The notes under the pieces are model-generated. The model searched no databases, was not told the DNA's origin, and saw nothing but the letters and a program-made list of their open reading frames with translations. The translations under genes were made by a program, and so were the position numbers. A stretch of 64,000 nucleotides of DNA from Casimicrobium huifangae (GTDB lineage Bacteria; Pseudomonadota; Gammaproteobacteria; Burkholderiales; Casimicrobiaceae), in NCBI RefSeq assembly GCF_009746125.1, contig NZ_CP041352.1:3890436-3954435 (forward strand), in the 5' to 3' direction. Positions 1 to 64,000 of the stretch are shown piece by piece. How positions within the stretch are numbered: position 1 is the stretch's first letter; each line of letters starts with the position of its first letter.

Positions 1-199
1 CGTTGAGTGCATTCATGTCGAGCAACCCGCGCTCGATGCCAGACTGATTGGTGGCTACCGCCACGTGATAGCCGGCACCATTCAGACGCGCAATCGCCTC
101 CAGCGCGCCAGGAATCGGCCGCCACTCGTCCGGCGTCTTGATGAAGCGCTCGCTGTCGAAGTTGATGGTGCCGTCGCGGTCGAGAATCACCAGCTTCAT
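1..199 (-). CDS. gmhB: D-glycero-D-manno-heptose 1,7-bisphosphate 7-phosphatase, N-terminal part only
   Basis: Only the first 66 codons are in the window; the rest lies beyond the left edge. The protein opens with the HAD-superfamily nucleophile motif LDRDGTIN (D7 nucleophile, D9 acid/base), followed by a D-S-E-R segment and TNQSG, which is HAD motif II. This combination near the N-terminus is typical of GmhB, which removes the C7 phosphate from heptose bisphosphate during synthesis of ADP-heptose for the LPS core. Its place after glyS in the order lnt-glyQ-glyS-gmhB is the usual betaproteobacterial arrangement and supports the call over a histidinol-phosphatase of the same family. The start ATG is the only one available upstream of the motif. 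Confidence 0.85.
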   Translation of the reverse strand, partial: MKLVILDRDGTINFDSERFIKTPDEWRPIPGALEAIARLNGAGYHVAVATNQSGIERGLLDMNALN

Positions 200-205
200 A
201 GTCCA

Positions 206-330
206 GCCTCCCCTGCGCAGTACGGGAGGTGACGCGCGGAGCCGGAGGGGTCCGCGTGCGGCAATGGCACGCCTTTCGCAGGCACCCCCTCTGTCGGCTG
301 CGCCGACATCTCCCCTGTTGCGCAGGAGAG
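206..330. repeat. GC-rich multi-hairpin intergenic element
   Basis: The gap between gmhB and glyS is filled with nested inverted repeats: CCTCCC (207-212) with GGGAGG (224-229), a perfect TGTCGGC/GCCGACA hairpin (292-308, loop TGC), and TCTCC/GGAGA (309-329). Layouts of this kind recur as dispersed intergenic elements in many proteobacteria. No second copy is seen in this window, so its repeat status is inferred. Confidence 0.45.
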
Positions 331-362
331 ACTGGCTGACGAAGGATTGCTGAATCGACGCA

Positions 363-2498
363 CTATGCCGCCAGTTTCGACAAATCGGCGACCTTGTTCA
401 TTGCGTCACGCAAGTCACGCAGCAACGCGAGACGGTTGGCACGCACGGCCTTGTCCTCGGCCATCACCATGACCTTGTCGAAAAACTCATCAACGGGTGC
501 CTTGAGCGCGGCGAAGGACTTGAGGTAGCCGGTGAAGTCGCCATTAGCGTAGAGCGCATCAGCGCTTGGGCCAACCGCATCCAGCGCCTGACGCAGGGCT
601 TGTTCGGCGGGCTCCTGTGCGGCGTCACTGGTAGCAATCGCCTCGCCACCCTCCACGGCCTTTTTGAGGATGTTGGCGACGCGCTTGTTGGCGGCATTGA
701 GGCTTGCGGCTTCAGGCAAGGATGCAAACGCCTGCACCGCCACCAGTTGCGCCGGTACGGTGGCGAACATGGCGGGCAGCGGTGCGACGACGGCCTCGAT
801 TTCGTTGGTGCTGGCGCCAGCGTCTTTCAGGAAACCACGCAGACGGTCGTAGATGAACGCGGAAAGTTCTGCGCTGGCATCGGTGACTTTGCCACCAAAG
901 CTCTCAAACGCTGCGTTCAGCAACGATGCCAGCGGCACGGTCAGTTTCTGCTCAACCAGAATACGAATTACGCCAAGCGCATGCCGCCGCAACGCAAACG
1001 GATCCTTGTCCCCCGTCGGCGTCTGCCCGATCCCAAACAGGCCTGCCAGCGTTTCCAGCTTGTCCGCCAGCGCCACCGCTGTCGGCACACCCGACGACGG
1101 CAATGCGTCACCAGCAAAACGAGGCTGGTAGTGCTCCGCGCAGGCCGCAGCGACATCGGCAGGCTCGCCATCGTTCAGTGCGTAGTAGCGCCCCATCGTG
1201 CCTTGCAACTCGGGGAACTCACCCACCATCAGCGTCACCAGATCGGCCTTTGCCAGCGTCGCCGCGCGCTCGGCGCGCGCCCGATCTGCGCCGATCAGGC
1301 CGGCGATCTCACCTGCGAGCTGCGCCACGCGGGCGATGCGTTCGCCCTGGGTGCCGAGCTTGTTGTGATAGACCACCTTGCCCAGCTCGGGCACGCGATC
1401 AGCGAGTTTGGTCTTCTTGTCGGTTTCGAAGAAGAAGCGGGCATCGGCCAGACGTGGCCGCACCACGCGCTCGTTGCCTTCGATCACTTTCTTCGGATCC
1501 GCCAGCGCCATGTTCGACACGATCAGGAAGTGATTCTTCAGCTTGCCGGCGTCGTCGAACAGCGGGAAATACTTCTGGTTCGTCTTCATGGTCAGAATCA
1601 GGCATTCCTGCGGCACCGCGAGAAATTCCGGTTCGAACTGACAGACGTAGACCGTAGGCCACTCGACCAGTGACGTGACTTCATCGAGCAGGTCGGCGTA
1701 ACTGGCCGGCGTGCCGAGGTTGGCGCCGAGCGATTTCGCCTTGGTGTCGAGCTGCGCCTGGATCATGTCGCGACGGGCCGCGAACACCGGTTCGACCTTG
1801 CCGTACTGGCGCAGCAATTCTTCGTACCGCGTGGCCGAATCAAGCTCGACGTTGTTCGCCCCCTGGAAGCGATGGCCATGCGCGATGCGGCCGGCGTCAA
1901 GGCCCAGCGCCTTCGCGGCAATGACATCGTCGCCATGCAGCGCCACCAGCCCGTGCGCCGGACGCACGAAGTTGACATCGGTTTCGCCGTCGGCGAGCTG
2001 GTAGGTCATCACTTTCGGGATCGGCAACTTGGCCAGCGTGGCTTCAATCGCGTTCTGCACGCCTGCTGCCAGCGTTGTGCCGGTCGCGAGCCCCACGAGG
2101 TAGACGTATTCAGCCTTGCCATCGCTCTCGATCAGCAGCTTGTCCGAGCCGAGCATTGCGTTCGGGAAACCCTCCGCTAGCGCCTCACGCCCGAGCGCCG
2201 CCAGCTTTTTGCGTAGGGCGACGGACGCATTGCCCGCCGCATCGCGTGCCACTGCGACAGGCATCAGTTTTTCCTTGATCGCCTTTGCGGGTGCTTCGGT
2301 CAGCACCGCATCAACACGGGCACCAAGGCGGCGCGGTGTCGCGAAGGAGACAGTGGTGGCACCGTTCGCCAGCAGGCCGTCGACGCGAAGGCTGGCCTCG
2401 ATACCGGATGCAAATGCGTCGCCCAGTTTCTTGAGTGCCTTCGGCGGCAGCTCCTCGGTGAAGAGTTCGATCAGCAGTGGTTTGGCGGCGGCGCTCAT
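363..2498 (-). CDS. glyS: Glycine--tRNA ligase beta subunit
   Basis: This is the large subunit of the bacterial alpha2-beta2 glycyl-tRNA synthetase. It carries the tRNA-recognition parts, with a C-terminal anticodon-binding DALR-type region, while the alpha subunit holds the aminoacylation site. The 711-residue length is close to the usual ~690. The N-terminal [15 protein letters not shown] and the internal FFFETDKK segment are family hallmarks. The start ATG overlaps the glyQ stop by 4 nt (ATGA), which implies translational coupling and a 1:1 product ratio. No frameshift or missing segment is apparent. Confidence 0.97.
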
Positions 2499-3424
2499 GC
2501 GGCCACCTTCGCAGCAACCGCCGCAGACGATTTGGGCAGCATCGGGAAGCCCAGCCGCTCGCGGCTTTCGTAATAACTCTGCGCCACGCTGCGTGCGAGA
2601 TTGCGGATGCGGCCGATGTAAGCCGCACGCTCGGTGACACTGATGGCGCCGCGTGCGTCCAGCAGGTTAAAGGTGTGCGCGGCCTTGAGCACCTGCTCGT
2701 AGGCGGGCAGTGCCAGCTGCTTTTCCATCAGCAGTTTGGCCTGCGCCTCGTAGTCACCGAAGTGGCGGAACAGCGCCTCGGCGTTGCTGTATTCAAAGTT
2801 GTAGGTCGACTGTTCGACTTCGTTCTGGTGAAACACATCGCGGTAGTAGAGCGTGCGTGTTTCGCCGTGCTCCTGCCACGTCGTCCACACCAGGTCGTAA
2901 ACATTGTCCACGCCCTGCAGATACATGATCAGACGCTCAAGACCGAAGGTGATCTCGCCGGTGATCGGCTTGCACGGCAGGCCGCCGACCTGCTGGAAGT
3001 AGGTGAACTGCGTCACCTCCATGCCGTTCATCCAAACCTCCCAGCCCAGTCCCCAGGCGCCAAGCGTCGGGTTCTCCCAATCGTCCTCGACGAAGCGGAC
3101 GTCGTTCTCCTGCAGGTTGAAGCCGAGCGCTTCCAGCGAACCCAGATAGAGCTCGAGGATGTTCGGCGGCGAGGGCTTTAGCACCACCTGATACTGGTAG
3201 TAGTGCTGCAAGCGGTTCGGGTTTTCGCCGTAACGGCCATCCTTCGGGCGGCGCGACGGCTGCACATAGGCCGCGCGCCACGGCTCCGGTCCGAGTGCGC
3301 GCAGGAAGGTGGCGGTGTGTGATGTACCAGCGCCAACCTCCATGTCGTACGGCTGAATGACGGCGCAGCCCTGCTGGTTCCAGTAGTTTTGCAGGCGGAG
3401 GATGGCTTCTTGAAAGGTGATCAT
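2495..3424 (-). CDS. glyQ: Glycine--tRNA ligase alpha subunit
   Basis: This is the catalytic subunit of heterotetrameric class II glycyl-tRNA synthetase, which forms glycyl-adenylate and charges tRNA-Gly. The protein starts [15 protein letters not shown] and contains [19 protein letters not shown] and [18 protein letters not shown], all diagnostic of GlyQ. The reading frame is open 48 nt further upstream, but that part reads through a heptad repeat and does not match the family, so the ATG at 3424 is chosen, giving 309 residues. It is translationally coupled to glyS. No strong Shine-Dalgarno is visible; the upstream sequence is the repeat. Confidence 0.96.
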
Positions 3425-3433
3425 TGCGAAAGC

Positions 3434-3464
3434 AGGACGAGTGACAGATGACGAATGACGAATG
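3434..3464. repeat. GACGAAT heptad repeat, copy 1
   Basis: About four imperfect 7-nt units (GACGAGT, GACAGAT, GACGAAT, GACGAAT) lie directly upstream of glyQ. Related tracts occur at 5094, 6364, 6672, 6730, 54140 and 54342. Confidence 0.75.
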
Positions 3465-3539
3465 TCGTTCACCTCATCCGGTCACCCGTGTTCTACGTTG
3501 TTTCCCCGATTTTATGGGGCTTCGAGGCTGGCTCGCGTA

Positions 3540-5108
3540 TCAGGCTGTTGCGCTGCCGCGGCGCAGGCGCTGCGCGGCGCCGATTCCTATGCCTGCGATG
3601 CAGATCAGCAGGATCGGCAGATCGCCCCACATGCTGTACGGCGTCGCGCCTTTGCGACCCTGCACCGTGGCTTCGAGGATGCCTTCCGTCCACGGCTCCA
3701 GCCGTTGCGTGACGTGGCCCTTGTCGTCGATCACCGCCGTAATGCCGGTATTGTTGGCGCGCAGCATCGGGCGGCCGGTTTCGATGGCACGCATCTGCGC
3801 GAGCTGCAAATGCTGCTCGGCAGCCGCGCTCTTGCCAAACCAGGCGTCGTTGCTGATGTTGACCAGTAGCGTCGCGTCCGGCATGGTGCGCAGCACGTCG
3901 CGCGCAAAGGCGTCCTCGTAGCAGATGGAGATGCCGAGCGTTTGCCCGTTCACCTTGATCGGCGACTGCGCCGGGTCGCCGGCCGTGAAGTCGCTCATTG
4001 GAATGGTCAGGTTGGCGTAGAACCACGCCAGCGGCCCGCGCAGCGGCATGTATTCGCCAAACGGCACCAGATGCACCTTGCGGTACTGCTGGATGTCCTC
4101 CACCCCCATCGACACGGCAGCGTTGAAGTACTTGCCGTTCTCCTCGACCGGCACACCGATCAGCAGGTTCGCGTTCTTGCTGAAGGCAATGCCGCGCAGC
4201 TTCTCGATGTACTCCGGCGGAATGCGCGACAGCGGCGCCGGCAGCGCCGTCTCCGGCAGGATGATCAGCTCGCCCTTCGCCTGTGAGACCAGCTTCTCGT
4301 AAAGCTGCAGCGTCTGCACGAATTTCTCGGGTTCCCATTTCATCGATTGGGGGACGTTGCCTTGAAGCAGCGAAACTTGAATCAGCTTGCCACTTTGTGA
4401 GGTGAACGCGTTGCCAGTCAACCCGAACAAACCAAGGAAGCAAAGCAACCCGACGAACTGCGCTGCCGCGAGCCAATACGCGGCCCTTCGTCGAACCGCA
4501 CCGTTCGCTTCTGCCAAGGACTTGGCACCGGCCGCAGCGATGTATCCGCCGGCGGCCAGCACGACAAAACCCATTGCGAAGTGCCCAAGCAGCGTAGCGA
4601 TGACAGATGGCGCAAATGGGCCAACCTGCGACACCCCGACACTCAACCACTCAAACCCGGTGAATAAATGCGCCCGCAAGTACTCGGCAAACGTCCAAGC
4701 CGACGCGAACACGAAAGCGAAGAACACGGGACTGCGCGCTCTTGTCCATGTCGCAAACGCGCACGCCAGCGCCGGATACAACGCCAGAAACGCACAGAAC
4801 AGGAACGCCGAGAACCACGCCAGCAGCAGCGGCATGCCGCCGAACTCGTTCATGCTGACGCGCACCCAGGACACACCCGCGAGGAAGTAGGCGAGGCCAA
4901 ATGCAAAACCGAGCAGCGCACCACGCCGAACCGTCGGCGCGCGGGCAATCAGCGCGGCCAGCGCGGCGAAGCCCAGGTAGGGGAACCACCACCAGCCAAC
5001 CGGCGCGAAGCCGAGCCAGGCGGTGAGTGCGCCCGCGAACGCAGCCGAAGACAGCGTCAGGAGGGTCGGCAGCCCCCTGCCCACGCTACTACCTTCGTCA
5101 CTCGTCAT
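3540..5108 (-). CDS. lnt: Apolipoprotein N-acyltransferase
   Basis: Inner-membrane enzyme that N-acylates the N-terminal cysteine of apolipoproteins, the last step of lipoprotein maturation. The N-terminal ~235 residues are hydrophobic with several membrane segments; the C-terminal half is a nitrilase-fold domain. The Glu-Lys-Cys triad is visible: LPETALP (E286), YRKVHLVPFGEY (K344) and ISICYEDA (C396). Length from the chosen ATG is 522 residues, near the usual 510. The frame is open to 5165, inside corC, but the ATG at 5108 avoids the overlap; a GTG at 5084 is an alternative. The chosen ATG and its upstream region lie within a heptad repeat. It sits in the usual corC-lnt-glyQ order. Confidence 0.94.
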   Translation of the reverse strand: MTSDEGSSVGRGLPTLLTLSSAAFAGALTAWLGFAPVGWWWFPYLGFAALAALIARAPTVRRGALLGFAFGLAYFLAGVSWVRVSMNEFGGMPLLLAWFSAFLFCAFLALYPALACAFATWTRARSPVFFAFVFASAWTFAEYLRAHLFTGFEWLSVGVSQVGPFAPSVIATLLGHFAMGFVVLAAGGYIAAAGAKSLAEANGAVRRRAAYWLAAAQFVGLLCFLGLFGLTGNAFTSQSGKLIQVSLLQGNVPQSMKWEPEKFVQTLQLYEKLVSQAKGELIILPETALPAPLSRIPPEYIEKLRGIAFSKNANLLIGVPVEENGKYFNAAVSMGVEDIQQYRKVHLVPFGEYMPLRGPLAWFYANLTIPMSDFTAGDPAQSPIKVNGQTLGISICYEDAFARDVLRTMPDATLLVNISNDAWFGKSAAAEQHLQLAQMRAIETGRPMLRANNTGITAVIDDKGHVTQRLEPWTEGILEATVQGRKGATPYSMWGDLPILLICIAGIGIGAAQRLRRGSATA

Positions 5109-5122
5109 TCGTCTTTCGTCCT
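5094..5122. repeat. GACGAAT heptad repeat, copy 2 (lnt start region)
   Basis: On the minus strand this reads as consecutive units GACGAAA, GACGAAT, GACGAGT, GACGAA, in opposite orientation to copy 1. The tract covers the likely lnt start codon and its ribosome-binding region. Confidence 0.75.
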
Positions 5123-5137
5123 GTCGCGCCCGCGCGA

Positions 5138-5965
5138 CTAGACCCGCTCCACCGTCATCAGCCACACGCGGCGGCCATCGGCGCGCAGCACGGTGAACCT
5201 GAAGCCGCCGAGCGTGATGCTTTCGCCGCGATGCGGGACGCGGGCGAATTCCTGCATCAGCAGGCCGCCGACGGTACCGGATTCGTCATCGCTGAAGGTG
5301 GTGCCGAATTTCTCGTTGAAGGCGTCAATCTCGGTGGAGGCCTTGACGCGCCATTTGGTGGCCGTCTCGGCGACGATGTTGTCGGCCTCTTCGTCGTAGT
5401 CGTATTCGTCGATGATCTCGCCGACGATCTGCTCCAGCACGTCCTCCAGCGTGACCAGCCCGGCCACCGAGCCGTGTTCGTCGATCACGATGGCCATGTG
5501 GTTGCGCTGCGATCGGAACTCGCGCAGCAGCACGTTGAGGCGCTTGGTCTCGGGCACGAAGATCGGTGGCCGCGCCACTGCCTTCAGCGAGAACGCATCG
5601 GGATTGACCAGATAGGCGAGCAGGTCCTTGGCGAGCAGGATGCCGACGACCTCGTCGCGGTTTTCGCCGATCACTGGGTAGCGCGAGTGGCGCGTTTCGA
5701 CCATCTCGGCGATCACTTCGGCCGGCGCGTCGTCAATCTCGATCACGTCCATCTGCGAGCGCGGCACCATCACGTCGCTCACTGTCATCTCGGCGACTTC
5801 GAGCGCCCCCTCGAAAATGGAGAGCGCGTCGGCGTCGAGCAGTTTGCGCTCGTGGGCGTCGCGCAGCATGTCGAGCAGGTCCTCGCGATCCTCTGGCGCA
5901 CCGGAGAGCATCGTCGACAGCCGCTCAAAGAACGACGGCTTGGGGCGCGGTTCGCTGTCGCTCAT
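5138..5965 (-). CDS. corC: CorC/HlyC family CBS-domain protein
   Basis: A 275-residue cytoplasmic protein with an N-terminal acidic/charged segment, two CBS domains (about residues 65-190, with MVPRSQMDVIEIDD at the start of the first and VAGLVTLEDVLEQIVGEI at the end of the second) and a C-terminal CorC_HlyC (transporter-associated) domain. The family (YbeX) is linked to magnesium/cobalt efflux and, in E. coli, to ribosome-related stress functions along with YbeY. Position between ybeY and lnt is the conserved arrangement. It lacks the DUF21 membrane part of longer relatives, as expected for CorC proper. Confidence 0.92.
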   Translation of the reverse strand: MSDSEPRPKPSFFERLSTMLSGAPEDREDLLDMLRDAHERKLLDADALSIFEGALEVAEMTVSDVMVPRSQMDVIEIDDAPAEVIAEMVETRHSRYPVIGENRDEVVGILLAKDLLAYLVNPDAFSLKAVARPPIFVPETKRLNVLLREFRSQRNHMAIVIDEHGSVAGLVTLEDVLEQIVGEIIDEYDYDEEADNIVAETATKWRVKASTEIDAFNEKFGTTFSDDESGTVGGLLMQEFARVPHRGESITLGGFRFTVLRADGRRVWLMTVERV

Positions 5966-5992
5966 GGACGATCAGTGGGCCGCCAGCCCGAT

Positions 5993-6108
5993 TGGCTTTG
6001 CCGGAAAATGGCGTCAGCACTGGGCTTGATGGGCGAAAACGCGAAAAGTCGGCTATTGCTTAAATGTGGCCGTAAGCCCATTGCGAACGCCATTTCAACG
6101 AAAAGCTG
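5993..6108. repeat. Five-box palindromic intergenic element, copy A
   Basis: Between corC and ybeY. The boxes are GGCTTT (outer left, box 5993-6005), GGGCTT (6022), a degenerate centre AAAAGTCGGCT (6044-6054), AAGCCC (6074-6079) and CAACGAAAAGCTG (6096-6108). The spacing from centre to arm and from arm to outer box is about 26 bp each, as in the other four copies (17316, 23489, 38751, 50598). The GGGCTT/AAGCCC arms are perfectly complementary. Confidence 0.75.
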
Positions 6109-6136
6109 TTCGATCAGGGCGGCTGGCCTTGCGGCG

Positions 6137-6643
6137 CTACTCGGTCTCATACGGATTTTTTATACGAAATCGTTTCAGCACCGCTATCTCGATCGCTTCC
6201 ATTGCCGCTGCCTCGGTGGCGTCTTCATGGTCGAAGCCCTGAGCATGCAGCATGCCATGCACCACCATGTGGGCATGATGATCGTGCACTGCCTTCTTCT
6301 GCTCGCGGGCCTCGCGGGCGATCACCGGCGCGCAGATGGCGATGTCGGCCTGGTACGGCTGCGCCGCAGGACGAATGACCAATGACGAATGACGAACGGT
6401 GCTGCCCGCCCTGCTGGTGAGGGGTTCGTGAACAAAGGTCAACACGTTCGTTGCGTAGTCCTTGCCACGGAAATCGCGGTTGAGGGCGCGGCCCTCTTTC
6501 TCATCGACGTAGCGAATGGTCACCACGCCGTCACCGGCACCCGCATTCCCCGCGTGCGCGGCCAGCGCCCAGCGACGCACCTGCGCGCGCGAGGGCAGAT
6601 GCGCCGCCGCTGAGGCAAACTGCACGCTGAGGTGTAGAGTCAT
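6137..6643 (-). CDS. ybeY: Endoribonuclease YbeY with an in-frame repeat insertion
   Basis: Zinc-dependent single-strand endoribonuclease that matures the 16S rRNA 3' end and takes part in ribosome quality control. The metal site is present as HMVVHGMLHAQGFDH near residues 120-135, which supplies the three histidines, and the RGKDYATNVLTF strand precedes it. At 168 residues it is about 18 longer than usual. The extra residues lie between NVLTF and the ADIAICAPV strand (roughly 71-98), and residues 83-94 are encoded by a heptad repeat, giving the peptide VRHSSLVIRP. The insertion is in frame, falls in a loop and leaves the active site intact, so the enzyme is probably functional. It lies downstream of phoH in one operon. 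Confidence 0.93.
   Translation of the reverse strand: MTLHLSVQFASAAAHLPSRAQVRRWALAAHAGNAGAGDGVVTIRYVDEKEGRALNRDFRGKDYATNVLTFVHEPLTSRAGSTVRHSSLVIRPAAQPYQADIAICAPVIAREAREQKKAVHDHHAHMVVHGMLHAQGFDHEDATEAAAMEAIEIAVLKRFRIKNPYETE
6364..6396. repeat. GACGAAT heptad repeat, copy 3, inside ybeY
   Basis: The tract lies wholly within the ybeY coding region. Its 32 nt at 6364-6395 are identical to the reverse complement of 6731-6762, which is a recent-looking duplication in inverted orientation 335 bp away. Confidence 0.85.
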
Positions 6644-6671
6644 GGCGTGAGCACCTCTGCTTTACAGCGGC

Positions 6672-6703
6672 GAGGACGAAAGACGAATGACGAGTGACGA
6701 AAA
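6672..6703. repeat. GACGAAT heptad repeat, copy 4
   Basis: Units GACGAAA, GACGAAT, GACGAGT, GACGAAA between phoH and ybeY. It is inverted relative to copy 5, which lies 27 nt further on, so the two could pair as a long stem in the phoH-ybeY transcript. Confidence 0.75.
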
Positions 6704-6729
6704 TCACATCGCCAAGTCCGCGCACCCAT

Positions 6730-6762
6730 GTCGTCATTCGTCATTGGTCATTCGTCCTGCGG
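6730..6762. repeat. GACGAAT heptad repeat, copy 5
   Basis: Reverse-oriented tract just downstream of the phoH stop. 32 nt are an exact inverted copy of the tract inside ybeY. Confidence 0.85.
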
Positions 6763-6772
6763 CGAACAGCCG

Positions 6773-7810
6773 CTAACTGTTATCCCGCGCGCTTTGCCGT
6801 TCATAGGCGTTCACAATCTTCTGCACCAGCGGATGCCGCACAACGTCCACGCTGGTGAAACGGGTGAAGGCAATGCCTTTGACACCACCGAGCACATGCT
6901 GGGCGTCAATCAGGCCGCTCTTCTGGCTCTTCTGCAGATCAATCTGCGTCGGGTCGCCGGTGACCACCGTCTTGGTGCCAAAGCCGATGCGCGTCAAAAA
7001 CATCTTCATCTGCTCGGGCGTGGTGTTCTGCGCCTCGTCGAGGATGATGAAGGCGCCGTTCAGCGTGCGCCCGCGCATGAAGGCAAGCGGCGCCACCTCA
7101 ATAGTGCCGCGCTCCATGAGCTTGGTTGTCTTCTCGAAGCCCATCAGGTCAAACAGCGCGTCGTACAACGGGCGCAGGTACGGGTCCACCTTCTGGATCA
7201 GATCACCGGGCAGAAAGCCTAGCCGTTCGCCCGCCTCCACCGCCGGGCGCACCAGCACGATGCGCTTGATCAGGTCGCGCTCGAAGGCGTCCACTGCGCA
7301 GGCAACGGCAAGGTAAGTCTTGCCGGTGCCGGCCGGGCCGATGCCGAAGGTGATGTCGTGGTCGCGAATGTTCTGCAGGTAGGTCAGCTGCGTTGGTGTG
7401 CGTGCCGTCAGATCGGCGCGCTTCACCTTCAGCGGAATGGCACCAGCAGCAGCCTCCAGCGCGGCAAACTCTTCAGCGAGTTTCGCTTTTGCCGCAGCGT
7501 CGTCTTCGCCTTCCGACGCATCGCCGGAACTGATCGGCAGCCGTAGCTCGGTCAGCGTCAACTCGACATCGTCATCACTCAAGTCGCGCTTGCTGCCGCG
7601 CACAACGTAGCGGAAGCGCTCAATCGCCTTTTTCGCCGCCTGCGTTGCCGCCGATTCACCACTGATGGTGAACTGCGCCATGCGCCGCCGGATGGTGACG
7701 GCAAAGGCGGCCTCAATGCGGCGAAGATGATCATCCATCGCACCACAGACAGTGGCGAGCGTGGCGTTGTCGATGGGCTCGAGCGACAGGTCGAGCGAAG
7801 AAGTACTCAA
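6773..7810 (-). CDS. phoH: PhoH-like ATPase (YbeZ)
   Basis: A 345-residue PhoH/YbeZ-family P-loop ATPase, probably an RNA helicase-like partner of YbeY. It has an N-terminal KH-like segment (about 10-75), then Walker [12 protein letters not shown] and Walker [18 protein letters not shown], plus the family motif [16 protein letters not shown]. The start codon is TTG at 7810. The next in-frame ATG, 24 codons in, would remove the [16 protein letters not shown] segment that aligns with the E. coli YbeZ N-terminus, so the TTG is preferred, though less certain. First gene of the visible phoH-ybeY-corC-lnt-glyQS run. Confidence 0.92.
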
Positions 7811-7884
7811 AGCGGGATGCGGTGATCGGAAAGCCCCGTATTTTCAGGGTTTTGCGCGTTCACCGCAAACTGCGGCCCGCGCTG

Positions 7885-9624
7885 CTACATGCAGGCGCGA
7901 TAAATCTCGGCGATCGACACGTTGCCGGTGCGCGCCTGTTCGACGCCGTTTACCGGCAGCGGAATCATGCCGCTTTCGACGGCAAGGTGGCGGAACTCGT
8001 CGCTGGCCACGCCTTCGGCGACGCGGCCGCGAATCTGATCATTCATCACCATCAATTCGTAGATCGCCATGCGCCCGGCAAAGCCCGTGAAATGGCATTG
8101 CTCGCAGCCGGCCCCACGCAGGAACTTCTCGCCCGGTTTGAGTCCCAGGTTTTCGGCAAGCAGCGGGTCGATCTTTTCTTCGACCCGGCGGTGCGGGCAA
8201 TTCTTGCGCACCAGCCGCTGCGCCAGCACACCGATCACCGCCGAGCGGATCATGTAAGGCGCGATGCCGATCTCCAGCAGGCGCACCAGCGTGCTCGCCG
8301 CATCGTTGGTGTGCAACGTGCTGAACACCAGATGGCCTGTGAGCGCGCTCTCCACCGCGATCTTGCAGGTTTCGAGATCGCGCATTTCACCGATCATGAT
8401 CACATCAGGGTCGTGCCGCAAGATGTGCCGCAGCGCCTGCGGGAAGCCGAAATTGATCTGTGGCAACAGTTGAATCTGCCGGGTCTTGCCAAGCTCGTAC
8501 TCAATCGGGTCTTCGACCGTGATGATGTTGACGTTTTCCTTCTTCACCGCCTGCAGTGCGGCGTAAAGCGTCGTGGTCTTGCCGGAGCCGGTCGGACCGG
8601 TCACCAGAATGATGCCGTAGCTGCGGCGGATCAGGTCGAGAAAGCGCGCCTTGTCACTGTCCTTGAAGCCAATCTCGTCAACCGAACGGAGACCGGCGCT
8701 CTTGTCGAGGATGCGGATCACCACGCTTTCGCCGTACTGCACCGGAATGATCGAAATGCGCAGGTCGATCGGCTGCTCGCCGACATCCAGCCGGATGCGG
8801 CCATCCTGCGGCAGCCGACGTTCAGTGATATCCAGGCTGGACAAAATCTTGATGCGGCTGACCACCGCCGGCAACAGCGCGGCGCGCAGACTGCGCATTG
8901 GCACCAGCGAGCCGTCGATGCGATAGAGCACCTCGAACTCGTGCTTGCCGGGGCGGATGTGCACGTCGGACGCGCGCATGCTGGCCGCCTCATGCAGCAG
9001 CGTATCGACCAGATTGACGATTGGCGCCCGCTTGGCGACGTGCTCGGCATCGCGCCAGAGCCGCTCGTCGTCCTGCTCGGCGTGGCGCTCCTGCTCCAGC
9101 GCCAGCTCGGTCAGGGCGCGCAGCTCCTCCGCCTCCTGCGCGGTGCGATAGAGCCGGTTGATGGCTTCATCAATCTGCACCCCACTGGCGCGAACGAAGA
9201 CGAAATGGCGCTGCAAGGCAAAGCGGAGCACGGTCAGTGCGTCGTCGTCGAGCAGATCAGACACGGCCAGCACCACCGCATCGCGCCAGCGCATCACCGG
9301 CACCACGCGATAGCGCTCCACCACGGCGCTGGTCAGCAGCGCGGCAATCGCCGGAGTGCTATCGAAATGGGTGAGGTCCACCTTGGGAACGTCACGGATC
9401 GCATGCAACGTCTGCTTCGCCACCTCCAGATTGGGCGGGGGCGACTTGCTGCCGGCCGTGGTCGTCACCAGCAGGCGCGCACGCTCAACGTCCTGCCGGC
9501 TCGGCGGCTCACCACGCTTGAGCAACTGGCCGTAGGCGGAGCTTGACTCCGCGTGCGCGTCCAGCAGCGACTCCAGTTCGTCGGGATTGACCACGACCCG
9601 TTCCGGCAATTGTTCTCGCAGCAT
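7885..9624 (-). CDS. GspE/PilB-family type II secretion or type IV pilus ATPase
   Basis: A 579-residue hexameric secretion ATPase. The N-terminal ~150 residues resemble the MshEN/GspE N-domain. The C-terminal ATPase domain shows Walker A GPTGSGKTTTLY, the Asp box region VEDPIEYEL, Walker B MIGEMRDLETCKIAVES and the His box TGHLVFSTLHTNDA. The zinc-finger loop is incomplete: the first pair reads CPHR instead of CxxC, while the second CEQC is intact. No pilin, GspD/F or PilC genes are nearby, so it is an orphan ATPase that may serve a machine encoded elsewhere. Choosing between gspE and pilB is not possible from the sequence alone. Confidence 0.85.
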   Translation of the reverse strand: MLREQLPERVVVNPDELESLLDAHAESSSAYGQLLKRGEPPSRQDVERARLLVTTTAGSKSPPPNLEVAKQTLHAIRDVPKVDLTHFDSTPAIAALLTSAVVERYRVVPVMRWRDAVVLAVSDLLDDDALTVLRFALQRHFVFVRASGVQIDEAINRLYRTAQEAEELRALTELALEQERHAEQDDERLWRDAEHVAKRAPIVNLVDTLLHEAASMRASDVHIRPGKHEFEVLYRIDGSLVPMRSLRAALLPAVVSRIKILSSLDITERRLPQDGRIRLDVGEQPIDLRISIIPVQYGESVVIRILDKSAGLRSVDEIGFKDSDKARFLDLIRRSYGIILVTGPTGSGKTTTLYAALQAVKKENVNIITVEDPIEYELGKTRQIQLLPQINFGFPQALRHILRHDPDVIMIGEMRDLETCKIAVESALTGHLVFSTLHTNDAASTLVRLLEIGIAPYMIRSAVIGVLAQRLVRKNCPHRRVEEKIDPLLAENLGLKPGEKFLRGAGCEQCHFTGFAGRMAIYELMVMNDQIRGRVAEGVASDEFRHLAVESGMIPLPVNGVEQARTGNVSIAEIYRACM

Positions 9625-9768
9625 GTGTTCATACGCGCAGACGCCCTCACCCGCGCGACCTCCGTGTCTTCTCTTGCCAGTATGCCCGTTTTCCGTCGCG
9701 AATGGACGAAGCCGACGTGACGCGCATCAAGGCAGGCTGGAATCTGGCTGTGAACGGTAGCGGATACC

Positions 9769-11604
9769 TCAGGGCGCGACATTCATGCCGCAGGCAACAA
9801 GAATCGGGCGAATGCTGGCCCAAGTGCGCCGTGGCGCACCTGGCGCCGCCGCGAGCGCTGCGGCGTCGGTCAATCCGAGCATGGCCCGCAGGAGGACAAG
9901 ACCATCGGTGGTCGGCAGGATCGCGCCATCGCCATCAATGTCCACAGTGCAGCTGGCGGCACTGGCGACGCCAAAATCGAGCGTGTTGCTGTTACCGGAG
10001 AGCGTGCGCAGCACCGTAATCCACAGTTCACTGTTGCCGCTATCCAGACTTATCAGCACATCGGTATCGGCGACCATCGCCGCGCCGTTGAGCCGGACAT
10101 CGGCTGGAGCGGCAGCCGCCGTGTAGTTGCGGACACGCAGCACCGGATTGCGCAGCGTATCGCCTGCTGGCACCGACCAGTTGACCGCCAGCGCATTGCC
10201 CGCCGCGCTCGCCTCCCAGCTACCGTATACCGGGTTCCAGCCCGGCCGCGTCCACGCCTGCGTGTCGCTGCGGCCCACGCCAGCCGCGCCACTCGCTGGA
10301 ACGCTGCCGGTACTCGCAGTAAGCGCGATGCCCGCCGACATCAGGATCGCTTCGTACTCGGCCAGTACCGCCGCCGTCGGGTTCACGCCCTGCGCCGGGT
10401 TGTGCTCGCCCAGTACCACCGCCGTGCTGTAGCTTTTGTAGCGGGGCTGGGTGACCGTCGCGCCCACGTAGTTGTCGTAGCTGGAACGACCGATGGCGCC
10501 AAGTTTGGCGCCCCACGCAAACCGGCGACCGGTAGTGCTGCTGTTGACTTCGAGCCCTGCAACACCCCAGAAGTCGTTCTCAACACTCTGGAACGGCCAG
10601 TCCCACACACAGAACATGCGGTAGCCCTCTGCAGGGCAGGCTTGCCCGGCGGCGCTGGTGGTGCCCTGAAAATTGCCCGAGTAACCACCGTTGCCCGCGT
10701 CATGGGTCGCCAGCAGGCTGGTCTGGACAATACCCATCTGCGCATTGCCACCGTTGACCCAGAGCTGATTGAACGGAATTGCCGCGCGACCGCTGGCTGC
10801 CCAGCTCCAGTTCGCATTCAGGGTAAAGGGCGCGCCGGTGGTGGCAAAGCGCCGCTGGTCGACCGCCCAGGCAATGCCACCGATGGCGCTGCCGGTAACG
10901 CCGGCAAACTCGACTTCGCCGTACGGTCCGCGTGCGTCCCCCTCAATCTGCTCGGCCAGCGGCAGATTGGCCGGCGCTGCAGACCAATCCCAAGTGACCG
11001 TCCAGACCGGATGATCGCGGCCATTGGCGAACAACCACTGGATGGTGACCGGGAGCTGATAGCGGACAAAGGTGTTGCCAGGCGCATGCGGGCCGGAAAC
11101 GCGCGGGTAGGTGGTACGAAACTCGTGAATGGCATGATGCCGCCCTGCGAAACGGACGCTATAAGTACCCGCAAAGCCCCTGCCCAGTGGGCTGTCGTCA
11201 CCAATCCAGCGCTGCAGTTCGCAATACTGCGTGTTCGGTTCCGCCGCGCAGCTCTCGACATAGCGCGCGTGTGAGACAACATAACCAAAACCGCCCGCGC
11301 CACCAGCCGTGGCGTTGACGACGCGGGTGCTGCCACCGTTGAGCACGTAGGTATAGCGGTCAAGGAATCCGCCGCCGGCAACATTGTTGCGGGCAAGAAT
11401 CGCCTGCCGGCTGCGACCCGATGCGTCGGTCCACTGGTAGCCATCGCCAGTGCGCCCGGCATTGCCACTGATACCCTGCGTCACCGAGATCGGGGATATC
11501 TGTGCAAGCACCCCAGCGCACATACCCGCGAGCACCGTAGCCACGGTGCAGCGACTGGCGCGCCAGGTGGGCGACATTCGCCCATTCACTGCATTCATTG
11601 GCAT
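9769..11604 (-). CDS. Exported protein of unknown function with a dockerin-like C-terminus
   Basis: I do not recognise the main body. The 611-residue protein has a basic N-terminus and a hydrophobic stretch (about residues 20-35), consistent with export. The body is rich in G, N, W, Y and T, as in secreted beta-rich proteins, and has paired cysteines around residues 115-125. The last ~70 residues hold a Ca-loop-like DIDGDGAILPTTDG, then LLRAMLG, RRTWASIRPILVACGM, flanked by two cysteines. The same module ends the exported protein at 14554-16104. An AGGGGAG Shine-Dalgarno supports the start. Attachment, sorting or calcium-dependent folding are possible roles for the module; none can be chosen here. 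Confidence 0.7.
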   Translation of the reverse strand: MPMNAVNGRMSPTWRASRCTVATVLAGMCAGVLAQISPISVTQGISGNAGRTGDGYQWTDASGRSRQAILARNNVAGGGFLDRYTYVLNGGSTRVVNATAGGAGGFGYVVSHARYVESCAAEPNTQYCELQRWIGDDSPLGRGFAGTYSVRFAGRHHAIHEFRTTYPRVSGPHAPGNTFVRYQLPVTIQWLFANGRDHPVWTVTWDWSAAPANLPLAEQIEGDARGPYGEVEFAGVTGSAIGGIAWAVDQRRFATTGAPFTLNANWSWAASGRAAIPFNQLWVNGGNAQMGIVQTSLLATHDAGNGGYSGNFQGTTSAAGQACPAEGYRMFCVWDWPFQSVENDFWGVAGLEVNSSTTGRRFAWGAKLGAIGRSSYDNYVGATVTQPRYKSYSTAVVLGEHNPAQGVNPTAAVLAEYEAILMSAGIALTASTGSVPASGAAGVGRSDTQAWTRPGWNPVYGSWEASAAGNALAVNWSVPAGDTLRNPVLRVRNYTAAAAPADVRLNGAAMVADTDVLISLDSGNSELWITVLRTLSGNSNTLDFGVASAASCTVDIDGDGAILPTTDGLVLLRAMLGLTDAAALAAAPGAPRRTWASIRPILVACGMNVAP

Positions 11605-11735
11605 GGCACTCCCCTCATTCTGATCATCGCTGCAGACAACAGGCCTGCACTGCCGCGGGCCGGCGTTTGTTCAGACGGAATTTCGCCGCGCTTTCTGTCA
11701 TGCGCTGTAGTGCGCAACGAGGGGGGGACGGACGC

Positions 11736-14501
11736 CTATCCCGTGTTGCGCAGCCCCGCTGCCAGGCCGTTGATGGTGAGATGCAGCGCCCGCTGAGTGC
11801 GCTCCTCGACGTCGCCGGAGCGCACCCGGCGGATCAGCTCGATCTGCAGATGATTGAGCGGGTCGAGATACGGGAAACGGTTGCGGATCGAGCGCGCCAG
11901 CGTCGGGTTGTCTTCCAGCGGCGCGGCGCCGACCATTTCGCGATAGGCCGCCTGAGTGCGCTCCCATTCGACATGAATCGCGTTCCAGATGCGTTCGCGG
12001 ACGGTGCGGTCCTGCACCAGCGTGCTGTAGGCGGCACCAATCTGCATGTCGGTCTTTGACAACACCATGCCAAGGTTCGAGAGTACAGCGGCGAAGAACG
12101 GCCACTGCCTCGCCATCGCCTTGAGGTCGGCCATCGCCTCGGGTGATTCGTCAATCAGGCGAGCGACGGCGCTGCCGAAGCCGTACCAGCCTGGCAGCGC
12201 AACGCGCGCCTGCGCCCAGCTGAATACCCACGGAATGGCCCGCAAGTCCTCGATGCGGGCGCCTGCCTTGCGTGAGGCCGGACGGGAGCCGATGTTGAGC
12301 TCGGCAATCTCCTTGATCGGTGTGCTCTCGCGGAAGTAGGTGACGAAACCATCGTCGCCATAGACCAGCGTGCGATACGCCTGATAGGCGTAACCGCTCA
12401 GCTTTTCGGCCAGCGCTTCAAATTTCGCCTGCTGCGCGGTGTCGCCGACGACATTGGGCAGCAGCGTGCTTTCGAGAACGGCGGCCAACAGCGTTTCAAG
12501 ATTCCGCTGTGCGAGATCCGGGTCGCTGTATTTGCTGGAGATGATTTCACCTTGCTCCGTGAGGCGCAGGAAGCCGTTTACCGCACCCGCTGGCTGCGCG
12601 CGGATTGCCTCGTAGCTCGGGCCACCACCACGGCCGACGCTGCCGCCGCGACCGTGGAACAGGCAGAGCCGCACGCCATGCTGCGCGAAGCAATCCACCA
12701 GCGCCCGCTGGGCCCGATACAGCGCCCAGTTGGCCGTGAAATAGCCACCATCCTTGTTGCTGTCACTGTAGCCGAGCATGATCTCCTGCGCGTCGGCCTG
12801 CGCCTTGATCCAGCGGCGGTAGAGCGGATGCGCGAAGGCGGCAGCCATCACCGCCGGCGCGTTCTGCAAGTCCTCAATGGTTTCGAACAGCGGCACGATA
12901 GCCACCGCCAGATGTGGCACCTCGCCGCCGCGCGCGAGGCCGACCTCCTTGCACAGGGTGGCGACTTCGAGCAGATCGGATACCGATTCGCCCTTGGAGA
13001 TGATCATGCGCGGCAACGCGGCAGCGCCGAAACGCGCGTGCACCTCGGCAGCACGGCGGAAAATCGCCAGCTCCGACAGCGCCGTCTCCGACAGTCGCGT
13101 GTAGGGCGAGGCCAGCAGGCGCGGGCTTTCCAGCTCGCGGCTCAGGAGCGCCACTTTCTCCGCTTCGCTGAGCTTTGCATAGTCCGCACATACGCCGCAA
13201 CCCGTCAGCAACTCGGCGACCACCGCCTCATGCACGGCGGAGTTCTGCCGCAAGTCGACCGGTGCCAGATGAAAGCCGAAGGTCTCCACCGCGCGCTTGA
13301 GTGGCAGCACGCGGGCGTCGGCAATCACGCCGGAGCCATGCTGCGCGAGCGATTCAGCGATGGTTTCCAGATCATCCGCCAGCTCGTCCGGTGTAGCGTA
13401 GGGCGCGGCGTCCGCGTTGTGTGGCAGGCGCGCCGGCGCGTTGCCGCTCAGGCTGCGATAGCTGGCCGCGAGCCGGCTGTAGATACCGACCAGTGCGCGG
13501 CGATACGGCTCGTCGATGCGAAAGCGCGAGTCATCGCCTGCACGGTCGGCGAGATCGGTGAGTGCCGCAGTTACCTCAACCAAACGGCTCGACATCGCGA
13601 GCTCGGCACCGAGTGCATGCAGCTCGCGCAGATAGTGGCTCAGTGCCAGTTCGCACTGGGTATCGATCACGTAGGCGAGCGTGTCGGCGTTGACGAAGGG
13701 ATTGCCATCGCGGTCGCCACCGATCCACATGCCCACCTTGAAGAAGGGCGGCAGCTCGGCCACCGTGCGATCATGCGCAGCAAGATGCTTGAGCGTGTTG
13801 CCAAGCAGGCGCGGCACTTCCGACAGGAAGCTGGCACGGAAGTACGAGAGTGCGTTGTCAATCTCGTCGCGCACGCGCAGCTTGGTCAGCCGGAGCATCG
13901 CCGTCTGCCACAGTTGCAACACCAGCCGATGCAGTTCGCCGTCGCGCTCGTCGTTGTCGCTGGCGAGCGCAGCGGCAATGTGGCGCTCAGCATCTAGTGT
14001 GCTCTGCCGCTTGATCTCGGTCGGATGTGCGGTGAGCGTGGGGCTCACCAGCGCGCGCGCCAGGCAATGCCAGATTTCGTTGCCGGAGACATCGGCAGCC
14101 TTCAGGTGCGCGAACGCCGCCGTCAGCGAACCGGGTTGCGGCGTCGAACCGCTGCGCTTGTGGTGGCGACGGCGGCGGTTCTGATGCACGTCCTCCGCAA
14201 TGTTGGCGAGGTGCGAAAAATAGGTGAAGGCGCGCACCACGTCGAGCGTTTCCTCGACCGAAAGATCGGAGAGCAATGCTTCCAGCGGCCGGTGCGAGGC
14301 GCCGTCGCGGTGAAAGCGCACCGACTCCTGGCGGATGGTTTCGATCTTGTCGAAGGTGGCGTCACCGCGCTGGGCGCGAATCACCTCACCGAGCAGCCGC
14401 CCGAGCAATCGGGTATCGGCCTTGAGCGGGGCGTCCTTGACGGACTCGGCAGCGCCATCGGCGCTGTGGGTGGCGTTTTCCGGAGCAGTGGCGGCATTCA
14501 T
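11736..14501 (-). CDS. ppc: Phosphoenolpyruvate carboxylase
   Basis: Cytosolic anaplerotic enzyme that makes oxaloacetate from PEP and bicarbonate. The catalytic signatures are present: TLTAHPTEIKRQS with the essential histidine, the GYSDSNKDGGYFTANW motif, and the glycine-rich loop FHGRGGSVGRGGGP. The C-terminus ends in NTG, as PEPC proteins normally do. The frame is open from a TTG at 14519, but the ATG at 14501 is chosen, giving 921 residues, slightly longer than E. coli Ppc (883) because of an unconserved N-terminal extension. It stands as a single gene between two exported-protein genes with which it has no obvious functional link. Confidence 0.96.
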   Translation of the reverse strand: MNAATAPENATHSADGAAESVKDAPLKADTRLLGRLLGEVIRAQRGDATFDKIETIRQESVRFHRDGASHRPLEALLSDLSVEETLDVVRAFTYFSHLANIAEDVHQNRRRRHHKRSGSTPQPGSLTAAFAHLKAADVSGNEIWHCLARALVSPTLTAHPTEIKRQSTLDAERHIAAALASDNDERDGELHRLVLQLWQTAMLRLTKLRVRDEIDNALSYFRASFLSEVPRLLGNTLKHLAAHDRTVAELPPFFKVGMWIGGDRDGNPFVNADTLAYVIDTQCELALSHYLRELHALGAELAMSSRLVEVTAALTDLADRAGDDSRFRIDEPYRRALVGIYSRLAASYRSLSGNAPARLPHNADAAPYATPDELADDLETIAESLAQHGSGVIADARVLPLKRAVETFGFHLAPVDLRQNSAVHEAVVAELLTGCGVCADYAKLSEAEKVALLSRELESPRLLASPYTRLSETALSELAIFRRAAEVHARFGAAALPRMIISKGESVSDLLEVATLCKEVGLARGGEVPHLAVAIVPLFETIEDLQNAPAVMAAAFAHPLYRRWIKAQADAQEIMLGYSDSNKDGGYFTANWALYRAQRALVDCFAQHGVRLCLFHGRGGSVGRGGGPSYEAIRAQPAGAVNGFLRLTEQGEIISSKYSDPDLAQRNLETLLAAVLESTLLPNVVGDTAQQAKFEALAEKLSGYAYQAYRTLVYGDDGFVTYFRESTPIKEIAELNIGSRPASRKAGARIEDLRAIPWVFSWAQARVALPGWYGFGSAVARLIDESPEAMADLKAMARQWPFFAAVLSNLGMVLSKTDMQIGAAYSTLVQDRTVRERIWNAIHVEWERTQAAYREMVGAAPLEDNPTLARSIRNRFPYLDPLNHLQIELIRRVRSGDVEERTQRALHLTINGLAAGLRNTG

Positions 14502-14553
14502 GCGCCGATTATGCTGCAACGCACAACTACGGCAAACTACGCCCCCAACCTCG

Positions 14554-16104
14554 TTACGGCAGCGCCATCCCGCACTGGTTGACCAGATAGTCGCGGACCG
14601 CTGTCCATGACGTGCGGCTCGCTTCCACCGGGAAGCTGATGCCTGCCGTCACCGCGCCGCCAGTCATGCCCAGCGCGACGCGGGCGAGCATCAGCGCATC
14701 GGTGGTCGCCAGCACACGGCCATCGCCATCAAGATCGTTGCTGCAGGCGCGGTACCCGAACGGACCGCCGTCGTAGCGGACCGAGCAGAAGTCATAGTCG
14801 CCACTGCCGCCAGGGCAGGAACTACCGACCATGATGCGACCATCGGCATACAGCGCAACGGCCGGCTTGGGGGAGTAGAGGAAATAGAAGCCGCCGCTGC
14901 CGATCGGAGTGATGACGTAACCCGTGCCATTGAAAGTGGTATCGAGCGCCCCTTCAGGGGTAAACCGCTGCACACAGATGTCGGCTGCACTGTTGTTGCC
15001 GCCATTGCCGCAACTGCCGGCCACCACGATACGGCCGTCCGGCTGTACGGCTATGGAATACGCCATGTTGCCGTAGTTGCCGACCGTGGTCAGCACTTGT
15101 CCCGCGCTGCCAAAGCCACTATCGACTGCGCCATTGGCATTGAAGCGGAGGATGCAGAAGTCACCTTTCAGGAACTGCCCCACGGTGTGTGCGCACTGGC
15201 CGGCAAGAATCAATTTGCCGTCGGGTTGCACGGCCACCGCCTGGGCGCCACCGGACGGCGTGGCCAGCAGCTTGCCCGATTGGCCGAAGCTGCTGTCGAT
15301 GCTGCCGTTTGCCAGCAAGCGCAGCACACAATAAAGATAGACGCCACCGTTGCTGCAACCGCCAGCGATGACGATCTTGCCGTCACTCTGCACCAGCGCC
15401 GAGGTGGCGTAGTCAAAGTTCGCGTTCATGTCGAGCACCAGGCTGCCAGTAGCGCTGGCGTTGAAGCCGGCGTCAATGGCGCCATCGGCAGTGAAGCGCT
15501 GCACGCAGAAATCGTAGGTGGTGGTGCCCTGACAAGTGCCGACGACGATGATCTTGCCGTCAGGTTGCAGGGCCATGTTGTAGATGGACATGCCAGTGCT
15601 GCCGATCATGCCGCCGAGGGCAATGCCGGCGTTACCGAAGCTGCTGTCGAGCGCGCCGCTGCTGGTGTAGCGCAGCAGACAAGCCTGGCCGACGGCGGCC
15701 GGCGCGCAGCGACCGGCGACCACCAGCTTGCCATCACCGCGCAACGCCGCACCCACTGGACCGAACTCGGGCGCGGCGGCGTAGGTGGTTTTGATCTGGC
15801 CGGTCGCGTTGAAACTCGTGTCCGGCGCGCCGCCTGGCAAGAAACGGGCAATGCAGACGCTCAGCACGCTGCCGTTGGTGCTGGCATTGCAGTGGCCAAC
15901 CTGAATGACCTTGCCATCCGGCTGCAGCAGCAGCGCGTTGGCAACGTCATTGCTGTTGCCGAATGAGGTGAGCAGTTTGCCGGCGCCCTGCGCGCTGAGC
16001 GTGGCCCACGAGGCATCGAGTGTGCCGGGCTGGCCCGGCGTGGCGATCGCCAGTGCAGCGAAGCTTGCGCATACCGTAGCAATGGTCTGTTTGATGGCGT
16101 TCAC
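14554..16104 (-). CDS. Exported delta-60 repeat protein with a dockerin-like C-terminus
   Basis: A 516-residue secreted protein. After a signal peptide (hydrophobic AALAIATPG region, about residues 10-25) it is built from about seven copies of the delta-60 repeat, each ~55 residues with the pattern LQPDGKIIVVG followed by FTADGAIDAGFN or a similar motif. The repeats probably form a beta-propeller-like structure. The final ~70 residues match the C-terminal module of the 9769-11604 protein: DLDGDGRVLATTDALML, a following LG, RTSWTAVRDYLV and CGM. The start codon is GTG with a good AGGGAG 7-8 nt upstream. The ligand and role are unknown. Confidence 0.82.
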   Translation of the reverse strand: MNAIKQTIATVCASFAALAIATPGQPGTLDASWATLSAQGAGKLLTSFGNSNDVANALLLQPDGKVIQVGHCNASTNGSVLSVCIARFLPGGAPDTSFNATGQIKTTYAAAPEFGPVGAALRGDGKLVVAGRCAPAAVGQACLLRYTSSGALDSSFGNAGIALGGMIGSTGMSIYNMALQPDGKIIVVGTCQGTTTYDFCVQRFTADGAIDAGFNASATGSLVLDMNANFDYATSALVQSDGKIVIAGGCSNGGVYLYCVLRLLANGSIDSSFGQSGKLLATPSGGAQAVAVQPDGKLILAGQCAHTVGQFLKGDFCILRFNANGAVDSGFGSAGQVLTTVGNYGNMAYSIAVQPDGRIVVAGSCGNGGNNSAADICVQRFTPEGALDTTFNGTGYVITPIGSGGFYFLYSPKPAVALYADGRIMVGSSCPGGSGDYDFCSVRYDGGPFGYRACSNDLDGDGRVLATTDALMLARVALGMTGGAVTAGISFPVEASRTSWTAVRDYLVNQCGMALP

Positions 16105-16214
16105 AACGGGTCTCCCTGCGAATCAACAACGGCGAACGTGGCACCGGGAAGGCACAGCGCCACCCCCGAGCAGGCGTCGCAACCCTTCCTTAGCGGATCA
16201 GACGGCAATCTGGC

Positions 16215-17189
16215 TCATCGCGCGGCGCCACCTGCCGCCGCCGGCTTGCGGGCCTGCCGCGCAGTCTTTGCCCGCAGCGCCCCAGTGAAGCCCTTGCTCT
16301 GCATGAACACCTTGCCAAGCTCAACGATTTCCTCGCGGCGGGCGGATGTCTTGCGGAACGCGAAGGCAATGGTGCGTGCCGGCCCGCGTGGCGTGAAGCG
16401 GCGGGCGTAGAGGCTGGAGCCGGAGAGCACGCCGCCAGCGATGGCAATCTCGGGCAGCAGCGTGTGGCCAAGGCCGCTTTCGACCATGTGGGTCAGCGTA
16501 ATCAGGCTGGTGGCGGACAGCGTGCGGTTGGTCTGCGCACTCTTCAGCCCGCAGGCGGCGATGGCGTGCTCACGCAGGCAGTGGCCATCCTCCAGCAGCA
16601 GCAATTGCTCGGGCTCGATTTTGTCGATCGGCAGCGGCGAATGCGCCGAGCCGAGCTTCGGGTCGGCGGTGACGAACAGGAACTCATCATCGAACAGCGG
16701 CAGCGTGTCGATGCCGGCGGGCAAGTCGTACGGCAGCGCGATCAGCGCGGCGTCCAGCGCGCTGGCCAGCAGACGATCGAGACAGACTTCGGTCAGATCC
16801 TCGCGCAAAAAGAGCTTCAACTTCGGGTACTGCACACGCAACGTCGCCAGCGAAGACGGCAGCGCAAACGGCGCGATGGTGGGGATGACGCCAAGGCGGA
16901 AATTGCCGGTCAGCGGGTTGCGTGCCGTCGCGCATAGCTCCACCAGATCGTTGGCCTGCGCCACCAGATCGCGTGCACGCGCCACGACGGCATCGCCCAC
17001 CGCCGTGAAGGCCACATGGCGGCGGTCGCGCTCGACCAGTGTGACGTCCAGCGTGCTCTCCAGGTCACGCAGGCTGGCCGACAGCGTGCTTTGCGTGATG
17101 AAGCTCTTCTCTGCCGCACGACCGAAGTGCTGCTCCTCGTGCAGCGCGATCAGGTAGCGGAGTTGTTGCAGTGAAGGCAGGGCGGCCAT
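16215..17189 (-). CDS. oxyR: OxyR-type LysR-family peroxide sensor
   Basis: A 324-residue LysR-family regulator: an N-terminal winged helix-turn-helix (LQQLRYLIALHEEQHFGRAA) and a substrate-binding-like sensor domain. The redox pair of OxyR is present in LEDGHCLREHAIAACGL, with C204 and C213 nine residues apart, matching C199/C208 of E. coli OxyR. This identifies it as the hydrogen peroxide sensor rather than a generic LysR protein. No catalase or ahpC gene is adjacent in the window, and the following gene downstream on the same strand is the delta-60 protein. Confidence 0.88.
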   Translation of the reverse strand: MAALPSLQQLRYLIALHEEQHFGRAAEKSFITQSTLSASLRDLESTLDVTLVERDRRHVAFTAVGDAVVARARDLVAQANDLVELCATARNPLTGNFRLGVIPTIAPFALPSSLATLRVQYPKLKLFLREDLTEVCLDRLLASALDAALIALPYDLPAGIDTLPLFDDEFLFVTADPKLGSAHSPLPIDKIEPEQLLLLEDGHCLREHAIAACGLKSAQTNRTLSATSLITLTHMVESGLGHTLLPEIAIAGGVLSGSSLYARRFTPRGPARTIAFAFRKTSARREEIVELGKVFMQSKGFTGALRAKTARQARKPAAAGGAAR

Positions 17190-17315
17190 GAATGATCTGC
17201 GGGATGCAGCCGACTACTATGAGTTCGGCAAAAGCGATGGGAAGCGCAATTTTAATTTGCTGAATCAATCTAACAAAGTACGCCGCGAGCCGTCCATAGC
17301 GTGCGCATGGAGATA

Positions 17316-17432
17316 TGGCTTCTTGCAGAAACGACCGTTGCTAAAGGGCGAAGCGGCGGAAAAACAAAAACTCGACTTTTCCCCAAACCGGCACCTGTGC
17401 CCTTACCCGACGGGCGTTTCAGCAAAAAGCTG
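17316..17432. repeat. Five-box palindromic intergenic element, copy E
   Basis: Between oxyR and the acyltransferase gene. Boxes: TGGCTTCTTGCAG (17316-17328), AAGGGC (17344-17349), centre AAACTCGACTTTT (17368-17380), GCCCTT (17399-17404) and the hairpin CAGCAAAAAGCTG (17420-17432). Box spacing is about 26 bp. AAGGGC and GCCCTT are complementary. The rest of this 260 bp gap holds only the presumed oxyR promoter. Confidence 0.75.
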
Positions 17433-17450
17433 AGGCACCCGTTTTCGCGG

Positions 17451-19136
17451 TCAAGCTGCTCGTTTCGCGCGCGCACGCGGCTTTGCCGCTTTCGCCTTGA
17501 TGCGTGGCACGGGGGCTGGCGCGACGGCGTTGGCGTCGGCGCCTCCAGCATTGAGCATCGCATCAAACGCCCGCGCATCGGCGCCGACGTAACCGTTCTC
17601 GCACCACATCAGTGACGTGATCAGCTTGTCGAACTCCGGCTCGAAGCGGCGGATGATGTCCTCGGGATCAGGGCACAGCTTGCGGTCGGTGATCAGGCCA
17701 AACTGCACGCCGCCCGCGTAGGACAGGATCGACACGCCGACGCCAACGTTACCGCTCTGCGGCACCCAGAACATGTTTTGAACGATCTTGCTGCCGGCAA
17801 GGTAAAGCGGCTTGGCCGGGCCGGGCACGTTGGTCATCACCGCCGTCCCCTTGTCGGAGAACAGACCCAGCGCCTGCCGCTGCACAGCCTTCGGCAGATA
17901 GCCGACCACGCCGAGCAGCGCCATGCTCACGGCCGCCAGATAACCGTTTTTGAGCCCGTTCATGCGGCGGCGTACTTCAAACACGCGGGCCACCGGATTG
18001 GCCTCACCAATCGGCAACTCGAGCCCGACGAGACCGAACTGGTTGCCGAGCTTGTACTCCTTGCCTGGCGGTCGCAGGTTGACTGGCACGAACGCACGCA
18101 ACAGTGCGTCGGGCGCGACCTTGTCGCCGCGCTCCACCAGATAGCCACGAATGGCACCGGCGACCGACGCCAGCAGCACATCGTTGACCGAACAGCCGAG
18201 CACATAGCCCACATCCTTGACGCGCTCGAGGCTGATTGGCTCGCTCCAGGCCACACACTTCACGGTGCCCGGTTTGCCCTTGAGCTGGGTGGGCGTATCG
18301 TTGGGCATGGTGGCGAGAAAGGCGAGCTCCTGCGCGAAGCCACCGACCATCTTCGCCGTGTCCATCGCCTCCGCCGGGTTGTCGACCCAGCGGTTGTATT
18401 TGGCCACCACAGTGCTGCCGATACGGGCGCCCTCGTCCATCGCAGTTTCGAGCGCGTTCTCGATCGGCGCTTTCAGTGGGCCGAGCTGGTCAAACGCCTG
18501 CTGTGCCACACCGGCGACCGGCGCCAGCGCCTTCATGGCGGGCGCGAGCATGCCCTGCAGCTGCTCGCCGATCGGGCCCAGCGCAGAGAGAATGCTGGTC
18601 GGCGATGCCGCGCCCTTGTTGAACTTCTTGACCTTTGATTTGCCGAGCGCCGGATGCACGCGCGGCGTGTCCGGCGCGTTCGGGTCTTCGTCGGTCATGT
18701 TGAGCAGTACACCGATCAACGCGATGCCGTCGGCAATGCAGTGGTGAATGCGGGTGATCAGCGCCGAGCCGCCGTTGTAGTTCTCGATCACGTGCATCTG
18801 CCATAGCGGCTTGCCCTTGTCGAGGCGCTCGCTGGCGAGATCGGCCACCATCGATTGCAGCTCGCGCTCGCCACCGGCGCCAGGCAGGCGCACGCGGCGC
18901 ACGTGGGCGTCGAGATCGAACTTGTCGTCATCAACCCAGTGCGCCGTCATGCCATCGTCGACCACGTATTGCCGGAAACGCGGATACACCAGCAGGCGGC
19001 CTTCGAGCAAAGTCTTCAAACGCGCCAGGCTCAACGGCGTATCAAACGTCATGACCCCCACGATCATCATCAGATTGGTAGTGGAATCCATGTGCAGCCA
19101 CGCGGTATCGACGCTGCTCATCTTCTCTCTGGCCAC
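17451..19136 (-). CDS. Wax ester synthase/diacylglycerol acyltransferase (WS/DGAT)
   Basis: A 561-residue bifunctional acyltransferase that makes wax esters or triacylglycerols from acyl-CoA. The catalytic HHxxxDG motif is present as HHCIADG (about residues 131-137), and the C-terminal WES_acyltransf region holds the conserved NVPGP motif. The C-terminus is a lysine/arginine/alanine-rich tail. The start chosen is GTG at 19136, 7 nt after a strong GGAGG; the downstream ATG at 19121 (MSSVDTAWLHMD) is the alternative. It is divergent from an acyl-CoA-binding protein gene 112 bp away, which fits a lipid-storage function. Confidence 0.88.
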   Translation of the reverse strand: MAREKMSSVDTAWLHMDSTTNLMMIVGVMTFDTPLSLARLKTLLEGRLLVYPRFRQYVVDDGMTAHWVDDDKFDLDAHVRRVRLPGAGGERELQSMVADLASERLDKGKPLWQMHVIENYNGGSALITRIHHCIADGIALIGVLLNMTDEDPNAPDTPRVHPALGKSKVKKFNKGAASPTSILSALGPIGEQLQGMLAPAMKALAPVAGVAQQAFDQLGPLKAPIENALETAMDEGARIGSTVVAKYNRWVDNPAEAMDTAKMVGGFAQELAFLATMPNDTPTQLKGKPGTVKCVAWSEPISLERVKDVGYVLGCSVNDVLLASVAGAIRGYLVERGDKVAPDALLRAFVPVNLRPPGKEYKLGNQFGLVGLELPIGEANPVARVFEVRRRMNGLKNGYLAAVSMALLGVVGYLPKAVQRQALGLFSDKGTAVMTNVPGPAKPLYLAGSKIVQNMFWVPQSGNVGVGVSILSYAGGVQFGLITDRKLCPDPEDIIRRFEPEFDKLITSLMWCENGYVGADARAFDAMLNAGGADANAVAPAPVPRIKAKAAKPRARAKRAA

Positions 19137-19248
19137 GACTTTTCCTCCTTCGCCGGTGCGCCAGCGGCGGCGCGGTGCGCAGCTCGCTGGGGTATGCTTG
19201 CCGGACCAATAATAGCCGCAACACCCAACCCGAGAGGAGGCTGCCGTC

Positions 19249-19503
19249 ATGGCCATCAAGGACGATTTCGAAAAAGCGCAGGCGGATGTCAAAACGCTGA
19301 AAGAAAAGCCGGACAACAACACGCTGCTTGAGCTTTACGCGCTCTACAAACAGGGCACCGAAGGTGACGCCTCCGGTCGCCGCCCCGGCATCATGGACCC
19401 GGTCGGTCGCGCCAAATTTGACGCCTGGGCCGGCAAGAAAGGCACCAGCAACGATGACGCCATGGCTGGCTACGTCGCGCTGGTCAAGAAGCTGCTGGCA
19501 TGA
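19249..19503 (+). CDS. Acyl-CoA-binding protein
   Basis: An 84-residue single-domain ACBP, a four-helix cytosolic carrier of long-chain acyl-CoA. Visible hallmarks are FEKAQADVKTLKEKP, the YALYKQGTEGD motif with the conserved tyrosine and lysine, and KFDAWAGKKGTSNDDAM. A GAGAGGAGG Shine-Dalgarno lies just upstream. The stop overlaps the start of the next gene by 4 nt (ATGA). ACBPs are patchy in bacteria; being divergent from a WS/DGAT suggests that it feeds acyl-CoA to storage-lipid synthesis. Confidence 0.93.
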   Translation: MAIKDDFEKAQADVKTLKEKPDNNTLLELYALYKQGTEGDASGRRPGIMDPVGRAKFDAWAGKKGTSNDDAMAGYVALVKKLLA

Positions 19504-19925
19504 AACGCGCGATAGCCGCTGCGCTGGGTTTGCTGTCGGCGGTCGCCGTCAGCAGCGCCTTCGCGGCCAGCGAGCCGCTGACATTGGTTTACTGGTCGGC
19601 CAAGGATTGCCGCTGGTGCACCTGGTGGGAAGGCTCGGTCATCGGCTCCGGCGGTGAGGCGAAGTTCCTCAATAGCCCCGAGGGCAAGGCGGTGCGCTAC
19701 ACGGTGGTCAAGAAGCCACGCCTCGCCAATCCCTTCGTTGAAGAAGACTTCAAGCCGGAGCAGAAATGGCTGTGGCCGCGCGTGAAGAACGAAACCGACG
19801 GCAAGATCAAGGGCTACCCGAGCTTCAGCCTGTACGAAGGTGACAAGCTGGTGGTCTACGCGCTCGGTGAAGAGGATGTCGACACCAAACTGCTACCCGC
19901 CATCCGTCAGCGGATGACGAAGTAG
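19500..19925 (+). CDS. Periplasmic thioredoxin-fold protein with a CRWC motif
   Basis: A 141-residue exported protein with a clear signal peptide (MKRAIAAALGLLSAVAVSSAFA) followed by a thioredoxin-like fold. The redox motif is WSAKDCRWCTWW, CxxC at about residues 36-39, and the cis-Pro region GYPSF is present downstream. It lacks the length of DsbA or DsbC, so a small DsbE/DsbD-gamma-like reductant role or a structural role is possible. It is translationally coupled to the acyl-CoA-binding protein gene, although the two products act in different compartments. Confidence 0.75.
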   Translation: MKRAIAAALGLLSAVAVSSAFAASEPLTLVYWSAKDCRWCTWWEGSVIGSGGEAKFLNSPEGKAVRYTVVKKPRLANPFVEEDFKPEQKWLWPRVKNETDGKIKGYPSFSLYEGDKLVVYALGEEDVDTKLLPAIRQRMTK

Positions 19926-19940
19926 CGGTTTCCCGCTACT
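19921..19940. terminator. Hairpin over two converging stop codons
   Basis: AGTAGCGG (19921-19928) and CCGCTACT (19933-19940) form an 8 bp stem with a 4-nt loop spanning the stop codons of the thioredoxin-like gene (+) and the phosphodiesterase gene (-). A short T run follows on the plus strand only. It may act as a bidirectional terminator. Confidence 0.45.
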
Positions 19941-20925
19941 TTGCTGGATAGCGCGGCGGCAATGGCATGCCGCGCGCCTGCATCAGGGCGCGCAGGCGAT
20001 CCGGGTAATCGGTGATGATGCCGTCCACCTGCCAGTCCAGCAGCCGCTTGAGATCGGCTTCGTCGTTGACCGTCCACGGCACGATCTTGAGCCCGAGGCC
20101 ATGCGATTCACGCACCAGCGCCTCGGTCACGTCACGATAGTTGGGTGACCACACGCGGCCACCCGCAGCCCTTACCGTACGCGGCACCGAGCCGCCATGA
20201 TCATCAGCGTCGAACCCGGCCAGCCACGGCGAGGCACCCGGCTTGCCCACCTGCACCGTGTCGCCGGCGCCCTGCTGGCTGGTGAGGTAAACGGTGACGA
20301 TCTCCGGGGCTTCCTTCTGCGCAATCTGCAGCGTCCGCCAGTCGAACGACTGGATGGTGGCGCGACCGCTGAGCCCTGCCTTGCGGATCTCGGTGATCAG
20401 CGCCCGGACAAAAGGCTCGGGTGCCAGCGTCTCTGCCGCAGCGGCAGGAGAGATCTTGGTTTCAATGTTGAAGCGTACGTCGGCGCCGCGTTTTGCGACC
20501 AGGTCGAACAGGGCAGCGAGCGCCGGGACGCGCTCGCCATCGGTGCCCTGCTGCATGGCAAATGCCTTCGCGTAGTTGCTGCCCGGCTTGATGCGACCGA
20601 CGTCGTAACGCTGCAGTTCGGCAAAGGTGACGGTGGCAATCACCGGGCCGCGTTCGTTGAGGAACTGGCCCGTCACGTCGCGGGTGATGTCGGGATTGAG
20701 GTAGCGGTCGTGCGAGATGACCACGACACCATCTTTGGAGATGCCGACGTCCAGTTCCAGCGTGGTCACGCCGATGTCGAGCGCCTTCGAGAACGCCGTC
20801 AACGTGTTTTCCGGCACCAGTCCGCGGGCGCCGCGATGGCCCTGCAAGTCAAATTGCGTGGCGCAGCCTGAGAGCAGCGCGGCGGCGGCGATCAGGCCGC
20901 CCCATTCAAGTCGCTTGTGTCGCAC
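19936..20925 (-). CDS. Glycerophosphodiester phosphodiesterase lipoprotein
   Basis: A 329-residue GDPD-family enzyme, expected to cleave glycerophosphodiesters to glycerol 3-phosphate and an alcohol. The catalytic pair is visible in QGHRGARGLVPENT and ISHDRYLNP, with ELDVGISKDG supplying the metal-binding Glu/Asp. The N-terminus LIAAAALLSGC is a lipobox, so the protein is probably a periplasm-facing lipoprotein. The start is a GTG at 20925, preceded by AAGGAG with 7-nt spacing. The open frame extends further upstream, but inside the antiporter gene. It overlaps the antiporter's 3' end by 20 nt, so the two are probably co-transcribed. Confidence 0.88.
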   Translation of the reverse strand: MRHKRLEWGGLIAAAALLSGCATQFDLQGHRGARGLVPENTLTAFSKALDIGVTTLELDVGISKDGVVVISHDRYLNPDITRDVTGQFLNERGPVIATVTFAELQRYDVGRIKPGSNYAKAFAMQQGTDGERVPALAALFDLVAKRGADVRFNIETKISPAAAAETLAPEPFVRALITEIRKAGLSGRATIQSFDWRTLQIAQKEAPEIVTVYLTSQQGAGDTVQVGKPGASPWLAGFDADDHGGSVPRTVRAAGGRVWSPNYRDVTEALVRESHGLGLKIVPWTVNDEADLKRLLDWQVDGIITDYPDRLRALMQARGMPLPPRYPAK

Positions 20926-22747
20926 TGCGGATCTCCTTCTCTGCCTGTTGCTCGGGTGCCAGATTGTCGCTGCGGCCATCCGCCTCAGCGTCTTCACGCA
21001 GGATGTTGGCAAGCTCGGCCCGTGATGTTTTCGACAGGGCAATCAATTTGTCTTCATCGCGGAATACCGCCTGCGCCTTGTCGAGCATTTCCTGATCGTG
21101 CGCCACAAAGGTAGCGACCAGGCGGTCAATGCGCTCCGCGTCCTCACCGAGGTCCGCCAGCACCAGTTTCGCCAGTTCCACGCTGCCCGCGAAGGTCTCG
21201 CGAATCGGCGCCTCGATGCCGAGATCGCGCAATTCCATCAGGTGGATGCGATTGCGTGCGCGGGCGAGGATCTTCACGTTGGGGAAGTTCCGTCGCACCA
21301 GCCGCACGATGTCGAGCGAGGCCTCGGTGTTGTCCACGCAAACGACCAGCAGTTGCGCCTGCTCGACCTTCGCCGCGCGCATCAGATCAAGCCGGGTGGC
21401 GTCGCCGTAGTAAATCTTGTTGCCGAAGCGGCGCACCGAATCCACGTGATCGGGGCTGGCATCTACTGCGGTGAACTTGATGTTGCGCATGTTCAGCACA
21501 CGGCCGACGATCTGCCCGACGCGACCGAAACCGGCGATGATCACCGGCGTGCCCGGATCGTCGATGCGGTCGAACGGCGGCGGCTCGTCGCTGGTGGCGA
21601 ACCAGCGGGCAATCACACGATCGTTGACGATCCACAGCAGTGGCGCCAAGACCATCGTCAAAGCAACCGCGAGCGCGATCACCTCGCCCTCTTCGTTCGA
21701 AATCAGCTTGGCTGACTGCGCGGCGGTCAGCAGCACGAATGCAAATTCGCCACCCACCGCCAGTGCAATCGCGGTCGGCCGCGCCAGCCGGTCCGGCGCC
21801 CCGGTGATGAAGCGGCGCGCGAGGTAGAACATCGCGGCTTTGATCAGCAGAATTGCCAGCGCCAGGCCCAGCATCGCGAACGGCGCGCGTTTGAGCAGGT
21901 CAAGATTGACGCCCATGCCCACCGCCATGAAGAACAGGCCCAGCAGCAGGGACTCGAAGGGCTCGATGCTGGCTTCGAGCTCATGCCGGAACTGCGAGTC
22001 AGCGAGCAGCACGCCGGCGAGGAAGGCGCCGAGCGTGGACGACAGGCCCACCGTGGTCATCAGCCACGCGAGGCCGATGGTGGTGAGCAGCGCGGCAGCG
22101 GTGAAGATCTCGTGCGAACCGCACTTCAGCGCAAACTTGAACATCAGCGACAGCAAGGGGCGGCCGAGCAGCACCACGCCGACGACCGCCGCCAGTGCTG
22201 GCCAGCCAATTGCCTGCGTCTGCGCGTCGCCAACGGCGGCGGCACCGAGCACACCCACCAGCGCCAGCACCGGGATCACGCTCAGGTCCTGAAACAGCAG
22301 CACCGAGAAGGTTTCGCGACCGTGCGGGCTGTCCATCTCGCCGCGCTCGGCGAGCGCCGGCAGTGCGAACGCGGTGGAAGTCATCGCCAGTGCAATGCCG
22401 ACAATGAGGGCGCCCGCCGGACGCAGATTGGCCCACCACGCCAGCGCAGCCAGCGCGGCACCGCACACCAGCAGGTGCAGCGCGCCGATGCCAAAAATCG
22501 AGCGCCGCAGCGCCCACAGCCGCTCACGCTGCAGCTCCAGACCGATGATGAACATCAGCAGCGTGACGCCGAGCTCGGCGGTGTGCAGGATCGTCTCCGG
22601 CTCGTGCACCACGCCGATCACCGACGGCCCGATCACCACGCCGGCGAACAGATAACCGAGCACCGAGCCGAGGCCCAGCTTCTTGAACAATGGCACCAGC
22701 AGCACTGCGGCAGCGAGCAGCGCGGCCGCCGTAGCAAGCGACGTCAT
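20906..22747 (-). CDS. KefB/KefC-type monovalent cation:proton antiporter (CPA2)
   Basis: A 613-residue CPA2 antiporter. About twelve membrane segments span residues 1-385. They are followed by a Rossmann RCK/TrkA-N domain, with GFGRVGQIVGRVL at about 405 as the nucleotide-binding glycine motif and YYGDATRLDLM after it. The protein ends in a short acidic cytosolic tail. These features match KefB/KefC glutathione-gated potassium efflux systems, but the ligand and ion cannot be told from sequence alone. No KefF/KefG-type ancillary flavoprotein gene is nearby. It lies directly downstream of pth and upstream of the phosphodiesterase gene on the same strand. Confidence 0.88.
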   Translation of the reverse strand: MTSLATAAALLAAAVLLVPLFKKLGLGSVLGYLFAGVVIGPSVIGVVHEPETILHTAELGVTLLMFIIGLELQRERLWALRRSIFGIGALHLLVCGAALAALAWWANLRPAGALIVGIALAMTSTAFALPALAERGEMDSPHGRETFSVLLFQDLSVIPVLALVGVLGAAAVGDAQTQAIGWPALAAVVGVVLLGRPLLSLMFKFALKCGSHEIFTAAALLTTIGLAWLMTTVGLSSTLGAFLAGVLLADSQFRHELEASIEPFESLLLGLFFMAVGMGVNLDLLKRAPFAMLGLALAILLIKAAMFYLARRFITGAPDRLARPTAIALAVGGEFAFVLLTAAQSAKLISNEEGEVIALAVALTMVLAPLLWIVNDRVIARWFATSDEPPPFDRIDDPGTPVIIAGFGRVGQIVGRVLNMRNIKFTAVDASPDHVDSVRRFGNKIYYGDATRLDLMRAAKVEQAQLLVVCVDNTEASLDIVRLVRRNFPNVKILARARNRIHLMELRDLGIEAPIRETFAGSVELAKLVLADLGEDAERIDRLVATFVAHDQEMLDKAQAVFRDEDKLIALSKTSRAELANILREDAEADGRSDNLAPEQQAEKEIRSATQAT

Positions 22748-22769
22748 GCGATGTACTCCGTGAGCGACG

Positions 22770-23426
22770 TCATGCGTTCACCTTGGTTGCTACATCGCTG
22801 ACCGGCTTCGGTGGCTTGTCGGGTTTCGGTTTGGTGTGCAGATTTTTCACTGCGCTTTCGATGTCACCGGCAGCGAGAAAGCGCCACTGCGCCAAGGCAC
22901 GTTCGATCGCGACTTCAATGGCGTCCTGCTCTTCCCGTCGCGGCCGTTGCAGCACCCAGTCAGCCACCGGTTGCTGCGCGTTGATGCTGTCGCGCGGATG
23001 CCCGATGCCGATGCGCAGCCGCCAGTAATCACCGCTGCCGAGCTTGGCCTGGATGTCGCGCAGGCCGTTGTGCCCCGCGTGACCGCCGCCGAACTTGAGC
23101 TTGATGTCACCTGCCGGCAAATCCAGCTCGTCGTGCGCGACCAGCATTTGTTCGGGCGCAATGTTGAAGAACTTCGCCACCGCCGCCACGCTCTGGCCGG
23201 AAAGATTCATGTACTTCATCGGTTTCAGGACACGAACTTCGTTATGTGCGCCCACGCCGCGTGCCAGCTGGCCAAAGAACTTTGCTTCGCTGGCAAAACT
23301 GCCACCGATCTCATGCGCAACGTCTTCGGCGAACCAGAAACCAGCGTTGTGCCGCGTGCGCTCATATTCGGGCCCGGGATTGCCGAGACCGACGACGAGT
23401 TTGATGGGTAACTGGGGGAAACTCAC
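22770..23426 (-). CDS. pth: Peptidyl-tRNA hydrolase
   Basis: Essential esterase that releases tRNA from peptidyl-tRNAs dropped by the ribosome. The signature [20 protein letters not shown] contains the catalytic His and the substrate-binding Asn. [13 protein letters not shown] and [26 protein letters not shown] cover the second Asn, Asp and Asn sites. At 218 residues it has a short Lys/Pro-rich C-terminal tail beyond the usual ~195. The gap upstream carries one of the five-box palindromic elements. Confidence 0.96.
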
Positions 23427-23488
23427 GGCGCAGGTACCAATAGCGTCATGCTTGCAAATGATCTGCCGGAGTGTATCTGTTGCACTGA

Positions 23489-23606
23489 TGGCTTTTTCAT
23501 GAAACCCCCATCAGCTATGGGCTCAAGTCGTCTTTTACTCAAAAGTCGACTTCAGGTAGTTTAGTGCCTTGAGCCCATATTCAATGGTCGTTTGATGCAA
23601 AAGTTG
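23489..23606. repeat. Five-box palindromic intergenic element, copy D
   Basis: Best-preserved copy, between divergent pth and CoA-transferase genes. Boxes: TGGCTTTTTCATG (23489-23501), ATGGGCTCAAG (23517-23527), centre AAAAGTCGACTT (23541-23552), CTTGAGCCCAT (23568-23578; an 11 bp perfect inverted match to the left arm) and GATGCAAAAGTTG (23594-23606, itself part of a GATGCAAAAGTTGCATC hairpin). Box centres fall at 0, plus/minus 26.5 and plus/minus 52.5 bp. Confidence 0.8.
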
Positions 23607-23680
23607 CATCGACGAAATTCGGATCTTCACCTACGATTGTTGCACCGAGAAGCAGTGGTCATTGAGCAAGGAGCATGGGC

Positions 23681-25090
23681 ATGTCGGCGATGAGACCGGA
23701 CACAACGCTGGCGAACCTCTGGCAGCTGGCGCAACTGCCGGGCGACTCGCTCGCCACGGTGACGCTGACCGGCGCCGACCCGGTGCTGCCCTCGTCGTTT
23801 GCCGTCGGTACCGCGGCGCAAGCGAGCATTGCTGCCGGCGCGCTTGCCGCAGTCGAACTGGCCCACACGCGCGGGCAGCGGCGCCAGCGCGTGAGTGTGG
23901 ACATGACGCACGCGGCGCTCGAATGCAGCGGCTGGTTTGCGCTCGACGGCAAGACGCCCAATGTCTGGGACGCGTTCTCGGGGCTCTATCGCACGGCGGA
24001 CGGCTGGGTGCGCGTTCACGCCAACTTCGCGCATCATCGCGACGGTGCGCTGCGCCTGCTGGGCCTCACACCGGGTGTTGCCACGCGAGCCGATGCCGAA
24101 TCCGCCCTGCGCCAGTGGCGCGCAGCAGACTTCGAGCAGGCGACCGCCGACGCCGGTCTCGTTGCTGCTGCGTGCCGCAGCTTTGACGAATGGGACGCGC
24201 ATCCGCAAGCCGCCGCGCTGGCCGATTTGCCGCTAATCCGATGGCGGCGCATCGGTGACGCACCACCACTGCCCTTGCCACCCTTGCGCGACGACGAGCG
24301 TCCGCTCACCGGCGTGCGCGTGCTCGACCTCACCCGCATCCTCGCTGGCCCGGTGTGCGGACGTATGCTGGCAGCCTACGGCGCCGACGTGATGCTGGTC
24401 AATTCGCCGCATCTGCCCAACATCGAGTCCATCGCCGACACCAGTCGCGGCAAACGCTCGGCACACGTTGATCTGCGTAGCGAGAGCGGGCGGCGGGACT
24501 TGCAGCAATTGCTGGCTGGCAGTCATGTCTTCGTGCAGGGCTACCGACCCGGCGGCCTTGCTGCGCTTGGCTTTGGGCCCGATGAAGCGGCGCGCCTGCG
24601 GCCGGGGATTGTCTACGTCTCGCTGTCAGCCTACGGCGACGTGGGGCCGTGGGGCCAGCGTCGCGGCTTCGATTCACTGGTGCAGACGGCAACCGGCTTC
24701 AATCGCGCCGAAGCCGATGCGTTGGAGCGCAGTACGGGCGCTGCGGCAGGCAGCGCTGATCCGAAAGCACTGCCGATGCAAATCCTGGATTTCGCGACCG
24801 GGCATCTGATGGCGTTCGCCACAGCGGTCGCGTTGCGCCGTCAGGCCATCGAAGGCGGTAGCTGGCACGTGATGCTCTCGCTCGCGCAGACAGCGGCGTG
24901 GCTGCGCAGCCTTGGTCGTATTGAAGACGGTTTCGCGGTGAGCAAGCCTGACATGGCACCGTTCATCGAAACGGTGGACTCGGGCTTTGGCCGATTGAGC
25001 GCGCTCACGCACAGCGCCAGATTCGAGCGCACGCGAGCGCGCTGGACCCGGCCATCCATGCCACCGGGTTCACATCCGCCAAATTGGTAG
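23681..25090 (+). CDS. CaiB/BaiF CoA-transferase family protein
   Basis: A 469-residue family III CoA-transferase. The conserved core begins at LTGVRVLDLTRILAGPVCGRMLAAYGADV with the expected LxxYGADV-type motif and runs through KRSAHVDLRSESGR and a GYRPG motif. The N-terminal ~200 residues are a second, degenerate copy of the family fold, as is usual in the larger fused-type members. The ATG at 23681 is chosen because AAGGAG lies 7 nt upstream; the ATG at 23675 is too close. The substrate acid is not predictable. It sits alone between pth (divergent) and the TauE-type gene (convergent). Confidence 0.82.
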   Translation: MSAMRPDTTLANLWQLAQLPGDSLATVTLTGADPVLPSSFAVGTAAQASIAAGALAAVELAHTRGQRRQRVSVDMTHAALECSGWFALDGKTPNVWDAFSGLYRTADGWVRVHANFAHHRDGALRLLGLTPGVATRADAESALRQWRAADFEQATADAGLVAAACRSFDEWDAHPQAAALADLPLIRWRRIGDAPPLPLPPLRDDERPLTGVRVLDLTRILAGPVCGRMLAAYGADVMLVNSPHLPNIESIADTSRGKRSAHVDLRSESGRRDLQQLLAGSHVFVQGYRPGGLAALGFGPDEAARLRPGIVYVSLSAYGDVGPWGQRRGFDSLVQTATGFNRAEADALERSTGAAAGSADPKALPMQILDFATGHLMAFATAVALRRQAIEGGSWHVMLSLAQTAAWLRSLGRIEDGFAVSKPDMAPFIETVDSGFGRLSALTHSARFERTRARWTRPSMPPGSHPPNW

Positions 25091-25142
25091 CGCCGTAGCC
25101 CGGTTGCTCGCAACCGGGTTCCTGTAGCGCACGATCATCCTT

Positions 25143-25955
25143 TTACGCCACCAGCACGCCCCACAGCATGCGCAGGCCGAGCACGTAGAGCAACACCGCG
25201 AAGATTCGCTTCAGGGTGGCGACCGGCAGCTTGTGCGACAGCCGCGCGCCGTAGGGCGCGACCAGCACGCTGGTGATCGAAATACCGACCAGCGCGGGCA
25301 GATAGATGTAACCGAGCGAGGGCTGCGGCACGTTGGGCACGTTCCAGCCGTTCATCACATTACCGATGGTGGTGAACAACGCAATCGGGAAACCCAGCGC
25401 GGCCGAGGTGCCGATCGCGGTATGCACCGGGACGTTGCACCACGACAGGAAAGGCACCGAGAAGAAACCACCGCCCGCCCCTACCATCGCCGAGAGGAAG
25501 CCGACGACCATACCCGCGACAAACAATCCGGCAGTGCCGGGCAAAGTTCGCGACGCTTTCGGCTTGAAGTTGAGCAGCATCTGGGTGCCGGTGTAGAACA
25601 GGAAGCAGGTGAAGAACACCGCGAGAAACACGGTTGACAGCATCGCAACGATGCGGGTGCCGATCAGGCTGCCGACCAGGATGCCCGGCGCCATCGCCCA
25701 TAGCGCCTTCCAGTGCACCGCACCCCGTGCGTTGTGCGCACGTACCGAGGAGATCGAGGTGAACATGATGGTCGCCATTGAGGTGGCAAGGATCACCTGC
25801 ATCTTGGTCTCGAACGGGAAACCCTGCGCCGGGAACATGATGGCGAGGATCGGCACCATCGTCATGCCACCGCCGATGCCCAGCAGCCCGGCGAGAAAGC
25901 CGACCAGCACGCCCAGCGCGATGTAACCGAAAAACCAGGCGTTGATGTATTCCAT
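25143..25955 (-). CDS. TauE/SafE-family sulfite/organosulfur exporter
   Basis: A 270-residue membrane protein with about eight hydrophobic segments and the family's glycine-rich turns LLGIGGGMTMVPIL (near the N-terminus) and MVGAGGGFFSVPFL (middle), which mark its two repeat halves. The family exports sulfite, sulfonates or related anions; the substrate here is unknown. It is a single-gene unit; the 167 bp before the EVE gene shows no recognisable element. Confidence 0.85.
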   Translation of the reverse strand: MEYINAWFFGYIALGVLVGFLAGLLGIGGGMTMVPILAIMFPAQGFPFETKMQVILATSMATIMFTSISSVRAHNARGAVHWKALWAMAPGILVGSLIGTRIVAMLSTVFLAVFFTCFLFYTGTQMLLNFKPKASRTLPGTAGLFVAGMVVGFLSAMVGAGGGFFSVPFLSWCNVPVHTAIGTSAALGFPIALFTTIGNVMNGWNVPNVPQPSLGYIYLPALVGISITSVLVAPYGARLSHKLPVATLKRIFAVLLYVLGLRMLWGVLVA

Positions 25956-26122
25956 TGAGCAGCGCTACGCGGCGCGAAGCGGGGTTTTGATGCGACGCAA
26001 CAAGTCTACGCGGCAGCGCTGACGGGAGGCTGAGACGGGGTCACTTTCCGTGCCGGAGGCCACAACGTCGCCCGCAAATCACGCCGCCCGCAATTGTGTC
26101 GCCGCGTCGGCGCCTGCGCCGC

Positions 26123-26587
26123 CTACTTCGCCGCTTTGGCGAGCTGTTTCGTGATGAAGGCCCACTCGTCATCGCTTACCGGCGTGATCGACAGGCGGTT
26201 ACCGCGTTGCAGGATGCGCATCTCGGCCAGCTCGGGCGCCGCGCGCAGCGCAGCGAGCGGGATCAGCTCAAATTTCTTGACGAAAGCCACTTCGACGCAT
26301 ACCCAGAGCGGGTTGTCAGGCTTCGATTTCGGGTCGTAGTGCGGATTTTCCTTGTCAAACTGCGTGACGTCCGGCGCTGCAGCCTTGGCGATCTTGCAGA
26401 CGCCTGCAATACCGGGCTCCGGGCAACTGGAGTGATAGAAGAAGGCGAGGTCCCCCACCTTCATGTCGTCGCGCATGAAGTTGCGCGCCTGATAGTTGCG
26501 CACACCAAACCACGCACTCCGGCCATCGCGCTTGAGATCGTCAATGCCGTACTCGTTGGGTTCCGACTTCATCAGCCAGTAGCGCAT
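26123..26587 (-). CDS. EVE domain-containing protein
   Basis: A 154-residue single EVE domain (PUA-like fold) with the characteristic start MRYWLMKSEPNEYGIDDL, then WFGVRNYQARNFMRDDMKVGDLAFFYHS and the C-terminal VEVAFVKKFELIPL. EVE proteins recognise modified bases, probably in nucleic acids; the in vivo target is unknown. The start at 26587 has a GGGAGAG upstream; the frame is open further, but into the 6S RNA terminator. Location just downstream of ssrS and zapA is a common betaproteobacterial order. Confidence 0.92.
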   Translation of the reverse strand: MRYWLMKSEPNEYGIDDLKRDGRSAWFGVRNYQARNFMRDDMKVGDLAFFYHSSCPEPGIAGVCKIAKAAAPDVTQFDKENPHYDPKSKPDNPLWVCVEVAFVKKFELIPLAALRAAPELAEMRILQRGNRLSITPVSDDEWAFITKQLAKAAK

Positions 26588-26606
26588 GCAACTCTCCCAA
26601 AGACCA

Positions 26607-26634
26607 CATGAAAACGGGGAGCCATGCTCCCCGT
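26607..26634 (-). terminator. Rho-independent terminator of 6S RNA
   Basis: Read on the minus strand, a perfect ACGGGGAGC / GCTCCCCGT stem (26614-26634, 3-nt loop) is followed by TTTT. It ends the ssrS transcript and lies 27 nt before the EVE start. Confidence 0.85.
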
Positions 26635-26825
26635 TGCAAATTCGAAGACTCCCGCACATGCCGTCATGGTCGTCATCTTGAACCGGGGTTCAAGATTCGG
26701 ATGCCTCCACCATGACTACCAGGTACAGCTGGCGACTCGAACACCGAAGTGCTCGCGAAGAGCCGCGCACACGGCCACAGTAGCAGAGGCGTCCTCGCGA
26801 CAAGCGCATTGGTTCAAAGAAATTT
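26634..26825 (-). ncRNA. ssrS: 6S RNA
   Basis: RNA regulator that mimics an open promoter and binds sigma-70 RNA polymerase. The region between zapA and the EVE gene, minus strand, has no plausible CDS. It contains the diagnostic 3'-side hairpin CTTGAACCCCGGTTCAAG, and its ends can close a long stem: 5' UUUGAACC pairs with 3' UUCGAA and the adjacent GG. A GC-rich stem-loop with the middle bubble region lies between them, and a strong terminator follows. Position next to zapA is the conserved location. The 5' end is approximate; a TAGAAT -10 like box about 35 nt upstream would give a longer precursor. Confidence 0.8.
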
Positions 26826-26973
26826 TCGACCGCAACGCACAGCGCAGGAGCAGGATGGATTCTACGCTTCCTCAACCAATTTTGCGGGCGAATTGCTACT
26901 GCAACGACAACGTGCGGCAGTACAAAACAATGATCGCGTGACGGGTAAATCGTGCCGGCAGGCGGCGTGGTGC

Positions 26974-27258
26974 TCAGCCAGCGTTGGTCTCGGCGAGCGT
27001 GCGGCGCAGGTTGGCCGTCATCGCCGCGATGCGGGATTCGACCCTCGGGTCAATGTCGCCCGCAGGCTGTTTGGCCGCCAGCTCGAGCGCGGCGAGCAAT
27101 AGCACACGCTCGATCTCGGCGGTGGGTTGCTTCTGTGCAATCAGTGCGCATTCAGCCTCGACCACCGCAATGGCCTCCGCCAAGGCTCTGGCCTCGGAGT
27201 CCGGTGCGGCGAGGCGAAATGTACGTCCGTGGATGGTGGCTTCGAGCGTGGTGCTCAT
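26974..27258 (-). CDS. zapA: Cell division protein ZapA
   Basis: A 94-residue ZapA: N-terminal globular part (IHGRTFRLAAPDSEARALAEA) and a C-terminal helix that forms the coiled-coil tetramer. ZapA binds and bundles FtsZ at the division ring. The start overlaps the stop of the upstream coiled-coil gene by 4 nt. The ssrS gene follows immediately, the usual arrangement. Confidence 0.88.
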   Translation of the reverse strand: MSTTLEATIHGRTFRLAAPDSEARALAEAIAVVEAECALIAQKQPTAEIERVLLLAALELAAKQPAGDIDPRVESRIAAMTANLRRTLAETNAG

Positions 27259-27494
27259 GCCACCTTGATTTGCGGCGGTTGCTGTACCTGAGGCGTGCTC
27301 TGCGCGGTTTCTTCCGCCGGTTTGGGCAGACGCTCGGCAACCACACGAAGTTTGTTCCCGGCAGTACGCATACGCTCGCTCTTGTCAACGAGCTCGGCAC
27401 GCAAACGCGAGTTTTCCTCGGCCAGCGCTTTCAGGCGCAGCATCGCATCCTTGAGCGCGGATTCGAGTTGTTCGAGCGAGGAATTCGAGTGCAT
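27255..27494 (-). CDS. ZapB-like coiled-coil protein
   Basis: A 79-residue protein with a predicted coiled coil over residues 5-45 (heptads in LEQLESALKDAMLRLKALAE) and a Pro/Gln-rich C-terminal tail. Proteins like this lie directly upstream of zapA in many betaproteobacteria and are annotated as ZapB-like or TIGR02449-type. The translational overlap with zapA supports a joint role at the Z-ring. Sequence similarity to enterobacterial ZapB cannot be judged by eye. Confidence 0.7.
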   Translation of the reverse strand: MHSNSSLEQLESALKDAMLRLKALAEENSRLRAELVDKSERMRTAGNKLRVVAERLPKPAEETAQSTPQVQQPPQIKVA

Positions 27495-27506
27495 CCGGCA
27501 ACTATA

Positions 27507-28139
27507 TCAAGCCGGTGGCATTTGTGCATGCCGTTTATCCGCCGATTCTGCCGCCAGTTGGGTGTGACTCGGCGCCAGATGAGTATCGAGCGCCTTGTAC
27601 TCCACCGCCAGTATCTCCAGCTCCTCAACGCCTGCAGGGGTCCGTAGCGCAATGATGTCACCCTCTCGCCCTTTGGTCAGCGCCCGCGCAATAGGACTGA
27701 TCCAGCTCACATAGCCGCGCTGCGGGTCAACCTCATCCAGGCCAACAATGGCAATGATGCGCTCGGCACCGTGCTGGTTGGCCACGGTCACGGTGGCGCC
27801 AAAAAAGACCTGATCGGTATCCCGCGTCACCGGATCCACGACCTCGGCATCGTCAAGCCGCTTGATCAGGTAGCGCGTGCGACGGTCGATTTCGCGCAGG
27901 CGCCGCTTGCCGTACAGGTAGTCGCCGTTTTCGCTGCGGTCGCCGTTGCTCGCGGCCCAGGAGACGATGCGCGTCACTTCCGGCCGCTCGACCGTTGTCA
28001 GATGGTCAAGCTCGGCCTTCAGGCGACCGTGACCGCCCGGTGTCATGTAGTTCTTTGTGCCCGCTGGCAACGGCGGCAACACGATGTCTTCATCGTCGTC
28101 CGGCGCGTCAGAATCTTCTTTGGTAAATGCTTTGCTCAT
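27507..28139 (-). CDS. greB: Transcription elongation factor GreB
   Basis: A 210-residue Gre factor that rescues backtracked RNA polymerase by stimulating transcript cleavage. The N-terminal coiled-coil domain has SNGDRSENGDYLYGKRRLRE with the two acidic tip residues, and the C-terminal FKBP-like domain contains GRYVSWISPIARAL-type sequence (here RGYVSWISPIARALTKG). The SENGDYLYGK form and the start MSKAFTKE mark GreB rather than GreA. It carries an acidic stretch (residues 9-19) and an extra ~30-residue C-terminal tail. The ATG at 28139 has AGGAAGGA upstream; the open frame continues into a palindromic element. Confidence 0.92.
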   Translation of the reverse strand: MSKAFTKEDSDAPDDDEDIVLPPLPAGTKNYMTPGGHGRLKAELDHLTTVERPEVTRIVSWAASNGDRSENGDYLYGKRRLREIDRRTRYLIKRLDDAEVVDPVTRDTDQVFFGATVTVANQHGAERIIAIVGLDEVDPQRGYVSWISPIARALTKGREGDIIALRTPAGVEELEILAVEYKALDTHLAPSHTQLAAESADKRHAQMPPA

Positions 28140-28168
28140 AGCTTCCAGTCCTTCCTCACGGGCAGACC

Positions 28169-28211
28169 AGGGCCTGTTCACGCTATTGCAAAAGTAGTGT
28201 GAACAGGCCCT
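28169..28211. repeat. Solo palindrome of the AGGGCSTGTTMACACTA family
   Basis: A 17 bp inverted repeat with one mismatch, AGGGCCTGTTCACGCTA (28169-28185) and TAGTGTGAACAGGCCCT (28195-28211), with a 9-nt loop, upstream of greB. The arms match the terminal inverted repeats of the 313 bp element at 51514-51826, so this looks like two termini with nothing between them. Confidence 0.7.
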
Positions 28212-28244
28212 AAGCGAATGTTAGCCAAGCAGCACTCGCCGCAT

Positions 28245-29138
28245 TCAGCGCAGCGTCTGCCGGACGCGGTCGATCGACTCGCAGAGCGTCTGCACCGCTG
28301 CAAACGTGCGCAGTGTCGGGCGATGCAATCGCGCGCCGTCTACGCCAAGCACCCGCGCGTCCGCCACGCGAGCGTCGAATAGTCGCGCTGACTTCCACTG
28401 CTCGCGGACCGCCGCGAGCGACCCTGGATCAGCGACCAGCACTGCATCCGGTTTGGCAGCCAGCACGGCCTCGGACGAAACCTCCGGGGCCGGCAGCGGC
28501 AGACGACCGAACACGTTTTCAGCACCGCAAACAGACAGCGCCTCGCCGACCACGTGGCGATCGGAAAGCGTAAACAGTCGCCCGGCGCCGAGCTGGTAGA
28601 ACACCTTTACCCGCTTCGAATCGCCATAACGCCGCTGCAACGCAATAATCTGCGCTGTCGCTTCCCCCGCCAGACGCATTGCCGTACGACGACTGTCATC
28701 ATCGCCTGCCCACTCGCTGAAGTGACGGGCTTCAGCGAGGATGCTGCCTAACGTATTGAGCTCACTCTCATAAACGCGAACGCCCAGACGCCGCAACGCG
28801 TCGAGGTCAGCAGCACGATTGCCGCCGGGCCATGCCACCACCAGATCGGGCTTCAGCGCGATCACTGCTTCGATATTGGTGCCGCGGTAACCGCTGACTT
28901 TGGGCAGTCGTCTCGCTGCCTCCGGGAAGTCGCAGGACTCGCTGACGGCAACCACGCGATCACCAGCACCGACCGAGAACAAAAGCTCGGTCGCGTGCGG
29001 TGACAGACTCACAATGCGTTGCGGTGTGCCGGCGTGGGCAACGGCAATGCCGGCGAGCAGCAATACGGCGAACCGTCTCACAACGATTGAGATCGCCCTC
29101 ACCGTTCGCCGGCAAGCTGCAATATCTGTGCTGATCAC
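28245..29138 (-). CDS. btuF: Cobalamin-binding periplasmic protein (BtuF-like)
   Basis: A 297-residue helical-backbone periplasmic binding protein. A signal peptide (VLLLAGIAVAHA) precedes IVSLSPHATELLFSVGAGDRVVAVSESCDFP, a common BtuF opening, and GYRGTNIEAVIALKPDLVVAW follows. In the family it delivers vitamin B12 from the outer-membrane receptor to BtuCD. It directly follows btuB (10 nt apart) and shares its riboswitch; btuC/D are not in the window. The start codon used is a GTG at 29138; a second GTG at codon 14 is a possible alternative. Confidence 0.83.
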   Translation of the reverse strand: MISTDIAACRRTVRAISIVVRRFAVLLLAGIAVAHAGTPQRIVSLSPHATELLFSVGAGDRVVAVSESCDFPEAARRLPKVSGYRGTNIEAVIALKPDLVVAWPGGNRAADLDALRRLGVRVYESELNTLGSILAEARHFSEWAGDDDSRRTAMRLAGEATAQIIALQRRYGDSKRVKVFYQLGAGRLFTLSDRHVVGEALSVCGAENVFGRLPLPAPEVSSEAVLAAKPDAVLVADPGSLAAVREQWKSARLFDARVADARVLGVDGARLHRPTLRTFAAVQTLCESIDRVRQTLR

Positions 29139-29147
29139 GGCTTGCCG

Positions 29148-31028
29148 CTAGCGGTCAATCGCAACCGTGAGCCAGGCGCGCCGACCGCCGGTTGCGTAGC
29201 CGTAGGCGAGCTGGTAGTCGCGATCAGTGGCGTTTTCAAGCCGCATGCCAAGACGCACACCGGGCCACAGCTGCTTTGACGCGTGCAGATTGAGCACAGC
29301 GTAACCGGGCAGCGCGCGGCTGTTGGACGCGTTGTCGAAACGCCTGCCTGACGCGAGCAACTCAATGCCCGTGGTTACGCCGAACAGGTCGCCGCTGAGT
29401 TTCACGGCACCATGCTCGCGGGCACGCCGTGCGAGCTGCGTGTCAGTCGTGGTGTTGCGCGGATCCGCAAGATCAAAGCTGCCGTCCACGCGTACCCCCC
29501 CCAACTGCGTACCGCCCGCAAGCGTCACGCCCCGCAGTTGGGCCTTGGCGACGTTCTGTGGCGCGCAGTTGAAGTTGGCGTCGCACTCAAACTGGATGAG
29601 ATCGCGAACATTGTTCTGATAGACAGTCAGCGACGCGTTCGATTCCGCGACAGACCAGCGGAAACCGAACTCGATATTCTGACCACGCTCGGGCCTGAGG
29701 GTGGGATTGGCGTAGCCGGGGTAGTAAAGATCGTTGAAGGTTGGCGCCTTGAAGCTGGTGCCCGCACTCAGCACCGCCCGCCACTGCGGCGCCAGACGAT
29801 AGCCAACGCTGCCGCTGGCCGTGGTGCGGGTGCCGTACTGGCTGCTATCGTCCAGACGCAGGGTTGCATTGGCCCGCAAGTCGTCGGCGGCCCAGTCACC
29901 GCCCAGCAGCACACTTGAGGTCCGGCGTGCAGTCACCGGCAATGCATCGCTGCCTTGCACTGTTTCACGCCGCCACTCGAACGCGCCCAGCAGATTGAGT
30001 GCTGAACTGACGCGGAAGTTGTTCTGCCATCCCAGCAGATCATTGCGCGTCCTGTAGTCGCCAGGAAAAGCCGATTCGAAGCTGGACTTGTCCGTCGACG
30101 ATCCAATGCGCAGCGAACCGGTCCAATTTGATGTGAGCGAGAAATCCGCAGTTGCAGCAACGCTGTTGACCAGCGAACGAATGCGATCATCGTGCATTGC
30201 ATCACCGTCGTACTGGACGTTGCCTCGCGTTTCAAAAGCGTGCAGCGCAAACTTCAGCGTGGACGACGGCGACCAATTGCCGTTGAGCTGGACGGTGTTG
30301 AAGCGATAGCCGTCGCGGTCCGGGTTGTAGCTGTAGTCTGCCTTGTTGACGATGGCGTTGTAGCCACGGCTTGCATTCTGGGCCGCGGTCACCGTCACGC
30401 CGTTGGCGGCATCACCCAGTCCGGCGTTGGCGCTCAGTTGTTGCGACCGCCATTCACCTGCCGCCGCGCGTATCCCCATGCCTCGGTCGCGGCGGGTAAA
30501 TATCTGGATGACACCGCCGACAGCGTCGGCGCCATAGAGACTGGCTGCCGGGCCGCGCAACACTTCGATGCGTTCGATCTGGTCAACGTTGATGTGCTGC
30601 AAGGCAGACAGCCCGCTGAACGAGGAGGAAACCCGTTGTCCATCAATCAGCAGCAGCGTCTGGTTGCTGTTGGCCCCACGCAGAAAAATCGACGGGGTGG
30701 CTCCCGGACCAGTCGTTGCAAATTCAACGCCAGGAAGCAGCCGCAAGGCATCGGCGATGTCGACAATACCCGCCGCGCGGAGACTGGTGCCGTCCAGCAC
30801 CGAGATGTCGCGCATCGTCGTGTTGATGTCTTCCGGCATCCGCGTGGCGGTGACAACCACGCGATCCAGCTTGCTTTGTGATTGCTGGGGGGCTTGGGCG
30901 GCAGCGATGCCAGCCGGCACTATTGCCGATGCAAACGCCAATGCAATGGCGAGTGCGCATGGCGTTGAGCGGTGGTCGGGAATAGTCCGTACCTGGACGG
31001 GGGTGAGTAGGTGCTTGTCTGATTGCAT
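29148..31028 (-). CDS. btuB: TonB-dependent vitamin B12 receptor
   Basis: A 626-residue outer-membrane receptor. A signal peptide (about residues 25-45) is followed by a TonB-box region (VVVTATR), the plug domain (DALRLLPGVEFATTGPGATPSIFLRGANSNQTLLLIDGQRV, parts of which are family motifs) and a 22-strand barrel ending in an aromatic-poor WLTVAIDR. Similarity and the upstream cobalamin riboswitch identify the ligand as B12 or a precursor. The ATG at 31028 has AGGATCGTC just upstream; the open frame extends 54 nt more without support. It is the first gene of btuB-btuF. Confidence 0.9.
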   Translation of the reverse strand: MQSDKHLLTPVQVRTIPDHRSTPCALAIALAFASAIVPAGIAAAQAPQQSQSKLDRVVVTATRMPEDINTTMRDISVLDGTSLRAAGIVDIADALRLLPGVEFATTGPGATPSIFLRGANSNQTLLLIDGQRVSSSFSGLSALQHINVDQIERIEVLRGPAASLYGADAVGGVIQIFTRRDRGMGIRAAAGEWRSQQLSANAGLGDAANGVTVTAAQNASRGYNAIVNKADYSYNPDRDGYRFNTVQLNGNWSPSSTLKFALHAFETRGNVQYDGDAMHDDRIRSLVNSVAATADFSLTSNWTGSLRIGSSTDKSSFESAFPGDYRTRNDLLGWQNNFRVSSALNLLGAFEWRRETVQGSDALPVTARRTSSVLLGGDWAADDLRANATLRLDDSSQYGTRTTASGSVGYRLAPQWRAVLSAGTSFKAPTFNDLYYPGYANPTLRPERGQNIEFGFRWSVAESNASLTVYQNNVRDLIQFECDANFNCAPQNVAKAQLRGVTLAGGTQLGGVRVDGSFDLADPRNTTTDTQLARRAREHGAVKLSGDLFGVTTGIELLASGRRFDNASNSRALPGYAVLNLHASKQLWPGVRLGMRLENATDRDYQLAYGYATGGRRAWLTVAIDR

Positions 31029-31194
31029 GACGATCCTGACGAATCGGGCCCTCCGCCCGACGGTGGGTGGTCCCGCTGGCAAGGCTCAGGTGGCACGGGT
31101 CAGGCGATCGTCAACGACGGTGCATGCGCCCGGCACCGCGCATCCCCGCGCAGTGGGCAATGATCCGTCGTCCGAGGAAGGCGACAGAAAAGCC

Positions 31195-31390
31195 GGGCCG
31201 GTCTCCGGACTCGTCGCCGCAGTTTGGTTGCGCCTTCCCGGGAGTGGACTCCCAGTGGCATGGCTGAATCGGAAACGATACAGCACGGCAACCAGCGTTG
31301 ATGCGACTTACCGTTGCGGGGGCAGTAGCGGCTTTATCGTGCTGGCACGATGCACCGCTTTCCCGTTTCACTTGATGGCAACCGAAGAAT
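31195..31390 (-). promoter_or_regulatory. Cobalamin (adenosylcobalamin-type) riboswitch
   Basis: The btuB leader contains the B12-box order on the minus strand: AACGGGAA, ACTGCCCCCGCAACGGTAAG, GCCACTGG with CCGGGAAGGCG, and GAGTCCGGAGACCGGCC, with matching stems such as GGGAGT/ACTCCC. It lies about 170 nt upstream of the btuB start. By analogy, bound cobalamin represses btuB-btuF expression. The leader also faces the divergent ABC-transporter gene. The ends given are approximate. Confidence 0.93.
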
Positions 31391-31453
31391 CTGGTCACCA
31401 GCAAGCACCTTGCTTCGTCGTGCAGTTTATCAGTGGCATGCAACAATTTGCCC

Positions 31454-33283
31454 ATGGCTTCCAACCCCTCTGACTGGCAACGTTACTGGCGGCTGCTGAC
31501 ATACGTGCGCCCTTATCGCGGCCGCTTGCTCGCGGGCATGGCGATGCTGGCTGCGGTGTCACTGGTGGAACCGCTCATCCAGGTCGCTTTCTCGCAGATT
31601 CTTGACCGCGCATTCATCGTCGACGCAGCGGTTGGTACCAACGCAGTTGCCAGCCTGGCCGGCCAGAGTGCACTGGCGAAAGGCTTCCTGGGTCCGGTCA
31701 CTGCAGTGTTGCTGGCGATACCGATTCTCTGGTTCCCGGCGCTGCTGGTTGGCCTGTTCGCAGTCCGCAGTGCCGCCAATTTTGTCGGTGATCTGGCACT
31801 GCACTGGGTTGCCAGCCGGGTGGTGTTTGACCTCCGGCAAGTCATATTCGCGCATCTTTTGCGCCTGCCAGTGAGCTTTTTTGACCGGCACTCCCCGGCG
31901 GAATTGACCTCCAAGATTACTTATGACACGCAACAGATCGGCGCGGTGACCAGCCAGGCGCTGACAACACTGGTGCAGGACTCTCTCAAGTTGATTGTGG
32001 CAATTACGATGATGGCATCGGTCAGCTGGAAATTGACGCTCGGTGTCTTCGTCATCGCTCCAGTGGTCGCCGTCGTCGTGCGGGCCATGACCCGTCGTCT
32101 GCGGGCTGCGAGCGTGGCATTGCAAACACAGATGGGAGAACTGGCACGCTTCGCAGATGAGGGCTTGAGCAACCAGCGCTCGATCAAAATCTATTCGGCT
32201 TTCGAGCAGATTCAACGGGCTTTTTCACTGCGAGCCAACGCTGTCCGGCGCACGATCATGAAGCAGGAAACCGCCAATGCGGCGAGCGCACCACTGATGC
32301 ACGTGGTGGTCTCCGTGGCGATTGCCGGCATCGTTGCGCTTGCCATTCAGGAAGGCCAGCGACAGGCAATGACCGCCGGTGACTTTTTCGTGTTCTTTAC
32401 TGCGTTGCTCTCGTTGCTGCCCCCCGTCAAGAGCCTGTCGTCAGTCAATGCGGTCTTGCAACGTGGTCTCGCGGCAGCGAGCAGCGTTTTCTCCGTGCTT
32501 GATCAATCGACGGAGCCACTGCCGACCGCTGGCGTTTCAGAACGCCTGCGCGGTGACATCCGGTTCGACGCCGTGTCGCTGCGCTATCCGGGTCGTGACG
32601 TGGATGCCCTCACTGACGTGTCACTCAACATCCCGGCCGGGCGCCGGGTTGCCTTCGTTGGCGCCTCGGGTAGCGGCAAAAGTACAGCGATGGCACTTCT
32701 CGCGGGCTTTTACTCCGCTCAGCAGGGCGATGTACTGATCGACGGCAAGCCAGTCGCACAACTTGGTCTGCGGACTGTTCGCGACAATCTGGCGCTGGTG
32801 TCACAGGATGTCCTGCTGGTAAACGACACTGTAACGGCCAATATCGCGTTTGGCGTGGAGCCGGCCGCTGTTGATGGCAACCGCGTGCACTGGGCAGCCA
32901 CAGCGGCAGCTGCCGACGCCTTTATCAGCGCGCTGCCGTCAGGCTACGACACATCGGTAGGTGAAGGCGGAGGACTATTGTCAGGCGGCCAGCGTCAGCG
33001 CATCGCGATTGCCCGCGCGTTGTACAAGCAGGCGGCGATCATTCTCTTCGATGAAGCGACCTCGGCGCTCGACAGTGGTTCGGAGAAGGTGGTGCAGGAT
33101 TCTCTTCGTGTGCTCGGCGATGGACACACGGTCGTACAGGTGGCGCATCGGCTCAGCAGCATTCGCGACGCTGACGAGATCTTCGTTTTCGAGGGCGGTC
33201 GCGTCGTCGAGCGCGGCAGTCACGTCACGCTGGCTGCGGCGGGAGGATCGTACTCAAAGCTGCTGGCGGCGCAGGCGGGCTGA
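31454..33283 (+). CDS. msbA: MsbA-type ABC lipid/lipid A export protein
   Basis: A 609-residue half-transporter: six membrane helices in residues ~20-310, then an ATPase domain with Walker A GASGSGKST, the Q-loop region LVSQDVLL, signature LSGGQRQR, Walker B IILFDEATSAL and the H-loop VAHRLSS. Fold and length match MsbA, which flips lipid A-core from the inner to the outer leaflet. The ATG at 31454 is preferred over a GTG at 31433, but neither has a strong Shine-Dalgarno. Its last 59 bp overlap, on the opposite strand, the 3' end of the polysaccharide fusion gene. Confidence 0.85.
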   Translation: MASNPSDWQRYWRLLTYVRPYRGRLLAGMAMLAAVSLVEPLIQVAFSQILDRAFIVDAAVGTNAVASLAGQSALAKGFLGPVTAVLLAIPILWFPALLVGLFAVRSAANFVGDLALHWVASRVVFDLRQVIFAHLLRLPVSFFDRHSPAELTSKITYDTQQIGAVTSQALTTLVQDSLKLIVAITMMASVSWKLTLGVFVIAPVVAVVVRAMTRRLRAASVALQTQMGELARFADEGLSNQRSIKIYSAFEQIQRAFSLRANAVRRTIMKQETANAASAPLMHVVVSVAIAGIVALAIQEGQRQAMTAGDFFVFFTALLSLLPPVKSLSSVNAVLQRGLAAASSVFSVLDQSTEPLPTAGVSERLRGDIRFDAVSLRYPGRDVDALTDVSLNIPAGRRVAFVGASGSGKSTAMALLAGFYSAQQGDVLIDGKPVAQLGLRTVRDNLALVSQDVLLVNDTVTANIAFGVEPAAVDGNRVHWAATAAAADAFISALPSGYDTSVGEGGGLLSGGQRQRIAIARALYKQAAIILFDEATSALDSGSEKVVQDSLRVLGDGHTVVQVAHRLSSIRDADEIFVFEGGRVVERGSHVTLAAAGGSYSKLLAAQAG

Positions 33284-36065
33284 AGTCAATCACCCATCGC
33301 TTCAACTCCGCCCTCACATCGTACGGCGAAGGCTGATCCAGCCACCGCAGCAGTTCATCGATGTCTATCGCGGCTTCGAGACTGGCGACCACCCGGCGCA
33401 CTTTGGCATGCGCTGTCGGGAGAAATTGTTCGCCATCCCCCGTCAGTTCTTCATGCATTTTTTCACCAGGTCGAAGACCGGTGTAGACGATCGGGATAGC
33501 ATTCGTAGAGCCGCGCGCAAGCCGGATCAGCTCACGAGCCAGCTCCACAATCAGGACCGGACGGCCCATATCAAGCACAAAGAGTGATTGTGGATGGCCC
33601 ATCAGGCCAGCTTGCAGCACCAGTTGTGCGGCCTCCGGGATGGACATGAAGTAACGGGTCATTTCCGGGTGTGTCACCGTCACCGGGCCACCGCTTGCAA
33701 TCTGCTCACGGAATTTCGGAATTACGCTGCCGTTGCTGCCGAGCACGTTGCCGAATCGCACACCGACAAACTTTGTCGGCGTTTCCGGGAGGCTCATGAT
33801 CGCCAGCTCCGCGAGGCGTTTGCTGGCACCCATGATGCTCGATGGGCGAACGGCCTTGTCAGTCGAGATCAGCACGAACTTCTCGGCGGCTACTGCACGG
33901 GCGCACTCAGCGGCCACCAGCGTGCCCAGTACGTTGTTGCGTACCGCCTCCCAAGCGTTGACCGTTTCCGTGAGCGGCACATGTTTGTAAGCGGCGGCGT
34001 GAAAGACGATATGAGGTCGCTCCCGCTCGAAGATTTCCAGCATGCGCTCGCGGTTGCGGGCATTGCCCACGTACACCTCGATACGCTCGCGAGGCAGCTT
34101 GGTTGCGATGTGTTCGCCGACCACGTGCGAGGCAAACTCGGAAATATCCACCATCACCAGACGTCCGGGATGGAAGCGCGCGACCTGATTGCAAAGCTCC
34201 GTCCCGATCGAGCCGCCCGCTCCAGTGACCAGCACTGTGCGACCCGAGATCCAGCTCGCCAGCCCCGGGTTGTCCAGAACTACCGGGTCGCGCCCCAACA
34301 AGTCTTCCAGCTCGATGGCCCGCAACTTTGCCAGCGGAGACTCTTCCGACAGCAGTTCGTCGTACGACGGCACTGTGAGCACGCTCAGGCCGGCGCTTGC
34401 CGCGATCTCAACGGCGCGGCGGCGCGCTTCGTGCGTCGTATTCGGCATCGCTATGATCGCGTGACGTGCACCGAAGCGCCGCGCCACATCCTCGGCTTGT
34501 GCCAGTCGCCCGACAACGGGCGTGTCGTGGACGCGGGCGCCAACTTTTGTCATGTCGTCGTCAAGCAGCGCGACGACCTGCCACGTATCGGACCTGGAAA
34601 GCTCGCTGACCAGTCTGGCGCCTGCCGCGCCTGCACCCAGCACCAGCACGGGCTCTCCCTGGGCAGCAGCCAGTCCATATAGACGGTGTTCCTTCCAGCT
34701 GCGATATGCAAATCGCGCACCGCCCATCAACAAGATCAGCAGTGCGGGCTGCAGCAACAGCACGGATCGCGGCCAGATAAAGCTGTCCGGCCGTACGATC
34801 ACGAAAAGGACCGCAGTGCTGGCGGCAGCGACAAATGCACCGAGAACGATACGACGCAAGTCAGCCATGCTGGCGAATCGCCAGAGCCCTTCATAGAGGC
34901 CCAGCCCGACGAACACCAGCGCGTGCACCGGAACAACAAAAGCCAGACTGCGGGCGACATCCCCTGCGGTGAACTCGGCGCCGTCGATATTGAAATTGAA
35001 TCGGGCCCAGAACAGCAGCGCCCATGCGCTCGCTGCAGCCGCCACATCGTAGAGCAGCGCGAGAAATGCGCGCGGGTTCATCAGCAGATTGGGCTGCCTG
35101 CGTAACGTCCACTCGGTGAGCACCACATAGAACGCCGCGTAAGCCGTCACGGCTGCAGTCGCCAGCGGTACCGCAAGGCTGCGGACGAGACCGGCAACAG
35201 CAATCGATAGCAGCATCCATCCCACGATCCAGAACAGCACGCCGCGATGCCCAAGGCCGGCGAGGGTAAGACGCTGGTACAGGTGTTCACGGTGCGGACG
35301 CAGCGGATTGTGTCCCCGCAGCAGGCGCCTGACCAGCGTGTAAGTTGCATCCGCCCACAACGGCATAAATATCGCCAGTGGTACGGCGGCCTGCCAAACA
35401 CCGTCGGCGACCCCTTTGATGCTCACGGCTGCGAGCGCAAGTCCGAGCACCGTCGATCCTCCATCGCCCATAAACAGTCGGGCCGGCGGCAAATTCATCG
35501 GCAGAAAGCCGAGCGCCGACGCTGCAACAACGACGGCAGACCCGATGAGAGCCATCGAGGCTGGTCGAGCGGCATCCGTGCCAGGCAGAAAGACGGCAAT
35601 TGTCGCCAGCGCCGTGCCGCCAATGATCGCTGCCGATGCCGCGACGCCGTCTACGCCATCAATGAAATTGAACAGATTTACCGACCAGATGACGACAATA
35701 ATCAGGGGTATAGCCACAATTGTCGACAGTCCGCCTTCACCCCAAGCGGCTACCACCAGCATCGCCGACAGGGAGTGCACCGCCAGGCGCAACGTCGGAG
35801 AAGCGTCACTCCAGTCATCCCACGCGGAGACCATCCACATCAAGGTCAGCGCCAAAGGAATCTGCCATTGCGGGATGAGCACAACGGCACCGAACAGAAC
35901 TCCAGCGGCGATGCCGAGACCACCACCCCGAGCAACCGGCCGGCCGTGAAGTGAGCGCTCACCCGGAATACTGTACGGACTAACAAGCCGCCCCGTCAGC
36001 ACGCCTGTACAAAGCAGAAATGAGAGCGAGGCGCAGGCGACCGCGACGAACAGCACCCAGAACAT
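33225..36065 (-). CDS. Fused WecA/MraY-type sugar-phosphate transferase and CapD/FlaA1-type sugar dehydratase
   Basis: A 946-residue two-enzyme fusion. Residues ~1-320 are a glycosyltransferase-4 membrane protein with about ten segments, AWDDWSD (83-86), NLFNFIDGVDG (130-140), FMGDGGS and the HREHLYQRL loop: a WecA/WbpL-type enzyme that attaches a first sugar phosphate to undecaprenyl phosphate. Residues ~325-946 resemble CapD/WbpM: four membrane helices, a first Rossmann unit (VLVLGAGAAGARL), then a UDP-HexNAc 4,6-dehydratase with TGAGGSIGTEL and the catalytic SSIMGASKR (Ser-Met-Lys) motif. These are usually adjacent but separate genes in O-antigen loci. No glycosyltransferase cluster accompanies it here. 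Confidence 0.9.
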   Translation of the reverse strand: MFWVLFVAVACASLSFLLCTGVLTGRLVSPYSIPGERSLHGRPVARGGGLGIAAGVLFGAVVLIPQWQIPLALTLMWMVSAWDDWSDASPTLRLAVHSLSAMLVVAAWGEGGLSTIVAIPLIIVVIWSVNLFNFIDGVDGVAASAAIIGGTALATIAVFLPGTDAARPASMALIGSAVVVAASALGFLPMNLPPARLFMGDGGSTVLGLALAAVSIKGVADGVWQAAVPLAIFMPLWADATYTLVRRLLRGHNPLRPHREHLYQRLTLAGLGHRGVLFWIVGWMLLSIAVAGLVRSLAVPLATAAVTAYAAFYVVLTEWTLRRQPNLLMNPRAFLALLYDVAAAASAWALLFWARFNFNIDGAEFTAGDVARSLAFVVPVHALVFVGLGLYEGLWRFASMADLRRIVLGAFVAAASTAVLFVIVRPDSFIWPRSVLLLQPALLILLMGGARFAYRSWKEHRLYGLAAAQGEPVLVLGAGAAGARLVSELSRSDTWQVVALLDDDMTKVGARVHDTPVVGRLAQAEDVARRFGARHAIIAMPNTTHEARRRAVEIAASAGLSVLTVPSYDELLSEESPLAKLRAIELEDLLGRDPVVLDNPGLASWISGRTVLVTGAGGSIGTELCNQVARFHPGRLVMVDISEFASHVVGEHIATKLPRERIEVYVGNARNRERMLEIFERERPHIVFHAAAYKHVPLTETVNAWEAVRNNVLGTLVAAECARAVAAEKFVLISTDKAVRPSSIMGASKRLAELAIMSLPETPTKFVGVRFGNVLGSNGSVIPKFREQIASGGPVTVTHPEMTRYFMSIPEAAQLVLQAGLMGHPQSLFVLDMGRPVLIVELARELIRLARGSTNAIPIVYTGLRPGEKMHEELTGDGEQFLPTAHAKVRRVVASLEAAIDIDELLRWLDQPSPYDVRAELKRWVIDFSPPAPPAALSTILPPQPA

Positions 36066-36344
36066 AAAGTCTTTTAATTCAATAAGTTATATGCGGTTAT
36101 TCGAGCCCGCTAATGTGTTCAACGAGAACAGCGTTGTCGCATCGGCTTGTTGCAAATTGACAACAATTCGGGCATCGCCAAATCGCACACGACCAGTCAG
36201 AAGGTTGGCCGAAACCGGCCGATTTGGCAGAATTAAAGCAGCTTCCGAGATTGCGTTGGAAGAAAAATTGTTGGCATCAAATCCTCGAGCATGAATGTGC
36301 GGCGTGATGCGGTGTCGACCGTCAATATCTGAGGAGAGACTGTT

Positions 36345-37379
36345 ATGAACAAGAAACTCGTTGCTTTGGCAGTGAGCGCGATTGCAGCTGGCGCGGCGTC
36401 GGCTCAAACCGCAAACGTCACGCTGTACGGCATCATCGACACCTACCTGGCATCGGAGCGTGGCAGTTCACCGACCGTAGCCGCGAACAAGGTTTCCACG
36501 ACTGGCCTCGTGTCCGGCGGCATCTCCGGTTCGCGTTGGGGCCTGCGCGGCTCTGAAAGCCTTGGCGGCGGTCTGAATGCGTTCTTCAATCTTGAGAATG
36601 GCTTCAACGTTGACAATGGCTCGCTCGGTCAAGGCGGCCTGCTGTTCGGTCGTCGCGCCTACGTCGGTCTGTCCGGTGGTTTCGGCTCGATCCAGATGGG
36701 TCGTGACTACTCGCCGAACTTCTGGGTGATGTGCAACTCGGACGACTCGTTCGGCGGCTGCCTGAACGGCTGGTCGGCTGTTGCCAACATGGGTGGCTTC
36801 TTCGCCAACACGCTGCGCCAGAACAATCAGGTGTACTACAAGACCCCGAACATGGGCGGTCTGACCGCGTCGCTGGCTTGGGCGCTGGGTGAAGTTGCTG
36901 GCACGTCCTCGGGTTCGCGTACCCTCGGCGGCAACATCGAATACAAAAACGGTCCGCTGTACGTGGGCGTCGGCTTCAGCGATCAGAAGAACGCTGCGGC
37001 AACCGCTTCCAACAAGCAGTTCATCGTTGGCGGTTCGTACAACTTCGGCGTTGCTTACGCTGGCTTGACCTACATCGAGAACAAAGACACCGCTGGCAAC
37101 AAGACCAAGCCGTTGATCGGCAGCGTCACCGTGCCGTTCGGCTCGGCTCGCGTTGGTCTGCAACTGGCTCAAAGCAAGTCGGGTAGCGCCAAGGCTCAAG
37201 CCTTCGGTCTGCTCGGTGAGTACGACTTCTCGAAGCGTACCGAAGCGTATGCCGTGTACTACCAGTGCAAGAACAAGGGTCTGGTCTGCGTAGCTGACGG
37301 CAACACCGCTTGGTCGACCGCCGGTGTTAACGGCATGACCGCCAGCCTGCTTGGTCTTGGCGTCAAGCACAAGTTCTAA
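36345..37379 (+). CDS. Outer-membrane porin (Burkholderiales type) 1
   Basis: A 344-residue general diffusion porin. A signal peptide (MNKKLVALAVSAIAAGAASAQ) is followed by TANVTLYGIIDTYL, the standard first strand. Internal glycine-rich turns (SLGGGLNAFFNLENGF) and the LFGRRAYVGLSGGFGSIQMGRD motif are typical of the betaproteobacterial trimeric porin family, and the C-terminal KF is the aromatic terminal residue for barrel assembly. The codon use is more biased than in neighbouring genes (for example frequent GGT, AAG, CTG), as expected for a highly expressed protein. GAGGAGAG lies upstream of the start. The 280 bp gap before it is AT-rich and probably holds the promoter. Confidence 0.93.
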   Translation: MNKKLVALAVSAIAAGAASAQTANVTLYGIIDTYLASERGSSPTVAANKVSTTGLVSGGISGSRWGLRGSESLGGGLNAFFNLENGFNVDNGSLGQGGLLFGRRAYVGLSGGFGSIQMGRDYSPNFWVMCNSDDSFGGCLNGWSAVANMGGFFANTLRQNNQVYYKTPNMGGLTASLAWALGEVAGTSSGSRTLGGNIEYKNGPLYVGVGFSDQKNAAATASNKQFIVGGSYNFGVAYAGLTYIENKDTAGNKTKPLIGSVTVPFGSARVGLQLAQSKSGSAKAQAFGLLGEYDFSKRTEAYAVYYQCKNKGLVCVADGNTAWSTAGVNGMTASLLGLGVKHKF

Positions 37380-37485
37380 TTTGTGTTGATGTAACTGCGA
37401 TCTGACTAGAGCGGCGGTGGCTACCGCCATCGCTGCTCGTGTGAGGTTGCCAAGTCCAATACCAGCTTTGCAAAAGGGTACTTTC

Positions 37486-38646
37486 ATGAAATTTACGAAA
37501 ATCGCGCTTGGCGTTGCGGTTGCGTGTGCAGCAGTTGCTGCTCAGGCACAGTCCGCGAACGTCACGCTGTACGGTTACATCAACACCTCGATCGAATCGA
37601 ACCGCGGCTCGCAAGATCCGAATACGGCGATCGGCAAAGGTGGCAGCGGTTCTACAGTCAACCGCATGACAGCCAACTCGTCGCGCTTCGGCTTCCGTGG
37701 CTCGGAAAGCCTCGGTGGTGGTCTTAGCGCTTTCTTCCAGCTCGAAAACAGCTTCGGCTCTGACGACGGCAGCCTCGGCGGCGGCGTCATGTGGGGTCGT
37801 GAGGCATGGGTTGGTCTTGCCGGCACGGCTTGGGGCGAAGTCAAGTTTGGCTATGGCCTGACGCCGTACGATGACGTGCTCGGTCTTGCTCACCAGAACA
37901 TCGGTTCGACCGGTGCGCAGAACCGTAACAACGGTCTGTCAGGCGGTCCTGGCTTCGGCTTCAACCAGCTGTTCACGAACTACGGCCGCGGCGGCACCTC
38001 TGGCGCCAACAATACGGGTCACTTCGACGCTCGCGCTGCTAATGCAATTAGTTACGCGACGCCGACGATGGGCGGCTTCAAGCTCCGCACGATGTACTCG
38101 CTCATCGAAGAGCAAGCTGCATCGCCGAAGGCTCGTCTGTGGGATACGTCCCTTATTTACTCGAATGGCCCGGTTACCCTCGGCGCCACCTACGCACTGC
38201 ATAAGGACTTCGGTGGTCTCGCCGGCGTCACCACCGGTGCCCATGACCAGAACGCGTTCCGCGTCTACGGCCGCTACAACTTCGGTGTTGCCCGTATCGA
38301 CGGTTCCTACGACGTAACCAGCTACAAACTGTCGACCGGCACGTTGAAGATGAAATACTTCGACGTAGCAGCGCAGGTTCCGCTGGGTGCGCATAACGTC
38401 GGCGTTCAATACAGCCAGCGCGACAATGGCGCTGCTTGGGCGTGGACTCCGCCGGTTGGCTACACCGCTCCGACGGCTGCTCAGCTCGTGAGCCGTTGGT
38501 CGATCGGTGGCGGCAAGCACGTTTCGCTCGTGTATGACTACACGTTCTCGAAGCGTACGCAGTTCTACGCGTACTTCTCTTCGATGAAGAACGAAACGGG
38601 CGGCAAGCTCAACACGCCGGCCATCGGCCTGATCCATCGCTTCTAA
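37486..38646 (+). CDS. Outer-membrane porin (Burkholderiales type) 2
   Basis: A 386-residue paralogue of the preceding porin, with signal peptide MKFTKIALGVAVACAAVAAQAQ, first strand SANVTLYGYINTS, the SLGGGLSAFFQLENSFG turn and GGGVMWGREAWVGLAGTAWGEVKFG, ending in HRF. The open frame begins at 37417, but the ATG at 37486 fits the signal peptide, with an AAAAGGG upstream. It follows the first porin by 106 bp and ends at a strong terminator. Sequence differs clearly between the two (extra Gly/Asn-rich loops in this one), so they may differ in pore selectivity. Confidence 0.93.
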   Translation: MKFTKIALGVAVACAAVAAQAQSANVTLYGYINTSIESNRGSQDPNTAIGKGGSGSTVNRMTANSSRFGFRGSESLGGGLSAFFQLENSFGSDDGSLGGGVMWGREAWVGLAGTAWGEVKFGYGLTPYDDVLGLAHQNIGSTGAQNRNNGLSGGPGFGFNQLFTNYGRGGTSGANNTGHFDARAANAISYATPTMGGFKLRTMYSLIEEQAASPKARLWDTSLIYSNGPVTLGATYALHKDFGGLAGVTTGAHDQNAFRVYGRYNFGVARIDGSYDVTSYKLSTGTLKMKYFDVAAQVPLGAHNVGVQYSQRDNGAAWAWTPPVGYTAPTAAQLVSRWSIGGGKHVSLVYDYTFSKRTQFYAYFSSMKNETGGKLNTPAIGLIHRF

Positions 38647-38661
38647 TCGAATCGACAGATC

Positions 38662-38692
38662 AAAAAAGGGCGCTTAGGTGCCCTTTTTTCAT
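38662..38692 (+). terminator. Rho-independent terminator after porin 2
   Basis: AAAAAAGGGC (38662-38671) pairs with GCCCTTTTTT (38680-38689) over an 8-nt loop, ending in a T run. It lies 15 nt after the porin stop codon. Confidence 0.9.
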
Positions 38693-38750
38693 GGCTGCTC
38701 TGTCACGCGACGTATTGCCATTACCCAAGGGCGATCGTCGCTGACACTAT

Positions 38751-38867
38751 CAGCTTGATCCGCAAAGCCGCATTCAAATTGGGCTTCACGGCCCATTCGC
38801 CACCAAGTCGACTTTCCGCATAATGACCGCCTAGCCCTTAGCTAATGGGCCCTCTGACAAAAAGATG
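38751..38867. repeat. Five-box palindromic intergenic element, copy C
   Basis: Between porin 2 and the DUF1289 gene. Boxes: CAGCTTGATCCGC (38751-38763), GGGCTT (38781), centre AAGTCGACTTT (38805-38815), AGCCC (38833-38837) and TGACAAAAAGATG (38855-38867). Spacing of about 26 bp is preserved, although the outer boxes are more diverged than in D and B. Confidence 0.7.
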
Positions 38868-38953
38868 ATACGGCTATCGACGTGAAGTCATCGGCAACTT
38901 TTGCACGTTGCGCCGCGCATCAGGGCCGCTGACGCTATCCCACAAGGCGGTTG

Positions 38954-39190
38954 CTACGCACCATCCGCCCGTCGACGGGAAGGCAATTGCGCCATCACCT
39001 CCTGCCTTTGTGCCGGCGTCATCTGCTGCCAGCGTGCGATCTCTTCCAGCGTGCGGGCGCACCCCACGCAAAGTCCGTCCGCTTCGATGACACAAATCTT
39101 CACGCAAGGCGATTCAGCTGGAGGCGCTTCCGCCCCTCCCGGGGTCAGCAGATATCGGAAACTCACCTCAGTCGCCCTCCTGTGAAACAA
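38954..39190 (-). CDS. DUF1289 domain protein
   Basis: A 78-residue protein whose core SPCVKICVIEADGLCVGCARTLEEIARWQQMTP is the DUF1289 signature with four cysteines (CxxxC...CxxC). The four cysteines suggest metal or Fe-S binding, but no function is established. The first ~25 residues precede the domain and are not conserved. The start overlaps the tatD 3' end by 23 bp, suggesting co-transcription. Confidence 0.8.
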   Translation of the reverse strand: MFHRRATEVSFRYLLTPGGAEAPPAESPCVKICVIEADGLCVGCARTLEEIARWQQMTPAQRQEVMAQLPSRRRADGA

Positions 39191-39971
39191 GTCGTGACGC
39201 TACGATTCGCCGCACGTTGGCAGTAGTTGCAGCAGCGAAAGCGGCGGGCGACATGCCTCGGACTTCCGCCAGCATCTGTCCTATCTGCGGCAAGTACACC
39301 GGGCTGTTGCGGGTACGCGAGCTCATCGTGCCGAGAAAGCTGGGAGGAATATCGGGTGCATCAGTCTCGACGACCACGTTTGCAATGGGTATCTCGCGTA
39401 GCAGCGCACGGATACGCTGCGCCTGCGGAAAGGTCGCCGTACCACCAAAACCCAGGCAGAAGCCCAGTTTGATGAATTCCGCAGCCTGTTGGGCGCTGCC
39501 GTTGAAGGCGTGTGCAAATCCCCCACACACGCGGATGCGGCGAAGATGCTTCAGGATGTGGTCTTGACTGCGCCGTACATGCAGTGACACCGGTAGATCG
39601 AAATCGCGAGCAATCTTCAATTGCTCGGCAAAGAACCACTCCTGCTCCTCCTGATTGAAGTCAGGGATAAAGAAATCCAGACCGATCTCGCCGATGAGCT
39701 CGGGTTTCTCCCGCTGCACCCACTCCCGTAGTACCGCGACGTGCTCGCGTGCAGAATGCGCCGACGGCCCCGCCACCCACATGGGATGGATGCCGAAGCC
39801 CGTGATGCAGCCGTAGCGTTCACGCGTCTTGCTGGCCTTGGCAAAATGGTCAACGTGGCCCGGCAGGTTGACGATCGCCGCTACCCCCGCCGCCGACGCC
39901 TGCGCCACCACCTCGTCGCGATCAGCGTCGAAGTCGGGGGCGTCAAGGTGGCAGTGGCTGTCGATCCACAT
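39168..39971 (-). CDS. TatD-family metal-dependent hydrolase/deoxyribonuclease
   Basis: A 267-residue TIM-barrel hydrolase. Metal-site motifs are DSHCHLD at the start (two His), GEIGLDFF (Glu/Asp), HVRRSQDH and ETDAPDIPP (catalytic Asp). The family includes TatD 3'-5' DNase and D-aminoacyl-tRNA deacylases; the exact substrate is not predictable. The ATG at 39971 starts the conserved MWIDSHCHLD. It is followed by a DUF1289 gene on the same strand. Confidence 0.9.
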   Translation of the reverse strand: MWIDSHCHLDAPDFDADRDEVVAQASAAGVAAIVNLPGHVDHFAKASKTRERYGCITGFGIHPMWVAGPSAHSAREHVAVLREWVQREKPELIGEIGLDFFIPDFNQEEQEWFFAEQLKIARDFDLPVSLHVRRSQDHILKHLRRIRVCGGFAHAFNGSAQQAAEFIKLGFCLGFGGTATFPQAQRIRALLREIPIANVVVETDAPDIPPSFLGTMSSRTRNSPVYLPQIGQMLAEVRGMSPAAFAAATTANVRRIVASRLVSQEGD

Positions 39972-39995
39972 GGTTAGCTGGCGAACCAATTTTGA

Positions 39996-40033
39996 TTCGT
40001 CGTCCCGACGCAGAATGGAAGCGGGACGACGAA
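39996..40033. repeat. 12 bp inverted repeat between tatD and the HMG-CoA lyase gene
   Basis: TTCGTCGTCCCG (39996-40007) and CGGGACGACGAA (40022-40033) are perfectly complementary with a 14-nt loop. Only a weak T run follows in either direction, so its use as a terminator is doubtful; a REP-like element is possible. Confidence 0.55.
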
Positions 40034-40073
40034 GGGAGGATAAAGGCCGGCATGCGCTGCGGGCGCCAGGCCA

Positions 40074-40982
40074 CTACCCGGCCCGCTTCGCCGCCAGCGC
40101 CCGGTTCACGCGCGAGTGCGGCGCGCGGCCCAGCGCCTGCGAGATGAACTGGCCCGCCTCGCAGACGAGATCGAGGTCGATGCCGGTCTCGATGCCCATG
40201 CCGTGCAGCATGTACAGCACGTCCTCGGTCGCGACATTGCCGGTCGCGCCCTTGGCGTACGGGCAGCCGCCGAGGCCGGCGACCGAGGTGTCGAACGTAG
40301 ACACGCCCAGCTCGAGGCAGGCAAGCACGTTGGCGCAGGCCTGGCCGTAGGTGTCGTGGAAATGCCCGGAGATCTGCGCCAGCGGATAGGCCCTGGCCGC
40401 CGCCTCGAATACCGCCGAGGTGCGTGCCGGCGTGCCGACGCCGATGGTGTCGGCGATGCCGATGTCGTCGCAGCCGAGATCGGCGAAGCGCTTGACGCAA
40501 TCGACGACCGACTCGATGGGCACCTCGCCCTGATAGGGGCAGCCGAGCGCGCACGACACGGCGGCGCGCACGCGCATGCCGTTCGCCTTGGCGGCTTCGG
40601 CGACCGGACGGAAGCGCTCGATGCTTTCGGCGATCGAGCAGTTGATGTTCTTCTGCGAGAACGCCTCGGATGCGGCGCCAAAGATCACCACCTCGTCGGC
40701 ACGGGCCGCGAGCGCGCCTTCGAAGCCCTTGAGGTTGGGCGTCAGCACCGAATAGATGACGCCGGGCTTGCGCTCGATGCCGGCCATCACGTCGGCCGAG
40801 GTCGCCATCTGCGGCACCCACTTGGGCGACACGAAGGACCCGGCCTCGACGTTGCGGAAGCCCGCCGCGCTGAGGCGATTGACCAGCTCGATCTTGACCG
40901 CAGCCGTGACCTCCTGCTTTTCGTTCTGCAGGCCGTCGCGGGCGCCGACTTCGACGATGCTGACGCGGCTCGGGTACTTCAT
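40074..40982 (-). CDS. mvaB: Hydroxymethylglutaryl-CoA lyase
   Basis: A 302-residue HMG-CoA lyase that splits HMG-CoA into acetoacetate and acetyl-CoA, the last step of leucine degradation. The TIM-barrel signatures are VEVGARDGLQNEK at the start, SVLTPNLKGFE, and the HMGL active-site loop SVAGLGGCPYAKGATGN with its reactive cysteine. The ATG at 40982 starts MKYPSRVSIVEV; the frame is open further but into the reductase gene region. It is downstream of the 2-hydroxyacid dehydrogenase gene and close to the other liu genes. Confidence 0.93.
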   Translation of the reverse strand: MKYPSRVSIVEVGARDGLQNEKQEVTAAVKIELVNRLSAAGFRNVEAGSFVSPKWVPQMATSADVMAGIERKPGVIYSVLTPNLKGFEGALAARADEVVIFGAASEAFSQKNINCSIAESIERFRPVAEAAKANGMRVRAAVSCALGCPYQGEVPIESVVDCVKRFADLGCDDIGIADTIGVGTPARTSAVFEAAARAYPLAQISGHFHDTYGQACANVLACLELGVSTFDTSVAGLGGCPYAKGATGNVATEDVLYMLHGMGIETGIDLDLVCEAGQFISQALGRAPHSRVNRALAAKRAG

Positions 40983-41001
40983 GCTGACCTCGCTTCGCTG
41001 A

Positions 41002-41928
41002 TCAATAACCCACTTTGGGATCGACGATGCCCGACACAAGCTCGCCGCGCTCCATGGTGCCGATCTTGGCGACGATCTGGGCGCAGGCGTCCTTGATCGG
41101 CGTGGTCGCGGCGATGTGCGGCGTCACGATGACCTTCGGGTGCGACCAATACGCGTGATCCTTCGGCAGCGGCTCCTCGTGAAAGACGTCGAGCAGGGCG
41201 CCGCCGAGCTGGCCACTGTCGAGCGCCGCCAGCACGTCGGCATCGACCAGATGGCCGCCGCGGCCCGCGTTGACCAGGAACGCACCGCGCGGCAGCTGCG
41301 CAAGCGTCTGTGCGTTGATCAGGCCGCGCGTCGATTTGGTCAGCGGCAGCATCGACACCAGCACATCGGTGCCGGCCAGGAAGGCCGCGAGCCGGTCGCT
41401 ACCCGCGAAGGTCTTGACGCCATCGATCTGGCGCTGCGATCGCGACCAGCCCTGCACCGTATAGCCAAACGCCGCGAGCCGCGTCGCGACGGTGCCGCCC
41501 ATCTCGCCGAGGCCCAGCACGCCGACGGTGGGCCGCCGCACATTGCCGCGGTCTTCGTGCTGCTGCCAGTGCTTGTCGCGCTGCTGCGCGAGGTAGATCT
41601 GCATGTGGCGCTGGTGGTGGATCACGCCGTAGATCGCGTATTCGGCCATCTGTTGCGCCATGCCGGCGTCTTCGAGGCGCACGATCGGCAGATGCGCGGG
41701 CACCGCACCCATCGCCAGGATGGCGTCGACGCCGGCGCCGTAATTGATCACGGCTTTCAGCTTGGGTTGCCGCGCGAACAGCTCGGCCGGCGGCTTCCAG
41801 CCCACGACGTAGTCGCAGGGCTCGTCGGACGGCCAGGCGAAATACTGCCAGTCAGGTTGATGCTTGCGCAGCTCGGCGATGATGCCGGGCACGATGTCGA
41901 GGCCGGTGGATTGGACTAGGATCTTCAT
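41002..41928 (-). CDS. Glyoxylate/hydroxypyruvate reductase A-type dehydrogenase
   Basis: A 308-residue D-2-hydroxyacid dehydrogenase of the GhrA branch. The NAD(P)-binding motif is VGVLGLGEMGGTVATRLAAFGY, and LINAQTLAQLPRGAFLVNAGRGGHLVD and DVFHEEPLPKDHAYWSHPKVIVTPHIAA are the usual catalytic Arg/Glu/His regions. It probably reduces glyoxylate or hydroxypyruvate with NADPH; the reason for being between the lyase and the RT gene is unclear. It ends 20 nt before the lyase start, so the two are probably in one transcript. Confidence 0.85.
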   Translation of the reverse strand: MKILVQSTGLDIVPGIIAELRKHQPDWQYFAWPSDEPCDYVVGWKPPAELFARQPKLKAVINYGAGVDAILAMGAVPAHLPIVRLEDAGMAQQMAEYAIYGVIHHQRHMQIYLAQQRDKHWQQHEDRGNVRRPTVGVLGLGEMGGTVATRLAAFGYTVQGWSRSQRQIDGVKTFAGSDRLAAFLAGTDVLVSMLPLTKSTRGLINAQTLAQLPRGAFLVNAGRGGHLVDADVLAALDSGQLGGALLDVFHEEPLPKDHAYWSHPKVIVTPHIAATTPIKDACAQIVAKIGTMERGELVSGIVDPKVGY

Positions 41929-41994
41929 GCCGCTATTTTGCCGTGCGTGACGCGGTCACGGTCGCGCGCGGGCCATTGCCGCACTATGATTGGC

Positions 41995-42161
41995 GTGACC
42001 GTGGCGTACGCCAGTTGTGACCGGAAGCGTGCTTCGGCAGGTTCCCGGCGCCCGGGGTTGCCCCGGGTGATCGTCTGGCTGGTTTATGCGTTGGCACTCG
42101 CCGGATGCGCTCGCGCGCATCACGTGAGAAGCTGCGAACTGCGTGGCGTACGCACGGTCAC
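41995..42161 (+). ncRNA. Candidate retron msr-msd region
   Basis: Directly upstream of the RT gene, GTGACCGTGGCGTACGCCA (41995-42013) and TGGCGTACGCACGGTCAC (42144-42161) form a long inverted repeat that differs by a single extra G, the arrangement of retron a1/a2 sequences. Inside are three hairpins: GAAGC/GCTTC with flanking CCG/CGG (42021-42037), CCCGGGG/CCCCGGG with a TTG loop (42051-42067), and GATGCGC/GCGCATC with a TCGC loop (42104-42121). The G at 42014 right after a1 is a candidate branching guanosine. This layout is what a retron needs; that it is transcribed and primed is inference. Confidence 0.6.
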
Positions 42162-42173
42162 CCGACACCCTGA

Positions 42174-43634
42174 TTGCCAGCGACCGTGCCCTCCGAGACC
42201 ACTCCGCCCCCCGAAGTCGACGCCATCGCCGACGCGCTGGCCGCTTTCATGCTGGCCGAACACACGGCGGGCCGTTCCCTCACGGCGCGCGCCCTGACCG
42301 CTCGCGCGTCGGCGCGATTCGTGGGGTGCTCGGCGCTGCTTGGTGCCGCGCGACGCGATTTGGCCTTGCACGCCGAACTGGCGTGGCCGCACTGGAGCGC
42401 AGCGCAACTCGCGGCACGTATCCGCAAGCTGCCCGCGTTCGAGCGTCTGGTCACTCAGTCTGTCCTGCTGACTGCAGCGATCGAAGACATCACGGCGACG
42501 CTGGCGCATGCGGCCGATGAGAAGGAGCGCGGCGAGCACGCCGACTGGGTCGCCGGGCTGCAGGCACGCCGTGCACGCCTGCAGGCGGATCTGCCGCGCA
42601 TCTGGCCGGTTGCGGCGACGGCCGGGTCTGACCCGCCGCGGGTCGAGTCCGGCCTGCAGCCGCTTGCTGACCTCGCGCGACGGATCGAGATATCGGAAGA
42701 CGAACTCGACGCCGCACTGCGCACCAGCCGCACGCCGCACGCGTTCCGGCTGCTCGTGATGCGCAAGCAGAGTGGTGGCCTGCGCGTGATCGAGCAACCG
42801 CAGGATGCCCTGCGCGTCTTGCAGCGACGCGTGCTGCGCGAGGTGCTGGCGACCGCCGATCTGCATCCGGCCGCTCACGGCTTCGTGCGCGGTCGCTCGG
42901 CGCTGACGCATGCGGCGTTGCACAGCGGGCGACGCCTCGTGCTGCGCCTCGACATCGCGGACTTCTTCACGTCCATCACCGCCGGGCGCGTGCACAGCGC
43001 GTTCCTGCGCCTGGGCATGCCGCCGCGCGTTGCCACCGCACTAACGGCGTTGTGCACATCGGTGCAGCGCGCGGGTGCGCTGCGCGCGGCGTTGCGCCGG
43101 CACGATGCGTTTGCGTCGCAGACCCGCATCGTCGGACACGTGCGCGACTGGCAGCAGACGCTGTGCGTGCCGCATCTGCCGCAGGGCGCGCCGACCTCGC
43201 CGGCGCTCGCCAACTGGATCGCGTATCGGCTCGACCGCCGCCTGTCAGGGCTGGCGGCGGCCTGGGACATGCGCTATTCGCGCTACGCGGATGACCTGAC
43301 GTTTTCGACGGATGCCAGCGACTGCAACAGCCTGCGCTTCGTCGATCAGGTACGGACCATCGTCGCGACCGAGGGCTGGCTGCTCAACGAACGCAAGACG
43401 CTGGTGATGCCGCAGTCGAACCGGCAGCGCGTGACGGGCATCGTGGTCAACCAGACGATGAACCTGTGCCGTCAGGACTACGACGCATTGAAGGCGGCCG
43501 TGCACCGCCATGTAAATGCGCCGCCGGACGACGCGCAGCGGTCGCAACTGCTCGGCCGCATCGCGTGGCTGGCGCAGTTCCGGCCCGAGCGCGCGGACCG
43601 GCTGCTGCACAAGCTGCGCAGCGCGCCGCGCTAG
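42174..43634 (+). CDS. Retron-type reverse transcriptase with a long N-terminal extension
   Basis: A 486-residue RT. The palm/finger domain occupies about 185-440: RKQSGGLRVIEQP (RT1), HGFVRGRSALTHA, LRLDIADFFTSI (RT3), PQGAPTSPALANWI (RT4, 336-349), YSRYADDLTFS with YADD at 371-374, and RVTGIVVN (420-426); QGAPTSP and VTG mark the retron group. A thumb (LLGRIAWLAQFRPERADRLL) follows. The first ~180 residues are an Ala/Arg-rich helical extension, as in the 485-residue myxobacterial Mx162 RT. The start is uncertain: TTG at 42174, GTG at 42186 or ATG at 42249, none with a clear Shine-Dalgarno. No effector gene is adjacent. It interrupts a catabolic cluster, ending 4 nt inside the converging carboxylase gene. 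Confidence 0.85.
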   Translation: MPATVPSETTPPPEVDAIADALAAFMLAEHTAGRSLTARALTARASARFVGCSALLGAARRDLALHAELAWPHWSAAQLAARIRKLPAFERLVTQSVLLTAAIEDITATLAHAADEKERGEHADWVAGLQARRARLQADLPRIWPVAATAGSDPPRVESGLQPLADLARRIEISEDELDAALRTSRTPHAFRLLVMRKQSGGLRVIEQPQDALRVLQRRVLREVLATADLHPAAHGFVRGRSALTHAALHSGRRLVLRLDIADFFTSITAGRVHSAFLRLGMPPRVATALTALCTSVQRAGALRAALRRHDAFASQTRIVGHVRDWQQTLCVPHLPQGAPTSPALANWIAYRLDRRLSGLAAAWDMRYSRYADDLTFSTDASDCNSLRFVDQVRTIVATEGWLLNERKTLVMPQSNRQRVTGIVVNQTMNLCRQDYDALKAAVHRHVNAPPDDAQRSQLLGRIAWLAQFRPERADRLLHKLRSAPR

Positions 43635-45652
43635 GCGGTGGCCTTCGCCTCGGCCAGCGCGACCAGTTCGGCGCCTTCCTTGACCTGTTCCTTCGCCGCG
43701 AAGTAGATCGCCTCGACGGCACCGTCGAATGGTGCCACGATGGTGTGCTCCATCTTCATCGCCTCCATGATGATCAGCGGCTGGCCCTTCTTGACCGTGT
43801 CGCCGACCTTGACCAGCACGCTGACCACTGATCCCGGCATCGGGGCAACGAGATGGCCGCCATGACCGTCCTCGGACTCGGGCGGCGCGTAGCGGTCGAC
43901 GGCGTCAAACTCAAACCGCTCGCCTGCGAGCAGCACGACCCGGTGCCCGCCCGAGCGCAGCACGCGCGCGCCGCGCTGCGCGTCGCCCAGCGTGAGGGTG
44001 ATGCGCTCGCCATCGATGTCGGCGCGGGCGCGCAGTTCGCGGCCGGCGATGCGGATGCGATAGCCGTCGCCGTCCGCGATCACGCTGACGGCCAGGCGCT
44101 GCTCGCCCTGTGCGTAGTCGAAGTCGATGCCGCAATCGGGCTGGTTTGGCCAGAACGCATCGGCCAGCGCCCACGGCGACGAAGCTTTGCCGGCGCGACG
44201 CGCGGCGTCCTGCGCCACCGCACGCGCGGCGGCGGCCTCGACCAGCGCGCAGGCCGCGAGTGCCGCGTCGCTCGGCACCGGTAGCGGCGGCAGCAGCGCG
44301 TCGGCGTGACGCGCGATGAAACCGGTATCGATCTCCCTGGCCGCGAACGCGGGGTGCCGCGCAACGCGCTGCAGGAACTCCACGTTGTTGGTGAAGCCGA
44401 CGACGGCATAGTCGTCGAGCGCCAGCGCCAGGCGTTGCAGCGCCTGCTCGCGATTGTCGCCATGCACGATCAGCTTGGCGATCATCGGGTCGTAGTGTGG
44501 CGTGATCGCATCGCCCTCGCGCACGCCGGTGTCGATGCGCACGTCGGCGTTGGTCGCGGGCGCGCGCAGCAGATCGATCGGGCCGATCGCGGGCAGGAAC
44601 TGGTTGCGCGGATTCTCGGCGTAGACGCGCGCCTCGAAGGCATGGCCGTCGATGCGCAGCTCGTCCTGCAGCTTGGGCAGGCGTTCGCCCGAAGCGACGC
44701 GCAACTGCCACTCGACGAGGTCGAGCCCGGTGATCATCTCGGTGACCGGGTGCTCGACCTGCAGCCGCGTGTTCATCTCCATGAAGTAGAAGCGGCCCGA
44801 GGTCGCAAAGTCATGCTCGGCGATGAACTCGACGGTGCCCGCGCCGACGTAGCCTACGGCGTGTGCCGCGGCGCAGGCGGCTTCGCCCATCTGGCGGCGA
44901 CGCGCCTCGGTCATGCCGGGCGCGGGCGCTTCTTCGACGACCTTCTGGTGGCGGCGCTGCAGCGAACAATCGCGCTCGAACAGGTAGACGCAGTGACCGA
45001 GCTCGTCGGCGAACACCTGGATCTCGATGTGGCGCGGGCGCTGCAGATAGCGTTCGATCAACACATTGTCGTCGCCGAACGAGTTCTTCGCCTCGCGCTT
45101 GGCCGATGCCAGCGCCGCCGCAAAGTCGGCCTCGCTCTCGGCCACCTTCATGCCCTTGCCACCGCCGCCAGCGCTGGCCTTGATCAGCACCGGAAAGCCG
45201 ATGCGCTTTGCTTCGGACGCGAGCAAGGCCTCGCTCTGGTCGCTGCCGTGATAGCCCGGCACCAGCGGCACGCCGGCCTTCTCCATCAGGCGCTTCGATT
45301 CGGCCTTGAGCCCCATCGCCTCGATCGCAGCAGGCGGCGGTCCGATGAACACGATGCCGGCGTCGGCGCACTGACGCGCGAACGATTCGTTCTCGGACAG
45401 GAAGCCGTAGCCGGGATGGATCGCCTGCGCGCCCGTGAGCTTGGCGATCTCGAGCACCTTGTCACCGCGCAGGTAGGACTCTTTCGGCGCAGCGCCACCG
45501 ATGCAATACGCCTCGTCGCACGCGGCAACATGCATCGCATCACGATCGGCTTCGGAGAACACCGCGACGGTCTGGATGCCCATGCGGCGCGCGGTACGGG
45601 CGACGCGAACAGCAATCTCCCCACGATTGGCGATGAGAATTTTGGCGAACAT
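43631..45652 (-). CDS. liuD: 3-Methylcrotonyl-CoA carboxylase, biotin-carboxylase/biotin-carrier alpha subunit
   Basis: A 673-residue acyl-CoA carboxylase alpha subunit: biotin carboxylase domain (1-~450; GGGGKGMK ATP loop, EMNTRLQVEHPVTE, KANRGE-type start ILIANRGEIAVRV), a BT-like linker (~450-600) and a C-terminal biotinyl domain with EAMKMEHTI (biotinyl lysine). With the neighbouring beta subunit it carboxylates 3-methylcrotonyl-CoA in leucine degradation. Gene order alpha-hydratase-beta agrees with the liu pathway rather than propionyl-CoA carboxylase. It is 3 nt from the hydratase gene. Confidence 0.92.
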   Translation of the reverse strand: MFAKILIANRGEIAVRVARTARRMGIQTVAVFSEADRDAMHVAACDEAYCIGGAAPKESYLRGDKVLEIAKLTGAQAIHPGYGFLSENESFARQCADAGIVFIGPPPAAIEAMGLKAESKRLMEKAGVPLVPGYHGSDQSEALLASEAKRIGFPVLIKASAGGGGKGMKVAESEADFAAALASAKREAKNSFGDDNVLIERYLQRPRHIEIQVFADELGHCVYLFERDCSLQRRHQKVVEEAPAPGMTEARRRQMGEAACAAAHAVGYVGAGTVEFIAEHDFATSGRFYFMEMNTRLQVEHPVTEMITGLDLVEWQLRVASGERLPKLQDELRIDGHAFEARVYAENPRNQFLPAIGPIDLLRAPATNADVRIDTGVREGDAITPHYDPMIAKLIVHGDNREQALQRLALALDDYAVVGFTNNVEFLQRVARHPAFAAREIDTGFIARHADALLPPLPVPSDAALAACALVEAAAARAVAQDAARRAGKASSPWALADAFWPNQPDCGIDFDYAQGEQRLAVSVIADGDGYRIRIAGRELRARADIDGERITLTLGDAQRGARVLRSGGHRVVLLAGERFEFDAVDRYAPPESEDGHGGHLVAPMPGSVVSVLVKVGDTVKKGQPLIIMEAMKMEHTIVAPFDGAVEAIYFAAKEQVKEGAELVALAEAKATA

Positions 45653-45655
45653 AAG

Positions 45656-46444
45656 CTATTCCTTCACCCAGTCCGGCCGCCGCTTCGCAAGGAAAGCGCC
45701 AATGCCTTCCTTCGCTTCGGGCGTCGAGCGGATCTGGGCGATGCGCTCGATGGTGTCTTCCATGAGCTCGTCGTCGATCGGCTTCTGTGCGACGGCCTGG
45801 ATCAGGTTCTTGGCAGCCTCGATGGCTTTGGGGCCGTTGCCGAGCAGCACGGTGCAGAGACCGGCAATCATCTCGTCCATCGCGTCGATTGACGGTGCCA
45901 GGTCATGCAGCAGGCCGATGCGGTAGGCCTCCGATCCCGAGAAGCGCTCGGCCGTGATGAAGTAGCGATGGGCATAGCGAGCGCCCATGGCCTCGATCAC
46001 GTACGGGCTGATCACAGCCGGGATGATGCCCAGCTTGACCTCGGACAATGCGAACTGCACGTCAGACACGCCGATCGCGATGTCGGCCGCTGCCACGACG
46101 CCGACACCGCCGCCAAACGCATTGCCTTGCACGCGCGCGATCACAGGCTTGGGGCAGGCATAGATCGCGTTGAGCATCAGCGCGAGCTCGCCCGCGTCCT
46201 CGCGGTTCTGGTCCTCGTCGTACTCGGACGCACGTTTCATCCAGTTGAGATCGGCACCAGCGCAGAAGCTCTTGCCCTCGGCGGCGATGATGATCACGCG
46301 CACCGATTCATCTTCACCCAGATCGCGAAAGGCCTCGATCACCTCACGGATCATGGTCTCGTCAAAGGCGTTGTGCACTTCGGGGCGGTTGAACGCCACC
46401 ATCGCCACGCCACGCGCATCGCGCTCAATTTTCAGTGTTTTCAT
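45656..46444 (-). CDS. liuC: Methylglutaconyl-CoA hydratase (crotonase family)
   Basis: A 262-residue crotonase-fold hydratase. Oxyanion-hole segments are IIAAEGKSFCAGADLNWMK and VQGNAFGGGVGVVAAADIAIG; the ALSEVKLGIIPAVISPYVI region contains the catalytic glutamate. Position between the two 3-methylcrotonyl-CoA carboxylase genes identifies it as the hydratase that makes HMG-CoA from methylglutaconyl-CoA. It is separated from each neighbour by only 3 nt, so it is in the same operon. Confidence 0.9.
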   Translation of the reverse strand: MKTLKIERDARGVAMVAFNRPEVHNAFDETMIREVIEAFRDLGEDESVRVIIIAAEGKSFCAGADLNWMKRASEYDEDQNREDAGELALMLNAIYACPKPVIARVQGNAFGGGVGVVAAADIAIGVSDVQFALSEVKLGIIPAVISPYVIEAMGARYAHRYFITAERFSGSEAYRIGLLHDLAPSIDAMDEMIAGLCTVLLGNGPKAIEAAKNLIQAVAQKPIDDELMEDTIERIAQIRSTPEAKEGIGAFLAKRRPDWVKE

Positions 46445-46447
46445 CTG

Positions 46448-48055
46448 CTACATCCTGAACACGCCAAACCGTGTGTCCTCAATCGGCGCATTCAGACTCG
46501 CTGACAGCCCAAGACCCAGCACCCGCCGCGTGTCCGCCGGATCGATGATGCCGTCGTCCCACAGACGTGCCGTCGCGTAGTACGGATGGCCTTCGCGCTC
46601 GTACTTTTCGCGGATCGGTGCCTTGAACGCATCTTCCTCGTCCTTGGACCACGCGCCCCCCTTGGCCTCGATGTTGTCGCGGCGCACGGTCGACAGCACG
46701 CTAGCTGCCTGCTCGCCGCCCATCACGCTGATGCGCGCGTTGGGCCACATCCACAGGAAGCGTGGCGAATAGGCGCGGCCGCACATGCCGTAGTTGCCGG
46801 CGCCGAAGCTGCCGCCGATGATCACCGTGAACTTGGGTACCCTGGCGCAGGCGACCGCCGTGACCATCTTGGCGCCGTTGCGCGCGATGCCCTCGTTCTC
46901 GTACTTGCGGCCAACCATGAAGCCCGTGATGTTCTGCAGGAAGACGAGCGGGATCTTGCGCTGGCAGCACAGCTCGATGAAGTGCGCGCCCTTGAGCGCC
47001 GACTCCGAGAACAGCACGCCGTTGTTGGCGACGATGCCGACCGGCATGCCGTAGATGCGCGCAAAGCCGGTCACCAGCGTCGTGCCGTAGCGCGGCTTGA
47101 ACTCGTCGAACTCGCTGCCATCGACGATGCGCGCGATGACTTCGCGCACATCGAACGGCTTGCGCGTGTCGGTCGGGATCACGCCGTAGAGTTCATGCGG
47201 ATCGTACAGGGGCTCGACGCTCTCACTCATCGCGAGTTGCGCCGGCTTGACCGTGTTGAGGTGACCGACGACCTGGCGCGCCATGCCCAGCGCATGCGGA
47301 TCGTTCTGCGCCAGTTGATCGGCTACGCCCGACAGCCGCGTGTGCACGTCGCCACCGCCGAGGTCCTCGGCGCTCACCACCTCGCCAGTCGCGGCCTTGA
47401 CCAGCGGCGGGCCGGCCAGGAAGATCGTGCCCTGATTCTTGACGATGATCGACTCATCGCTCATCGCGGGCACATAGGCGCCACCGGCCGTGCACGATCC
47501 CATCACCACGGCGATCTGCGCGATGCCGTCGGCGCTCATCGTCGCCTGGTTGTAGAAGATGCGGCCGAAGTGCTCGCGGTCGGGGAATACCTCGTCCTGA
47601 TTGGGCAGGTTGGCGCCACCCGAATCGACCAGATAGATGCACGGCAGGCGGTTCTGCGCAGCAATCTCCTGCGCGCGCAGATGCTTCTTGACGGTCATCG
47701 GGTAATAGGTGCCGCCCTTGACTGTCGCGTCGTTGGCCACGATCACGCACTCACGCCCGCTCACGCGACCGATACCGGTGATGATGCCGGCGCCCGGTGA
47801 CTCGTTGCTGTACATCTCGTACGCCGCCAGCGCGGACAGTTCGAGGAACGGCGAGCCCGGATCGAGCAGCTGCTTGACGCGGTCACGCGGCAGCAGTTTG
47901 CCGCGCGCGGTGTGTTTGGCACGCGGACCTTCGCCGCCGCCGAGCGCCGCGGCGGCATGCTTGGCGCGCAAGTCGTCGACGAGCGCCTGCATGGCGGCAG
48001 TCGACGCGACAGTCGCTGCGTCGCGGAGATTCAGTTTCGATTCAATGACTGGCAT
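46448..48055 (-). CDS. liuB: 3-Methylcrotonyl-CoA carboxylase, carboxyltransferase beta subunit
   Basis: A 535-residue carboxyltransferase, the partner of the biotin-carrying alpha subunit. Features: [24 protein letters not shown] near the start, [39 protein letters not shown] and [22 protein letters not shown], the last typical of the methylcrotonyl-type beta subunit, and [22 protein letters not shown]. Its C-terminus ([23 protein letters not shown]) is standard for MccB. Upstream on the strand is the isomerase gene, 9 nt apart. Confidence 0.94.
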
Positions 48056-48064
48056 GCGCGAACC

Positions 48065-48673
48065 TTAGTATTTCCAGCCGCCGCGCTTGAGCCATTGCTC
48101 GAGCATCGGCAGTCGGTCGGCGCCCCAGAACGGTTCGCCATCGACAATGAAAAACGGTGAACCGAATACGCCCCTGGCGATGGCCGCCTCGACCTCGCCC
48201 TTGAGCTGGTTCTTGATCTCGTCTGTCTGCGTCGCAGCGATCACCTCGTCGGCGCTGTAGCCGAGCCCGGCCGCGATGTCACCCACGACGTCGAGCTTGC
48301 TGATGTCGCGATCACCGCGAAAAAACGCCCGATACAGCTCGAGCGCGAACTTCTTCGCGTGCGCCGGGTGGTTCTTCTGCATCCACAGCACGGCCCGCGA
48401 TGGGTTTTGCCCCGCGATCGGGAACAGGCTGGGCGCCTTGTACGGAATGCCATAAAACGCCGCGCTGCGCCGGAAGTCGTTCTCGGAGTACGGCCCCTTC
48501 ATCGGCGCCTGCGTCAGCGGCTGCCCGCCGGTGGACTTGAACACCACGCCGAGGAGGATCGGATGCCAGTTGATGGCACGCCCGCAGCGTTGCCCGAGCT
48601 CCTCGATCATCTCGGCGGCGAGATAGCCGTAAGGGGAGGAGAAGTCGAAGTAGAAGTCGATTGCTGATGCCAT
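48065..48673 (-). CDS. 2-Hydroxychromene-2-carboxylate isomerase-like protein (kappa GST/DsbA fold)
   Basis: A 202-residue protein of the DsbA-like HCCA isomerase family. The start IDFYFDFSSPYGYLAAE carries a serine where DsbA has its first redox cysteine, as in kappa-type GSTs, and WHPILLGVVFKSTGGQPL and GVFGSPFFIVDGEPFWGADRL follow. The family isomerises hydroxychromene carboxylates in naphthalene degradation, but members appear in many acyl-CoA catabolic operons where their substrate is unknown. It is one nucleotide from the next upstream gene. Confidence 0.82.
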   Translation of the reverse strand: MASAIDFYFDFSSPYGYLAAEMIEELGQRCGRAINWHPILLGVVFKSTGGQPLTQAPMKGPYSENDFRRSAAFYGIPYKAPSLFPIAGQNPSRAVLWMQKNHPAHAKKFALELYRAFFRGDRDISKLDVVGDIAAGLGYSADEVIAATQTDEIKNQLKGEVEAAIARGVFGSPFFIVDGEPFWGADRLPMLEQWLKRGGWKY

Positions 48674-49042
48674 TTACTTGTCCTGCTTGACGCCAAATTC
48701 CTCGATGACCTCGATGCTGCCGACGATGTTGCGGTTGAGCTCGTCGATATCCTCGGCCGGTATCCACCATTCGGTGTGATGCGATGCGCCGACCTGCTGC
48801 ACCTCGTAGCGGTCAACGAACTCGCGACGTACTGCGAAGCGCGTCACGGCGCCGTAACCGCTGTCGCGCACGTTCCACTGCTGCGCAATCTCGGCCGCGT
48901 ACTTCTGGTTGGTCACCGGATAGAAGATGGGCTGGTCCGGTAGCCGCGGCGGCCACAGCTTGTCACCCGAATCGTGCACGAGCTGAAGCTCGACCGGCCC
49001 GACGGGCCGGTACATGGTGACGATGGCGTCGGCAGCGGTCAT
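48674..49042 (-). CDS. Conserved small protein found with acyl-CoA catabolism genes
   Basis: A 122-residue protein. TMYRPVGPVELQLVHDSG, WPPRLPDQPIFYPVTNQKYA and QWNVRDSGYGAVTRFAV are recognisable as parts of a conserved family that databases often label ADP-ribosylation/crystallin J1, although I see no ADP-ribosylglycohydrolase motifs and do not endorse the label. It overlaps the upstream acyl-CoA dehydrogenase gene by 4 nt and abuts the isomerase gene, so it belongs to the operon. Function unknown. Confidence 0.75.
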   Translation of the reverse strand: MTAADAIVTMYRPVGPVELQLVHDSGDKLWPPRLPDQPIFYPVTNQKYAAEIAQQWNVRDSGYGAVTRFAVRREFVDRYEVQQVGASHHTEWWIPAEDIDELNRNIVGSIEVIEEFGVKQDK

Positions 49043-50190
49043 GCGGCCTCGTGCGCGCCCGTCGCCAGCCCGCGCCCGATCAGGATCTTCTGGATGTCGC
49101 TGGTGCCTTCATAGATCTGGCACACGCGAACGTCACGATAGATGCGTTCGACCGGAAAGTCGGTGACGTAGCCATAGCCACCATGAATCTGGATCGCGTC
49201 GGAGCAGATGCGCTCGGCCATTTCGCTGGCGAACAGCTTGGCCATCGCGGCCTGTGTCAGGCAGGGCACGCCTGCGTCCTTGAGGCTCGCGGCGTGATGA
49301 ATCAACTGCCGCGCCGCTTCGATCTGTGTTGCCATCTCTGCGAGCTTGAACTGCACCGACTGATGCTCGAAGATCGGCTTGCCGAAGGCCTCGCGCTCTT
49401 TCGCATAACGCAGCGCCGCCTCGAACGCTGCGCGCGCCATGCCCACGCTTTGTGACGCGATGCCGATGCGGCCGCCTTCGAGCCCGGCCAGCGCGATCTT
49501 GTAACCGGCGCCCGGCTCGCCAATCATCAGGCTCGCGGGCACGCGGCAGTTCTCGAACAGGATCTGCGCGGTGTCGCTCGAATGCTGGCCCAGCTTGTCC
49601 TCGATGCGTGCGACCGTGTAGCCGGGAGTCTTGGTCGGCACGATGAATGCGCTGATGCCGCGTTTGCCGGCCGCCTTGTCGGTCACCGCCATCACGATCG
49701 CCATGTCGGCGTTCTTGCCCGATGTGATGAACTGCTTGACGCCGTTCAGCACATAGTGATCGCCGTCCAGGGTCGCGGTCGTGCGCAGACCCGAGGCGTC
49801 GGACCCGACGTGCGGCTCGGTCAGACAAAACGCGCCGAGCATCTCGCCGCGCGCCAGCGGCACCAGCCAGTCCTGCTTCTGCTGCTCGCTCGCGAAGCTC
49901 ATCATGATCGAGCACACGGGGCAGTTGTTGACCGACACCACCGTGCTGGTGCCACCATCGCCGGCCGCGATCTCTTCGAGGATGATCGCGAGCGTCATGT
50001 AGTCGAGCCCGGCGCCGCCATACTGGTCGGGCACGGCGATGCCGTAGCAGCCGAGTTCGGCGAGGCCCTTGAGTTCGGCCGCAGGAAATTCGTGTGACTT
50101 GTCCCACGCCGCGGCCTTGGGCGCGATGCGTTCCTGCACGAATGCGCGGACGCTGTCGCGCACCATGCGCTGGTCTTCGTTAAGCAGCAT
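49039..50190 (-). CDS. Acyl-CoA dehydrogenase
   Basis: A 383-residue FAD-dependent acyl-CoA dehydrogenase. Recognisable parts are the FAD/substrate segments AFCLTEPHVGSDASGLRTTA and FITSGKNADM, the IQIHGGYGYVTDFPVERIYRD region, and the catalytic base position in QIYEGTSDIQKILIGR. It resembles short/medium-chain enzymes more than isovaleryl-CoA dehydrogenase; the latter is encoded separately at 54394. Its place at the head of the liu operon suggests use in branched-chain or short acyl-CoA oxidation. Confidence 0.88.
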   Translation of the reverse strand: MLLNEDQRMVRDSVRAFVQERIAPKAAAWDKSHEFPAAELKGLAELGCYGIAVPDQYGGAGLDYMTLAIILEEIAAGDGGTSTVVSVNNCPVCSIMMSFASEQQKQDWLVPLARGEMLGAFCLTEPHVGSDASGLRTTATLDGDHYVLNGVKQFITSGKNADMAIVMAVTDKAAGKRGISAFIVPTKTPGYTVARIEDKLGQHSSDTAQILFENCRVPASLMIGEPGAGYKIALAGLEGGRIGIASQSVGMARAAFEAALRYAKEREAFGKPIFEHQSVQFKLAEMATQIEAARQLIHHAASLKDAGVPCLTQAAMAKLFASEMAERICSDAIQIHGGYGYVTDFPVERIYRDVRVCQIYEGTSDIQKILIGRGLATGAHEAA

Positions 50191-50205
50191 GTGCGGCTCG
50201 ATTCC

Positions 50206-50562
50206 TCATGATTGTTCGCCGCCCTGCGGCCCCCAGAACACGACCCAGGTGGCGAAGTCGTGACTGAAATCGGTAAATCGGTGATCCTGGCCAGCTGCAA
50301 CAAAGAACACATCCCCCGATGCGCATGAGTGCGCCACCGCTTCGATGGTTAACGTCGCGTTGCCGCGCTGGATGAAGTAGAGCTCGTCCTGAGCGTGCGG
50401 TTTCTGGCGGTCGAGTTCGTTCGGCGCAAACAGCTCGACACTCATTGAACCATGAGCCAGCGCGCGGACGAACGGCTCGCCTGCGGGCCAGCGGTCGCTG
50501 GGGCTGCGTGGCAACTGCGCCAGCAGTGGCGCGAGGCTTGCCTTGACGCGGGATTCGCTCAC
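50206..50562 (-). CDS. Cupin-domain protein
   Basis: A 118-residue single-cupin protein. The first cupin motif is seen in KPHAQDELYFIQRGNATL, with one histidine and a glutamate in place of the second histidine, and the second motif in GDVFFVAAGQDHRFTD. Small cupins of this kind bind a metal, but no substrate can be inferred. It is upstream of the acyl-CoA dehydrogenase gene by 15 nt and probably starts the operon. Confidence 0.8.
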   Translation of the reverse strand: MSESRVKASLAPLLAQLPRSPSDRWPAGEPFVRALAHGSMSVELFAPNELDRQKPHAQDELYFIQRGNATLTIEAVAHSCASGDVFFVAAGQDHRFTDFSHDFATWVVFWGPQGGEQS

Positions 50563-50597
50563 CGATCGCCTCTCGGTACCGCAAGTGCCAGCACCAG

Positions 50598-50713
50598 TGA
50601 CTTTTCTGCAAAAGCGTTACCAGATGAGGGCTTGCACGAAAAATCAGGAAAAGTCGACTTTGGCGAATTTTTCGCCTGAGCCCACATCAAACAAGGATTA
50701 CATCGAAAAGCTG
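50598..50713. repeat. Five-box palindromic intergenic element, copy B
   Basis: Between the cupin and SDR genes. Boxes: TGACTTTTCTGCA (50598-50610), GGGCTT (50628), centre AAAAGTCGACTTT (50649-50661), AGCCC (50679-50683) and CATCGAAAAGCTG (50701-50713). Box centres lie at 0, plus/minus 25.5 and plus/minus 51.5 bp. The right box matches copy A at 12 of 13 positions. Confidence 0.8.
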
Positions 50714-50739
50714 TCACGTCAGCGCGGCCAGAAAATTGA

Positions 50740-51414
50740 CTACCAGGGAATGGTGGCGCCAGTGTTGTCGAAAAAGCCGCCGTGCTTGTCGGACGCGTTC
50801 TCAATGACGTGGCGCATGCCGGCGACGCTCTCGGTCGGCGTCAGCGAGGCTTGCGGCCCGCCCATGTCGGTGCGCACCCAGCCAGGATGCAGCGCCATTA
50901 CGCGAACACCCTTCTTGCCCAGCTCCAGCGACGTGGCTTTCACCACCGCGTTGAGCGCCGCCTTGCTGGCGCGATAGGCGATACCGGACGAACTGCTCAT
51001 GGTGCCGATCGAGCCCATGCGCGACGACAGAAACACCATGGCACCGCGCGCCCTGGCCACGTTGTGCGCAAACGCCAGCGTCAGTCGCAACGGGCCGAGC
51101 ACATTGGTGCGCATCACGAGATCGAAATCCTCCGTCGGCATGTCGGTCAGGCCATCGCTGCGCGGGCCGTAGACACCGGCATTGCAGATCATCACGTCGA
51201 TTGATTCGTCGGCCAGCTTCTTGGCCAGCGCCTCGATCGACGACGAGGTGCTGGTATCGAGCGCTTCGATGGTGACGCCAACGCGACGCAGCTCGGCAGC
51301 CTCGGCCGGACGGCGACAGGTGGCGATGACGTTGCAGCCATCCGCTGCGTACTGTTTGGCGAACTCGAGGCCCAAACCCCGATTGGCGCCGACGATAAGA
51401 ACTGTTTTTGCCAT
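50740..51414 (-). CDS. SDR-family oxidoreductase
   Basis: A 224-residue classical short-chain dehydrogenase. The cofactor motif is GANRGLGLEFAKQYAADG; CNAGVYG is the stabilising NAG motif, and catalytic Tyr/Lys are in AYRASKAALN (YxxxK). The substrate is unknown; relatives are often annotated as C-factor-like (CsgA) carbonyl reductases. Upstream is the 313 bp transposon-like element, so the original promoter context of this gene may have been altered. Confidence 0.85.
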   Translation of the reverse strand: MAKTVLIVGANRGLGLEFAKQYAADGCNVIATCRRPAEAAELRRVGVTIEALDTSTSSSIEALAKKLADESIDVMICNAGVYGPRSDGLTDMPTEDFDLVMRTNVLGPLRLTLAFAHNVARARGAMVFLSSRMGSIGTMSSSSGIAYRASKAALNAVVKATSLELGKKGVRVMALHPGWVRTDMGGPQASLTPTESVAGMRHVIENASDKHGGFFDNTGATIPW

Positions 51415-51513
51415 GTTTTTCTCGCTGTGGGTCCGGCCTGCGACGGTGTCACGCGCCGTTGGCAGGCGCGGTACAGCAGGCTTCGCCTACATTGTGCCGC
51501 GAATCCACCGGCG

Positions 51514-51826
51514 AGGGCGTGATAACACTATTTTCACGAGATGCGTTGCAGCGAGTCGGCGATGGATGCAAGGAGCGCTGCGCAGGCCGTGGTGGTTCCA
51601 CGGCCAAGCAGGGCGACGCGGCAGACGCGCCGTCTCGCTGCAACCCTGCGGGGCGTGTCGTACGGAGCAGCCAAAAGCGGCGCCCGGTGTTGTTGCGAAG
51701 TCCTTGCGACAAGCTTGTCGCTTCGCTCCATGCCCGCACCACGGCGGCCTTCGCGCCTTATTTGGCAACATCGCGTGCATCGAAAATACGACCGCCGCAC
51801 TCGCGAAAATAGTGTTAACACGCCCT
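51514..51826. mobile_element. MITE-like element with 27 bp terminal inverted repeats
   Basis: This 313 bp element occupies most of the gap between the SDR and thiolase genes. Its ends, AGGGCGTGATAACACTATTTT (start of 51514-51540) and the reverse complement at 51800-51826, match at 25 of 27 positions. The interior has no convincing transposase; an open frame exists on the minus strand but has no recognisable motif. No target-site duplication is visible. The same termini recur without interior at 28169-28211. It appears to be a non-autonomous element. Confidence 0.7.
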
Positions 51827-53006
51827 AGATCATTTCGATGGCCACCGCCGTGGCTTCGCCACCGCCAATGCACAGCGACGCGACGCCCTTTTTGCCGCCC
51901 GTCTTGCGCAGCGCGCCGATCAGCGTCACCAGAATGCGGGCGCCCGAGGCGCCGATCGGGTGGCCGAGCGCGCAGGCGCCGCCGTGAATATTCACCTTCT
52001 CGCGTGGCAGATCAAATTCCTTCATCGCGGCCATCGTCACGTTGGCGAAGGCTTCGTTGATTTCGTACAGATCAACCTCGGCGGGTGTCCAGCCCGCCTT
52101 GGTGAACACTTTCTTCATCGCACCGGCGGGGGCGGTAGCGAACCATGCCGGCTCCTGAGCGTGCTCTGCGTGCGCCACGATGCGTGCCAGCGGCTTCAGC
52201 CCCAGCGCCGCGGCCTTTGACGCCTTCATCAACACCAGTGCTGCGGCACCGTCGGAGATGCTCGAAGCGTTGGCCGCAGTGATGGTGCCGTCCTTGATGA
52301 AGGCCGGCTTCAGCGTCGGGATTTTGTCCAGCTTTGCCTTGGGCGGCTGCTCGTCGTTGGCGATCTCGGTATCGCCGGCCTTCCCTTTCACCGTGACCGG
52401 TGCCACTTCCCACTTGAACGACCCGTCAGCAATGGCGGTCTGCGCCCGCTTCAGCGAGTCGATGGCGTAAGCGTCCTGCTGCTCGCGGGTGAAACCGTAT
52501 TTCGCGGCACAACTCTCGGCGAACACGCCCATTGCCTTGCCGCGCTCGTAGGCATCTTCCAGCCCGTCCTGCGCCATGTGGTCATACACCGTGGCGTGGC
52601 CGTAGCGGTAACCCTGACGGCCCTTGGCGAGCAGGTAGGGCGCGTTGGTCATCGACTCCATGCCCCCGGCCAGCACTACCTCGCGCGAACCGGCCACGAT
52701 GGCGTCATGCGCCAGCATCACCGCCTTCATGCCGGAGCCGCACATCTTGGTCAGTGTCAGTGCGCCGACTTCTTTCGGCAAGCCCGCCTTCAGCGTTGCC
52801 TGCCGCGCCGGCGCCTGCCCTTGCCCAGCCATCAAACAGTTGCCCAGAATCACTTCCTCGATCTGCTCCGGCTTGAGCCCTGCCCGCTCAACCGCAGCCT
52901 TCACGGCCACTGCACCGAGATCGCTGGCAGAAAGGGCCGCAAAGTCGCCCAACATGCCACCCATGGGGGTACGGGCAGCGCTGACGATGACGATGGGGTC
53001 GGACAT
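51825..53006 (-). CDS. Acetyl-CoA acetyltransferase (thiolase)
   Basis: A 393-residue thiolase. Catalytic residues: cysteine in [15 protein letters not shown] (about 89), histidine in [19 protein letters not shown] (about 349) and the second cysteine in [12 protein letters not shown] (about 379). It condenses or cleaves acetoacetyl-CoA and can process the acetoacetate-derived end product of leucine breakdown. The C-terminus ends VAIEMI, and the TAG stop codon is formed by the outermost bases of the MITE-like element. The start [17 protein letters not shown] is canonical. Confidence 0.94.
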
Positions 53007-53044
53007 GATGGTTGCTCCTGATGGTTGAGATATGGGGGCGGCGG

Positions 53045-53100
53045 GGCCGCGACCTGCCTGGTACCGGCCGGCGCTGGTCGCGGCAAAGCCGCTCCTACAG
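53045..53100. repeat. REP-like element, degenerate pair
   Basis: The 3' part (53073-53100) contains GTCGCGGCAAAGCCGCTCCTACAG-type sequence, the REP core (GTAGGAGCGGC when read on the minus strand). The left arm GGCCGCGACC (53045-53054) pairs with GGTCGCGGC. A related, better-formed pair lies at 55568-55640. Confidence 0.7.
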
Positions 53101-53108
53101 GGTTGTGT

Positions 53109-53432
53109 TCATGGCTTGACGAAAAAGCGGGTCCAGCGCGAGGCAAACGCGCCGATCACGGCGCCGAGCACGGTGGCAAGGCCAACGCCCGCGAGTGAAA
53201 AGCGCGTGGCACTCATGGCAATAGCCACTGCGGCAGCACCGACGATGGCCTGCAGGAGCGTACGACCGGCCGGGGGCCACGGCTTGCGCTCAATGGCGAG
53301 CGCAATGCCCAGCCATGCCAGCACGGCACCGAGCCACACAAGCAGGCGACCTGCGAGCGGCGCGACCGCGTACACGCCCATGCCAATGATGGCGATAAAG
53401 AAACCGAACAACATCCAGTGGTTGCGGGTCAT
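53109..53432 (-). CDS. Small integral membrane protein of unknown function
   Basis: A 107-residue hydrophobic protein with three or four predicted membrane helices (about residues 6-25, 28-46, 60-78 and 82-98). No motif is recognised. It overlaps the carbonic anhydrase gene by 4 nt (ATGA) and is probably co-expressed with it. A link to inorganic-carbon handling is speculative. Confidence 0.65.
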   Translation of the reverse strand: MTRNHWMLFGFFIAIIGMGVYAVAPLAGRLLVWLGAVLAWLGIALAIERKPWPPAGRTLLQAIVGAAAVAIAMSATRFSLAGVGLATVLGAVIGAFASRWTRFFVKP

Positions 53433-54124
53433 GGCGTTGGCACCGCCGGATGCGGCGCAATCGCCTCGCCAGCTCGTGACTCGATGGCATTCAACGCGCG
53501 GGCGGACACTGCATCAACATCATTTGGACCGGAGAGATCAATATCCAGTGTGCGCAGCAGTCCGTCCTCGATGCCGTAAACACAACCGTGAATGGTCAGC
53601 GTCTGTCCGCGTGCCCACGCGTCCTGCACGACCGTGGTACGCGCAACGTGTACGACTTGCTCGGCCACGTGCAGCTCGCACAAACGACGCAGCTTGGCGT
53701 CGCGGTCTTCAATGGCATGCAGGCTGGCGCGATGCGCTTCAACCGTATCGCGCACATGTTGCAGCCAGTTATCCACCACGCCGAGGCGCAGATTGTCGTA
53801 GGCCGCCGCGATACCGCCGCAACCGTAGTGCCCGACCAGCAACACATGCTTGACTTTGAGAATTTCGACCGCGAAGTGCAGCACCGACAGGCAGTTCAAG
53901 TCGCTGTGCGCAACGACGTTCGCCACGTTACGATGCACAAACACATCACCCGGTGGCAGGCCGATGATCTGGTTGGCGGGAACTCGCGAGTCCGAGCAGC
54001 CAATCCAGAGGTATTCCGGCGCCTGCTGGTGCTTGAGCCGCTCGAAGAACTGCGGATCGTCGCGCAACACCCCATCCACCCAGGCGCGGTTGTTGGCGAA
54101 CAGTTGTTGGAGCGAAGCGCTCAT
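53429..54124 (-). CDS. can: Beta-class carbonic anhydrase
   Basis: A 231-residue cytosolic beta-carbonic anhydrase that interconverts CO2 and bicarbonate. The zinc ligands and catalytic residues are in IGCSDSRVPAN (C43, D45, R47) and VGHYGCGG (H99, C102). Bicarbonate from this enzyme is used by the nearby biotin carboxylases and by PEP carboxylase, though no regulatory link is visible. The 3' end is coupled to the membrane protein gene. Confidence 0.93.
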   Translation of the reverse strand: MSASLQQLFANNRAWVDGVLRDDPQFFERLKHQQAPEYLWIGCSDSRVPANQIIGLPPGDVFVHRNVANVVAHSDLNCLSVLHFAVEILKVKHVLLVGHYGCGGIAAAYDNLRLGVVDNWLQHVRDTVEAHRASLHAIEDRDAKLRRLCELHVAEQVVHVARTTVVQDAWARGQTLTIHGCVYGIEDGLLRTLDIDLSGPNDVDAVSARALNAIESRAGEAIAPHPAVPTP

Positions 54125-54139
54125 GCGGGCTGCGCCCGC

Positions 54140-54192
54140 AGGACGAAGGACATATCGGGCTGCCCCCGAAGGACGAAGGACGAAGGACGACG
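54140..54192. repeat. GACGAAG heptad repeat, copies 6a/6b
   Basis: Two short tracts of GACGAAG units (54140-54152 and 54170-54192) upstream of can. They belong to the same family as the tracts at 3.4-6.8 kb, with G instead of T at the last position. Confidence 0.65.
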
Positions 54193-54341
54193 CCCGCGTT
54201 GCGGGCTAGGACGCAAAGGTTTGCAAACTGAGAATTTCATTCCGACATTATTGCGTGCGAACGTCACATTGGGGCAGGGCAGAAAGCATTGATCGAGCAG
54301 GCTGGTCGGTGAAGCTTTGCGTCTTAGCGCGAAGCGCGACA

Positions 54342-54380
54342 TCATTCGTCCTTCGTCCTGCGCGTAGCGCTCTCGTCCTG
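54342..54380. repeat. GACGAAT/G heptad repeat, copy 7 (inverted)
   Basis: Reads TCATTCGTCCTTCGTCCTG and then CTCGTCCTG, the reverse complement of the tracts at 54140-54192. The pair brackets about 150 bp with no other recognised feature between can and the isovaleryl-CoA dehydrogenase gene. Confidence 0.65.
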
Positions 54381-54393
54381 CTCGCGAAGCGAG

Positions 54394-55557
54394 CTATTTA
54401 GTCTCGTTATACAGTTCGCGCCCGATCAACATGCGCCGGATCTCGCTGGTGCCCGCGCCGATCTCGTAAAGCTTGGCGTCGCGCCAGATGCGCCCGGTCG
54501 GGTATTCGTTGATGTAGCCGTTGCCGCCGAGCGCCTGAATGGCCTCTCCTGCCATCCAGGTGGCCTTTTCGGCGCACTGCAGGATCACGCCTGCCGCGTC
54601 CTTGCGGGTGACCTCCTGCCGGTCGCAGGCTTGCGCGACGGCGTACAGGTAGGCACGGCACATTGAATACGTCGAATACATGTCCGCCAGCTTGCCCTGC
54701 ATGAGCTGGAATTCGCCGATTGACTGGTTGAACTGCTTGCGCTCATGCACGTACGGGATCACTACATCGAGTGCCGCCGCCATAAGCCCGACCGAACCGC
54801 CGGCAAGCACCGCGCGCTCGTAGTCAAGGCCGCTCATGAGCACATTGACACCCTTGCCAACTTCCTTGAGAACGTTTTCGGCAGGAACAATGCAGTCCTG
54901 AAACACCAGCTCGCAAGTGTTGCTGCCGCGCATGCCCAGCTTGTCGAGCTTTTGCGCCGTCGAAAAGCCCTTGAAGCCTTTCTCGATGATGAACGCGGTG
55001 ATGCCGCGCGGGCCCAGGCCGGGATCGGTCTTGGCGTAGACCACCAGCGTGTCGGCGTCGGGCCCATTGGTGATCCACATCTTGTTGCCGTTCAACACGT
55101 AGTGGTCGCCCTTGAAGTCTGCACGCAACTTCATGCTGACCACGTCCGACCCCGACCCCGGCTCGCTCATCGCGAGCGCACCCACATGCTCGCCAGAAAT
55201 CAGTTTCGGCAAATACTTCTTCTTCTGCGCGTCACTGCCATTGAGCTTCAACTGGTTGACGCACAGGTTGGAATGTGCGCCATAGGACAGACCCACTGCA
55301 CCGCTGGCACGGCTGATCTCCTCCATCGCCACCACATGCGCGAGATAGCCGAGCCCGGTACCGCCGTACTCCTCGGGCACGGTGATGCCGAGAATCCCCA
55401 GATCGCCCATCTTTTTCCATAGATCCATCGGGAACAGATTGTCGCGGTCGATCTCGGCCGCACGTGGCGCGATCTCGTCCTGCGCGAACGCATGCACGCT
55501 GTCGCGCAGCATGTCAATATCTTCGCCCAGGTCGAACTTGAGTTGCGGGAACTGCAT
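54394..55557 (-). CDS. liuA: Isovaleryl-CoA dehydrogenase
   Basis: A 387-residue acyl-CoA dehydrogenase of the isovaleryl type, which converts isovaleryl-CoA to 3-methylcrotonyl-CoA, the substrate of the carboxylase encoded by liuBD. Hallmarks are [15 protein letters not shown], the FAD motif [15 protein letters not shown] and [14 protein letters not shown], and the catalytic region [13 protein letters not shown]. The start ATG at 55557 has a strong AGGAGG immediately upstream, which sits against a REP element. An in-frame upstream codon at 55626 is not supported. It lies near liuR but about 4 kb from the rest of the pathway. Confidence 0.93.
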
Positions 55558-55567
55558 GGTGGCCTCC

Positions 55568-55640
55568 TGTAGGAGCGGCTCTGCCGCGACCGCATTCGAA
55601 CGCGGCGGCGAAGCAGGTCGCGGCAAAACCGCTCCTACAG
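55568..55640. repeat. REPIN (inverted pair of REP elements)
   Basis: TGTAGGAGCGGCTC (55568 on) and its inverted partner ending CCGCTCCTACAG (55629-55640) enclose a second inverted unit, CCGCGACC with GGTCGCGG. This fits the REPIN layout built on the GTAGGAGCGGC REP core, which is usually mobilised by RAYT transposases elsewhere in the genome. It abuts the liuA ribosome-binding site. Confidence 0.82.
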
Positions 55641-55644
55641 AGTG

Positions 55645-56070
55645 CTATTTCTGTGGCAGTGCGATCAGCGTCTGCTGCATCATGGCGCAGAGCGTCTCCT
55701 TCCCGTCTTTCATCACCCACACCTTGCCCTGAGTGATGGTCAGCGTACGGCCTGACTTCATGACCTCGGCGCGGGCACGCAGTTTTTCGCCGTCCCCGGG
55801 CGCCATCGTGTTGAGCTTGTATTCCACCGTCAGCACACCGCTGCCGGGCGGCATCATGGTGGCTCCTGCGCAGCCACCGGCGGTATCGACCAGCGTCGCG
55901 ATGATGCCGGCATGGAAGTAGCCGTGCTGCTGCGAAAGCTCCGGCTTGAAGTCAACTTCCATCTCGACCACGCCTTCGTCAACCTCCGTCACGCGCGCAC
56001 CGATCAGCCGCATTGCGCCCTGCGCCTGCAGGATGTTGAGGATATCGGTTGTTTTTTGCGCAGTCAGCAT
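55645..56070 (-). CDS. PaaI-family hotdog thioesterase
   Basis: A 141-residue hotdog-fold acyl-CoA thioesterase of the PaaI/YbdB type. HGYFHAGIIATLVDTAGGCAG holds the conserved active-site Asp region, followed by VLTVEYKLNTMAPG and the RARAEVMKSGRTL strand. It is probably transcribed with liuA. A LiuR operator lies 21 nt upstream of its start, so it heads the LiuR-controlled minus-strand transcript and probably helps release CoA from excess acyl-CoA. Confidence 0.85.
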   Translation of the reverse strand: MLTAQKTTDILNILQAQGAMRLIGARVTEVDEGVVEMEVDFKPELSQQHGYFHAGIIATLVDTAGGCAGATMMPPGSGVLTVEYKLNTMAPGDGEKLRARAEVMKSGRTLTITQGKVWVMKDGKETLCAMMQQTLIALPQK

Positions 56071-56090
56071 GTCAGCATTCTAGACGACAC

Positions 56091-56108
56091 GTTGACGTTT
56101 ACGTCAAC
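56091..56108. promoter_or_regulatory. LiuR operator 1
   Basis: Perfect inverted repeat GTTGACGTTTACGTCAAC in the promoter region of the thioesterase-liuA unit. It resembles the published LiuR consensus (TTTACGTNNACGTAAA-like). Its twin sits upstream of liuR at 56629-56646. Confidence 0.82.
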
Positions 56109-56164
56109 GTAACTTCAAATTCTGTCGTCGTCGACCGCGTCTGCGCAGCCCGAACACGGTTGGC

Positions 56165-56587
56165 TTATTGAGCCGCTTTCAACCGTTTGCGGCAGTCCCT
56201 CTCAATCGCGGAAATTTCCGCGAGCACGACATCAATGTCCTCGCGCTGCTGCTCCAGCATGTCGCGACGTCGCGCCAGCACTTCGAGGAATTTCTCGAGC
56301 TGCGAGCGCTCACTGTTGTCCGCCTTGTAAAGATCAAGGATTTCGGCGATCTCGGCCAGACTCATGCCAAGCCGTTTGCCGCGCAGGATCAGCTTCAGCC
56401 GCACCCGCTCGCGCGGCGTGTACAGGCGCCGCGTGCCGCGCCGCTCCGGCGCGAGCAGACCCTGGTCTTCGTAGAAGCGGATGGCGCGCGTGGTAAGCGC
56501 AAACTCATCAGCGAGCTCGGTAATGGTGAAGGTTTCGCGACGAGCGGTCGCCGGTGCGCCGGGCGCAGTAGCAATGGGTTCTGGCAT
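56165..56587 (-). CDS. liuR: MerR-family regulator of the leucine/isovalerate pathway
   Basis: A 140-residue MerR-family regulator. The winged helix-turn-helix starts at TFTITELADEFALTTRAIRFYEDQGLLAPERRGTRRLY, and a C-terminal coiled coil (RRDMLEQQREDIDVVLAEI) completes it; there is no Cys-based metal-binding loop. Location beside liuA and two identical-style palindromes identify it as LiuR, which represses liu genes in the absence of pathway intermediates in related bacteria. It is divergent from the MBL hydrolase gene, and the shared gap carries operator 2. Confidence 0.9.
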   Translation of the reverse strand: MPEPIATAPGAPATARRETFTITELADEFALTTRAIRFYEDQGLLAPERRGTRRLYTPRERVRLKLILRGKRLGMSLAEIAEILDLYKADNSERSQLEKFLEVLARRRDMLEQQREDIDVVLAEISAIERDCRKRLKAAQ

Positions 56588-56628
56588 GCATGGAGTTTAT
56601 GGCAACGCACCTGATCGTGTCGTGATAA

Positions 56629-56646
56629 GTTGACGTTAACGTCAAC
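56629..56646. promoter_or_regulatory. LiuR operator 2
   Basis: Perfect palindrome GTTGACGTTAACGTCAAC in the 88 bp between divergent liuR and the MBL hydrolase gene. It could serve both promoters. Only the two central bases differ from operator 1. Confidence 0.82.
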
Positions 56647-56675
56647 CGACGACCGATTCGGCTACTATCGGCTGC

Positions 56676-57743
56676 ATGACTGCTGCACTCTCCTTCCCGC
56701 ACGCTGCGCCGCCCGCACCCGGCGAGTTCATCGACATCGCACCCGGCATCAAATGGATCCGCATGCCGCTGCCATTCGCGCTCGACCATATCAATCTCTG
56801 GCTGATCGAGGAACCCGCGAGTGCGGACGACCCGCGCGATGGCTGGACAGTGGTCGATACCGGCTTCGGCGTCGATGCAACGCGGGCGCTGTGGCAACAG
56901 CACTTTGCGCAGACGATGGGCGGCAAGCCGCTCAAGCGCATTGTCGTGACCCACTATCACCCGGATCACCTGGGCAACGCGCAATGGCTGGCTGAGCACT
57001 TCGCCACCTCGCAGGGCGCGATCATTGTGGAAATGAGTCTGACTGAACTGCTCGCTGCGCACAGCGTGGCTGAGGGTAGTGGCGCCTATCAGCGCAGCAA
57101 TCTGGCGGCGTTTTTCCGGGCGCACGGCCTGACCGAAGAACAGATTGATGTCACGGCCAATCGCGGCAACACCTACAGCTTTGGCGTGCCCACGCGCCCG
57201 CCATGCTGCAACCGCATCATGCCGGGCGATACGGTGGAAATGGGTGGCAAGTTCTGGTCAGCGATCGGTGGCTACGGTCACACCACGGAGCACCTGAGCT
57301 TCTACTGCGAAGAGTTGAAGGTATTGATCAGTGGCGACATGCTGCTGCCGAAGATTTCCACCAACATCAATGTGTGGCCGGTGACGCCACTTGCTGACCC
57401 GGTGACTGACTACGTGAGTTCGTTGCAGGCATTCAAGTATTGCGAAGCCGACACCCTGGTGCTGCCGTCGCATGGACTGCCGTTTAGTGGCATCGCGACA
57501 CGCGTGCAAGCGCTGGAGACGCACCACGAAGACCGCATGAACGAGCTCTACGGCGCCGTCGCCGAAAGTCCAAAAACCGCAGCAGATCTGATCCCCACGC
57601 TGTTCCGCCGCAAGCTCGACAATCACCAGCTCTTCTTCGCCATCGCCGAAGCGGTAGCGCACGTAAATCACGGCTGGCGAATTGGGCGGCTCACACGTAA
57701 CGTCGGTGACGATGGTCGCATCCGTTTTGGAATGGCGGCCTGA
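56676..57743 (+). CDS. Metallo-beta-lactamase-fold hydrolase
   Basis: A 355-residue MBL-fold hydrolase. The metal site is in VVTHYHPDHLGN (HxHxDH, about residues 90-97), a later conserved His in GYGHTTEHLSFY, and an Asp in VLISGDMLLPK; the C-terminal segment also resembles LACTB2-type enzymes, which act on RNA or thioesters. It shares a LiuR operator, so it may handle a CoA thioester or other pathway-linked metabolite; this role is inferred. The start at 56676 opens MTAALSFPH, shortly after the LiuR operator. Confidence 0.85.
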   Translation: MTAALSFPHAAPPAPGEFIDIAPGIKWIRMPLPFALDHINLWLIEEPASADDPRDGWTVVDTGFGVDATRALWQQHFAQTMGGKPLKRIVVTHYHPDHLGNAQWLAEHFATSQGAIIVEMSLTELLAAHSVAEGSGAYQRSNLAAFFRAHGLTEEQIDVTANRGNTYSFGVPTRPPCCNRIMPGDTVEMGGKFWSAIGGYGHTTEHLSFYCEELKVLISGDMLLPKISTNINVWPVTPLADPVTDYVSSLQAFKYCEADTLVLPSHGLPFSGIATRVQALETHHEDRMNELYGAVAESPKTAADLIPTLFRRKLDNHQLFFAIAEAVAHVNHGWRIGRLTRNVGDDGRIRFGMAA

Positions 57744-57757
57744 TTCTGCATTGGATT

Positions 57758-57776
57758 GAGGGCCGCTACGGCCCTC
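57758..57776. terminator. Hairpin between converging MBL and msrB genes
   Basis: GAGGGCCG (57758-57765) and CGGCCCTC (57769-57776) with a CTA loop, between convergent genes. The T run after it is short, so it is only a possible bidirectional terminator. Confidence 0.5.
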
Positions 57777-57780
57777 GGTT

Positions 57781-58182
57781 TCAGCCCGGCGCAGTTTCTA
57801 CAAACTGCAGGGCCTCGGAGTTGATGCAGTAGCGTAGTCCGGTTGGTTTCGGCCCGTCGGGGAATACGTGGCCCAGATGGGCATCGCAGCGGGCGCAGAG
57901 CACTTCTGTTCGCCGCATGCCGAAGCTGTTGTCCTCGTGCATCGTGACATGATCAGCGACCGTCGGACGAAAGTAGCTGGGCCAGCCCGTGCCAGAATCG
58001 AATTTGCTGTCGCTGGCGAACAGCGGCAAGTCACAGCAGACACAGTGATAGACACCAGTCTTGTCGTGGTCCCAGAAGCCGCCGCAAAACGCGGGCTCGG
58101 TACCATGCTTGCGCGTGATTCGGTATTGCTCCGGGGTGAGCTGGGCACGCCACTCGGCGTCGGTCTTGACTATTTTTTCCAT
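57781..58182 (-). CDS. msrB: Peptide-methionine (R)-S-oxide reductase
   Basis: A 133-residue MsrB that repairs R-methionine sulfoxide in proteins. The zinc site is formed by CVCC (C47, C50) and CARC (C96, C99), and the catalytic cysteine is C119 in [23 protein letters not shown] and [20 protein letters not shown] are conserved. It is a stand-alone domain without an MsrA partner here. No signal peptide is present, so it acts in the cytosol. Confidence 0.95.
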
Positions 58183-58231
58183 GACAGAAATCCTGCTTTG
58201 ACGCCGTTGGTAGTGGAATCGGCCATGATCC

Positions 58232-58975
58232 TTACGGCGCTTTCAGGGCATCGGCGGCCAGCCTGTACCAGGCTTTGTGCAAATCCTGTGTGTGGGCGGG
58301 CGCGAGGCGGCCTTCCTTGACCACCTGCTCGTAGAGTTCGCGCGCTTCACGGCGACGGCCCGATTCGTCCAGATACTGCGCATAGCGGCAACGGGCCACC
58401 GGGCCATTGGCGGTGGTGACGGCGTGCTGGAAGGCCGCATCGGCACTGCCATCGCCCAGACGCGCAAGCGCAAAGGCGTAGCCAAGATCGTCGTCCGGCT
58501 GCCGCGCATCCTTGCCGAGGGCGAAGAGGCGCTCGTAGCTGGCTCGCGCAGCGGACCAGCGCTCTGCAAGCAGATTGGTGGCAGCAAGGCTGCGCACGAA
58601 ATGCACATCCTTTGCGTAGCTGCCACTGGCGCACTCGTCGTAATGCTTGATGGCTTCGTCGTAGCTACCGGCTGCGGACAGTGCAGCCGCCAGCGCAGCG
58701 CGGTTGGCAGCCGTCGGCGAGCGCTCGAATTCGGTTTCCGCCTCGCGCATTGCCCGATTGGGATCAACGGCGGCCTCCACTGCACGCAATACCTTGCGGC
58801 CGCCGCGTGAATAGCGCATCTCCGGCAGGTACTCGCTGATGAAGTAAATCAGGCTGCCGAGAAACGGCGCCATCGTCATGATCATGATCCAGTACCAGGG
58901 GCGCCCGGTGCGCAGCACGTGCGTGGCGAAGAAAACGACGATAAGCAGATCAACTACACCAAGGGCATAGGGCAT
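58232..58975 (-). CDS. Membrane-anchored TPR protein with a PLDc_N-type N-terminus
   Basis: A 247-residue protein. Two membrane helices at the N-terminus (about 7-25 and 32-50) with [24 protein letters not shown] match the phospholipase D-nuclease N-terminal domain, but no HKD catalytic motif follows. The rest is composed of TPR-like helical repeats (about 80-235). It probably serves as a scaffold at the inner membrane; the partner is unknown. Confidence 0.75.
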
Positions 58976-59014
58976 GGCGCAAGCTCGTGAAGAGGTCGAG
59001 AGCGGAAAGCAGCC

Positions 59015-61111
59015 TTATAGCGCAGCCACCTCAACCCGGCAATCGTAGAACGTGGCGCCGCCGCCCATGTCGGCCAGCGCCTGGCTGGTGAGATCGTTGA
59101 CGAAACCATCGGCGCCGGGATGATTGCGCCAGTGCCCCCAGAGAATGGTGGCGACGCCCGGCCGGGTGTTTTCGCTCAGCCGCATGGTGAGCTGCATGCT
59201 GCCGCGGCGGTTCCACACGCGTACACGCTGGCTGTCGGTGAGATCGCGGGCTTGCGCGTCGGCAGGGTGCAGTTGCAACGTCGGCGCGCCATAGCCGGCC
59301 ATCAATTCGTCAATGTTGCCGAAGGTGCTGTTCATGGCGTTGCGCAGCGGCGGCGTGTTCAGTGCCAGTGGGAACTCCTTCGCCACGTCGCTCGCGTCAC
59401 CTTCGTGCGGTGGCACGTAGTTTGGCAGCGGGTCAAGGCCGCGACTGGCCAAGGTTTCCGAATAGAACTCGCACTTGCCAGACAACGTACCAAAGCCGCC
59501 ATCGGCAAACGGGGTGATGAAACCGTCCTTTTTCGGGTAGTTCAGACGCAGGAAACCGTCGCGTTCCAGTGCGTCGAAGGACTGGCCGGCGAGCGAAGGA
59601 TGATTCCAGTCGAAGGCATGGCGGATCAGAGACTCGTCGTCCTCGCCAAAGCAGGGATCGGTGAGACCCATTGTCCGCGCGAGACGACGGAACAGCTCGG
59701 TGTTGGGCAGACTTTCGCCGACCGGAGCAATCGCACGCCGGTTGATGACGAGATCGTAGTGACCGTAGCTGCGGTTGATGTCGTCGTGCTCGGGCGAGGT
59801 CGTCGCCGGCAGCACAATGTCGGCGAAGCGGGCGGTATCGGTGATGAACACGTCGTGCACGACAGTGAACAAATCCTCGCGGGCGAGGCCGCGCAGCACC
59901 ACGTTGCCATCGGGTGCAACCGCGCCGGGATTGGAGTTGTAGACAAACAGCGATTTGACCGGTGGATCGTTGGTAACGGTCAGCGCATCGCCGAGCGCAT
60001 TCATGTTCACCACGCGCGGCAGCTTACCGCCGCGCTTTGGCATCAGATCCGGTCGCTCAAGATAGCCCAGATTCATCGGGTAAGCGCCCGAGGTAGAGAG
60101 CTGCAGGCCGCCGCTCGCCTCGCGCCACGCGCCGGTCAACGCCGGCAGGCAGGCAATCGTGCGCGTCGCCATGCCACCGCCACCGTGACGCTGCATGCCG
60201 TAGTTGAGCCGGATGGCGGCCTTCTTCGTGGCCCCATAGGCTGCAGCGAGCGCTTCGATGTCTGCCGCCGGAATACCGCAAATAGCGCTGGCACGCTCTG
60301 GCGTCCAGTCGGCGACACGCTCTTTCAGCGGCCCAAAGCCGAGGGTGTGGCGAGCGATGTATTCGTGATCGAGACGGTCGTCGCGAATCAATACGTGCAT
60401 CATCGCCAGCGCCAGCGCGGCGTCGGTGCCGGGCTTGATTGGCAACCACTGATGGCACTTCTCGGCCGACAGTGAGCGATAGGGATCAATCGCAATCAGC
60501 CGGGCGCCGCGCCGCTTGGCCTCCTGACAGCGGCTCCACAGATGCAGGTTCGACGTGATCGGGTTGGTGCCCCACAGGATGATCAGCTCGCTGTGTGCAA
60601 AGGCCTCAATGTCGGTCCCAAGGCGCGAGCCCAGCGTCACCGTGAGGCCGGCCGCGCCGGCGCTCGCACAGATGGTGCGGTCGAGCTGCGAAGCGCCGAG
60701 GACGTGGAAGAAGCGGCGATCCATCGAACCGTACTGCAGCATGCCCATGTTGCCGGCGTAGCTGTACGGCAGGATCGCCTCGGCCCCGTGGTCCGTGATG
60801 ATTGACCTGAACTTGTCCGCTATGGTCGCGAGTGCCTCGTCCCACGAGATCGGTGCGAACTTGCCTTCACCCTTGGCGCCAACGCGCTTGAGCGGTGTTT
60901 TGACTCGGGTCGGGTGATAGGTACGCAGCGGGTACTTCGCGACCTTGGTGCACAGCACGCCGGCCGTGACGCTGTGCGTCGACGAACCCTTGACGTCGAC
61001 CAGCTTGCCATCGGAAACGTGATATTCCAGAGCGCAAGTGTCCGGGCAGTCGTGCGGGCAGGCGCCCTTGACGATGAGGACGTCTGTCAGATTCGCGGTT
61101 GATGCGCTCAT
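59015..61111 (-). CDS. Molybdopterin oxidoreductase (formate dehydrogenase/assimilatory-type family)
   Basis: A 698-residue molybdopterin enzyme with one N-terminal 4Fe-4S cluster: CPHDCPDTC (C18, C22, C26) and C54 in GVLCTK. The molybdopterin-binding core includes the [15 protein letters not shown] segment and the C-terminal Mo-dinucleotide domain ends near [13 protein letters not shown]. There is no twin-arginine signal, so it is probably cytoplasmic. The substrate is not predictable. It overlaps ttcA by 4 nt, which places the two in a single transcript. Confidence 0.85.
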
Positions 61112-62124
61112 TGCGCCGAGACCGCGGCGAACACGGGCTTGTCGGTCTGCGCCTGCACCGCGTCGCGCTGCATGGCTGATTCAATTTCGGGATCGACGTC
61201 AAAGGCAGTGTCGCCACCGTCGAACTGCGCCAGTGCGTGTGGTTCGACAGGCTCACCACGAACGGAAGATAGCCCCTGAAAATCAAACAGCTTCGAATCC
61301 GCCAGATGCGACGGCACCACATTCTGCAAACTGCGGAACATGGTTTCGACGCGGCCGGGGAATTTCTTGTCCCAGTCCTCGATCATGCGGCCGACCACGG
61401 CGCGCTGCAGATTGGGTTGTGAGCCGCAAAGGTTGCAGGGGATGATTGGGAACTCGCGCTCCTTCGCGTATTTCACAATGTCCTTCTCGCGCACATAGGC
61501 GAGCGGGCGGATGACAATGTGTTCGCCGTTGTCGGAGACCAGCTTGGGCGGCATTGCCTTGAGCTTGCCGCCGTAGAACATGTTCAGGAAGAAGGTTTCG
61601 AGGATGTCTTCGCGGTGGTGTCCGAGCGCAATCTTGGTGCAGCCCAACTCCTTCGCGGTGCGATAGAGAATGCCGCGGCGCAGCCGCGAACACAGCGAGC
61701 ACATGGTCTTGCCTTCCTCGAGCACTCGTGTGACGATGGAGTACGTATCCGATTCAACAATCTTGAAATTGACGCCGAGCTGTTCGAGATACTGCGGGAG
61801 GATGTGCTCGGGGAAGTCCGGCTGCTTCTGATCGAGGTTGACAGCGATCAGTTCAAAGTTCACGGGCGCCACCACTTGCAGCGCGAGCAACAGGTCGAGC
61901 AGTGTGTAGCTGTCCTTGCCGCCCGAGAGGCAAACCATGATGCGGTCGCCTTCGCTGATCATGCCGAAATCGGTGACTGCGGCACCCACAATGTTGCGCA
62001 GGCGTTTGCCCTCGCGCGTGAGCGAGAACGGCAGCTTGCGCGGTTGCCGCGCTGTCGCTACGGGCGTTTGTGTGCTTTCGGCGACCGACAGAGAAACTTC
62101 GGTTGCGGTATTGGCCTGATTCAT
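61108..62124 (-). CDS. ttcA: tRNA 2-thiocytidine(32) synthetase TtcA, with a repeat-derived C-terminal segment
   Basis: A 338-residue PP-loop enzyme that thiolates cytidine 32 of several tRNAs using an Fe-S cluster. The ATP site is SGGKDS (67-72), and the two CxxC motifs are in [11 protein letters not shown] and [10 protein letters not shown]. Compared with the usual ~311 residues it has a longer N-terminus (about 30 residues of unconserved Ser/Thr-rich sequence) and a C-terminus that runs through [12 protein letters not shown], a peptide produced by a dispersed palindromic repeat at 61243-61265. The conserved core is intact, so the enzyme is probably active. Confidence 0.92.
61243..61265. 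repeat. Dispersed TTCGACAGG-type palindromic repeat in ttcA
   Basis: TTCGACAGGCTCACCACGAA plus CGG matches a repeat seen in many bacterial genomes and translates as VRGEPVEP in one frame and VVSLSNH in another. It lies inside the ttcA reading frame near the C-terminus. A second copy was not seen in the window. Confidence 0.7.
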
Positions 62125-62232
62125 GCGAGTATTTTAGGCAGGCAAGCCGTGCTGCAGTGTTTCTGCCCCGAAAAGCAACGCTATGGCCACGGCCAGGGTT
62201 TGTCGTTCACCGATGCAGCAAGGAGCGAGACG

Positions 62233-63258
62233 ATGCGCCGATTGACCACTTTGTTCGCAGGTTTTGCCACGCTGGCGATGATTGTTGCGGCGTTTGCCAC
62301 GCTCGCCCAGGACATAACGACGGGTGAAAAGTTCTCCGACAAAATGAGCGCGGAGGTTATCGAGAAGGCGATCTCGGGAGTAGTGAAGCTGCGGACGCTG
62401 GCGGCGCCGTCGGCCCGGAGCAATGCCACGCTGGGTGCCGAGCGTGAAGGCAACGGTGTGCTGCTGTCGCCGCGTCTCGTGCTCACCATCGGCTACCTCA
62501 TCATGGAGGCCGATGAAGTGGAAATCACCGACCACAAGGGCCGCAGGCTTCCCGGCAAAGTGGCGGGTTTCGACCAGGAGACCGGGCTAGGCCTCGTGCG
62601 TCTGCTGGCACCAGCACAGGGCGAACCGTTCGTGCTGGGCGACGCCAGGGCACTCAAGGAGAAGGATGCCGTGCTCGCTGCTGGTGCGCGCGGCAACATT
62701 GCTCCGGCCTTTGTTACCTCCCGCCGCGAATTCACCGGCGGCTGGGAATATCTGCTCGACAGTGCGATCTTCACTTTTCCGCCGATTGCCGACTGGGGCG
62801 GCGCGGCGCTGATCGAGCCTTCGGGCAAGCTGGTAGGCGTCGGCTCGCTGTTTGTTCGTGATGCCGACGGCAAGGGCAAAGGCATACCCGGCAACATGTT
62901 CGTACCGGTCGATATCCTGAAACCGATCCTCGATGAGCTGATTGAAACCGGCCAGCGCAAGGGTGCGCAGCGGCCGTGGTTGGGCATCACGACGTTCGAG
63001 GATGAAGATGGTGTCAACGTCGGTCGCCTCTCTCCGGATGGCCCCGGTGACAGGGCCGGGCTGGAGCGCGGTGACATCATTGCTGCCGTCGGGCCCACCG
63101 CCGTCAAAACGCTGGCTGAGTTCTATCGCGCAGTGTGGGCGCGCGGCGAAGCAGGCGTCCGAGTCCCGCTGAAAGTCATGCGCGGTGACCGGGAATTGAC
63201 GCTTTGGGTGCGCAGCATTGATCGCAACGGCTTTTTCGCTGCGCGCACCGTGCACTAG
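62233..63258 (+). CDS. S1C/HtrA-like protein, catalytic triad lost, with PDZ domain
   Basis: A 341-residue exported protein with a signal peptide (LTTLFAGFATLAMIVAAFATLA). The trypsin-like domain aligns with DegP-type proteases, but the active site is lost: the histidine position reads LTIGYLI, the aspartate position ETGLGLVRL and the serine position DWGGAAL. It then has one PDZ domain (about 245-330; RPWLGITTF to RGDIIAAVGPTAV). It is therefore likely a chaperone or peptide-binding protein. An AAGGAG lies just upstream of the ATG at 62233; the open frame extends far upstream only by chance. Confidence 0.85.
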   Translation: MRRLTTLFAGFATLAMIVAAFATLAQDITTGEKFSDKMSAEVIEKAISGVVKLRTLAAPSARSNATLGAEREGNGVLLSPRLVLTIGYLIMEADEVEITDHKGRRLPGKVAGFDQETGLGLVRLLAPAQGEPFVLGDARALKEKDAVLAAGARGNIAPAFVTSRREFTGGWEYLLDSAIFTFPPIADWGGAALIEPSGKLVGVGSLFVRDADGKGKGIPGNMFVPVDILKPILDELIETGQRKGAQRPWLGITTFEDEDGVNVGRLSPDGPGDRAGLERGDIIAAVGPTAVKTLAEFYRAVWARGEAGVRVPLKVMRGDRELTLWVRSIDRNGFFAARTVH

Positions 63259-63277
63259 AAGCTCACCAGCCTTGCAG

Positions 63278-63297
63278 CCGTTGTGACCTCACAACGG
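63278..63297. terminator. Hairpin between converging HtrA-like and UbiA-family genes
   Basis: CCGTTGTGA (63278-63286) pairs with TCACAACGG (63289-63297), forming a compact stem between two genes that converge. There is no T run, so termination is uncertain. Confidence 0.4.
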
Positions 63298-63333
63298 CCG
63301 TTGTCGCGTCGGCCTGCAAATCGCCGCAGCTGG

Positions 63334-64000
63334 CTAAACCGCCAGCACAACGCAGACCCCGGTTGCCAGTGCGCACCCCCATGAGACCGCGTCACGGGTG
63401 GCGAACAATACCGGGTCATCGTCCATCAGGCCCGCCATCGCCAGACGCCACATCCGGGCGAGCCACAGCAGCACTACCGCCACCATGCCCCACAGCCACA
63501 GCGGATCGCCGTATAGCGTGCTGACCTGGTCACTCGCCACGTAAAGCGCGAGCACCAGACAGGCGGCAATCGCTGACCCGACACCAAAACCGTTGACGAA
63601 GGCTGCGTCTCGCCCCGTGTAACCACGGCCGGGCAGCGCCTGGTCAGGCGCCAGACGATCAATGTCGGCTGCCCGCTTCAACAGTGCCAGACTCAGAAAC
63701 GCGAATACGGAAAACGCGGCAAGCCATGCCGAAAGCGGCACGCCAACTGCCACCGCACCAGCAACAATGCGCAACGTGTAGAGGCCAGCCAGACAGAATA
63801 CGTCGTACACCGGCAACCGCTTGAGCCAGCTGGTATAGCCCGCGTTCACCAGCACATAGGCACCGATCACCGCGACGGCGGCCCATCCGGCGAACCAGGC
63901 CAGCACAAGACCACCAGCGAGCAGCGCCCCGGACGCTAACGCTGCAGGCGCCAGTTGCAGATCCCCGGCCGCCAATGGCCGTCTCCGCTTGCTTGGGTGC
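63334..64000 (-). CDS. UbiA-family prenyl/phosphoribosyl transferase, C-terminal part only
   Basis: The gene runs off the right edge. The visible part begins with the cytoplasmic motif HPSKRRRPLAAGDL, the basic/Asp region of the UbiA prenyltransferase superfamily, and continues with seven hydrophobic segments and an YDVFCLAGLYTLRIVAGA segment with the second motif region. UbiA-type enzymes of this form include decaprenyl-phosphate phosphoribosyltransferases, which often carry a HAD phosphatase domain at the N-terminus, but that part is not in the window. The minus-strand start cannot be defined. Confidence 0.85.
   Translation of the reverse strand, partial: HPSKRRRPLAAGDLQLAPAALASGALLAGGLVLAWFAGWAAVAVIGAYVLVNAGYTSWLKRLPVYDVFCLAGLYTLRIVAGAVAVGVPLSAWLAAFSVFAFLSLALLKRAADIDRLAPDQALPGRGYTGRDAAFVNGFGVGSAIAACLVLALYVASDQVSTLYGDPLWLWGMVAVVLLWLARMWRLAMAGLMDDDPVLFATRDAVSWGCALATGVCVVLAV

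What the first reader, a model, noticed from the sequence alone, without database searches (positions are those of the whole stretch)
5993..50713. Five copies of an undescribed ~117 bp five-box palindromic intergenic element
Copies at 5993-6108, 17316-17432, 23489-23606, 38751-38867 and 50598-50713 share five short boxes: GGCTTT-type outer box, GGGCT arm, a centre based on AAGTCGACTT, AGCCC arm, and an outer box CANCRAAAAGCTG. The right-hand boxes are the reverse complements of the left-hand ones, and box centres fall at about 0, plus/minus 26 and plus/minus 52 bp (within 1-1.5 bp in all five). The spacers between boxes are not conserved. Conserved boxes, variable spacers and helical-scale spacing fit a protein-binding array or a non-autonomous mobile element better than a plain terminator. 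All copies lie in gene gaps, one per gap, roughly one per 12 kb. I know of no named family that matches.
Basis: partly seen in the sequence, partly recalled or inferred. Interest (0 to 1): 0.9.

Follow-up and report, generated by a model that had tools for sequence, protein, structure and literature searches.

The report
Evenly spaced chromosome-wide DNA docking sites
This bacterium's chromosome carries hundreds of mirror-symmetric DNA sites of about 122 letters between genes, spread far more evenly than chance at about one per 12,000 letters, and they look like docking sites for an unknown protein that organises the chromosome.

Summary
Confirmed, and larger than reported. The five window copies are real (44.6-77.2 bits; next best 2.2). 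In 1.664 Mb of the 4.47-Mb genome I found 135 copies above 20 bits, about 360 genome-wide by extrapolation; controls gave none. Each is a dyad-symmetric ~122-bp site of fixed geometry: TCGA centre, A/T-only steps at ±13.5, GGGC arms at ±27.5, CTTTT boxes at ±54; spacers are free.

Copies are evenly spaced: CV 0.54 and 0.66, against 0.95-0.98 for random gene gaps. Sixteen of 17 congeners carry the element; one of 47 other family genomes gave two weak rows. A congener with another consensus keeps the frame. Of 14 elements in collinear blocks of a relative at ~82% DNA identity, 12 have an own partner in the same gap, though spacers have diverged.

Mobile-repeat, RNA-hairpin and terminator readings failed tests; the E. 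coli gyrase motif fits in part. Best reading: docking sites for an unidentified DNA-bending or -wrapping protein that organises the chromosome. Binding and function are inferred.

The parts
5991..6111 (.). Element copy 1; dyad centre 6050/6051 (AAGTCGGCTA), arms 6022-6026 and 6075-6079, outer boxes 5993-6000 and 6101-6108; between genes for a CorC/CBS-domain protein and YbeY
   Evidence: flanking Pfam
17315..17434 (.). Element copy 2; centre 17373/17374 (AACTCGACTT), arms 17346-17350 (GGGCG) and 17398-17402 (TGCCC), outer boxes 17316-17323 and 17425-17432; between a LysR-type regulator gene and a WS/DGAT gene
23488..23608 (.). Element copy 3; centre 23547/23548 (AAGTCGACTT), arms 23519-23523 and 23572-23576, outer boxes 23489-23496 and 23599-23606; between peptidyl-tRNA hydrolase (-) and a CoA-transferase family III gene (+)
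38747..38871 (.). Element copy 4; centre 38809/38810 (AAGTCGACTT), arms 38781-38785 and 38833-38837, outer boxes 38751-38758 and 38860-38867; between convergent porin and TatD DNase genes
50595..50715 (.). Element copy 5; centre 50655/50656 (AAGTCGACTT), arms 50628-50632 and 50679-50683, outer boxes 50598-50605 and 50706-50713; the 3' end of a short-chain dehydrogenase gene (50740-51414, -) faces it, an acyl-CoA dehydrogenase gene (49039-50190, -) lies further left

Best explanation
Each element is a docking site for a two-fold symmetric DNA-binding complex that bends or wraps about 122 bp. It makes base-specific contacts at the centre (TCGA), at the GGGC arms (±27.5) and at the CTTTT outer boxes (±54), and reads DNA shape (a narrow A-tract minor groove) at ±13.5 and perhaps ±44.5. 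About 360 such sites lie in gene gaps, usually nearer to stop than to start codons, one per about 12 kb in the two stretches mapped. The most likely job is architectural: anchoring or insulating chromosome domains at the ~10-kb scale. That would explain the even spacing, since two nearby sites are redundant and a long empty stretch is costly, and the one observed case in which a site seems to have shifted by about 7 kb between relatives. Shown: the anatomy, copy number, even spacing, positional conservation, genus restriction and drift between species. Inferred: that a protein binds, that the DNA is wrapped, and that the role is architectural. The binder is not identified.
For: Fixed geometry: best arm offset 0 or +1 bp in 258 of 270 half-elements. 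G006, with a different consensus (arms CGCCCAATTTAATTGGGCG, centre TTATCGA), has its boxes at the same coordinates (computed on the 44 sites of exactly 128 bp and 30 bits or more); in split-half tests 63 held-out sites exceed 20 bits against 1 in reversed and 0 in Markov controls, and lengths 128 and 127 alone hold 55 of the 63 although 96-140 was allowed. Indirect readout: step -14/-13 is AA 74, TT 77, AT 16, TA 3, other 2. Even spacing: CV 0.538 (n=72) and 0.655 (n=63) against 0.977±0.103 and 0.968±0.115, 0 of 5000 draws each; with gene-orientation classes matched, 0.952±0.099 (0 of 5000) and 0.963±0.114 (p 0.0004); pairs under 4 kb 4 and 3 against about 19-20 and 16 expected. G006: CV 0.601 against 0.946±0.101, 0 of 5000. 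Selection on boxes: 12 of 14 elements of relative G011 in collinear blocks have a counterpart here; in 11 of these 12 pairs box identity is 0.68, spacer identity 0.34 against 0.29 for non-orthologous pairs. No functional theme in the 10 window genes tested near the copies, which speaks against a regulon.
Against: No binder found: gyrA looks ordinary by profile score and length (12 of 13 genomes whole, G013 in two pieces; the C-terminal domain was not aligned), and HU/IHF-family genes number three in each of 15 genomes, with and without the element. Mean spacing differs between species (about 12 kb here, about 6 kb in G006), so no universal domain length is fixed. G016 lacks the element and G008 has only about a dozen sites, so it is dispensable in small genomes. 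Evenness is weaker in some subsets: the 1.5-2.3 Mb block with only copies of 50 bits or more gives p 0.08; G011 contigs give p 0.045 and 0.16; one held-out half of G006 has CV 0.85. Eleven of 66 G006 sites fall inside predicted genes. A weak left-right spacer complementarity exists (0.353 against 0.334±0.009). Some pairs of copies share local stretches (82% over 66 bp, 90% over 41 bp, first 40 rows seen).
Confidence: 0.53

Rival explanations
1. Strong gyrase (type II topoisomerase) sites acting as topological insulators: gyrase wraps the ~122 bp, cuts at the central TCGA 4-bp stagger and absorbs positive supercoils past gene ends.
For: The E. coli gyrase motif is 130 bp, symmetric, centred on a 4-bp stagger, with phased GC content, and cleavage sites are enriched downstream of transcribed units (passages and one section of PMC6379681). 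The element is ~122 bp, dyad-symmetric, centred on TCGA, closer to stop codons than to starts (tandem gaps: median 25 against 65 bp), one per ~12 kb. In G006 the flanks have power near 10-10.25 bp almost equal to their top period.
Against: The gyrase motif has a 10.75-bp GC period in its flanks; the own element's flanks peak at 7.25-7.5 bp (power 0.24) with 0.09 at 10.75; in G006 it is 0.09 at 10.75 against a top of 0.12 at 7.5, which decides nothing. Gyrase is universal but the element is genus-restricted with near-invariant GGGC boxes; gyrA is ordinary by profile score and length in element-bearing and other genomes.
Confidence: 0.18
2. A MITE- or REP-like repeat spread by a transposase, with target immunity giving the even spacing.
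For: High copy number, intergenic sites, symmetric ends; some positions gained or lost between G000 and G011; some pairs of copies share local stretches of up to 90% over 41 bp.
Against: No pair of 135 copies above 68% ungapped identity, mean 44%, against a column-shuffled maximum of 62%; spacers unconserved while boxes are kept; 12 of 14 positions shared with G011; the one G011-only site aligned in detail shows no precise insertion.
Confidence: 0.1
3. An RNA-level element in 3' untranslated regions (terminator or mRNA stabiliser).
For: Elements sit near stop codons; whole-element RNA folding is stronger than shuffles (mean z -2.1, half below -2); 51 of 252 half-elements pair GCCC with GGGC in all four positions and 78 in three; separate terminators are found less often in element gaps (convergent 4 of 76 gene ends against 8 of 94; tandem 0 of 66 against 16 of 290).
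Against: A folding excess is expected from palindromic boxes; spacer pairing barely exceeds permuted pairs; 3 of 135 elements terminator-like; fixed bp-level spacing and A/T steps that avoid TA are DNA features.
Confidence: 0.07
4. A self-recognition signal for DNA uptake or transfer, analogous to uptake signal sequences, which are also abundant and described as relatively even in Haemophilus.
For: Even spread and intergenic placement; A/T steps beside a core; USS spacing about 1 kb and 'relatively even' (passages of PMC7811141).
Against: 122 bp with dyad symmetry is far longer than a USS (31 bp in that paper's model); density about tenfold lower.
Confidence: 0.06

Closest known systems
E. coli gyrase binding motif / BIME-2 strong gyrase sites
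   Same: Length (130 bp), symmetry about a 4-bp stagger, phased GC content, position past gene ends
   Different: E. coli motif is degenerate with a 10.75-bp flank period (PMC6379681, passages and section 23); here near-invariant boxes, and in the own genome no 10.75-bp peak (G006 undecided)
REP / BIME repeats
   Same: Intergenic, often between convergent or co-directional genes, downstream of coding regions (PMC3733652, passages)
   Different: REPs are 20-40 bp palindromes; here 122 bp, no hairpin covariation to speak of, evenly dispersed rather than clustered
ERIC / RU-1 (127 bp) enterobacterial repeats
   Same: Similar length, intergenic, MITE-like (start of abstract of PMC2759123; equation of RU-1 with ERIC is recalled)
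   Different: ERIC copies are recalled as similar along their whole length; here spacers are free and no near-identical copies were found
Nucleoid-organising site systems (MatP/matS, SlmA/SBS, Noc), recalled, not searched
   Same: Many sequence-specific sites over the chromosome read by one architectural protein
   Different: Those sites are recalled as short (about 13 bp) and confined to or excluded from a macrodomain; here 122 bp multi-box sites at similar density in both stretches examined
Unexplained spaced motif ATAGCT(N)22CAAAAG in Polaromonas naphthalenivorans
   Same: Same 27-bp offset between AGC and AAAAG as in the right half here; mostly intergenic, 34 of 125 copies between convergent genes (section 13 of PMC5217627)
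   Different: A full-dyad pattern gave 0-1 match per genome in 398 other order genomes, but that pattern also misses congeners with a drifted consensus, so it is a weak negative; the half-site hits listed in family f49 (capped list) show no inverted pairs; homology not shown

Membership tests
MITE / ERIC-type mobile repeat | Copies alike along their whole length, including recent near-identical copies | tested here: not met
   Max ungapped pairwise identity 0.68, mean 0.44 among 135 copies; local stretches up to 90% over 41 bp exist
MITE / ERIC-type mobile repeat | Precise insertion with target-site duplication against an empty site | tested here: inconclusive
   One G011-only site aligned; flanks diverge before the edges, no precise junction
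REP / BIME | 20-40 bp imperfect palindrome forming a stem-loop | tested here: not met
   Element ~122 bp; spacer complementarity 0.353 vs 0.334±0.009
Intrinsic terminator | GC-rich stem followed by a T run | tested here: not met
   3 of 135 elements
Gyrase binding motif (E. coli type) | ~130 bp, symmetric about a 4-bp stagger | tested here: met
   Dyad to ±61; central TCGA exact in 110 of 135
Gyrase binding motif (E. coli type) | 10.75-bp GC period in both flanks | tested here: inconclusive
   Own: top flank period 7.25-7.5 bp (power 0.24), 0.09 at 10.75, so not met; G006: top 0.12 at 7.5, 0.10 at 10-10.25, 0.09 at 10.75, undecided
Gyrase binding motif (E. coli type) | Bound and cut by gyrase | not testable with these tools
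   Needs Topo-Seq or in vitro cleavage
Rfam RNA families | Match at gathering score | tested here: not met
   Only a cobalamin riboswitch in the window, outside the elements
Nucleoid-organising site system (works like) | Many copies over the chromosome, conserved position, no regulon theme | tested here: met
   neighbours of the five window copies only
Nucleoid-organising site system (works like) | A dedicated DNA-binding protein | not tested
   No binder search was feasible beyond gyrA and HU/IHF

The most novel reading that the evidence does not exclude
A dedicated, sequence-defined chromosome-domain system in bacteria: hundreds of nucleosome-sized DNA-wrapping sites placed at near-regular intervals by selection, with the DNA code co-evolving with its reader so that species have their own consensus on one fixed geometry.
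Probability: 0.4. Interest if true: 0.95.

Novelty: categorically new. Interest (0 to 1): 0.85.

Why it matters
Bacterial chromosomes are thought to be divided into ~10-kb supercoiling domains, generally without a known sequence that marks the borders (recalled). An element that is evenly spaced on this scale, conserved in position and tied to one genus offers a direct handle: pull down its binder, delete neighbouring copies and read contacts and supercoiling. The drift of the boxes on a fixed geometry is also a natural record of protein-DNA co-evolution across the 16 element-bearing congeners.

Tried and rejected
Mobile element: rejected on pairwise divergence, shared positions and lack of a precise empty site. 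RNA hairpin and terminator: rejected, with the counter-signs named under that rival. Regulon: the ten window genes tested near the copies are unrelated. IHF site: the outer box partly fits the recalled IHF consensus, but its best-conserved bases fall in the unspecified part of that consensus, and no extra HU/IHF gene marks the genus. Gyrase: kept as first rival; the period test is against it in the own genome and undecided in G006, gyrA looks ordinary. On re-checking I found that I had overstated the G006 result, and moved the odds from 0.15 to 0.18 for gyrase and from 0.55 to 0.53 for the best explanation. Terminus depletion: suggested by the capped list, not borne out (one per 12.7 kb in 1.5-2.3 Mb against one per 12.0 kb); copies scoring 60 bits or more are rarer there (19 against 33). 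Where the terminus lies was not determined. Large element-free stretches hold 13-25 gaps of 60 bp or more in the four longest; their genes were not identified and no cause was found. Viral spread: one exact match in the viral collection, in a 40% GC contig, which scores 15 bits and looks like a terminator. Literature: the exact core string is in 80 papers, the ten listed unrelated by title; the other listings named no such element. A Comamonadaceae half-site with the same offset was followed without showing kinship.
Full report
Observation. The five copies are real and are the only ones in the window. With all filters off, a sequence-only profile returns them at 44.6-77.2 bits on both strands and nothing else above 2.2 bits. 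The profile (R1) was built from 43 strict copies: those in 40 fetched loci and three in the window, 17 of them also entered reverse-complemented (60 rows). Four of the 47 strict genome sites were not fetched for it.

How many. The strict pattern has 47 sites in the 4,465,898-bp genome, from 0.08 to 4.42 Mb, and none for its reversed control. A relaxed pattern without the centre (CTTTT-N24-GCT-N45-51-AGC-N24-AAAAG) has 62, control 0. In two contiguous blocks totalling 1.664 Mb an nhmmer profile finds 72 and 63 copies above 20 bits. That is one per 12.0 and 12.7 kb, about 360 by extrapolation. Reversed and third-order Markov versions of both blocks give 0 above 20 bits; the best control score is 11.1. 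The genome-wide profile search scored only 150 of 933 candidates, so it gives no total.

Anatomy (135 copies, both halves). The central TCGA is exact in 110 of 135; AAGTCGACTT in 37. The outer columns were tallied on the 252 of 270 halves with a recognisable arm, aligned on that arm, which inflates the arm columns: GGG 95-99%, C 96%. CTTTT at -56 to -52 is at 78-92%, and A at -45/-44 at 82-92%. Positions -14/-13 in halves with an exact GGGC at offset 0 are AA 74, TT 77, AT 16, TA 3, other 2. Allowing AA, TT and AT but avoiding TA is the mark of a narrow A-tract groove (established knowledge). The best arm offset is 0 or +1 bp in 258 of 270 halves. GC content alternates with a top period of 9.5 bp across the whole site. 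Most spacer columns carry little information. Left and right spacers are barely more complementary within a copy than between copies (0.353 against 0.334±0.009; outer half 0.440 against 0.422±0.010), so the constraint is on double-stranded DNA rather than on an RNA stem. Whole-element RNA folding does exceed shuffles (mean z -2.1), as palindromic boxes would give.

Placement. 68 of 72 copies in the first block fall outside predicted genes. The gene finder is my own and makes errors: it flagged window copy 2 as inside a gene although Pfam-supported genes flank it, and it put copy 3 in a tandem gap, whereas Pfam-supported genes there are divergent. Over both blocks 41 lie in convergent, 70 in tandem and 24 in divergent gaps. 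Baseline gaps of 100 bp or more are 87, 371 and 144. In tandem gaps the median distance to the upstream stop is 25 bp and to the downstream start 65 bp.

Even spacing. Spacing CV is 0.538 (n=72) and 0.655 (n=63). Random draws of the same number of gaps give 0.977±0.103 and 0.968±0.115, with 0 of 5000 draws as low in either block. Matching the gene-orientation classes gives 0.952±0.099 (0 of 5000) and 0.963±0.114 (p 0.0004). Neighbours closer than 4 kb number 4 and 3, against about 19-20 and 16 expected. With copies of 40 bits or more p is 0 of 5000 and 0.004; with 50 bits or more 0 of 5000 and 0.08. G006, a second species, shows CV 0.601 against 0.946±0.101, 0 of 5000 (66 sites in 400 kb, 11 of them inside predicted genes). 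Its held-out halves give 0.64 and 0.85 with fewer sites. G011 contigs give p 0.045 (24 sites) and 0.16 (10 sites).

Distribution. The pattern with arm gaps narrowed to N18-21/N17-21, searched over one genome for each of 84,980 species, hits 92 stretches, all in six metagenome-assembled genomes labelled Proteobacteria, Betaproteobacteria, Burkholderiales or Deltaproteobacteria (the last by one stretch). R1 finds 15 of 17 congeners and 0 of 47 other family genomes. R2, built from G006, finds 16 of 17 and one of 47 others with two weak rows (G076, best E 0.0012). In 300 order genomes R2 finds five congeners and three single weak matches in genomes of 1.5-2.0 Mb with 535-1637 first-look candidates, which I take as chance (only 11 candidates per genome were scored, under the stricter filters). 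Among small congeners G008 has 24 rows, 11 sites in the part listed, about a dozen in all, and G016 none convincing (3 rows, best E 0.06).

Drift on a fixed frame. In G006 (55% GC) a dyad profile iterated from the own half-site converges on arms CGCCCAATTTAATTGGGCG and centre TTATCGA. The boxes lie at the same coordinates: C -56, GCCC -42 to -39, GGGC -29 to -26, A/T at -14/-13, TCGA at the centre. The half-profile seeded the distance from outer box to arm; the total length, the centre and the ±13.5 step were not seeded, though the column table used only the 44 sites of exactly 128 bp. Of all 79 iterated sites 68 are 127-129 bp long. Because the profile was trained on G006 itself, I split the data: 63 sites in the held-out halves exceed 20 bits, against 1 in reversed and 0 in Markov sequence. 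So the sequence code changes between species while the frame does not.

Vertical inheritance and turnover. G011 shares 82-83% DNA identity with the own genome in the two main aligned sets. In two collinear blocks it has 14 elements above 18 bits; 12 have an own element in the same gap (one of these scores only 18.3 bits here). Conversely 11 of 14 own elements above 20 bits have a G011 partner. In 11 of the 12 pairs (the 18.3-bit one left out) box identity is 0.68 (0.56 for non-orthologous pairs) and spacer identity 0.34 (0.29). Neutral positions are thus near saturation and the boxes are kept. One own-only and one G011-only site lie about 7 kb apart, as if a site had moved while spacing was kept; this is a single case. 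No two of 135 own copies exceed 68% ungapped identity; the column-shuffled maximum is 0.62. Local matches of 82% over 66 bp and 90% over 41 bp exist, so there is some sub-family structure, but no near-identical copies were found.

Mechanism. Two-fold symmetry, near-invariant contacts at fixed helical positions, shape-only contacts at ±13.5 and about 122 bp of constrained DNA point to a symmetric complex that bends or wraps the site. Even spacing near 12 kb over the mapped stretches, placement near gene ends and no common function of the window neighbours point to an architectural role. The E. coli gyrase motif is the nearest described footprint (130 bp, symmetric, 4-bp stagger, phased GC, downstream of operons; passages and one section of PMC6379681). 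Its 10.75-bp flank period is not the peak in the own genome and undecided in G006, and gyrA is ordinary by score and length. I therefore hold a dedicated binder as most likely, and gyrase as the first rival. The binding protein itself is not identified.

Novelty. REP/BIME, ERIC/MITE, terminator and Rfam readings each fail a tested feature; the gyrase motif is met in part. The searches listed no matching element; they cover open-licence PMC papers only. I file the element as categorically new while noting that it works like a nucleoid-organising site system; if its reader proves to be a known protein it becomes a new variant.

Noticed in passing
window 31179-31422 (-): Cobalamin riboswitch (Rfam RF00174, 88.8 bits), the only Rfam match in the window at the gathering score.
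   Followed up: no
G011:C16:457-16720 against own 1871883-1989668: A rearranged segment in G011 has block ends within about 50 bp of elements at c16:12737 and c16:16709, whose gene ends in the own genome also carry elements (1989668 and 1871964). Elements may mark tolerated or preferred breakpoints.
   Followed up: no
own genome, halves such as L021, L040, L042: The outer half has two alternative forms: GCCCATT-type and TGGCGTC-type (10 of 252 halves contain exact TGGCGTC). Two discrete forms may mean two readers or two lineages.
   Followed up: partly
genomes of family f49 (e.g. G777, G577, G465): Half-site ATAGCT-N22-CAAAAG, reported as an unexplained motif in Polaromonas, is over-represented in a few genomes of a family I take to be Comamonadaceae (G777: 39 matches, control 2), often in the form ATAGCTGCTTGCGCTTG..AGCGCAAAAG.
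   Followed up: partly
plasmid records listed: A partial copy of that half-site lies under features annotated DUF1010 on many enterobacterial plasmids (20 of 1759 records listed), which suggests that some DUF1010 annotations are translations of a repeat.
   Followed up: no
own 1746746-1790116, 1917130-1954643, 4204086-4241499, 4241499-4273142: Element-free stretches of 32-43 kb with 13-25 gaps of 60 bp or more; two of them have lower GC (0.587-0.588), as recent acquisitions might.
   Followed up: partly
own 3514440 and 4204085, 76-191 bp from the element centres: A 92-bp match (74%) in the flanks of two elements, outside the elements themselves.
   Followed up: no
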